From a virus, in IMG/VR virus record IMGVR_UViG_3300030012_003031, positions 20,269 to 43,947 of that record: 23,679 nucleotides of DNA. One strand, written 5' to 3'. A program made the position numbers and the translations under genes. Of the stretch, positions 1-23,679 are shown one piece after another. Numbering within the stretch: the stretch's first letter is position 1; each line of letters begins with the position of its first letter. Under the pieces are notes generated by a model. The model made no database searches. It worked only from the letters and a program-made list of their open reading frames with translations, and was not told where the DNA came from.

Positions 1-1614
1 GTTGATGTTGATGACACCCTCGATAGTATCTTTAGCTCTGATATGGCAATTGGCAAATACGTTGCACAAAGGGCGGGCATCGGTATCAACGCAGGCAGAA
101 TCCGTGGCATCAACAGTAAGATCAGAGGTGGAGAAGTTCAACATACGGGTGTTATCCCATTTCTCAAAAAGTTTGAATCGACTGTCCGATGCTGCACACA
201 AAATGGCATCAGAGGTGGATCAGCAACTGTCCACTTCCCAATCTGGCACCAAGAAATCGAAGACATCATTGTCCTGAAGAATAACAAAGGTACAGAGGAC
301 AATCGCGTAAGAAAACTTGACTACTCCATCCAGATTTCAAAACTTTTCTACGAACGTTTCATTACGGATGGAGAGATTAGCCTCTTCTCACCGCATGACG
401 TACCAGGTTTGTATGATGCTTTTGGTACTGATAATTTTGACGACTTATATGTGGGTTATGAACGAGACGAGTCTATTCCTAGAAAAACTATCGGGGCACA
501 GAAACTAATCCTTGATCTTCTGAAGGAACGTGCAGAGACTGGACGCCTTTATATCATGAACATTGATCACTGCAACTCTCATTCTTCCTTCAAAGATAAG
601 GTTGAGATGTCTAACCTCTGTCAAGAAATCACTCTTCCAACCTATCCTCTGAATCACATTGATGATGAGTATGGTGAGATTGCACTTTGCATTCTGTCTG
701 CCATCAATGTTGGTAAAGTCAAGTCTGATGAGGAACTTGAGAATCTTTGTGATCTTTCTGTTCGTGGACTAGAAGAACTGATTGACTATCAGAAGTACCC
801 TGTAAAGGCAGCAGAAATCGCTACAAGGGCGCGTAGATCGCTTGGTATTGGTTTTATTGGTTTGGCACACTATTTGGCAAAACTTGGATATAATTACGGC
901 GATCAAGAGGCATGGGATGCGGTTCACGGACTCGCTGAAGCTTTCCAGTATTACCTTCTAAAGGCATCTAATCAACTGGCTAAGGAAAAGGGACACTGTG
1001 AATACTTTGGACGCACTAAGTATGCAGACAATATCCTTCCTATAGATACTTATAAGAAAGATGTTGATGAAATTTCTAGTCAAGAATTAGCACATGATTG
1101 GGAAAGTCTTAGAGAGTCTATCTCCACCTATGGTTTACGGCACTCAACATTGTCTGCTCAGATGCCATCAGAGAGCAGTTCCGTTGTGTCAAACGCAACA
1201 AATGGAATCGAGCCACCTAGAGACTATTTGTCCGTTAAAAAAAGCAAAAAAGGCCCGCTCAAACAGATCGTCCCGTCTTACGCTTCTCTTAAGAATAATT
1301 ACACCCTTTTGTGGGATATGCCTAATAATAGGGGCTATATTAATATTGTTGCTGTGATGCAAAAATTCTTTGATCAAGCAATTTCTGGTAACTGGAGTTA
1401 TAATCCAGAACATTATCCTGACAATGAAGTCCCAGTATCTGTAATGGCACAAGACTTTTTGACTACATATAAGTACGGTTGGAAAACCTCTTACTACCAG
1501 AATACAAACGATCTAAAGTCTGACGAAGTAGAGGATGACAAAGAAAAACTAAATAGTCTTTTACAAGAATTAGAACAAGCCGAGGAGGGAGAGTGTGAAT
1601 CCTGTGCAGTTTAA
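1..1614 (+). CDS. nrdA: Ribonucleoside-diphosphate reductase, large (alpha) subunit, class Ia; 5' end outside the window
   Basis: Reduces ribonucleoside diphosphates to deoxyribonucleotides with NrdB, supplying phage DNA synthesis. The frame is open from base 1, so 537 C-terminal residues are visible. Aligned by eye with E. coli NrdA, about 225 residues are missing and the window begins just after the first redox cysteine (C225 in E. coli). The active-site motif NLCQE (613-627) carries the equivalents of N437, C439 and E441. MPSESSS and NATNGIEPPR follow, and TSYYQNT near the end supplies the paired radical-transfer tyrosines. The tail ends CESCAV, a CxxC pair that would be re-reduced by thioredoxin or glutaredoxin; E. 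coli has a longer spacing (CESGAC). The first internal Met, at 43, is not the start. nrdB follows directly. The family is certain. Confidence 0.98.
   Translation, partial: VDVDDTLDSIFSSDMAIGKYVAQRAGIGINAGRIRGINSKIRGGEVQHTGVIPFLKKFESTVRCCTQNGIRGGSATVHFPIWHQEIEDIIVLKNNKGTEDNRVRKLDYSIQISKLFYERFITDGEISLFSPHDVPGLYDAFGTDNFDDLYVGYERDESIPRKTIGAQKLILDLLKERAETGRLYIMNIDHCNSHSSFKDKVEMSNLCQEITLPTYPLNHIDDEYGEIALCILSAINVGKVKSDEELENLCDLSVRGLEELIDYQKYPVKAAEIATRARRSLGIGFIGLAHYLAKLGYNYGDQEAWDAVHGLAEAFQYYLLKASNQLAKEKGHCEYFGRTKYADNILPIDTYKKDVDEISSQELAHDWESLRESISTYGLRHSTLSAQMPSESSSVVSNATNGIEPPRDYLSVKKSKKGPLKQIVPSYASLKNNYTLLWDMPNNRGYINIVAVMQKFFDQAISGNWSYNPEHYPDNEVPVSVMAQDFLTTYKYGWKTSYYQNTNDLKSDEVEDDKEKLNSLLQELEQAEEGECESCAV
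1583..1597 (+). promoter_or_regulatory. Strong Shine-Dalgarno and GTG codon: alternative nrdB start
   Basis: AGGAGG at 1583-1588 stands 6 bases before an in-frame GTG at 1595 inside the nrdA tail. Starting there would add 20 residues to NrdB. The same bases encode the EEGEC stretch of NrdA, so the match may be a by-product of coding. The E. coli homologue has no such extension, so I prefer ATG 1655, but the site could couple nrdB translation to nrdA. Confidence 0.4.
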
Positions 1615-1654
1615 GGTTTCATCCGTGGACAACAAAAAGACAGAAGTCAAAGGA

Positions 1655-2785
1655 ATGACTGTCTTTAACACAGAACAAATAGATACCAAAAAACAACCAA
1701 TGTTTTTTGGAAAACCTCTGGGAGTCCAGAGGTACGATTCATATAAGTATCCTGTTTTTGATAAACTGACTACCCAACAACTTGGATACTTTTGGCGTCC
1801 CGAAGAAGTATCTCTACAGAAAGATCGTGGAGATTATCAAACTCTTCGTCCAGAGCAGAAGCACATCTACACTTCTAATCTGAAGTATCAGATTATGCTC
1901 GACTCAATTCAGGGCAGAGGGCCTGGAATGGCATTCATTCCTTACTGCTCTCTTCCTGAACTAGAAGCGTGTATGGAAGTCTGGGGATTCATGGAAATGA
2001 TCCACAGTCGTTCTTACACCTACATCATCAAGAACGTTTATGCGGATCCTTCAGAGGTATTCGATAAGATCGTCACCGACAAGCGTATTCTGGAGCGTGC
2101 TAGCAGCGTTACAGAGGCATATGATGACTTCATTAACGGTGCTCAAAACTGGGGCAACGGACATATGTGGGAGAAAGATTTTAGAGAATCACCAACCGCA
2201 CAATGGGAGATCAAAGATGTCAAGCGTAGACTTTACAGAGCAGTCGCAAACGTTAACATTCTTGAAGGTATTCGGTTCTACGTTAGTTTTGCTTGTAGTT
2301 TCGCCTTTGGTGAACTTAAGCTTATGGAAGGATCAGCTAAAATCATCTCTCTTATCGCAAGGGATGAAAACCAACATTTAGCAATCACTCAAAATATCCT
2401 AAACAAGTGGAGACAAGGTGATGATCCCGAAATGAAGCAAATCATGAAGGAAGAAGAAGAGTGGACTTATAAAATGTTTGATCGTGCTGTTAACGAAGAG
2501 AAGAAGTGGGCGGACTATCTGTTTAAGGATGGTTCGATGATTGGACTTAACGATAAACTTCTTCAGCAGTATGTTGAATGGATTGCTAATCGTCGTCTGA
2601 AAGCACTTCGACTGAAACCTCAATATGATATTCCAGCATCCGCTAATCCTCTGCCCTGGACACAGCATTGGATCTCCTCTAAGGGGCTTCAGGTTGCTCC
2701 TCAGGAAACTGAGGTAGAGTCCTATGTGGTTGGTGGTATCAAGCAAGATGTGAAAAAGGACACATTTAGTGGTTTCCAACTATAA
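1655..2785 (+). CDS. nrdB: Ribonucleoside-diphosphate reductase, small (beta) subunit, class Ia
   Basis: Houses the di-iron tyrosyl radical that starts catalysis in NrdA. The protein of 376 residues matches E. coli NrdB from MTVFNTE (E. coli TTFSQTK) to the end (E. coli SNFQL, here SGFQL). PMFFGKP, FFWRPEEV and LDSIQGR (iron-ligand Asp) come first. MEMIHSRSYTYI then carries the iron-ligand Glu and His and the radical Tyr (E115, H118 and Y122 in E. coli). LEGIRFYVSFACSFAF has the next ligand Glu, and RDENQHL supplies the last Glu and His. All ligands are present, so the enzyme should be active. ATG 1655 gives the family's normal N-terminus; an upstream in-frame GTG (1595) has a better ribosome site and would add 20 residues. 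The gene follows nrdA by 40 bases and ends in an intrinsic terminator. Confidence 0.96.
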   Translation: MTVFNTEQIDTKKQPMFFGKPLGVQRYDSYKYPVFDKLTTQQLGYFWRPEEVSLQKDRGDYQTLRPEQKHIYTSNLKYQIMLDSIQGRGPGMAFIPYCSLPELEACMEVWGFMEMIHSRSYTYIIKNVYADPSEVFDKIVTDKRILERASSVTEAYDDFINGAQNWGNGHMWEKDFRESPTAQWEIKDVKRRLYRAVANVNILEGIRFYVSFACSFAFGELKLMEGSAKIISLIARDENQHLAITQNILNKWRQGDDPEMKQIMKEEEEWTYKMFDRAVNEEKKWADYLFKDGSMIGLNDKLLQQYVEWIANRRLKALRLKPQYDIPASANPLPWTQHWISSKGLQVAPQETEVESYVVGGIKQDVKKDTFSGFQL

Positions 2786-2799
2786 TTTATGCTTAAATA

Positions 2800-2821
2800 G
2801 GGGGAGTAGTTCCCCCTTTTT
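2800..2821 (+). terminator. Intrinsic terminator after nrdB
   Basis: GGGGGA (2800-2805) pairs with TCCCCC (2811-2816) around a 5-base loop and is followed by five T. It lies 14 bases after the nrdB stop and directly before the next start codon. The TTAAATA just upstream (2793-2799) resembles a late-promoter core, but that is weak. Confidence 0.85.
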
Positions 2822-2983
2822 ATGCCTAAAAATGAATTAGATAAAGAGGAACTAAAAGTTCGGATTTATAAACTCAAAAATAATGTTGATAACGAACCTG
2901 AAACTGTATGGCAAGGAGAAAAGGATCTAGCACATAAATACCTCAACTGGGTATTAGACATTATAGATGAGTATCGATATTGA
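2822..2983 (+). CDS. Small conserved cyanophage-type protein, function unknown
   Basis: A 53-residue charged protein starting MPKNELDKEELK and ending LDIIDEYRY. The first half is likely helical, and a WQGEKDLAHKYLNW stretch sits in the middle. It has no signal peptide, membrane segment or recognisable catalytic motif. I recall very similar small proteins from marine T4-like cyanophages, but cannot name a function. The ATG directly follows the T-run of the nrdB terminator, and the 3' end overlaps the next gene by 17 bases, which suggests coupled translation. A real gene seems likely because the sequence is protein-like throughout and fills the only gap between nrdB and the nuclease gene. Confidence 0.7.
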   Translation: MPKNELDKEELKVRIYKLKNNVDNEPETVWQGEKDLAHKYLNWVLDIIDEYRY

Positions 2984-3431
2984 TTATCAAAACCCATGGA
3001 TGTATCAGGATAAACCTTTTACTTCTGACGATGTTTTGGATTATTATGGTTTTGTTTATAACATTACTAATCTCACAAATCGACGACAGTACATTGGGCG
3101 AAAATATTTTTATCAACATAGAACGCCTAAAGGCAAGAAACGCAAAGTAAAATCGGAATCCGATTGGAAAAAGTATTATGGATCTTGTCCAGAACTTAAG
3201 AAAGACATTGAGCTCTTGGGGCGACAGAATTTTAGTAGAACTATCCTGTCATTACATAAAACACCTGGCAAAACAAACTTTGAAGAAACCCGACAACTCT
3301 TCGCCCATGGGGTTCTCACTGAATCCCTTGACACAGGAGAACCCAAATACTACAATAGTAACATCCTCAGCAGATACTTCCGAAAAGATTATTATGGAAA
3401 TGGAAACGGATGTAGTGATGCAAGCTCGTGA
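2967..3431 (+). CDS. GIY-YIG-like endonuclease (putative, possibly homing-type)
   Basis: A 154-residue protein with the layout of a GIY-YIG nuclease. GFVY at residues 28-31 stands for the GIY strand and QYIG at 41-44 for YIG. A Lys/Arg-rich stretch (45-62) follows, then W67-YYGS-L-LG-NF-IL, which resembles the helical core of I-TevI-type domains. NFEET near 104-108 could give the catalytic Glu and YYN at 128-130 the conserved Asn. The GIY Gly is shifted and the usual Arg after YIG is uncertain, so activity is not assured. No DNA-binding tail follows: the protein is little more than the nuclease domain. GIY-YIG and other free-standing endonucleases commonly sit beside nrd genes in T4-like phages, which fits this place. 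It overlaps both neighbours (17 and 38 bases). Confidence 0.72.
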   Translation: MSIDIDYQNPWMYQDKPFTSDDVLDYYGFVYNITNLTNRRQYIGRKYFYQHRTPKGKKRKVKSESDWKKYYGSCPELKKDIELLGRQNFSRTILSLHKTPGKTNFEETRQLFAHGVLTESLDTGEPKYYNSNILSRYFRKDYYGNGNGCSDASS

Positions 3432-3603
3432 TTGGGCCATTAATCGTATTGAAAAGATGGCAACAACTGAATCAGTTGATCAAATTTATGACAGACTTGC
3501 AATGATGGATGAATGGTACGAATGGTTCGATCTTGACAAAATGGATGGAATGGACTACATTGTACTCGAAGATACAACTCAAAGTTCTGAAACAGAAATC
3601 TGA
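3394..3603 (+). CDS. Small conserved cyanophage-type protein, function unknown
   Basis: A 69-residue acidic protein beginning MEMETDVVMQARDWAINR, with the core DRLAMMDEWYEWFDLDKMDGMDY rich in Asp, Trp and Met. The frame is open further upstream to 3178, but that part lies wholly within the nuclease gene in another frame and does not look like protein. ATG 3394 or 3400 is the likely start. I recall close relatives in marine T4-like cyanophages, always as unknowns. The 5' end overlaps the nuclease gene by 38 bases, and the stop lies 10 bases before tRNA-Arg, so the tRNAs may be processed from the same transcript. Confidence 0.68.
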   Translation: MEMETDVVMQARDWAINRIEKMATTESVDQIYDRLAMMDEWYEWFDLDKMDGMDYIVLEDTTQSSETEI

Positions 3604-3613
3604 GTTTCTTTTT

Positions 3614-3686
3614 GGGTACGTAGCATAATGGATAATGCCCCCGCCTTCTAAGCGGTAGATTGTAGGTTCGAGTCCTACCGTACCTG
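3614..3686 (+). tRNA. tRNA-Arg (anticodon UCU)
   Basis: The cloverleaf folds by eye. Acceptor GGGTACG pairs with CGTACCT (first pair G-U), D-stem GCAT/ATGC, anticodon stem with four firm pairs and loop CTTCTAA (anticodon TCT), and T-stem GTAGG/CCTAC with loop TTCGAGT. The discriminator is G and no CCA is encoded. It reads AGA and AGG, of which AGA is used often by AT-rich phages. Confidence 0.95.
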
Positions 3687-3690
3687 CCTC

Positions 3691-3762
3691 GCGGGATTAG
3701 TTCAGTGGTAGAACGTCAGCCTTCCAAGCTGAATGTCGTCGGTTCGAGTCCGATATCCCGCT
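3691..3762 (+). tRNA. tRNA-Gly (anticodon UCC)
   Basis: Acceptor GCGGGAT/ATCCCGC is perfect. The anticodon stem TCAGC/GCTGA holds the loop CTTCCAA (anticodon TCC). The T-arm is GTCGG-TTCGAGT-CCGAT, and the discriminator is T, as in other tRNA-Gly. No CCA is encoded. It lies 4 bases after tRNA-Arg and reads GGA and GGG. Confidence 0.95.
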
Positions 3763-3776
3763 TGCCCTTAAGGGCA
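3763..3776 (+). repeat. Short perfect hairpin between tRNA-Gly and tRNA-Val
   Basis: TGCCC and GGGCA pair around a TTAA loop. There is no T-run, so it is not an ordinary terminator. It fills the spacer between two tRNAs and could help RNase processing separate them; that role is inference. Confidence 0.5.
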
Positions 3777-3779
3777 CAC

Positions 3780-3851
3780 GCAAGATTAGCTCAGCGGTAG
3801 AGCAATTCGTTTACACCGAATTGGCCGGCGGTTCGATCCCGTCATCTTGCA
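3780..3851 (+). tRNA. tRNA-Val (anticodon UAC)
   Basis: Acceptor GCAAGAT/ATCTTGC is perfect. The anticodon stem ATTCG/CGAAT holds loop TTTACAC (anticodon TAC), and the T-loop is TTCGATC. The discriminator is A, as expected for Val. No CCA is encoded. It reads GUA and GUG. Confidence 0.95.
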
Positions 3852-3857
3852 TTCCTC

Positions 3858-3864
3858 AGGAGGA
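3858..3864 (+). promoter_or_regulatory. Strong ribosome binding site AGGAGGA
   Basis: AGGAGGA lies 9 bases before ATG 3874, a good distance. It also lies 2 bases before another ATG (3867) that opens a 13-codon frame overlapping the gene start. Few other starts in the window have so clear a Shine-Dalgarno site. Confidence 0.7.
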
Positions 3865-3873
3865 CTATGAAAA

Positions 3874-4122
3874 ATGATTATCGTCAGATGCAAAGAATGC
3901 AGAACTGAACTAACAAGCAATAGTAAAGTTCAATTCTGTGGTTGCCCTAATCAAATGCGTGTAGTGGGTGACAAAGTTGGTGCCATTGACTTAAGTAAAG
4001 TTGTGATGGTATCCAACAATGTTGAGAAAAAAATTGATAGTCATTTCTCAAGAGAAGAACTTCTTTATCAAGAACAGAGAAGAAAGAGAAAGGTTCGTAA
4101 GTTAGATTTTGATGTTAGATGA
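3874..4122 (+). CDS. Small zinc-ribbon-like protein, function unknown
   Basis: An 82-residue protein beginning MIIVRCKECRTEL. C6 and C9 (CxxC) with C22 and C24 (FCGCPN) form a compact four-cysteine set that could bind zinc, although the second pair is CxC rather than CxxC. The C-terminal third is very basic and helical (EEQRRKRKVRKLDF-like), so nucleic-acid or protein binding is possible. I recall close relatives in marine cyanophages annotated only as hypothetical. The start is set by the AGGAGGA site. The stop overlaps the next start as ATGA. It is the first gene after tRNA-Val. Confidence 0.8.
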   Translation: MIIVRCKECRTELTSNSKVQFCGCPNQMRVVGDKVGAIDLSKVVMVSNNVEKKIDSHFSREELLYQEQRRKRKVRKLDFDVR

Positions 4123-4328
4123 AGAAGCTTTGGCGGATTTGGGCAAAAGCATTAGGACGTAAAGATGGACGAGATGATAGAGAAGCAGATATTATTGCTT
4201 GCATACGTACCTTCATTCTTATGTCTTACATGGTTACTAATATCGCTATTGTTGCAAATGCCGTGAGGCACTGGAATGATAATTCTTGCTCTAATTGTGT
4301 TAGCACAAATCTCTTAAGAAATACTTAA
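4119..4328 (+). CDS. Small single-pass membrane protein, function unknown
   Basis: 69 residues. The basic, amphipathic start MKKLWRIWAKALGRK and an acidic patch (RDDREAD) are followed by one hydrophobic segment at about residues 27-48 (IACIRTFILMSYMVTNIAIVANAV). The tail contains two cysteines (SCSNC). The pattern suggests a small inner-membrane protein with its N-terminus inside. I recall related cyanophage proteins ending soon after the RHW seen here, so the last 17 residues may be a local extension. The start overlaps the preceding stop as ATGA, indicating coupled translation. No function is known to me. Confidence 0.7.
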   Translation: MKKLWRIWAKALGRKDGRDDREADIIACIRTFILMSYMVTNIAIVANAVRHWNDNSCSNCVSTNLLRNT

Positions 4329-4366
4329 ATGTCTAACTAGTATCATGCCGTTCCTATTTTAAGAAA

Positions 4367-4522
4367 ATGCATCCCGACGAATACGCTAATTGGGAAAGAA
4401 TTAAAGAAGTTTTTGAGGAAAACGGAACAACAGAAAATTTCTTTTATAAGCGAGCTTGTGCTATAGTGAGTGGGTTACCGGATCCGATGAGTAACTTACC
4501 TAATGTCACACAGGATGGATGA
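4367..4522 (+). CDS. Small conserved cyanophage-type protein, function unknown
   Basis: 51 residues, starting MHPDEYANWERIKEVFEENG and containing FFYKRACAIVSG before a short tail ending TQDG. It is soluble, with a helical first half and no catalytic motif. I recall similar proteins of this size beside tRNA and small-gene clusters in cyanophages. The 3' end overlaps the next small gene by 8 bases. There is no strong Shine-Dalgarno site (AAGAAA just before ATG). A real gene is inferred from sequence character and tight packing. Confidence 0.6.
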   Translation: MHPDEYANWERIKEVFEENGTTENFFYKRACAIVSGLPDPMSNLPNVTQDG

Positions 4523-4682
4523 AATCAAACCTGAACACTATGTTACTGAAAAACAGTGTCAGGAAATGATTGATAAAGCAATTGACAAACACAATAAAAC
4601 TGCTACTATAATAAGTGCGATTTTAGGATCTATAATTTTAGGATTTTATTCTCATGGATTGTTTGTCTTAGTTAATAAGTAA
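4515..4682 (+). CDS. Small single-pass membrane protein, function unknown
   Basis: 55 residues. The charged N-terminal half (EHYVTEKQCQEMIDKAIDKH) resembles a short helix, and one hydrophobic segment spans about residues 29-53 (TATIISAILGSIILGFYSHG onward). No signal cleavage site is obvious, so it is probably membrane-anchored at its C-terminus. Its start overlaps the preceding gene by 8 bases and its last base is the A of the next ATG. The function is unknown. Confidence 0.62.
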   Translation: MDEIKPEHYVTEKQCQEMIDKAIDKHNKTATIISAILGSIILGFYSHGLFVLVNK

Positions 4683-4834
4683 TGGAAACCTACACGATTG
4701 AGGAATTTCAAGAACGTTGGGACGAGATGATATCTCGCGTGGAAAATGGTGAGCATATAGCAATCACTAATGGAAAATGCACTGCAGTTATGATATCTGC
4801 AGATGATCTTGAGGGACTGTCGCATATTGGTTAA
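4682..4834 (+). CDS. Phd/YefM-like antitoxin-type small protein
   Basis: 50 residues: METYTIEEFQERWDEMISRV, then ENGEHIAITNGKCTAVMI and SADDL. This is the layout of the N-terminal DNA-binding half of Phd/YefM antitoxins (helix, a V-x-x-G-E turn, then two strands carrying I-T-x-x-G). The C-terminal toxin-binding part of the family is absent, and no toxin gene is adjacent. It may be a lone transcription regulator or a decoy antitoxin acting on a host module; both are inference. Its last 22 bases, including the stop, are also the 5' end of tRNA-Ile. Confidence 0.66.
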   Translation: METYTIEEFQERWDEMISRVENGEHIAITNGKCTAVMISADDLEGLSHIG

Positions 4835-4884
4835 TGCGCTCTGCTTATAACGGAGTCAATCGGGTTCAATTCCCGACAGTCCTA
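4813..4884 (+). tRNA. tRNA-Ile (anticodon UAU), CCA encoded at 4885-4887
   Basis: Acceptor GGGACTG/CAGTCCT (first pair G-U), D-stem GCAT/ATGC, anticodon stem CTCTG/CGGAG with loop CTTATAA (anticodon TAT), and T-arm TCGGG-TTCAATT-CCCGA. The discriminator is A, followed by CCA. UAU is an uncommon bacterial isoleucine anticodon, since AUA is usually read by a modified CAU; it would serve an AT-rich phage. The 5' part overlaps the Phd-like gene. Confidence 0.9.
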
Positions 4885-4887
4885 CCA

Positions 4888-4960
4888 GGGGGTTTAGCAA
4901 TCTGGTGAATGCAGCAAACTCATAATTTGCCTAAGGCGAGTTCGATCCTCGCAACCCCTA
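4888..4960 (+). tRNA. tRNA with CAU anticodon (Met, or Ile if modified)
   Basis: Acceptor GGGGGTT/AACCCCT (first pair G-U), weak D-stem GCA/TGC, anticodon stem GCAAA/TTTGC with loop CTCATAA (anticodon CAT), and T-arm GCGAG-TTCGATC-CTCGC. The discriminator is A. It starts directly after the CCA of tRNA-Ile. Sequence alone does not separate elongator Met from lysidine-type Ile; the neighbouring Ile(UAU) makes Met more likely. Confidence 0.88.
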
Positions 4961-4989
4961 TTGACAAGGATACATAAGTCAGTTATACT
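4961..4989 (+). promoter_or_regulatory. Near-perfect sigma70 promoter
   Basis: TTGACA (4961-4966), a 17-base spacer, then TATACT (4984-4989; one mismatch to TATAAT). Transcription would start near 4996, about 16 bases before ATG 5012. It begins directly after tRNA-Met. Such a site would be used by host RNA polymerase early in infection and is the best promoter in the window. Confidence 0.85.
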
Positions 4990-5011
4990 TGACTCGTCAA
5001 CACACAAGACA

Positions 5012-5227
5012 ATGACACTGACTAGCAAATTCAAGAAGGATGTACAGACTCTCCGAAGTGCAGCAAATGGAGAATTCTTTCTCGATGTAAAGAACCCAAA
5101 ACTTTTCAAGAAAGTACGCAAGTTTTATGAGAACAGCGGTGTGGTTTTTTCTGGCGATCCCATGGATGACTATGACATCCTGATGGAATACGTGTATAAT
5201 GATCTTGAAACCATCGAAGTCCAATGA
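5012..5227 (+). CDS. Small conserved cyanophage-type protein, function unknown
   Basis: 71 residues beginning MTLTSKFKKDVQTLRSAANG, with a basic middle (KNPKLFKKVRKFYE) and an acidic end (DPMDDYDILMEYVYNDLE). The frame is open back to a TTG at 4961, but that stretch is the promoter itself, so ATG 5012 is the start. I recall close relatives in marine T4-like cyanophages without assigned function. It would be the first gene of an early transcript. It overlaps the next gene as ATGA. Confidence 0.78.
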   Translation: MTLTSKFKKDVQTLRSAANGEFFLDVKNPKLFKKVRKFYENSGVVFSGDPMDDYDILMEYVYNDLETIEVQ

Positions 5228-5457
5228 AAGTTCTTCTCGAACGCTTCCCATATCGTTACGTTGAGTGTGGTGTCCTAGAAAACGGACATCCAGACTATCG
5301 TATTCAAAAAGCACATTACTACACCAAGCGATACAGCGATATGTATTTGCTGGATAATCAAATGCAACTTCTTACTGCTATTGATGACTTTGAATACACC
5401 AAGTGGTTAGATCCTGAGGGTGTTCCTTGTTATATCAAAGACGTTGTATCTAAATAG
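5224..5457 (+). CDS. Small protein, function unknown
   Basis: 77 residues, MKVLLERFPYRYVECG to CYIKDVVSK, rich in Tyr and charged residues (HYYTKRYSDMYLLDNQ). It is soluble with no recognisable motif. The start overlaps the preceding stop as ATGA, so the two are probably translated together from the 4961 promoter. The stop lies in the late-promoter-like CTAAATA. I do not recognise a family with a known role. Confidence 0.72.
   Translation: MKVLLERFPYRYVECGVLENGHPDYRIQKAHYYTKRYSDMYLLDNQMQLLTAIDDFEYTKWLDPEGVPCYIKDVVSK
5450..5456 (+). promoter_or_regulatory. Late-promoter-like motif CTAAATA
   Basis: CTAAATA overlaps the stop of the preceding gene and lies 24 bases before ATG 5481. T4-like phages use a TATAAATA-type late -10 element and cyanophages a relaxed form. 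The position fits; the motif is short and AT-rich, so chance is possible. Confidence 0.45.
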
Positions 5458-5480
5458 TCATATAGAATTATTTGATTACT

Positions 5481-5684
5481 ATGGCAACAAAAGGAACAGC
5501 TGCGAAATCTGCATCCGGTGCAGCGATGTCTAAGTATGATGTTGAAGTCGAAGGAAGACTTCAAGCACTTGAGGCAAAAGCACACGAGAAATGTGGTAGT
5601 GGCGCAGATGCAGATAGAATTGCTGCATTAGAAAAAAGAGTTGAAGAACTTACAGAAAAAATTGCATATAAACTTGGCATCTAA
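5481..5684 (+). CDS. Small coiled-coil protein, function unknown
   Basis: 67 residues. A low-complexity Ala/Ser/Lys start (MATKGTAAKSASGAAMSKYD) is followed by two heptad-like helices: VEVEGRLQALEAKAHE and DRIAALEKRVEELTEKI, separated by a KCGSGAD turn. It probably forms a short coiled-coil oligomer. I recall similar proteins in marine cyanophages but no role. A TTG at 5472 would add three residues; ATG 5481 is preferred. The likely promoter of the glycan operon overlaps its last codons. Confidence 0.72.
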   Translation: MATKGTAAKSASGAAMSKYDVEVEGRLQALEAKAHEKCGSGADADRIAALEKRVEELTEKIAYKLGI

Positions 5685-5690
5685 TATAAT
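5662..5690 (+). promoter_or_regulatory. Probable sigma70 promoter of the glycan operon
   Basis: A perfect -10 TATAAT (5685-5690) stands 17 bases after a weak -35, TTGCAT (5662-5667; 3 of 6). Transcription would start near 5697, 16 bases before ATG 5713. It is the only promoter-like site I see directly before the 21-gene block. Confidence 0.6.
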
Positions 5691-5712
5691 ACTAGAGTAA
5701 AATTCATTTATC

Positions 5713-6762
5713 ATGTCTGAATATACAAAAACTGCACTGGTTCTCGGTGCAGGTGGCTTTATTGGAAGTCATATGGTAAAACGACTCCGCGAAGAGGGAT
5801 ATTGGGTTCGTGGAGTCGATCTTAAGCAACCAGAATTTTCCTCCACTAGAGCGAATGAGTTTGTTCTTGGTGATTTGAGGGATGTTTCTTTTGTTAAACG
5901 AGTCCTTGAGTTCAAAGGATATCGTGGAAACTTTTACAACAGCGTTCCTGAAAGACTGATTGAATCTTTTGATGAGATCTATCAGTTCGCTGCAGATATG
6001 GGTGGTGCAGGTTTTGTTTTCACTGGTGAGAACGATGCAGACATTATGCATAATTCTGTATCCATCAATCTAAACGTTCTCGAAGAGCAACGTAGGTTGA
6101 ATGAAAGAACTGAGGTAAACAAGACTAAAATCTTCTACTCTGGTTCTGCCTGCATGTATCCAGAACACAATCAACTTGATCCTGATAACCCCGATTGCCG
6201 TGAAGAATCAGCATACCCCGCCAATCCAGACTCAGAATACGGATGGGAAAAACTATTCAGTGAGCGTCTCTACTTCGCTTACAATCGTAATTACGGCATT
6301 CCTGTTAGGGTTGCTCGCTACCACAACATCTTTGGCCCCGAGGGAACCTGGGAGGGTGGAAGAGAGAAAGCTCCAGCTGCAATCTGCCGTAAAGTCGCTG
6401 AACTACCGGCGCTCGGTGGATCCATCGAGGTGTGGGGAGATGGCTTACAGACTCGTTCCTTCCTGTTCATTAATGAATGCGTTGAAGCAACTAGAAGGTT
6501 GATGGATAGTGACTTTATTGGCCCTGTCAATATTGGTTCTGAAGAGATGGTTACCATCAATCAGTTAGTAGAGACTACCGCTAAAGTTTCTGGTAAGGTT
6601 GTTCAGAAGCGTCATAAACTTGATGCACCACTTGGTGTTCGTGGACGCAACTCTAACAATGATCTTATTCGCGAAAAACTTGGATGGGATTATTCTCAAA
6701 CACTTGAAGAAGGAATCGGATTGACGTATACTTGGATTGCTAAGCAGGTATCAACACGATGA
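5713..6762 (+). CDS. GDP-mannose 3,5-epimerase
   Basis: Extended short-chain dehydrogenase/reductase of 349 residues that converts GDP-D-mannose to GDP-L-galactose (and GDP-L-gulose), using bound NAD. The Rossmann motif GAGGFIG is at residues 12-18. QFAADMGGAGF and an HNSVSINLNVLE stretch follow. SGSACMYPE carries C147 and EYGWEK carries Y176 and K180. RYHNIFGPEGTWEGGREKAPAAICRK carries K219, and GDGLQTRSF and LDAPLGVRGRNS come later. C147 and K219 match the acid/base pair known from the plant enzyme (C145 and K217 in Arabidopsis), which separates this from generic epimerases. A short insert near residues 65-85 looks unusual. It is the first gene of the block and overlaps the next as ATGA. 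Host GDP-mannose would be the substrate. Confidence 0.9.
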   Translation: MSEYTKTALVLGAGGFIGSHMVKRLREEGYWVRGVDLKQPEFSSTRANEFVLGDLRDVSFVKRVLEFKGYRGNFYNSVPERLIESFDEIYQFAADMGGAGFVFTGENDADIMHNSVSINLNVLEEQRRLNERTEVNKTKIFYSGSACMYPEHNQLDPDNPDCREESAYPANPDSEYGWEKLFSERLYFAYNRNYGIPVRVARYHNIFGPEGTWEGGREKAPAAICRKVAELPALGGSIEVWGDGLQTRSFLFINECVEATRRLMDSDFIGPVNIGSEEMVTINQLVETTAKVSGKVVQKRHKLDAPLGVRGRNSNNDLIREKLGWDYSQTLEEGIGLTYTWIAKQVSTR

Positions 6763-7610
6763 AAGTTACAATATTAGGTTCAAGTGGACAGATTGGTGCT
6801 TATCTAGTTGAGCATCTTTCTGCTAAAGGGCATGATGTTACGCCATTTGATATTGCTCGACATCATGGTGAAGATATGACTCAGATTCCGAATCATAATC
6901 TTGATCGTGTTATCAAGGATGCGGACTTTGTATTTGTTCTTGCTTTTGATGTTGGTGGTTCTAGATATCTCAAAAAGTATCAACATACGTTTGACTTTGT
7001 TAATAATAACTCTCGTATGATGGTAAACGTTTTTAACTTGCTTAGCAAATATCATAAACGTTTTGTCTTTGCATCTTCGCAAATGAGTAATATGAGTTAC
7101 TCTCCTTATGGTGTACTAAAGCGTGTTGGTGAACTCTATACCAGCACTTTGAAAGGATTGACTGTCAAGTTCTGGAATGTCTATGGCATTGAGAAGGACA
7201 TGGAAAAAGCACACGTCATCACTGATTTCATCCGTAAAGGGTTTGAGGAGGGTGATTTTGATATGATGACTGATGGCACTGAAGAGCGTCAGTTTCTCTA
7301 CGCAGAGGACTGCTGCGAGGCACTGGAGACAATAATGGAAAGTTATACTGACTTCAAACCAGAGGATCCACTTCATATCACATCTTTTAATGCAACCACG
7401 ATTAAAGATGTTGCAGCAATTATTATGGGACAATTCCGTATGATTGATAAGGAAGTACACATCAAACCTGGACTTGCAAAGGACAGTGTTCAGATGGATA
7501 AACGTAATGAAGCTGACACTTATATCACTGGGTGGTGGTTACCTAAAACCAACATGCAAAATGGTATTGCAAAAGTATTCAAAGAAATGAAAAAAAATTA
7601 TGGCTACTAA
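6759..7610 (+). CDS. NAD-dependent nucleotide-sugar epimerase/dehydratase (SDR family)
   Basis: 283 residues of the extended SDR fold. The cofactor loop is GSSGQIG (7-13). FVLAFDVGGS (58-67) resembles the region after beta-4 in sugar epimerases. FASSQMSN holds the Ser region, and YGVLK (117-121) is the catalytic YxxxK. FWNVYG and a TDGTEERQFLYAEDC stretch match the sugar-nucleotide binding half. It is shorter than typical family members (about 310-350). The substrate cannot be read from sequence. Lying directly behind the GDP-mannose 3,5-epimerase (ATGA overlap), it may act on that enzyme's product or make another activated sugar. An 11-base overlap links it to the next gene. Confidence 0.82.
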   Translation: MKVTILGSSGQIGAYLVEHLSAKGHDVTPFDIARHHGEDMTQIPNHNLDRVIKDADFVFVLAFDVGGSRYLKKYQHTFDFVNNNSRMMVNVFNLLSKYHKRFVFASSQMSNMSYSPYGVLKRVGELYTSTLKGLTVKFWNVYGIEKDMEKAHVITDFIRKGFEEGDFDMMTDGTEERQFLYAEDCCEALETIMESYTDFKPEDPLHITSFNATTIKDVAAIIMGQFRMIDKEVHIKPGLAKDSVQMDKRNEADTYITGWWLPKTNMQNGIAKVFKEMKKNYGY

Positions 7611-8397
7611 TCTCACTGAAATTAGAAATTTTCTCAACGAACCTTACAATGATCTTGGTGTGAACGCCTGGATTTTTGCAGACTTGGTGAAGACATACAA
7701 GAATGCAAGATTTATGGATCTTGGAGTTCGTCTCGGTGCATCATCTGCAATTATGTCTATTAATGCTGATGACAACAATAATCAGGTGTGTGGTTGTGAT
7801 TTGAAGTTTGAGGGTTTTGAACGAACAGGTGCTCGTTTTGTTCAACCAAACTATATGTGTTACATGGCAGATAGTGTAACTCTTGGCAAAAACTGGGATG
7901 AAGATCCTTTTGACATTGTTTTTATTGATACAATTCATACCCGTGAACAGGTTCTTGCTGAAATATATTTTTGGATTGAAAATCTAAAAGAGGGTGGATA
8001 CCTTGTGTTTCATGATACACACTCAATTGCTCATAATGGTGAAGACATTGTTGAATCTGAATACACTTACGGAGATACCATCGGAGGAGTGAAGGTAAAA
8101 CGTCCTGATGTCGCTATCACTGATTTCTTTGGACTTTCTGAAAGTATTCGTGACAGGACTCAGTACGAAGACGACAATATTAAGATTGAGCATTACAAAC
8201 CATCTCACGGTATGACTTTTGTTCAAATCAAAAACTTAGACGCAATCAAAGAATATAAGAAAAATATTAATTGGGATCATGTCTTTGAAACTCGTAACTG
8301 GTTGAACGATCTTCACTTCAACACTGAAAATCCTAAATTTGTTGATTGGCAACAAGACATTCCTAACATTCAAAACGAACTTGTTATCACTCCATGA
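7600..8397 (+). CDS. SAM-dependent class I methyltransferase (Methyltransf_24-like)
   Basis: 265 residues. Motif I is FMDLGVRLGASS (38-49), an acidic residue (CGCDLKFEG) ends the second strand, and PFDIVFIDTIHTREQVLAE (103-121) followed by GGYLVFHDTH (132-141) is the IDxxH plus HDTH pattern of the Methyltransf_24 group, which includes sugar O-methyltransferases. The motif I glycines are degenerate (GVRLG for GxGxG). The C-terminal 80 residues are unassigned. In this setting O-methylation of a sugar is the likely job. It has no membrane segment. The start is inside the end of the preceding gene; the stop overlaps the next as ATGA. Confidence 0.78.
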   Translation: MATNLTEIRNFLNEPYNDLGVNAWIFADLVKTYKNARFMDLGVRLGASSAIMSINADDNNNQVCGCDLKFEGFERTGARFVQPNYMCYMADSVTLGKNWDEDPFDIVFIDTIHTREQVLAEIYFWIENLKEGGYLVFHDTHSIAHNGEDIVESEYTYGDTIGGVKVKRPDVAITDFFGLSESIRDRTQYEDDNIKIEHYKPSHGMTFVQIKNLDAIKEYKKNINWDHVFETRNWLNDLHFNTENPKFVDWQQDIPNIQNELVITP

Positions 8398-9221
8398 CGT
8401 TTCAAGTATCGCATTGGAGCGGTAGACTTGGTAATAATGTGCAGCAAGTTGCAAACTGCATTATGGCTGCCGAAAAATATCAGTCCACCTTCACACAAAA
8501 TTTAGATCATGATATTATTTCTAACTACACTGTTGACTTCAATAACGTGAATGTCTCCAATGTAAGTGGTAGAGGCAGATATTACTGTTGGGAACCACTT
8601 ATTCATTGTGAGAAAGGTATTCGCGAAGGAGGAAATGAGACAGGTGTAGATAGAGACTATATCTATGCCAATATGCATCGTATTTGTAAAGAGTATGTCG
8701 CACCTTTTCTAAAACTTCCTAGAAAGGAAACGATTGATGACAAAACAATTGTGATGCATTTGAGGAGTGGTGACAATTATCATCGCATCTTTAATCCTCC
8801 AACAAACTACGTTCCTAACCCTCTCATCTTTTATCTTAATTTGATTGAGAGTTTTGAGAAGTGTATTCTTATCACTGAACCTGATGATAAGAATCCTATT
8901 GTTCATGAGTTGAAGAAGATTGATAAGGTTCAGATTCAATCCTCTACAGTTGCAGAAGACTTTGCAACTTTGATGAGTGCTAAGAATGTTGCACTTTCTG
9001 GTGTTGGTACTTTTGCGATGGCAGCAGCACTCTGCTCAAGTAATATTGAGAATCTGTTCACTACAGATTTGCTGTTGACTGAGCACCTAAATTATACTAT
9101 GCTATTCAACACTGACGTTGATGTTCATGTGATGGAATTGGGAGATGATTATATTCCAGTCATTCCTTGCAGTTGGGCTAACACTGAAGAGCAAAGACAA
9201 TTTATTCTAGATTATAGATGA
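8394..9221 (+). CDS. Putative glycosyltransferase, distant fucosyltransferase (GT11-like) type
   Basis: 275 residues. The N-terminus WSGRLGNNVQQVANCIMAA resembles the GRLGNQ loop of GT11, and IVMHLRSGDNY (119-129) matches the HxRxGD nucleotide-sugar-binding motif shared by GT11 and other fucosyltransferases of this superfamily. LSGVGTFAMAAALCS could correspond to the later NSTFSWW region but has lost its Trp residues. Similarity is therefore confined to two motifs, and the donor is unknown. It overlaps both neighbours as ATGA. Another family with the same N-terminal loop is possible. Confidence 0.62.
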   Translation: MTFQVSHWSGRLGNNVQQVANCIMAAEKYQSTFTQNLDHDIISNYTVDFNNVNVSNVSGRGRYYCWEPLIHCEKGIREGGNETGVDRDYIYANMHRICKEYVAPFLKLPRKETIDDKTIVMHLRSGDNYHRIFNPPTNYVPNPLIFYLNLIESFEKCILITEPDDKNPIVHELKKIDKVQIQSSTVAEDFATLMSAKNVALSGVGTFAMAAALCSSNIENLFTTDLLLTEHLNYTMLFNTDVDVHVMELGDDYIPVIPCSWANTEEQRQFILDYR

Positions 9222-10207
9222 AAATCTTCGTTACAGGTTGTGCTGGTTTGCTCGGTGCAAACTACACACGACATCTTCTTGCCTCTGGGCATGAAGTAAT
9301 AGGTATTGATGATCTCTCTGGAGGGTACAAAGCGTTTGTACCTAAAGGGGAGAAATTTACGTTTGTGAAATTAAACCTAGAAAAGAGGAAGAAAGTTGCT
9401 GAACTTTTTCAGGAGCATCAGCCTGATGTTCTCATTCATTTCGCTGCGTATGCGGCTGAAGGACTTTCTCCTTTTATTCGTAATTTTAATTATCGTAATA
9501 ATCTTATCGTTTCCGCTAATCTAATTAACGAGTGTATTACTTATGGAACGAAGATTATCTTTACTTCTAGTATGGCAGTCTATGGAGATCAAACTCCTCC
9601 ATTCACTGAAGACAAGCGTCCACAACCCGTTGATCCATATGGTATCGCAAAGTACGCCGTTGAGTGTGATTTAAAACTTGCTCACGAGCAGTTCGGACTT
9701 CGATATAACATTGTTCGCCCTCACAATGTTCTTGGCATCTATCAAAATATTTGGGATAGGTATCGTAACGTAATCGGTATTTTCATTCGTAAGGCACTTA
9801 ACGGACAACCTATTCTTGTATACGGTGACGGAGAACAGACTCGTGCTTTCTCTGATATCAAATACTACATGGAACCTTTTGATAAACTTCTTACGGGACA
9901 CGATGGTGAGACATTCAATATTGGTGCTGACAAATACTTTACACTGAATGAAGTTGCAACGACTGTTCAGACTATTGCTGCAAAGTATGGATATGAAGTT
10001 TCTATTGAGCATGGAGAGCCACGCCATGAAGTAAAACACGCTTATTGTGATCACACTAAAGCAAAGACACTGCTGAACTTCCAAGACAATACAAACCTTA
10101 CAGAACTTATTGAAAGTATGTTTGTTTGGGCAATGAAACAACCAAACAGAAAGGTAAAGGATATGGAATATGAAGTCACAAAGGACATTTATGATTATTG
10201 GAAATGA
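9218..10207 (+). CDS. UDP-glucose 4-epimerase-like nucleotide-sugar epimerase
   Basis: 329 residues, extended SDR. TGCAGLLG (6-13) is the TGxxGxxG cofactor loop and IDDLSGG (30-36) ends strand two as in GalE. HFAAYAAEGLS (74-84), FTSSMAVYG (115-123) and PYGIAK (140-145; catalytic Y141 and K145) follow. VRPHNVLG and VYGDGEQTRAFSDI match the substrate half. The expected reaction is inversion at C4 of a UDP-hexose, or of a related sugar such as the uronic acid made by the two dehydrogenases encoded later in the block. It overlaps both neighbours as ATGA. The exact substrate is inference. Confidence 0.85.
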   Translation: MKIFVTGCAGLLGANYTRHLLASGHEVIGIDDLSGGYKAFVPKGEKFTFVKLNLEKRKKVAELFQEHQPDVLIHFAAYAAEGLSPFIRNFNYRNNLIVSANLINECITYGTKIIFTSSMAVYGDQTPPFTEDKRPQPVDPYGIAKYAVECDLKLAHEQFGLRYNIVRPHNVLGIYQNIWDRYRNVIGIFIRKALNGQPILVYGDGEQTRAFSDIKYYMEPFDKLLTGHDGETFNIGADKYFTLNEVATTVQTIAAKYGYEVSIEHGEPRHEVKHAYCDHTKAKTLLNFQDNTNLTELIESMFVWAMKQPNRKVKDMEYEVTKDIYDYWK

Positions 10208-10890
10208 TTGATTACGAGGGGCAATATCCAACAGGATCTGAGAGATATTTTGCCGATAAACATGATAGATTAAAGTGTAAGTTTCTTGGATCTGAGGACA
10301 TTATTGAAAATCATTCTCAGTCAATGCAAGATATGTTTGTTCTCTCTGTACTAAACGGAAAGAAAATAGGAACTTATGTTGAGATTGGAGCAGATCGCCC
10401 AAGGGTTATTAATAATACTTGGCTACTTGAATCGATGTATGATTGGGAGGGAGTTTCGTTTGAAATTGATCCCATAAAAGTAGATTACTTTAATACAATT
10501 AGACAAAACAAATGTATTTGTCAGGATGCCACTTCGTTCGATTATAAATCTCTTTTTGTAGAGAGAAATTACCCAAAGCAAATTGATTATTTGCAATTAG
10601 ATTGTGATCCTCCTCAGATTACTCTTGAGTGTTTGAAAAAGTTACCTCTTGATGATTATAGGTTTTCAATTATCACTTTTGAAACAGATTTGTATGCAGG
10701 AGGACATGCAGTTCAAAAAGAACAATGGGAAATTTTATGTAGTTTGGGGTATAAAAGAATTGCAAAAAATGTGAAAAATGAGGGTAACCCTTATGAGGAC
10801 TGGTGGATTGATCCATTAGTCATATCTGAAGACAGATATATGCCTTTTATGATCGATGATGTAGAATTTAGTAAAATTATTTTAGACTGA
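10204..10890 (+). CDS. FkbM-like SAM-dependent methyltransferase (putative)
   Basis: 228 residues. SQSMQDMFVLSVL (38-50) followed by GTYVEIGADRPRVINNTWLLE (56-76) and GVSFEIDP (83-90) matches the FkbM-family opening (SQ-GQD..., hEIGA-xP...SNT..LE, hxhExxP). IDYLQLDCDPPQITLECL fits its second acidic motif. FkbM proteins methylate sugar or lipid hydroxyls. Here the loop after EIGA is DRPRVINNT, so binding of SAM is not guaranteed. An in-frame TTG at 10198 would add two residues, but ATG 10204 gives the usual ATGA overlap with the preceding gene. The stop and next start share one base (TGATG). Confidence 0.7.
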   Translation: MIDYEGQYPTGSERYFADKHDRLKCKFLGSEDIIENHSQSMQDMFVLSVLNGKKIGTYVEIGADRPRVINNTWLLESMYDWEGVSFEIDPIKVDYFNTIRQNKCICQDATSFDYKSLFVERNYPKQIDYLQLDCDPPQITLECLKKLPLDDYRFSIITFETDLYAGGHAVQKEQWEILCSLGYKRIAKNVKNEGNPYEDWWIDPLVISEDRYMPFMIDDVEFSKIILD

Positions 10891-11747
10891 TGAAAGTTTT
10901 TGATTCGTTTATTTTCTTCAATGAACTTGAGTTGCTTGAGATGCGACTCAATATTCTAGGGGATGTTGTAGACAAGTTTGTTCTTACAGAGTCTCCATTT
11001 ACTGTCAGTGGTAATGAAAAACCACTGTATTATGAGGAAAATAAAGATAAATTTGCTAAGTGGCACGACAAAATCGTGCATAATATCACCGAAGAGATTC
11101 CAAATGACTTCTCTCATATGATGGAGAAGAGCAAATTTCACATTGGATACGGTGAACGTGATCCATATGGACAGCGTTTCATTGATTTACCCATCAGATT
11201 TCAACGTGCAGTGTATAATCGTAATGCAAGTTGCTTTGGTATTGAGAAGGCTGGTGCAGAGGATAGTGACATCGTGATGACTAGTGACGCTGATGAAATT
11301 ATCAATCCATATGTCTTAGAGGACACCTCTTGGTTCAATCCTGACAACCATTACGTCGCTGTTGGTAATGCTTATTACTACAAATTGAACTTCCTGTATC
11401 AAGATGACTGGATGGGAACACGTCTTTGCACTTGGAAACACCTCAAAGGCACCACAATTGATCAACATCGCCAAGATCACGTCAAAGCACACAAGATTGA
11501 AAACGCATCTTGGCACTTTAGTTTCTTAGGTAACGCTGAGAATTTCAAACTGAAACTTGCTTCCTATGAACATACAGAAAACAATACTGCTGCTAACATT
11601 GCTAATGCAGAAGAAAAAGTAGAGAAAGGACTTGATCCTTTGAATCGTGGTATGACTTACAGAGCAGTTCCCATTGACGAAAGTTACCCGGAATATATTC
11701 AAAACAACCAGGAGAAGTACGCAGAATTTATTAAACCATGGAATTAA
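10890..11747 (+). CDS. Glycosyltransferase family 17-like protein
   Basis: 285 residues. The opening MKVFDSFIFFNELELLEMRLNIL and VDKFVLTESPFTVSGNEKPLYY is typical of GT17 (beta-1,4-mannosyl-glycoprotein N-acetylglucosaminyltransferase group). Then IVMTSDADEI (128-137) holds the D133-x-D135 metal and donor site. The middle has several Trp and His residues (WKHLKG, WHFSFLG) seen in the family. In animals GT17 adds a bisecting GlcNAc; in phages and bacteria the acceptor is unknown. There is no signal peptide or membrane anchor, unlike the animal Golgi enzymes, so it would act in the cytoplasm. It overlaps the next gene by 10 bases. Confidence 0.82.
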   Translation: MKVFDSFIFFNELELLEMRLNILGDVVDKFVLTESPFTVSGNEKPLYYEENKDKFAKWHDKIVHNITEEIPNDFSHMMEKSKFHIGYGERDPYGQRFIDLPIRFQRAVYNRNASCFGIEKAGAEDSDIVMTSDADEIINPYVLEDTSWFNPDNHYVAVGNAYYYKLNFLYQDDWMGTRLCTWKHLKGTTIDQHRQDHVKAHKIENASWHFSFLGNAENFKLKLASYEHTENNTAANIANAEEKVEKGLDPLNRGMTYRAVPIDESYPEYIQNNQEKYAEFIKPWN

Positions 11748-12670
11748 TTGAAGGTGTAGCACTATCAGAACTCTGTGATTACTCGTTTGGCGATCAAGCG
11801 GGACAGTGGAGTGGTATCTACACACATTTTATGAAAGACGCTAACTTGACGAACACTGAGTTTGTCAACAAAGTATTTGAAATTAAGAAAAGCAGAGATT
11901 ATATGACTCTGTTTATTGATAATATCCGTTTATATAATAGAAAGATTGATGAGGTAAAACCCGAGGATTGGCCTGTTGTTAGAGCGATGATGCAGAAAAG
12001 TAATCTTCTTAGTCTGTGTAGTAACTTCATTGATATGAAGTTTATCATCTTCACAAATCTAGAGGATACACCACTTGATAAGCACATTTTAACTTGCTTA
12101 CCCAATAATGTTACTCGTGTTATCGCCGTAAATTCTGTCGTTGTAGGTAATAAAGTGATTCCTGCCCCTTATGGTGTGCAAAGAAGGATGAGTCCTAGCG
12201 ATGATAGAATTGAAGTCTTGAAATCATACATGGATAAGGACAATAAATTAAGTCCTAGATCATTTAGATTGTTATATGTTGGTGTGAATGAAAACTCACA
12301 TGAAGAAAGGAAGGGATTAACACAACAATTTATTAATGAACCTTGGGCAAGTGTAGAGACACAAAGGGTTGACTTTGAAACCTACCTTGATAGAATGTGG
12401 AGGTGTAAGTTTGTCTTGTGTCCAAGAGGAAACGCTATTGATTGTCACAGAAACTGGGAAACGATCTATATGCGTCGTGTTCCAGTGATGAAACGCACAC
12501 CCTTTTTGGAAGAATTGTATAAAGATTATCAAGTTCTTTTTGTAGATAACTATTCTGAGGTAACTGAACAACTGCTTATAGATAATAATCAGATGTTTTT
12601 GGATGCTCAAACGCAAGATTTATCCAAACTTGATCTTAACAACTTTTTTGAAACATGGAAAAAACCTTAG
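11738..12670 (+). CDS. Exostosin-like glycosyltransferase (GT47-type C-terminal motif)
   Basis: 310 residues. The diagnostic stretch is residues 224-255: KFVLCPRGNAIDCHRNWETI then RRVPVMKRTPF, the exostosin-domain pattern of K-F-x-L-x-P-R-G, D-x-x-R-x-WE, and P-V. It is preceded by RLLYVGVNENSHEERKGL, which resembles the strand and loop before it in such proteins. The N-terminal 160 residues are not recognisable, though IIFTNLEDT and a PYGVQRR turn look like part of a GT-B fold. Exostosin relatives add glucuronic acid, GlcNAc, galactose or other sugars, so the donor is open. The block encodes UDP-glucose dehydrogenase-family enzymes, making a uronic acid donor possible. It overlaps both neighbours (10 and 16 bases). 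Confidence 0.75.
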   Translation: MELIEGVALSELCDYSFGDQAGQWSGIYTHFMKDANLTNTEFVNKVFEIKKSRDYMTLFIDNIRLYNRKIDEVKPEDWPVVRAMMQKSNLLSLCSNFIDMKFIIFTNLEDTPLDKHILTCLPNNVTRVIAVNSVVVGNKVIPAPYGVQRRMSPSDDRIEVLKSYMDKDNKLSPRSFRLLYVGVNENSHEERKGLTQQFINEPWASVETQRVDFETYLDRMWRCKFVLCPRGNAIDCHRNWETIYMRRVPVMKRTPFLEELYKDYQVLFVDNYSEVTEQLLIDNNQMFLDAQTQDLSKLDLNNFFETWKKP

Positions 12671-13386
12671 TAGTCTCAAATTATAATTGGGATCTTGAAT
12701 GGTTGAAGATGACATATGATTATGGATTCTCTCCTCAAAATACTGTCATCTATGACAAAAGTGATGTTGATAAAGACTTGTCTCATCTTGGTGAAGTTAT
12801 TAAATCTCCTAATGTAGGTGCTAATCAATTTGATATACTTAGATTCATCATAGAAAACTATGAAAATCTCCCAGATATCAGTATTTTCATCAAAGGAAAT
12901 CTTTTTTCTAGAGGTGAAAACTATTACACGACGGAAGAAAAATTTGTAAAAGCTTTAAACTCTACAGAACTTTTTAGTATATGGGTTGATAAAAATGTAT
13001 TAGTTGGAGATTTAAGACATACCGATTATACTCCTCTTGAAACACTTAACAAAGGAAGATTAATTCAACCAGTGGCCTGGTGTAATTATGAGCACAATAG
13101 TGACTTAGAAAATAGACATTTTTGTAATCATCATGAGGTTCTTGATTGGTGTTTTGTAGATCCACCTAAAACTAATACCATTGAATTCATACCAGCATCA
13201 AATTTTGCAGTACCAAAAGAAGCAATCCTCAAATATTCCAAGGATGTGTATGAAAAAATGGTTAGTTGTTTGTTCTATGAGCCAGATTCTAGGTATGATC
13301 CAACTTGTGCAGAGGCTCACATGATTGAAAGAATGTTTTATTTGATTTGGAGTGAAGATTTAGTAGAAAAGATCACTAACGTATAA
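12655..13386 (+). CDS. DUF3431-like protein, putative glycosyltransferase-related
   Basis: 243 residues. TLVVSNYNWDLEWLK at the start, then SPNVGANQFDILRFIIENYENLPDISIFIKG (51-81), matches what I recall of DUF3431: a V-x-x-Y-x-D-x-x-W opening and a NVGxExxxxLxxIIxNYxxLPD-FxxG core. FIPASNFAVPKEAILKYSKD and AHMIERMFYLIW match its end. DUF3431 proteins are usually found with glycan genes and are treated as glycosyltransferase-like, but no reaction is established to my knowledge. It closes the first run of overlapping genes; the 35-base gap that follows holds a late-promoter motif. Confidence 0.68.
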   Translation: MEKTLVVSNYNWDLEWLKMTYDYGFSPQNTVIYDKSDVDKDLSHLGEVIKSPNVGANQFDILRFIIENYENLPDISIFIKGNLFSRGENYYTTEEKFVKALNSTELFSIWVDKNVLVGDLRHTDYTPLETLNKGRLIQPVAWCNYEHNSDLENRHFCNHHEVLDWCFVDPPKTNTIEFIPASNFAVPKEAILKYSKDVYEKMVSCLFYEPDSRYDPTCAEAHMIERMFYLIWSEDLVEKITNV

Positions 13387-13392
13387 TAAATA
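13385..13392 (+). promoter_or_regulatory. T4-type late promoter motif AATAAATA
   Basis: AATAAATA fits the NATAAATA form of the late -10 element in T4-like cyanophages. It lies 30 bases before ATG 13422, in the only real gap of the 18-kb gene block. The element would let the second half of the block be transcribed late, apart from the first. Confidence 0.6.
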
Positions 13393-13421
13393 ACACAAAG
13401 AAAAACCATTGATGCTTTAAA

Positions 13422-14555
13422 ATGACTGCAGTGCCGTATAAGGGATCTCCAATCTTCAATGAAGACGGGACATTTAGAAAAGAAGATGATAAAGTTCAAG
13501 GAAGAAGTTACAGCAGTAATTTAACTAAGCTCCTTAAGCAATTACCAAAATTGCAGAATTTGCAGGAAGGCAAAAAAGCATCTCCTGTAATGGCACATAT
13601 TTCTCTTACAAATTCTTGTAATCTGACTTGTTCTTTTTGCTGTTTTGCAAACAGAGATATCTCAGAAAAAATGCCCACTGAAAAGGTATTTCAGGCACTT
13701 GAAAGTTTTAAAGCAATTGGTGTAACTGGTGTTGAATTTACTGGTGGTGGAGAACCAAGTATTCATCCAGACTTTAAAGCAATCGTACAATATGCTAAAG
13801 ATTTAGGATTTAGTCTTGGTATCTGTACAAATGGTGCTAGGTTTGGTGCTAATCGTGCAATTAAAAAAGATATTGTAGAACTATTTGACTGGGTTCGCTT
13901 AGGCATGTATGGTTTCTATGAGGGTTATGAATATGATTTAAGTGTATTTGAAGGAACTAACTGTAAGCCATCTGCTGCATATGTCTGGGATGAAAACCTT
14001 GAGACATCTAAAAATCCTAACATTACTGGTGAATGGAGTGATGTTAAGAACAAGCGTGTGCTTTCTAAAAAATTCCAGACTACCGAAAACTTTATTCGTA
14101 TGTTAGACTGGGTGGAGGAAAATCAGATTCCTTGTCGCATCGCATTCAATGCTATCAAAGATGTCAAAGAAACCGAAAAGGATATTGAAACTATCCGTGG
14201 TATCATCGAGGCATATGAAAAGGATCGCGGCAGAAAAATGAAGTCTGCATTTTTGTCTGACTTTAATTTTAAGGGTGAACGAAGAAATGATCATTGCTAT
14301 ATGCACATGGTAAAACCATTTTTGTTCACTGACGGATATGTTTACGCTTGTCCGTCCGCAGAGTTGTCTATTGAGAACAACTACAACTATGTTCCAGAAT
14401 CTCAATTTGCTGTATGTGACATTGATGGTATTGAAGATTTTTATAATCAAGGGCCAACTTTGAGACATCATGCTTGCCATTATTGCAAGTATGCTATGCA
14501 AAATGAACTAGTTGACGATATTCTTACTGATACTATTCACAATGATTTCGCTTGA
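13422..14555 (+). CDS. Radical SAM enzyme with SPASM-like C-terminus
   Basis: 377 residues. SLTNSCNLTCSFCCF carries the CxxxCxxC [4Fe-4S] triad (C66, C70, C73), and FTGGGEPSIHPDF (106-118) is the SAM-binding GGE-type motif. KPFLFTDGYVYACPSAE (298-314) and HHACHYCKY (349-357) form a SPASM-like tail, with C292, C310, C332, C352 and C355 available for an auxiliary cluster. Such enzymes modify peptides, or oxidise or epimerise sugars and other small molecules, by hydrogen abstraction. A 55-residue N-terminal arm and an insert near 165-215 are unassigned. In a glycan block I infer action on a sugar or nucleotide sugar, but this is open. It is the first gene after the internal late promoter; the next gene starts one base after its stop. 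Confidence 0.87.
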   Translation: MTAVPYKGSPIFNEDGTFRKEDDKVQGRSYSSNLTKLLKQLPKLQNLQEGKKASPVMAHISLTNSCNLTCSFCCFANRDISEKMPTEKVFQALESFKAIGVTGVEFTGGGEPSIHPDFKAIVQYAKDLGFSLGICTNGARFGANRAIKKDIVELFDWVRLGMYGFYEGYEYDLSVFEGTNCKPSAAYVWDENLETSKNPNITGEWSDVKNKRVLSKKFQTTENFIRMLDWVEENQIPCRIAFNAIKDVKETEKDIETIRGIIEAYEKDRGRKMKSAFLSDFNFKGERRNDHCYMHMVKPFLFTDGYVYACPSAELSIENNYNYVPESQFAVCDIDGIEDFYNQGPTLRHHACHYCKYAMQNELVDDILTDTIHNDFA

Positions 14556-14556
14556 T

Positions 14557-15156
14557 ATGCATCAATTCACCAAAGACTATTATGAGGATGGTGTAAGAAA
14601 ACATATTTCTGGGTATGAAGACTACAAATGGATGCCCACCCGTTCAATTCCTGAAGCACTTGATATTCAAAATCACTTTGAGTTTGATACCTGTGTTGAT
14701 TATGGATGTGCGAAAGGTTTCCTTGTAAATGCTCTTCGCATTGTTGGGTGCGATGCATGGGGTGAAGACATCAGTGAGTATGCTGTTGAGAATTGCCACC
14801 CTAATGTGAGAGATTATGTATCTCTTCCAAATGACAAAGTTTATGATCTTCTTATTTGTAAAGATGTTCTTGAGCATGTTGAGGTTGAGGATATTCCCTC
14901 TGTGCTTCAAAATTTTAAGAAGAAGTCAAATCAGTTTTTCTTTGTAATTCCTCTTGGAGACAATGATAGATTTAGGATTCGAGAGTATGAAGTAGACGTT
15001 ACTCATGTCACCAAGAAAGATGAAGAGTGGTGGATAAAAATGTTTGAGTCACAAGGTATGGAACTTGTGAAGTTTTCGTATTCTCTTGGATCAATTAAAG
15101 AAAAGTGGATTCAACCACATCCTCATGGTAACGGATTTTTTATTTTAAGAACTTGA
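14557..15156 (+). CDS. SAM-dependent class I methyltransferase
   Basis: 199 residues from ATG 14557: MHQFTKDYYEDGVRKHISGY. CVDYGCAKGFLVNAL (46-60) is motif I, GEDISEYAVENC (69-80) gives the ribose-binding acidic residue, YDLLICKDVLEHV (96-108) is motif II, and FFFVIPLGDN is motif III. This is the Methyltransf_11/23 layout often seen in sugar-modifying clusters. ATG 14542 is an in-frame alternative that adds five residues and overlaps the radical SAM gene by 14 bases; 14557 gives a TGA-T-ATG junction like the one before the next gene. No Shine-Dalgarno site decides it. The likely substrate is a sugar hydroxyl of the glycan, by context only. Confidence 0.83.
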   Translation: MHQFTKDYYEDGVRKHISGYEDYKWMPTRSIPEALDIQNHFEFDTCVDYGCAKGFLVNALRIVGCDAWGEDISEYAVENCHPNVRDYVSLPNDKVYDLLICKDVLEHVEVEDIPSVLQNFKKKSNQFFFVIPLGDNDRFRIREYEVDVTHVTKKDEEWWIKMFESQGMELVKFSYSLGSIKEKWIQPHPHGNGFFILRT

Positions 15157-15157
15157 T

Positions 15158-16048
15158 ATGTTAGCGACTGAATTTTTGCATGGACAGGGACTTGGAAATC
15201 AATTATTTGCATACGTAACAACTAGAGTTTTAGCTCGTAGATTAGGTTATGACTTTGGTATCAAAGGACTTCAGAGTGCAGGTGACTCCAGAGTAAATAA
15301 AAAGGGATTCTACTTTATAAACCTTGACTATGGTAAGGAAGTTCCTGATAATCTTGAAAGATATGACGAATATCGACATGCTCTTAAAACAGACGAATGG
15401 TTACGTACTGATATCCGCTTGACTGATAAAAATTTGTTATCTATCCCGGATAATCATATAATTTATGGTAATTTTCAGTCTGAAGATTACTTCTATGATG
15501 AGATTGATATTGTTAAAGATTGGTTGAGAATTCGTATTATGTACGAACACGACGAAACAAATGGAAAAAACATTTGTGTTCTTAATTTTCGTGGTGGAGA
15601 TATGATTGGTAATGCTGGAGCCTTTGTTCCTGCATCATATTGGCATAATGCGATGCAGCATATGTCAGAATATAACCCTAACATGGAGTATTGCATTGTT
15701 ACCGATGATGTTCAAACTGCTAATAGGATGCTCCCTGACATCCCTGCATATCATGTTGACGTGGCATGGGATTATGTCGCTATCAAGAATGCAAGGAACG
15801 TTATATGTACTACCTCCACCTTCTCCTGCTTCCCTCTCTGGACATCCGACAAATTAGAGATGTGCATTGCACCTAAGTATTGGTTCCATCATAATTTGTC
15901 TCAAGGATGGTGGAGTCTGGGATGCAGTATTTACAGTTATCCAACATATTATATGGATAGAGATGGCAAACTCTTTACACCAGACGAATGTAGGGTAGAA
16001 TGGGAAGAGTATAAGAAGACTTCAAACATTTATGATGGGGACTTATGA
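15158..16048 (+). CDS. Divergent GT11 glycosyltransferase (alpha-1,2-fucosyltransferase family)
   Basis: 296 residues. HGQGLGNQLFAYVTTRVLARRLG (8-30) is the GT11 opening, IIYGNFQSEDYF (101-112) matches its G-x-FQSExYF strand, and CVLNFRGGDMI (140-150) stands for the HxRRGD motif, with Asn (143) replacing His and Gly replacing the second Arg. CTTSTFSCFPLW occupies the place of NSTFSWWGAWL, with the second Trp conserved. The C-terminal 60 residues are longer than usual. GT11 transfers L-fucose from GDP-fucose; no GDP-fucose genes are visible, but a GDP-L-galactose maker is. The altered motif may mean a different donor. Start and stop junctions are tight (1-base gap, ATGA overlap). Confidence 0.78.
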   Translation: MLATEFLHGQGLGNQLFAYVTTRVLARRLGYDFGIKGLQSAGDSRVNKKGFYFINLDYGKEVPDNLERYDEYRHALKTDEWLRTDIRLTDKNLLSIPDNHIIYGNFQSEDYFYDEIDIVKDWLRIRIMYEHDETNGKNICVLNFRGGDMIGNAGAFVPASYWHNAMQHMSEYNPNMEYCIVTDDVQTANRMLPDIPAYHVDVAWDYVAIKNARNVICTTSTFSCFPLWTSDKLEMCIAPKYWFHHNLSQGWWSLGCSIYSYPTYYMDRDGKLFTPDECRVEWEEYKKTSNIYDGDL

Positions 16049-16755
16049 TGCCTAAAATTAATCTACCAGATGTCACATTGATATCTGTAGACACTACTGA
16101 TGATCTTTTAGGCACTCTTAAGGGTGTCTATACTAGTATGTCCGGCATCAATTATGGTGCTGTCAAATTAATCACTACACAAGAGCAGATTGACAAGAAT
16201 CCTCACCTTGTAGAAGAAGGTATAACGATGGAAACTCCTGTTCGTGATATCAAAAATTATGTTGACTATAATTATTACGTAATTTATCACCTGCACGAAC
16301 ACGTAGACACTTCACATTGTCTTTTGGTTCAACCAGATGGTTTTGTGTTGTTCCCTGATAAATGGGATGATGAATGGTTAAAGTATGATTATATTGGAGC
16401 ACCTTGGGCATATGTAGAAGACGCATACATTGATCCATTTGGAAGACACTGGCGTGTTGGTAACGGTGGATTTTCACTGAGGAGTAAAGCTTTCTTAGAA
16501 GTTCCCACTAAGGTTGAAGTTCCTTGGGAAACAAACAATAGTGACTTCTACTGGATGCCAGAAGGTGTGGTAAACTATCATGAGGACGGAAACGTCTGTG
16601 TTCACAATCGACATATCTTCCAATATCAGGGTATGCAGTATGCACCCGTAGATGTTGCTGTCAGGTTCTCACAGGAAACCAGAGTTCCTGAATCAGAAGG
16701 TATCATACCTTTTGGTTTTCACTATAGACTGCCCCCTGGAGTTGAATTAGGATGA
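16045..16755 (+). CDS. DUF5672-type putative glycosyltransferase
   Basis: 236 residues. HCLLVQPDGFVLFPDKWDDEWLKYDYIGAPW (91-121) and WRVGNGGFSLRSKAFLE (136-152) are the signature of DUF5672 as I recall it: VIQxDGFV, YDYIGAPW and GNGGFSLRS. VAVRFSQETRV and PFGFHYRLP close the domain. The GNGGFSLRS loop is shared with GT-A glycosyltransferases, where it shapes the acceptor site. The N-terminal 70 residues are a Rossmann-like beginning (DVTLISVDTTD). ATG 16045 or 16048 could be used; the first overlaps the preceding stop. The donor is unknown. Confidence 0.77.
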   Translation: MMPKINLPDVTLISVDTTDDLLGTLKGVYTSMSGINYGAVKLITTQEQIDKNPHLVEEGITMETPVRDIKNYVDYNYYVIYHLHEHVDTSHCLLVQPDGFVLFPDKWDDEWLKYDYIGAPWAYVEDAYIDPFGRHWRVGNGGFSLRSKAFLEVPTKVEVPWETNNSDFYWMPEGVVNYHEDGNVCVHNRHIFQYQGMQYAPVDVAVRFSQETRVPESEGIIPFGFHYRLPPGVELG

Positions 16756-17546
16756 TTGGTATTATTGGAAATGGTTTTGTTGGTAATGCAGTTTACCAAA
16801 ACTTTAGAGACAAAGTATCTACAAAGGTATATGATGTAGATAAAAATAGAAGTCTTAATACTTTAGACGAAGTTATTAATCAGGACTTTGTATTTGTATG
16901 TCTTCCAACTCCCATGACATCTGATGGCAGTTGTGACATATCAATTCTAGATGAATTTTTTAGTACACTACCCAAGATTGATAATGAAGAAACTATTTTT
17001 GTTATTAAATCAACAGTGCCTGTAGGCACAACCAAGAGACTTGCTTTAAATCATAGAGTTATTCATAATCCAGAGTTTCTTACTGCAAGAAATGCAGTAA
17101 ATGATTTTGTAAATTCTGATAGAAATATTATTGGTGGTGAGAGAGAACTTGCTGAAAAATTTGGAGAAATGTTTTTTCTTAACTTTCGCAATATACCAAG
17201 TATGATTGTATCTTCGGATGAGAGTGAGGCAATTAAATATTTTTCTAATACTTTTCTTGCTTACAAAGTGGCATATTTTAATAAAATGTATGACTTCTGT
17301 CAAAGTTTTGAACTTGATTATGCTAATGTTGCAAGAGGTGTCTCTGCCGATCATCGCATTGGAACATCTCACACTAAAGTTCCGGGTATAGATAGTGATC
17401 GTGGATTTGGTGGAACTTGTTTTCCGAAAGATCTCAACTCTTTGATTGTTCAGATGGAGAGTGCTGGAATAAATGCTGACATGCTTAAAGAAGTATGGAA
17501 GTATAATGAACAGATAAGAACTTGTATTGATTGGATAGTAACATGA
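16752..17546 (+). CDS. Short UDP-glucose/GDP-mannose dehydrogenase-family protein lacking the C-terminal domain
   Basis: 264 residues; family members usually have 390-450. GNGFVG (6-11) binds NAD. FVCLPTPMTSDGSCD (48-62), KSTVPVGTT (86-94), NPEFLTARNA (106-115), EAIKYFSNTFLAYKVAYFN (159-177) and GFGGTCFPKD (218-227, catalytic C223) follow in the normal order. The catalytic half is complete, but the C-terminal UDP-binding domain is gone: the protein stops about 40 residues after the catalytic Cys, and the next gene starts within its stop (ATGA), so no frameshift is hiding the rest. It could oxidise a smaller or different sugar, pair with another subunit, or be a regulator. A second, longer family member is encoded at 21579. 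Confidence 0.85.
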   Translation: MIGIIGNGFVGNAVYQNFRDKVSTKVYDVDKNRSLNTLDEVINQDFVFVCLPTPMTSDGSCDISILDEFFSTLPKIDNEETIFVIKSTVPVGTTKRLALNHRVIHNPEFLTARNAVNDFVNSDRNIIGGERELAEKFGEMFFLNFRNIPSMIVSSDESEAIKYFSNTFLAYKVAYFNKMYDFCQSFELDYANVARGVSADHRIGTSHTKVPGIDSDRGFGGTCFPKDLNSLIVQMESAGINADMLKEVWKYNEQIRTCIDWIVT

Positions 17547-18358
17547 TAGGACATAATCATATCGGTAAGAACGGAAGGTTTGGTAACCAGATGTTTCAGT
17601 ATGCAGCAACCAGGGGTATTGCACATAATCAAGAGGTTGACTACATCATTCCTGATGGCCCTAAGACAGATGAAGAGTTTAATGATGAGGAGAATCAACA
17701 TAAACTCTTTATGGCATTCAATATGACTGGTGCTAAGAACATTGGATTGTTAGAAGCACCCTATCGTAAAGAAGCAACTTTTAGATTTGATAGTGAGTTA
17801 TTTGAAAACTGTGATGACAACTTAAATCTCTATGGTTACTTTCAATCAGAGGAGTATTTTGCTCACATAGAAGATGAGATCCGTGAAGACTTCACATTTA
17901 AACCAGAGGTTCAAAAACTGTGCAAAGAAATTTGGAAAGAGATTGTAACTGATGAAGGACACACCGAAGCAATTGCCCTCCATGTACGACGCACTGATCA
18001 CCTCATCAAACCAACTTTCCATCCAGTCCTCCCCATCTCCTACTATGAAGAGGCACTTAGGAGACTGCCTAAAGACATCCCTGTCTTTGTATTCACGGAT
18101 GATCCATCGTGGGCGTTCGGACACTCATTCTTTGAATCTGATCGTTTCTTTATCTCTGAGAGTGACAACGTACACGATATGTGCCTCATGTCAATGTGTA
18201 ACTACAACATCATCGCAAACTCAACCTTTTCTTGGTGGGGAGCATGGCTAGCAGGACATGATAATGTGATTGGCCCTAAACTCTGGTTTGGCCCTGATGG
18301 TGAGGATCCTACAGACATTTACATCGATCGTTGGGAGTATCTTGATGTCGCAAATTAG
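17543..18358 (+). CDS. GT11 glycosyltransferase (alpha-1,2-fucosyltransferase family)
   Basis: 271 residues. GRFGNQMFQYAATRGIA (11-27), NLYGYFQSEEYF (95-106), IALHVRRTDH (144-153), and NSTFSWWGAWLA (226-237) followed by IGPKLWFG are the complete GT11 set. In the HxRRGD motif the Gly is Thr (T151), which is unusual in a loop that holds the GDP phosphates. ATG 17543 is chosen for its ATGA overlap with the preceding stop; a TTG four codons earlier is less likely. The donor would be GDP-L-fucose in known enzymes; GDP-L-galactose is possible here. The 3' end overlaps the next gene by 14 bases. Confidence 0.9.
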   Translation: MIGHNHIGKNGRFGNQMFQYAATRGIAHNQEVDYIIPDGPKTDEEFNDEENQHKLFMAFNMTGAKNIGLLEAPYRKEATFRFDSELFENCDDNLNLYGYFQSEEYFAHIEDEIREDFTFKPEVQKLCKEIWKEIVTDEGHTEAIALHVRRTDHLIKPTFHPVLPISYYEEALRRLPKDIPVFVFTDDPSWAFGHSFFESDRFFISESDNVHDMCLMSMCNYNIIANSTFSWWGAWLAGHDNVIGPKLWFGPDGEDPTDIYIDRWEYLDVAN

Positions 18359-19103
18359 TATTTGTATTCCCACTTATGAATATAAGGGTAGGGGAGTTGA
18401 GTTTTTAGCAGAGTTATTTGATTCTATTGAACGTCAAACTTTTATTGACTTTGATATTGTTATCTCTGATCATAGTAAAGATGATGTCATTGAACAGTGG
18501 TGTCGTCACTGTCATTATGACTTTGAGATTACATACATTAGAAATCCAAATGGACGTGGTTTTCAGGCACCAAATACAGACTGTGCCATAGAAAATGCTG
18601 AGGGTGAAATCATTAAACTGATCTATCAGGATGATGTATTTGTGGATGAGAATGCATTGCAAAAAATCTATGATTCTTTTGAAAGTGGTGCCAAGTGGTT
18701 GATTCATGGATTCACTCACACCAAAGATGGTGTTGAAACCCATCGAAACTGTGCTCCAAAGTGGAGTTCTAGAATGCTTGAAGGTGATAATTTACTTGGA
18801 AGTCCATCATGCACTGCATATTTAAATGGAGCATATTTGGGTATGGATGATGAGATGAAACTTCTAATTGATACTGAATTGTATCATCGTATGAGAATGA
18901 AACATGGTATGCCTCTAATGTTGGATGATATTCTCATCGCAAATCGAGAGCATGATGCTAGAATGAGTTCGGGTGGTGTTAATTATGATGCTACGATTTC
19001 AGATTCATCAAGAACTTGGTTGGTAAATAAAGCAGAAATAGATCACATCTATAAGAAACACTCAGAATTTTTTGTGACAAGAAAGTATCCCGATGAAAAC
19101 TGA
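18345..19103 (+). CDS. Glycosyltransferase family 2
   Basis: 252 residues from ATG 18345. ISICIPTYEYKGRGVEFLAELFDSI (4-28) is the classic GT2 opening, DFDIVISDHSKDD (35-47) gives the first acidic site, NPNGRGFQAPNTDCAIENAEGEIIKLIYQDDVF (67-99) leads to the metal-binding acidic motif (QDD for DxD), and MLDDILIANREHD is in the acceptor region. Retained GT-A features suggest an active inverting enzyme. The frame is open upstream to 18270, but that part lies inside the GT11 gene. No membrane helices are present, so it is a soluble cytoplasmic enzyme and not an initiating or processive type. It overlaps both neighbours (14 and 11 bases). Confidence 0.87.
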   Translation: MSQISICIPTYEYKGRGVEFLAELFDSIERQTFIDFDIVISDHSKDDVIEQWCRHCHYDFEITYIRNPNGRGFQAPNTDCAIENAEGEIIKLIYQDDVFVDENALQKIYDSFESGAKWLIHGFTHTKDGVETHRNCAPKWSSRMLEGDNLLGSPSCTAYLNGAYLGMDDEMKLLIDTELYHRMRMKHGMPLMLDDILIANREHDARMSSGGVNYDATISDSSRTWLVNKAEIDHIYKKHSEFFVTRKYPDEN

Positions 19104-19905
19104 TTTAACTGACGCAACTTTTATTATTCCAATTCGTATTGAGTCTGAAGATAGACTGAGAAATGTAATTACATCAGTTGCATTTCTTTTAAACAACTTT
19201 AACACGAGTATAATCATTAAAGAGGTTGATAAAACATCCGTATTTAAAGAAAGAGCACTTCCTCAACTTGAAAGTTTCTTTGGAGAAGTTAACGTAAAAC
19301 ATATCTTTGAAGAGAGTGATGAACCTTTGTTTCATAGACAAAGAGTTCTTAATGAAATGATTATGGAGGCAGACACTGATATTGTTGTCAATTATGACTG
19401 CGATGTGATTCTTCCTATGGAATCTTATGTTACTGCCTACATGGGGATCAAGGAGAAAATTTATGATGTGGTTTATCCATATGGTAGTGGGATGTATCAA
19501 AGAAGAGTGAACGCAGAAGACGGAGTGGTGTCTGCCTTTCTTGATAGTAATGATTATAGTTTCCTTGATAGAGCGTCAGACAAACACACTTCTGATTTTG
19601 GTTGGGCTCAGTTTTTTAGACGTAGTGTTTATATTAATGGTGGTATGGAGAATGAAAACTTCCGTGCATATGCCCCTGAAGATAAGGAACGATATTTTAG
19701 ATTTACAACACTGGGATATAAAGTAGGTAGGATTGATAATGTTGTCTATCATTTAGAACACGCAAGGGGAGAAAACTCCTGGTTTACTAATCCTCATATG
19801 CAAGATAATCTTCAAGAGTGGGATAAGATTTGTAAGATGGACAAAAAACAACTTTTAGAGTATTATTCTAATCAAAAGTATCTAGAGAAGTATGCTCGCA
19901 TTTAA
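19093..19905 (+). CDS. GT2-like glycosyltransferase with galactosyltransferase-type C-terminal motif
   Basis: 270 residues. TFIIPIRIESEDRLRNVITSVAFLL (9-33) is a GT-A start, DIVVNYDCDVILP (96-108) is the DxD metal site (D102-x-D104), and FGWAQFFRRSVYINGGMENENFRAYAPEDKERYFR (169-203) matches the Glyco_transf_7C pattern, in which G-G-x-(x)-E-x-F-x-x-(W/Y)-G-x-E-D binds acceptor and donor. Here AYAPED replaces WGxED. VYHLEHARG follows, a metal-binding His region in that group. It probably transfers a hexose or N-acetylhexosamine; the specific sugar is open. It overlaps both neighbours (11 and 14 bases). Confidence 0.82.
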   Translation: MKTDLTDATFIIPIRIESEDRLRNVITSVAFLLNNFNTSIIIKEVDKTSVFKERALPQLESFFGEVNVKHIFEESDEPLFHRQRVLNEMIMEADTDIVVNYDCDVILPMESYVTAYMGIKEKIYDVVYPYGSGMYQRRVNAEDGVVSAFLDSNDYSFLDRASDKHTSDFGWAQFFRRSVYINGGMENENFRAYAPEDKERYFRFTTLGYKVGRIDNVVYHLEHARGENSWFTNPHMQDNLQEWDKICKMDKKQLLEYYSNQKYLEKYARI

Positions 19906-20746
19906 TCAACTTGGAAACCTAGGTAGACTAGGTAATCAGATGTTTGAGTATGCCGCTCTGCGTGGTATTGCTACTAAACATAATTATGAATGGTGTATTC
20001 CTCCATTTAATGCTCAAAGTATTGAGAACTATAGTCTTCACTATTGTTTTAAAATGGAGGATGTTAAGAAACAAAATCTTCAACATAGAAATCTCGGATT
20101 TGTTCAGGAAAGGTTCTTTCACTTTGATGAACATCTAGTAGAGAAGTGTCCTGATAATGTCAGTCTTAATGGATTTTTTCAATCTGAAAAATACTTTAAG
20201 AATGTAGAAGACATCATACGTAGCGAGTATACTTTTCATGATGAACATCTTGAACCCTGTAAAAAAGTTATGGAGGAGTTCAAAGAACAAGAACCTATTA
20301 TGCTCCATGTTCGACGAGGTGATCCTAATCTAACTGATCCCCGTGGATTTAAGTGGGCATACACTCAGTGTTCTTCTATGCATCCACCTCAAACCATTGA
20401 TTATTATGAGAGAGCTCTTGCTGAATTTGATGATAATCAACCCGTGTTTGTATTCTCTGATTCTGTTGATTGGGTAAAGGAACAGGAGTTTTTCTCTGGA
20501 GATAGATTTTTAATTTCTGAACCTGTTGATAAATATCCCGATGGTTCTTTTACACCATATGCTGATTTGTGCTTGATGTCTTTATGTTCTCATGCTATCA
20601 TTGCTAATAGTAGTATGAGTTGGTGGGGAGCCTGGTTACAGACAAACCCCAATAAAAAAATTATTGCTCCGAAGAATTGGTTCGGGCCTGCATATGCAGA
20701 TAAAGATACTGCTGATCTATACTGTCCTGATTGGATTGTTCTATGA
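19892..20746 (+). CDS. GT11 glycosyltransferase (alpha-1,2-fucosyltransferase family), canonical motifs
   Basis: 284 residues. GRLGNQMFEYAALRGIA (11-27), LNGFFQSEKYF (92-102), IMLHVRRGDPN (136-146, intact HxRRGD), and NSSMSWWGAWL (239-249) followed by IIAPKNWFG. This is the most canonical GT11 of the window. GT11 enzymes are inverting GT-B types that move L-fucose from GDP-L-fucose to the O2 of galactose or similar. No GDP-fucose synthesis is encoded in the window, so the donor would come from the host or be GDP-L-galactose from the first enzyme of the block. The start lies 14 bases inside the preceding gene; ATGA links it to the NAD synthetase gene. Confidence 0.93.
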   Translation: MLAFNQLGNLGRLGNQMFEYAALRGIATKHNYEWCIPPFNAQSIENYSLHYCFKMEDVKKQNLQHRNLGFVQERFFHFDEHLVEKCPDNVSLNGFFQSEKYFKNVEDIIRSEYTFHDEHLEPCKKVMEEFKEQEPIMLHVRRGDPNLTDPRGFKWAYTQCSSMHPPQTIDYYERALAEFDDNQPVFVFSDSVDWVKEQEFFSGDRFLISEPVDKYPDGSFTPYADLCLMSLCSHAIIANSSMSWWGAWLQTNPNKKIIAPKNWFGPAYADKDTADLYCPDWIVL

Positions 20747-21582
20747 ACAGAATTAATGATTATACTGAACTGGAAACTAGGATTATCTCCTGGATTCGTG
20801 AATATGCTGATAATAATTTTATCAAAGCACTAGTTGTTGGTGTTTCTGGTGGTATTGATTCAGCTGTAGTCTCTACCCTTTGTGCTAAGACTGGCATTCC
20901 AACCTTTGTGTTAACAATGCCTCTTACATCTAAACTGGATAACACTATTCTTTCTACCGCACATGCGACATATCTTAATGATAACTATGATAATGTTGTA
21001 ACGCAAAATGTTGAACTCTCTAGCACCTATAATCAACTATTGAAATCAATTGATTGGTGGACAGATATTAACGGTGGTGAAAAGGGAACTTATACTTCTA
21101 ATAGTCTTGCTAATGCAAATACAAAATCAAGACTTCGTATGGTAACTTTGTATCAAGTAGCAGGCACTGTTGGTGGTATTGTTGTAGGAACTGGTAATAA
21201 AGTAGAAGATTATGGTATCGGGTTCTACACTAAATATGGTGATGGCGGTGTGGACATTGCACCTATCGCTGATCTGTACAAAACAGAAGTATGGGAACTT
21301 GGTAGACACCTAGGTGTCGATCAGCGTATCATTGATGCTGCTCCTACAGATGGATTGTGGGAAGATAGTAGAACTGATGAAGCGCAGGTAGGTGCATCCT
21401 ATGAGGATCTGGAATGGGTGATGGAGAGTGATATCTTCAGAAACGCAAATCATCCAGAATCTGCAGTTATGTGGAGAGGACAATCACTGACTGAATCACA
21501 GCGAAACGCTATTAAACAGTATGGAAAGTTTCACCGTCAGAACAAGCATAAAATGATCTCTATTCCTACATTCAAACTATGA
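20743..21582 (+). CDS. nadE: NAD(+) synthetase, NH3-dependent type
   Basis: 279 residues from ATG 20743. Amidates nicotinic acid adenine dinucleotide to NAD with ATP. GVSGGIDSAVV (33-43) is the ATP-pyrophosphatase loop. ANTKSRLRM (125-133) leads to GIVVGTGNKVEDYGIGFYTKYGDGGVDIAPIADLYKTEV (145-183), which is the NadE signature (GTxNKxE, then TKYGDGGVDI-PIADLxKTxV). The length suits the single-domain form without a glutaminase part. The sequence is specific enough to separate it from the amidotransferases of sugar pathways that share the first loop. Placed between a GT11 gene and a UDP-glucose dehydrogenase-family gene with ATGA overlaps on both sides, it may keep NAD up for the dehydrogenases (two NAD per sugar) and epimerases. 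Confidence 0.9.
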   Translation: MNRINDYTELETRIISWIREYADNNFIKALVVGVSGGIDSAVVSTLCAKTGIPTFVLTMPLTSKLDNTILSTAHATYLNDNYDNVVTQNVELSSTYNQLLKSIDWWTDINGGEKGTYTSNSLANANTKSRLRMVTLYQVAGTVGGIVVGTGNKVEDYGIGFYTKYGDGGVDIAPIADLYKTEVWELGRHLGVDQRIIDAAPTDGLWEDSRTDEAQVGASYEDLEWVMESDIFRNANHPESAVMWRGQSLTESQRNAIKQYGKFHRQNKHKMISIPTFKL

Positions 21583-22715
21583 AAATTGGTGTAATTGGTG
21601 CGGGGCGACTTGGGATTTGCTTCGCACTTCTTTGTGAACAAGCAGGGTATGATGTATTAGTCTCTGATATTCGCGAAGATTACGTCGCGGATCTTATGGA
21701 AAAGAAGATCAAGACTAATGAACCTGATGTTCAAGAATTCCTGAGTCGTTCAATTAATTTCTCAGCCACAACTAGTAACGAAAAAGTAATTCAAGAGTGT
21801 GACATCATTTACACTCTGGTAGCAACTCCTTCTCTACCCAGTGGTGACTATGATGTCTCTGCTGTATGGAGAGTTGTTGATGATATTGTAGAGTCTGGTG
21901 TTCAAGGAAAGTCTTTCGTAGTCGGATGCACTACGAATCCTGGCGATTGTGAGATGTTCCAAGACAGGCTCACAAAGCACGGTTGGGAAACTTTCTATAA
22001 CCCAGAATTTATTGCTCAAGGATCTATCATCAAAGATCTCCAGAACGCTGATATGGTTCTGATCGGTGGCAAGTGGGGTAAGACTTTTAATAAGTTGTCA
22101 GAACTTTATCATAAGATCCAAGTGACTAAACCTCAGATCAGTCTGATGTCTAGAACCGCCTCAGAGGTGGTTAAAATCGCCACTAACTGCTTCCTTACGA
22201 CTAAGATTAGTTATGCCAACATGATGGGGCAGGTGCTTGCTCTAGACGGCATGGAAGACGAGATTGATACCGTACTGGATGCCATCGGTGCAGACAGTCG
22301 AGTTGGTAAAAAGTATCTAAAGTTTGGTTATGGATTTGGTGGGCCTTGTCTCCCTAGAGATAATCGTGCTTTTGCTGCTTATGCTAAGAGTCTTGGTGTT
22401 GAGTATAATTTAGGTGCTACAACTGATAGTTTTAATGAAGTACATAACAAATTCTTGCTTGACTATGTGATTACTAAAAACCACACCAGTCTTCCATTCT
22501 ACTTTGATTATGTTTCCTACAAGAAAGGAACTGATATTTTGACTGAGAGTCAACAATTTAAACTTTGTAAGGCACTTCTTGATGAGGGTTATACTGTTTA
22601 CATTAATGACAACGAAACTATTTTAAATCGTGTGAGAGATACACTTTATGATCAATACTATGATAGAGTGAGGTTTGGAGAACCCAAAGAAAAAGTATAC
22701 AAAGTTGATATCTGA
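21579..22715 (+). CDS. UDP-glucose/GDP-mannose 6-dehydrogenase family protein
   Basis: 378 residues. GAGRLG (7-12) binds NAD, VATPSLPSGDYD (81-92) replaces the usual (T/S)P(P/T) loop, NPEFIAQGSIIKDL (141-154) holds the catalytic Glu, SEVVKIATNCFLTTKISYANMMGQV (195-219) the Lys/Asn helix, and YGFGGPCLPRDNRAF (251-265) the nucleophile C257. A shortened C-terminal domain is present: SYKKGTDILTESQQFKLCKALLDEG (313-337) is the YKxxTDDxRESxx...L...G pattern. It would oxidise a nucleotide hexose to its uronic acid with two NAD. VGCTTNPG replaces the common STVxPG, a possible sign of altered substrate. ATGA links it to nadE, and TGATG to the last gene. Confidence 0.88.
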   Translation: MKIGVIGAGRLGICFALLCEQAGYDVLVSDIREDYVADLMEKKIKTNEPDVQEFLSRSINFSATTSNEKVIQECDIIYTLVATPSLPSGDYDVSAVWRVVDDIVESGVQGKSFVVGCTTNPGDCEMFQDRLTKHGWETFYNPEFIAQGSIIKDLQNADMVLIGGKWGKTFNKLSELYHKIQVTKPQISLMSRTASEVVKIATNCFLTTKISYANMMGQVLALDGMEDEIDTVLDAIGADSRVGKKYLKFGYGFGGPCLPRDNRAFAAYAKSLGVEYNLGATTDSFNEVHNKFLLDYVITKNHTSLPFYFDYVSYKKGTDILTESQQFKLCKALLDEGYTVYINDNETILNRVRDTLYDQYYDRVRFGEPKEKVYKVDI

Positions 22716-23539
22716 TGACTTTTGCTACTACTGATAAAAACAAATCTGCGTTCAAACTCCGCAACTTTGGCCCCATTTACTATTTGAATCTGGATGATCA
22801 ACCAGAGAGACGAGAGTATATGGAGGATCAATTTAAGTATTGGGAGATTGATAATTATGAACGTATCTCTGCTTACGATGGTAGAGAGGATGACTTAGGG
22901 CACGTTATTAAGGGTGCCTATCCTAATATGATGACATCGGGTGAGATTGGATGCACCACTTCTCACCTGAAAGCACTCAAACATTGGTTAGAAACTTCTG
23001 ACAGTGATTATGCTATAATCATGGAAGATGATTGCAGTCTTGAGACAGTCAAGTGCTGGAACTTCATATGGGACGACTTTGTTGCATATGCTCCATACGA
23101 CTATGATGTCATTCAACTTGCAATTATTTGTACTGGTGATATTCATGTCAAAATTCATAAGCGGTTTGTGAATGATTTCTCCACCGCTTGCTACATGATC
23201 ACTAGACGCCACGCACAGAAACTGATAGACTTTCATGTGCGCGGTAACAAATACAAACTGGATAATGGAGTCAAGCCGCGTCCTGTTGCAGATGATTTAA
23301 TCTACAATTCTGGTAACACTTATTCCATTCCACTTCTTTTGTATAAGACGGACTTAGGTTCTAGCATTCACCCAGAACACATTGATGCTTTCCATGTAGG
23401 TAACTACAAAGCACAGTTGAACTACTGGACAACTAACGGTGCAAGGATGAGTATCAGAGAGCAAATGGATTATGATCCATATTTGGGTAGAATTACAGAG
23501 AATTCTGCTGCACAACAGGCGGAAAACCCATCCAATTGA
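22715..23539 (+). CDS. Glycosyltransferase family 25 (LPS-type)
   Basis: 274 residues. IYYLNLDDQPERREYMEDQF (21-40) with RISAYDGRED, then SGEIGCTTSHLKALKHW (75-91) and YAIIMEDDCSLE (99-110, acidic E104-D-D) form the complete GT25 signature (hxLxRxxxR, GExGCxxSH, hxEDD). FSTACYMITRRHAQKLI follows as in LPS beta-galactosyltransferases (the LgtB/LpsA group). The donor may be UDP-galactose, which an epimerase encoded at 9218 could supply. The C-terminal 60 residues, including a polar tail ending NPSN, are not part of the usual domain. It is the last gene of the block, 12 bases before the composite terminator/promoter. Confidence 0.9.
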   Translation: MTFATTDKNKSAFKLRNFGPIYYLNLDDQPERREYMEDQFKYWEIDNYERISAYDGREDDLGHVIKGAYPNMMTSGEIGCTTSHLKALKHWLETSDSDYAIIMEDDCSLETVKCWNFIWDDFVAYAPYDYDVIQLAIICTGDIHVKIHKRFVNDFSTACYMITRRHAQKLIDFHVRGNKYKLDNGVKPRPVADDLIYNSGNTYSIPLLLYKTDLGSSIHPEHIDAFHVGNYKAQLNYWTTNGARMSIREQMDYDPYLGRITENSAAQQAENPSN

Positions 23540-23569
23540 CAAAAGATTAAAAAAAGGTTAGTATAAATA
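23536..23569 (+). promoter_or_regulatory. Overlapping sigma70-like and T4-late-type promoters
   Basis: TTGACA (23536-23541) is a perfect -35; 17 bases on stands TAGTAT (23559-23564; 4 of 6 to TATAAT). A perfect T4-type late element TATAAATA lies at 23562-23569. The two would serve early and late transcription of the gene starting at 23671. Confidence 0.65.
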
Positions 23570-23580
23570 CTTAACCTTTT
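23551..23580 (+). terminator. AT-rich hairpin, probable terminator of the glycan block
   Basis: AAAAGGTTA (23552-23560) pairs with TAACCTTTT (23572-23580), with GTAT/ATAC extending it inside. It ends in a T-run (TTTTGTTTT). The late promoter core lies at the tip of the hairpin, so termination of upstream transcripts and new initiation share the same bases. It has only two GC pairs in the main stem, so it may be weak. Confidence 0.55.
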
Positions 23581-23602
23581 GTTTTCATTACAAAAGGTAA
23601 AC

Positions 23603-23647
23603 GGGGAGATGTCGATTCCCCTTTCATCTGCGGGTAACCATTCCGCA
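23603..23647 (+). promoter_or_regulatory. Structured 5' leader: two hairpins before the next gene
   Basis: Hairpin 1: GGGGA (23603-23607) with TCCCC (23617-23621), extended by AT/AT around GTCG. Hairpin 2: TGCGG (23629-23633) with CCGCA (23643-23647) around a 9-base loop. They lie between the promoters and a strong ribosome site. Hairpin 1 is followed only by TTT, so it is a poor terminator. This could be a cis-regulatory or mRNA-stabilising leader; cyanophages are known to carry such RNA motifs (wcaG, PhotoRC). Confidence 0.5.
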
Positions 23648-23670
23648 AGTAAACAAACGAGGTAAAACTA

Positions 23671-23679
23671 ATGTTCAAA
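23671..23679 (+). CDS. Start of the next gene (first three codons, MFK...)
   Basis: ATG TTC AAA at the window edge, preceded by GAGG (23659-23662) with 8 bases to the ATG, a good ribosome site. The product cannot be named from three residues. The strong promoters and long structured leader suggest a highly expressed gene. Confidence 0.55.

Follow-up and report, generated by a model that had tools for sequence, protein, structure and literature searches.

The 21-gene block described here belongs to the known cyanophage "LPS gene cluster" kind and is probably (at a rough probability of 0.6) a surface-glycan island by which the phage remodels the surface of its host through the exporters of that host. 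It occupies positions 5713-23539 of the window, i.e., the whole stretch of 23,679 nucleotides analysed, which is part of a viral record of 43,947 bases (IMGVR_UViG_3300030012_003031) whose right edge lies 140 bases past the block end. A -10-like element and no late promoter motif before the block, a late motif after it in 7 of 13 genomes and the precedent of similar clusters favour host-surface remodelling over a sugar coat on the virion. Large sugar islands of ocean cyanophages have long been known, the LPS gene cluster of P-SSM2 having reportedly been first described in 2005, and no name for their product was found in the literature passages dealing with them. The present analysis argues against dead weight, fixes the ends of the block and its likely transcription unit, and proposes a chemistry in which GDP-L-galactose from a mostly misnamed epimerase would feed fucosyltransferase-like enzymes, and a uronic acid would be made beside an NAD synthetase. 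Should phages remodel the cell surface in this manner, who else infects or eats the infected cell would change.

Gene content and predicted chemistry

The block is formed of 21 co-directional open reading frames on the + strand, free of internal stops, and 18 of its 20 junctions overlap by 1-16 bases once two start codons of the mechanical ORF list are re-set to downstream ATGs (TTG 14512 to ATG 14542, TTG 18270 to ATG 18345); of the two others, one leaves 35 bases free ahead of the radical SAM gene (13387-13421) and one a single base, 15157. The initial annotation had described 21 mostly overlapping genes on one strand as a glycan assembly block of a T4-like cyanophage, and the layout is confirmed, while this identity is supported by the gene families and by nrdAB. 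The nrdAB DNA is about 80% identical to that of S-SM2, S-SCSM1 and others, which indicates a T4-like cyanophage (Kyanoviridae) genome, and all 418 records matched in the nrdAB search are cyanophages or marine viruses. Five tRNAs lie left of the block (3614-4960); hli and pstS are seen on the right flank in relatives, a region before which the present contig stops. The functional counts also agree with our re-annotation by Pfam, PHROG, predicted structures and, for one gene, inspection by eye: five nucleotide-sugar enzymes (three SDRs and two UDP-glucose/GDP-mannose dehydrogenases), 11 glycosyltransferases, three methyltransferases, a radical SAM enzyme and NadE. By homology, none of the block genes encodes a sugar-1-phosphate nucleotidylyltransferase.

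The conserved left end (5713..6762, +) is, judging from its homology, a GDP-mannose 3,5-epimerase (GME), a new detail, as the gene carries another label in most records. It matches Arabidopsis GME (2c59) with a phmmer E of 7.8e-84, and among solved structures GME chains range from E 8e-84 to 2e-80, the next other enzyme being at 1e-20. The candidate catalytic Cys, two Lys and Tyr are all aligned with and identical to those of Arabidopsis GME (4/4), which we take to be, in role and number, Cys145, Lys217, Tyr174 and Lys178. Homologues are found at E 1e-40 in 37 phage records, all from cyanophages or marine viruses. The two other SDRs are an NAD-dependent epimerase/dehydratase with no assigned substrate (6759..7610, +; PF01370, E 6.9e-24) and a UDP-glucose 4-epimerase-like enzyme under the galE cut-off (9218..10207, +; PF01370, E 1.3e-46; 4zrm, E 2.7e-38). 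They are accompanied by a short UDP-glucose/GDP-mannose dehydrogenase (16752..17546, +; PF00984, E 1.5e-23; PF03721, E 7.7e-19), for which Pfam gives no match to the C-terminal domain, and by a UDP-glucose 6-dehydrogenase-type enzyme adjoining NadE (21579..22715, +; TIGR03026 over cut-off; 3vtf, E 5.5e-35).

Five of the 11 glycosyltransferases are past the Pfam cut-offs of their families, namely GT17 (10890..11747, +; PF04724, E 2e-24), two GT11 (17543..18358, +; PF01531, E 5.5e-24, and 19892..20746, +; PF01531, E 1.1e-23), GT2 (18345..19103, +; PF00535, E 6.3e-13) and, at the conserved right end, GT25 (22715..23539, +; PF01755, E 1.8e-15), which has homologues in 97 phage records at E 1e-20. 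The DUF3431 (12655..13386, +; PF11913, E 1e-9) and DUF5672 (16045..16755, +; PF18922, E 6.9e-18) proteins also pass Pfam cut-offs, in families with no assigned activity, and are likely glycosyltransferases. A GT11-like enzyme (15158..16048, +) is recognized by phrog_2644 (E 2.2e-13), and an exostosin/RXYLT1-like one (11738..12670, +) weakly by a sub-threshold match to PF24785 (E 5e-4). Two more lack a significant Pfam match and were assigned with the help of AlphaFold models: that at 8394..9221 (+; pLDDT 87.7) is placed in the fucosyltransferase superfamily by Foldseek, with POFUT2, FUT8 and NodZ fucosyltransferases on top at modest TM-scores (0.28-0.47), whereas that at 19093..19905 (+; phrog_15655, E 2e-117) has a predicted GT-A fold (pLDDT 92.4) closest to the K4CP chondroitin polymerase (E 5e-11). 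The methyltransferases comprise a Methyltransf_24 protein (7600..8397, +; PF13578, E 4.1e-12), a probable FkbM-like enzyme recognized by eye in the absence of a significant Pfam or NCBIfam match (10204..10890, +) and a third one (14542..15156, +; PF13489, E 7.8e-11), preceded by the radical SAM gene (13422..14555, +; PF04055, E 3.6e-13), whose only counterpart among the loci compared is in SynMITS9220M01 (88%). In the present record and 12 relatives, GT11 is found in 13/13, and the gmd model is over its cut-off only in S-SCSM1 (1/13); at 1e-10 it matches in five, four of them under the cut-off. Since the block holds four fucosyltransferase-type enzymes and no gmd, L-galactose is suggested as the sugar that they use.

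NadE (20743..21582, +; PF02540, E 8.7e-46) is an ammonia-dependent NAD+ synthetase by the TIGR00552 nadE cut-off, although it fails stricter whole-protein NadE models. A UDP-glucose dehydrogenase (UGD) is found near NadE at 64 of 74 viral loci and at 0 of 80 cellular ones (the best 80 of 595, some with <6 kb of flank), a pairing of viral loci that is not seen near the cellular NadE genes examined and is a new detail. Of the ten viral loci without UGD, seven lie on contigs that stop at NadE or no more than about 760 bases past it, leaving three (L073, L075 and L078). The link from the 19093 family back to the pair is weaker: its 68 loci, many of them partial, hold NadE and UGD in 31 cases, UGD only in 13, NadE only in one and neither in 23. 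The pairing had raised the idea of a novel uronate-amidating enzyme, which we rejected; the phage NadE retains the PP-loop and almost every position that 78 cellular homologues conserve, with few subfamily differences, and is therefore likelier to be a true NAD+ synthetase. This alignment took 71 of 76 viral sequences (the window, the 74 loci and HTVC008M) and 78 of 80 cellular ones after a length filter.

Gene exchange, selection and transcription

The block stands at a fixed site with conserved ends in 12 isolated relatives, which were picked for holding both GME and GT25, so that finding both throughout reflects this selection. The proteins of the 13 blocks form 79 families, 36 of them in one genome only and three in all 13 (SDR, GT11 and GT25), the latter including the selection criteria themselves. 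This clustering was run on frames ≥80 aa with an overlap filter, by which the window was counted as 20 of its 21 genes (GT2 was lost), short or overlapping genes of other blocks may be missing, and the annotated NadE of Bellamy fell outside the NadE family. For one relative, identity to the genes of the present block ranges over 48-98% and shifts between neighbours. This pattern and the sharing of families across the 13 blocks rule out that the block is swapped as one unit, a question raised by the initial annotation: the ends persist and inner genes are exchanged individually. No clean empty site was found, Syn1 and S-SSM4 being arranged differently. Purifying selection is seen in 20/20 measurable genes (dN/dS 0.025-0.28; the frame taken for the second methyltransferase begins one codon past its likely start), synonymous sites being saturated in the remaining gene.

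Promoter calls are consensus matches. A -10-like TATAAT precedes the block (5685..5690, +), and TATNAT occurs within 75 bp before GME in 11/13 genomes versus 53/216 internal gene starts (p 2e-5), while the 200 bp upstream of GME contain a T4-type late motif in 0/13. Past the block end, the T4-type late promoter motif TATAAATA (23562..23569, +) has its single match in the window, which is within chance (1.6 expected), so that solely its fixed offset counts as evidence: it follows the block in 7/13 genomes, lies 22 bases past the GT25 stop in 6/13, and appears inside the block in 2/13. An internal -10-like element, GTATAATAAATA (13381..13392, +), stands before the radical SAM gene and is the single match of GTATAATANATA in the window. 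At least four relatives also have sugar genes upstream of GME, so that in these the whole set begins before it. The window ends with the first three codons (ATG TTC AAA; 23671..23679, +) of a gene that is Phage_OMP (PF24653) in relatives, whose proteins at this position begin with MFK or MIK, the five scanned giving E 2.4e-46 to 6.5e-52. We discarded this gene as a proof of surface function, because the family is present in 463 phage records compared to 37 with GME, and its setting differs in S-SSM4; it is a neighbour only.

Export genes and the destination of the glycan

No product had been seen to carry the membrane segments of Wzx, Wzy, an exporter, a ligase or an initiating transferase, and this observation stands, as the 21 predicted products include no credible membrane segment. 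A single hydrophobic window in 4/21 frames as listed is explained by its position, in two cases as a spurious N-terminus from a TTG start set too far upstream and in two as a Rossmann or P-loop strand, and 0/229 block proteins of the 13 genomes have at least two hydrophobic segments, by a crude method that gives 3 for psbA and 6 for psaA. Likewise, a search of 14 records (the present one, 12 complete relatives and HTVC008M) for transporter or ligase genes, which the initial annotation had proposed to look for in the rest of the genome, gave 0/14 for each of six families, covering flippase, polymerase/ligase and ABC exporter (Polysacc_synt, PF01943; Polysacc_synt_3, PF13440; Wzy_C, PF04932; ABC2_membrane, PF01061) and initiating phosphoglycosyltransferases (Bac_transf, PF02397; Glycos_transf_4, PF00953), all of which matched in 10-14 of 14 control genomes. 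Weak matches to ABC_tran in 12/13 records, four above cut-off, are not retained as exporters: the frames of 570-583 aa presumably correspond to T4 gp46-like proteins, those of 314-332 aa fit clamp loaders (S-SSM4 has an annotated one of about 314 aa), and the ABC2 membrane partner was not found.

The lack of export genes is thus usual for cyanophage islands of the LPS-cluster kind, and the step from it to a cytoplasmic acceptor and a virion coat, taken in the initial annotation, is not supported: the same absence holds in every block-bearing cyanophage examined, host exporters may be borrowed, the late motif is missing before the block and often present before the following gene, and such clusters are read as host-surface modification in passages of PMC2984593 and PMC9602691. 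We propose that a sigma70-like promoter before GME would start early or mid-infection transcription of the 21-gene operon. By homology, GME would convert host GDP-mannose to GDP-L-galactose, and host UDP-glucose would yield UDP-glucuronate through UGD as well as epimerised UDP-sugars. GDP-L-galactose would probably serve the four fucosyltransferase-type enzymes, and the remaining transferases, the methyltransferases and the radical SAM enzyme may complete the oligosaccharide. The glycan would be built on, or added to, a host-initiated lipid-linked glycan and carried out by a host flippase, ABC exporter, polymerase or ligase, and the altered surface probably stops adsorption of competing phages or changes grazing, as already suggested in print. 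Cyanobacterial LPS is reported to be devoid of heptose and KDO (PMC4515613), and genes labelled as heptose enzymes are found in several sister blocks, hence the product does not simply reproduce host LPS.

A virion coat, for which a capsid, tail or fibre protein would be glycosylated in the cytoplasm with no need of an exporter, appears rather unlikely. The absence of exporter, polymerase/ligase and initiating-transferase families from all records tested is consistent with it, as are the resemblance of the 8394 transferase to protein O-fucosyltransferases, among others, and the sole solved-structure match of GT25, to R655 (E 2.5e-5) of mimivirus, a virus with glycosylated fibrils. On the contrary, the block has no late motif in front, no structural gene is interleaved in it according to the family assignments of its genes, GT25 is described by Pfam as an LPS biosynthesis family, and no report of a cyanophage virion glycoprotein was found in literature titles and abstract openings. 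An enzyme made early could act later on virion proteins. A more doubtful version is that a glycan specific to the virus, with much L-galactose and uronic acid (possibly amidated), is assembled in the cytoplasm directly on a virion protein, NadE perhaps acting on the uronate in addition to, or in place of, making NAD; if true, a sugar-coated T4-like phage would need no exporter.

It is also improbable that the product is found neither on the virion nor in host LPS, as a soluble or stored oligosaccharide, an exopolysaccharide or the glycan of an S-layer glycoprotein: the proximity of the 19093 fold to a capsule polymerase and the lack of a lipid-carrier enzyme (PF02397, PF00953) would fit, but eleven different transferases suit a hetero-oligosaccharide more than a storage polymer. 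DNA glycosylation as an anti-restriction defence has a precedent in T4, which glucosylates its own DNA, and one sister gene is annotated as a DNA beta-glucosyltransferase. It is nevertheless very improbable, as 11 varied transferases and uronic-acid enzymes fit it poorly and, according to a review, evidence for modified nucleotides or glycosylated DNA is lacking in cyanomyoviruses (PMC2984593). The idea of non-functional "stuffer" DNA that would serve headful packaging, put forward in PMC3037559, is hardly credible given the purifying selection in 20 of the 21 genes and the lack of internal stops.

Comparison with known sugar clusters

LPS gene clusters of T4-like cyanophages are reported in passages of PMC3037559 and PMC2984593. 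A cluster of this type is expected near hli03 and close to tRNAs, with a shared set of families (T4-GC 260, 265, 266, 304, 305, 307 and 308). Homologues of T4-GC 260 (GT11) and 266 (GT25) are present in the block, T4-GC 265 and 308 are SDRs, as are three enzymes of the window, and the S-SM2 families of T4-GC 304, 305 and 307, identified by gene order, have no member in it. As far as described in that source, the clusters of P-SSM2, S-SSM7 and S-SM2 resemble the present block in their site, near tRNAs and on the hli/pstS side, in the phage group and in their many glycosyltransferases and sugar-nucleotide enzymes (PMC3037559). The S-SM2 and S-SSM7 blocks have GT11 and GT25 in common with it, and export genes were not found there either. 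However, the kinase, nucleotidyltransferase and phosphoheptose isomerase families of S-SM2 (by gene order) have no member in the present block, which for its part has NadE with two UDP-glucose dehydrogenases, the radical SAM enzyme with a methyltransferase, GT17, DUF3431 and DUF5672.

The cell-wall set of S-SCSM1, according to part of PMC9602691, shares GDP-mannose 3,5-epimerase, fucosyltransferases, GT25, methyltransferases and the same site, but additionally holds gmd and GDP-fucose synthase, gmd not being over cut-off in the 12 other records including the present one. In pelagimyophages, 63 of 162 LPS-related proteins are located in the host recognition cluster, as stated in a passage of PMC7029224. 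The pelagimyophage HTVC008M carries, a few genes after nrdB, NadE directly followed by a UDP-glucose/GDP-mannose dehydrogenase, along with a methyltransferase and a carbamoyltransferase, a smaller set from phages of another host phylum. Bacterial O-antigen and capsule loci usually hold Wzx/Wzy or ABC exporters and initiating transferases, families that were not found with the present block, but they similarly have conserved ends and exchanged inner glycosyltransferase genes, and the block retains its ends and exchanges its inner genes as these serotype loci do.

The locus and its exchange among cyanophages

The window is the right end of a virus record of 43,947 bases (bases 20269-43947); among the 418 records that match its DNA, T4-like cyanophages such as S-SM2, Bellamy and RB11-B rank highest. 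Its left part carries nrdA, nrdB, five tRNAs and small genes, followed by the 21-gene block (5713-23539, + strand) and 140 bases to the contig end. Checks of frames and of Pfam, PHROG and NCBIfam families agreed with the gene counts of the initial annotation, although weak or unnamed families stand behind three of the 11 transferases (genes starting at 11738, 12655 and 16045) and methyltransferase 10204 was assigned by inspection only. Two listed genes had over-long TTG starts; with their likely ATGs (14542 and 18345), 18 of the 20 junctions overlap by 1-16 bases. Elsewhere in the record, outside the window, bases 3910-5445 encode a protein of 511 aa resembling NdhD, chain 4 of NADH:quinone oxidoreductase (PF00361, E 1.3e-64). 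It has 11 hydrophobic segments, and 22 phage-collection records match it, of which the three from cyanophages (S-8S56, S-8S53, S-SCSM2R) are 83-86% identical.

Thirteen genomes, the window and 12 isolates, were chosen for having both the first gene, GME (5713-6762), and the last, GT25 (22715-23539). In these genomes the block sits between nrdAB-tRNAs and one small gene, which directly follows GT25 in 9 of the 12 isolates; the five copies scanned out of these nine all score as PF24653 (cyanophage outer membrane protein like beta barrel) and the remaining copies align with them. S-SM2, S-SSM7, RB11-B and S-SCSM1 have additional sugar genes upstream of GME, so the left end of the block is not absolute. 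Among the 79 families of the 13 blocks, 36 occur in a single genome and 3 in all, and identity to the nearest contig changes abruptly from one gene to the next, rising from 77 to 98% and then falling to 48%. Sequence comparison shows gene-by-gene exchange within the block, instead of the swap as one unit for which the initial annotation had suggested a check. For the radical SAM gene and the adjoining methyltransferase gene (13422-15156), SynMITS9220M01 gave the sole match of all loci compared, many of which stop short there; the pair is preceded by the only sizeable gap of the operon, which has its own -10-like element. It has been suggested that such genes may be stuffer DNA (PMC3037559), an idea that finds no support given the dN/dS of 0.025-0.28 in 20 block genes against the nearest relatives among the sequences compared (synonymous sites were saturated in the one remaining gene).

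Sugar donors and transferases

In a search of solved structures, the first gene matched Arabidopsis GME with an E of 7.8e-84 (1e-20 for the next enzyme kind). It retains the four catalytic residues, and by sequence it qualifies as a GDP-mannose 3,5-epimerase. The enzyme is present in 37 phage records, most labelled UDP-glucose 4-epimerase or plain epimerase and five unannotated; the S-SCSM1 copy had already been named GDP-mannose 3,5-epimerase (PMC9602691).

Gene 19093 (unknown function, phrog_15655), with a member in 10 of the 13 blocks, has a predicted structure (pLDDT 92) whose nearest fold is K4 chondroitin polymerase, and is by its modelled fold a GT-A glycosyltransferase. Gene 8394 lacks a significant Pfam match; its model (pLDDT 88) resembles POFUT2, FUT8 and NodZ with TM-scores of 0.28-0.47, which therefore indicate the fold class only. 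The block contains four fucosyltransferase-type enzymes (8394, 15158, 17543 and 19892), and the gmd model, for the GDP-fucose pathway, scored above cut-off in only one of 13 records, S-SCSM1 (below cut-off in four others); GDP-L-galactose is therefore their likely donor, while GDP-fucose could alternatively be supplied by the host. Two genes of relatives were also noted. In the Sf-FS3 block, a gene with a GT11 gene on either side (L013:8151-9011) is labelled CN hydrolase but has only a sub-threshold match (E 0.024), and in SynMITS9220M01 an 839-aa gene (L011:17499-20018) fuses a carbamoyltransferase to a part that weakly resembles glycosyltransferases.

Pairing of NadE and UGD

A UDP-glucose dehydrogenase, UGD (21579-22715 in the window), follows NadE (20743-21582) in 5 of the 13 blocks; in Bellamy one gene lies between them, and the SAR11 phage HTVC008M has NadE then UGD (L157:8413-10313). 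Among 74 IMG/VR NadE loci, 64 have a same-strand UGD, which is no more than 300 bases away in 45 of them and up to about 2.3 kb away in 19, and seven of the ten others are on contigs ending at NadE or at most about 760 bases beyond. Even in seven distant loci where the order is reversed (L077, L079, L081-L083, L086, L087), the two genes still adjoin. By contrast, UGD was found near none of 80 cellular NadE relatives (the best 80 of 595, up to 6 kb per side); the Fisher p of 4e-33 is only a guide because related sequences are not independent. The pairing is one-sided: of 68 loci with a member of the 19093 family, 13 have UGD but no NadE. Positions conserved in cellular NadE are mostly retained in the phage enzyme, and on a plain reading NadE would supply NAD to an NAD-using dehydrogenase. 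The pairing is not pointed out in titles or abstract openings of the literature searched, and one paper gives both as separate cargo genes (PMC10452541). Short genes near nrdB in Sf-CH8 (L005:5990-6427) and P-TIM68 (L007:3335-3769), outside the blocks, are annotated NAD synthetase; they were not among the NadE matches, so this label may be wrong.

Export, timing and the target of the glycan

The search for export genes covered the window's own record, 12 relatives with complete genomes and HTVC008M, alongside control genomes. PF01943, PF04932, PF02397, PF00953, PF01061 and PF13440 were each found in 0 of these 14 records (controls were positive in 10 to 14 of 14), and none of the 229 block proteins of the 13 genomes has two hydrophobic segments. 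Since Wzy proteins are highly variable, a family search alone is weak for them, and a crude hydrophobicity scan fills this gap for S-SM2 and SynMITS9220M01 only. In these two complete genomes, frames of at least 100 aa with at least three segments were either of 268-360 aa, with starts that by eye resemble those of psbA and psbD, or a few of 107-128 aa attributed to chance; none had more than six. The lack of export genes reported initially is borne out, and is thus the usual state for this kind of block.

From that lack, a sugar coat on the virus itself had been proposed, which we regard as possible but rather unlikely. Of the 13 genomes, 11 carry TATNAT within 75 bases upstream of GME, a higher share than the 53 of 216 found for internal genes (p 2e-5) and than the mean of 3.5 of 13 in shuffled sequences, and the T4-type late motif TATAAATA lies within 200 bases upstream of GME in none of the 13. 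The late motif occurs within the block in two genomes and within 250 bases downstream of it in seven, six of these at the identical offset of 22 bases past the GT25 stop; a one-letter variant was seen by eye in S-SM2 and P-TIM68. Outside the window, the sole TATAAATA of the stretch examined (L001:17019-17628) precedes by about 40 bases a 189-aa frame, structural-protein-like by eye. In phage P-HM2, the auxiliary metabolic genes are reported to be expressed exclusively with the middle cluster (PMC5082946). The promoter pattern points away from the late, virion-building programme, and remains compatible with action on virion proteins. Remodelling of the infected-cell surface via host exporters is the best-supported working model, for a block that belongs to an already known kind and whose inner gene set is new.

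Follow-up and report, generated by a model that had tools for sequence, protein, structure and literature searches.

The locus lies in a 23,679-nucleotide stretch of DNA (the window; positions 20,269 to 43,947 of IMG/VR record IMGVR_UViG_3300030012_003031, a virus record of 43,947 bases), and the source virus is a cyanomyovirus infecting marine cyanobacteria. By megablast, the window aligned with phages of Synechococcus and Prochlorococcus, chiefly across the nrdA/nrdB region. On the + strand at 13422..14555 it carries a gene for a Twitch-type radical SAM enzyme of 377 residues (rSAM), as predicted from its cysteine pattern, whose protein matches the Pfam family Radical_SAM (PF04055, 3.6e-13) above the Pfam cut-off. 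Both core motifs read in the first-pass annotation are in place (CNLTCSFCC and TGGGEP): its CxxxCxxC is C66-X3-C70-X2-C73, followed by a further invariant cysteine, C74 (codons 66-74, 13617..13643, +; 76 of 76 distinct members), and its GGGEP is residues 108-112. The five later cysteines that it described are C292, C310, C332, C352, and C355. Across 76 distinct relatives, down to 38% identity, C66, C70, C73, C74, C292, C310, C352, and C355 are invariant; C332, kept in 62 of the 76, is not. The gene is under strong purifying selection, with a dN/dS of 0.04 between the window and Synechococcus phage SynMITS9220M01, a comparison in which synonymous sites are close to saturation. From these motifs we predict a radical SAM protein in which C66, C70, and C73 would bind a [4Fe-4S] cluster and support SAM cleavage.

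The later cysteines determine the subclass. The SPASM motif has seven cysteines, arranged CX9-15GX4C-gap-CX2CX5CX3C-gap-C, and Twitch is a shortened SPASM with the cysteines for one auxiliary cluster, CX9-15GX4C-gap-CX2C (PMC6231123). The corresponding region of rSAM reads C292-X12-G305-X4-C310 ... C352-X2-C355 (codons 292-355, 14295..14486, +). Spacing throughout the family is exactly CX9-15GX4C..CX2C, with the four cysteines in 76 of 76 distinct members and G305 in 75. C292, C310, C352, and C355 thus take SPASM positions one to four; the remaining three are missing, and none of the 76 members has a cysteine beyond position 355. Because just four of the seven cysteines are found, we reject a SPASM assignment and correct the original description of the enzyme as SPASM-like. 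On this pattern, rSAM belongs to the Twitch subclass with a single predicted auxiliary cluster, like BtrN.

We compared the predicted structure with those of characterised radical SAM enzymes. The AlphaFold model (pTM 0.80) is a partial TIM-barrel with low-confidence stretches at residues 1-10 and 18-31 and in the cluster loops (67-72 and 75-79), and radical SAM structures match it at Z 10-17 over most of residues 39-371 (DesII 16.8, SkfB 16.3, PqqE 15.8, BlsE 15.0, MoaA 14.8, BtrN 12.9, SpeY 10.2). With so many radical SAM families in this range, we rejected assigning a reaction from the fold, and because the best structural neighbors mix chemistries (DesII, RiPP maturases, MoaA, the decarboxylase BlsE), the fold does not select oxidation. 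At the level of a predicted model, the comparison confirms the radical SAM class without choosing a reaction. A characterised subfamily was likewise rejected by sequence, since scores against the named NCBIfam radical SAM equivalogs (MoaA, PqqE, NirJ, viperin, AhbC/D, W_rSAM_matur) fall far under cut-off (best 53.4 versus 380 bits), and the best-scoring sequence matches in NCBIfam, PHROG, and PDB are limited to the radical SAM core. The Pfam, NCBIfam, PHROG, and PDB comparisons therefore uphold the earlier view of a radical SAM enzyme without a close characterised homologue.

Three Twitch enzymes are among the closest known counterparts. BtrN (2-deoxy-scyllo-inosamine dehydrogenase, PDB 4m7t) shares the CX3CX2C core with rSAM and aligns with an rmsd of 3.6 over 204 residues, and its Twitch domain holds one auxiliary cluster on four cysteines, to which four in the phage protein correspond; however, BtrN is a butirosin biosynthesis enzyme that is 12% identical to rSAM, without a detectable sequence relation. 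SpeY (PDB 7wzv), a Twitch radical SAM dehydrogenase that acts in an antibiotic pathway, matches by sequence in the core only and differs from rSAM in being 14% identical. SkfB (PDB 6efn), a Twitch radical SAM sactisynthase, aligns with an rmsd of 4.0 over 262 residues and also matches the core by sequence. The auxiliary cluster of BtrN is ligated by four cysteines, and those of BtrN, PqqE, and SuiB are thought to be electron acceptors in two-electron oxidation (PMC9012708). SkfB has four conserved cysteines, one of them non-ligating (PMC6231123). The four invariant cysteines of rSAM fit full ligation of the BtrN/SpeY type and equal in number those conserved in SkfB; because the conserved cysteines of SkfB do not all ligate, we treat full four-cysteine ligation in the phage enzyme as a prediction.

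We searched for relatives of rSAM in phage, plasmid, and genome sequences. Among 50,697 annotated phage records there is one, gene 210 of SynMITS9220M01 (QJT70216.1), labelled hypothetical; it is 88% identical and is followed by the same methyltransferase and by a glycosyltransferase, but its upstream sugar genes differ from those of the window (heptose kinase, isomerase, epimerase). In IMG/VR, 39 loci match the single rSAM sequence, and searching with the rSAM profile gave at least 348 candidate stretches confirmed by tblastn, 80 of which were taken into the locus reading. Identity within the family is 38-97%, the most divergent members found being L158 (45%) and L155 (38%). A plasmid search returned zero matches. 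Scanning genome contigs with the single rSAM protein returned one match, a 9.5 kb phage-type contig (L042, DKPS01000090.1) with phage-type sugar genes and a 94% identical rSAM, binned with a Saprospiraceae MAG; this is probably phage contamination of the bin. Judged by these sequence searches, rSAM is a member of a predicted, as yet unnamed phage family.

The family has a constant partner. Directly after rSAM, as the first-pass annotation had noted, lies a class I SAM-dependent methyltransferase gene, MT2 (14557..15156, +), whose ATG at 14557 or 14542 (the mechanical ORF runs from 14512) abuts or overlaps the rSAM stop codon. The protein matches PF13489 (7.8e-11), and its AlphaFold model (pTM 0.87) has a Rossmann fold matching class I methyltransferases at Z 14-17. 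We rejected assigning a function to MT2 from this fold, which is generic among such enzymes and does not indicate the acceptor. All 114 loci that extend at least 300 nt past the rSAM gene have MT2 after it; they represent 71 distinct sequences, a count given because some loci occur twice under two ids; in a few loci one other gene lies between the two. The association is reciprocal: with MT2 as bait, rSAM was upstream in 78 of 80 loci, and the other two start at a contig end. In L155, the most divergent member, the pair sits in a very different phage, accompanied by two glycosyltransferase-like genes but no SDR gene. Because most other neighbors vary, we regard the rSAM–MT2 pair as the conserved unit and glycan genes as its usual setting.

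That setting is a phage sugar cluster, as originally proposed, with glycosyltransferases both in the window and around the pair in diverse phages. Directly upstream of rSAM lies a glycosyltransferase-like DUF3431 protein (12655..13386, +; PF11913, 1e-9), a family also found upstream of rSAM in other loci, and further upstream a family 17 glycosyltransferase (10890..11747, +; PF04724, 2e-24). Downstream of MT2, all on the + strand, are a protein that clusters with GT11 (fucosyltransferase-like) proteins at 17531 and 19892 and is without a Pfam match of its own (15158..16048), a DUF5672 protein (16045..16755; PF18922, 6.9e-18), a family 11 glycosyltransferase (17531..18358; PF01531, 5.5e-24), and a family 2 glycosyltransferase (18270..19103; PF00535, 6.3e-13). 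The window neighbors include three SDR epimerase/dehydratases, glycosyltransferases of families 17, 11, 2, and 25, UDP-sugar dehydrogenases, a Methyltransf_24 protein, glycosyltransferase-like DUF proteins, and, within the sugar cluster, an NAD synthase (20731-21582). One UDP-glucose/GDP-mannose dehydrogenase-like ORF (16752-17546) matches the N-terminal profile only from position 71 and looks N-terminally shortened; a longer copy is at 21579-22715.

Across loci the neighbors change, drawing on DUF3431, DUF707-like, GT17, GT11, GT2, GT25, GT8, Methyltransf_24, and carbamoyltransferase genes, and glycosyltransferase-type genes stand beside the pair in unrelated phage backgrounds. The first-pass annotation suggested that rSAM may make a deoxy, oxidised, or epimerised sugar beyond the reach of the SDR enzymes. 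SDR genes are not constant companions of the pair: in many loci it occurs with glycosyltransferases and without an SDR nearby. An hhalign comparison among the upstream gene families (DUF3431, a 231-aa family, and DUF707-like) found no relation, and we rejected a common ancestry of these glycosyltransferase-like genes. In a cyanophage subgroup, a carbamoyltransferase gene of the NodU/CmcH type lies close upstream of the pair (L006 3725-5296 and relatives) and is an additional sugar decoration gene. Directly 3' of the cassette in many loci is a gene whose product of ~800 aa combines a cytidylyltransferase-like part and a zeta-toxin/P-loop kinase-like part (L082 10346-12772).

Two further claims concerned the sequence immediately around rSAM. 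A T4-type late-promoter-like motif, ATAAATA, lies upstream of the gene at 13386-13392 (+), and its position has support, as the motif recurs 26-43 nt before rSAM in window-type loci with a 30-55 nt gap; its number does not, with four occurrences in the window against 7.4 expected, which is not above chance. All four sites (2934-2940, 13386-13392, 20529-20535, and 23563-23569) are on the + strand, three of them at intergenic gaps. The second claim, that no small precursor-peptide gene adjoins rSAM, holds: the flanking gaps are at most 70 nt in all loci with the exception of one contig, which is present under two ids (L002 and L043).

We also searched for cellular relatives by whole-genome profile searches of 395 genomes from one phylum, Bacteroidota. 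Apart from the phage contig, which was recovered here too, distant rSAM relatives scoring 79-85 bits (profile positions about 13-146) occur in seven of these genomes, with weaker core matches elsewhere, and a separate search with the MT2 profile had best chromosomal matches of 50-58 bits, some of them on contigs that the rSAM search had also hit (G153, G260). Both relationships are distant (the rSAM core scores ~85 bits and MT2 46-58 bits), and the Bacteroidota MT2-like protein carries the GY..Y.WMP.R-type segment of the MT2 family before its SAM motif. In five genomes (L212, L213, L214, L223, L224) the rSAM relative and the MT2-like gene lie 2-4 kb apart, separated by a HAD-kinase and a transketolase subunit. 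L214 additionally has a PfkB-cytidylyltransferase, a nucleotidyltransferase, an NDP-sugar C-methyltransferase (Methyltransf_13/23/14), a DegT aminotransferase, and an SDR. The shared cluster comprises two radical SAM genes, a split transketolase, a HAD-APH kinase, and the MT2-like gene, and in these five regions it matches no pathway that we recognised as described. The tie between the two genes is looser in cells, because L221 and L222 have the MT2-like gene and transketolase without a strong rSAM relative and L225 has an MT2 match with neither.

Taken with the reciprocal MT2 pairing and the glycosyltransferase neighbors in diverse phages, the occurrence of cellular relatives of both proteins in a nucleotide-sugar cluster leads us to assign a sugar as the substrate of rSAM, which we consider probable. 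The 2-4 kb co-location in that cluster and the absence of room for a precursor gene make a sugar or surface-glycan substrate well supported, and the constant methyltransferase partner in a sugar-gene setting implies that the pair probably remodels a sugar of the host surface coat. As to chemistry, our best explanation, held tentatively and at somewhat less than an even chance, is that rSAM and MT2 form a two-step unit acting on a host surface-glycan sugar or its nucleotide-activated precursor, with a BtrN/SpeY-like oxidation followed by methylation. The C66/C70/C73 cluster would cleave SAM, and the resulting 5'-deoxyadenosyl radical would abstract hydrogen from one carbon of the sugar. An electron would then pass to the auxiliary cluster (C292, C310, C352, C355), leaving a keto sugar by analogy with BtrN and SpeY; we regard this step as possible rather than probable. 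In the order that we propose, MT2 would methylate the rSAM product after the radical step, and the changed glycan might modify the surface of the infected cell, for instance to hinder superinfection.

In the same glycan setting, rSAM could instead be a radical epimerase that takes a hydrogen, inverts the carbon, and has a cysteine return a hydrogen, so that MT2 would methylate the inverted sugar. Structural matches include the radical SAM epimerase EpeE (Z 12), and the extra C74, invariant in 76 of 76 members and common to the Bacteroidota relative (CNHNCWYCCY), is a candidate for the returning cysteine. However, C74 abuts the cluster, unlike the donor cysteine of known radical epimerases, which sits across the substrate, and the alternative donor C238 is threonine in 22 of the 76; we consider epimerization unlikely. 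A redox-neutral lyase acting on a nucleotide sugar by dehydration, deamination, or decarboxylation, like DesII (PDB 8hzy) or the cytosylglucuronate decarboxylase BlsE (PDB 7vob), would yield a deoxy or shortened sugar, and both of these enzymes act on nucleotide-linked sugars. DesII is the top structural match (tied with SkfB), BlsE is sixth and also has a sequence match to the core, and the UDP-sugar dehydrogenases of the window could supply uronic acids. Yet the DesII and BlsE rows have low TM-scores (0.32-0.50, rmsd 8-11) and do not stand apart from those of the Twitch/SPASM oxidases, identities of 10-14% make the reaction not transferable, and the dehydrogenases do not accompany the pair consistently; like the epimerase, a lyase is an unlikely but serious alternative.

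Twitch and SPASM enzymes are frequently RiPP maturases, and SkfB, PqqE, and SuiB rank high among the structural matches, so we considered modification of a peptide or protein of phage or host, possibly encoded elsewhere. Against this reading, the one contig excepted, there is no space for a precursor gene beside rSAM; no domain match to a peptide recognition element (RRE) was found, the N-terminal 31 residues being mostly low-confidence in the model; and the partner genes are glycosyltransferases and methyltransferases. We judge a maturase improbable. A nucleotide- or cofactor-modifying enzyme (viperin-, MoaA-, or QueE-like) unconnected with sugars is very improbable: models of MoaA and viperin do agree with the core sequence and the fold, but rSAM scores far under their NCBIfam cut-offs (MoaA 48 versus 325 bits, viperin 46 versus 180), its four invariant cysteines differ from the open, three-cysteine auxiliary site of the redox-neutral MoaA (PMC9012708), and cofactor-pathway genes are absent beside it.

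Similar gene settings have been described. Radical SAM gene cassettes were reported in passing for pelagimyophages and T4-like marine genomes (PMC7029224, PMC5332604), and those of pelagimyophages lie in a glycosyltransferase-rich host-recognition region resembling the window; the likeness is by description, as these genes were neither characterised nor classified there. Cluster VII of Campylobacter jejuni HS:19 contains radical SAM and methyltransferase genes assigned to methylation and capsule biosynthesis (PMC8743553). There, as in the Bacteroidota clusters, a radical SAM gene is near a methyltransferase and glycan genes as in the phage, although the C. jejuni likeness is from description alone and the Bacteroidota relatives are distant from the phage proteins. 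We found no description of the rSAM–MT2 pair in the open-licence papers searched. Ordinary as an enzyme class, rSAM thus appears undescribed as part of a strictly linked two-gene phage module.

The inseparable pair and its nucleotide-sugar cousins point to a specific, testable claim, namely a radical sugar reaction followed by methylation. Phages are known to carry genes that alter host surface sugars, and most of the familiar examples encode glycosyltransferases, acetylases, or short-chain dehydrogenases. A Twitch radical SAM enzyme with a dedicated methyltransferase may form a new glycan-modifying module by which many aquatic phages equip the host surface with a radical-made, methylated sugar, a proposal that we hold as less likely than not. 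If true, it would represent phage-encoded sugar chemistry without a characterised counterpart, run in an infected, oxygen-producing host, and would mean that an oxygen-sensitive enzyme class is strongly selected in viruses of oxygen-evolving cyanobacteria.
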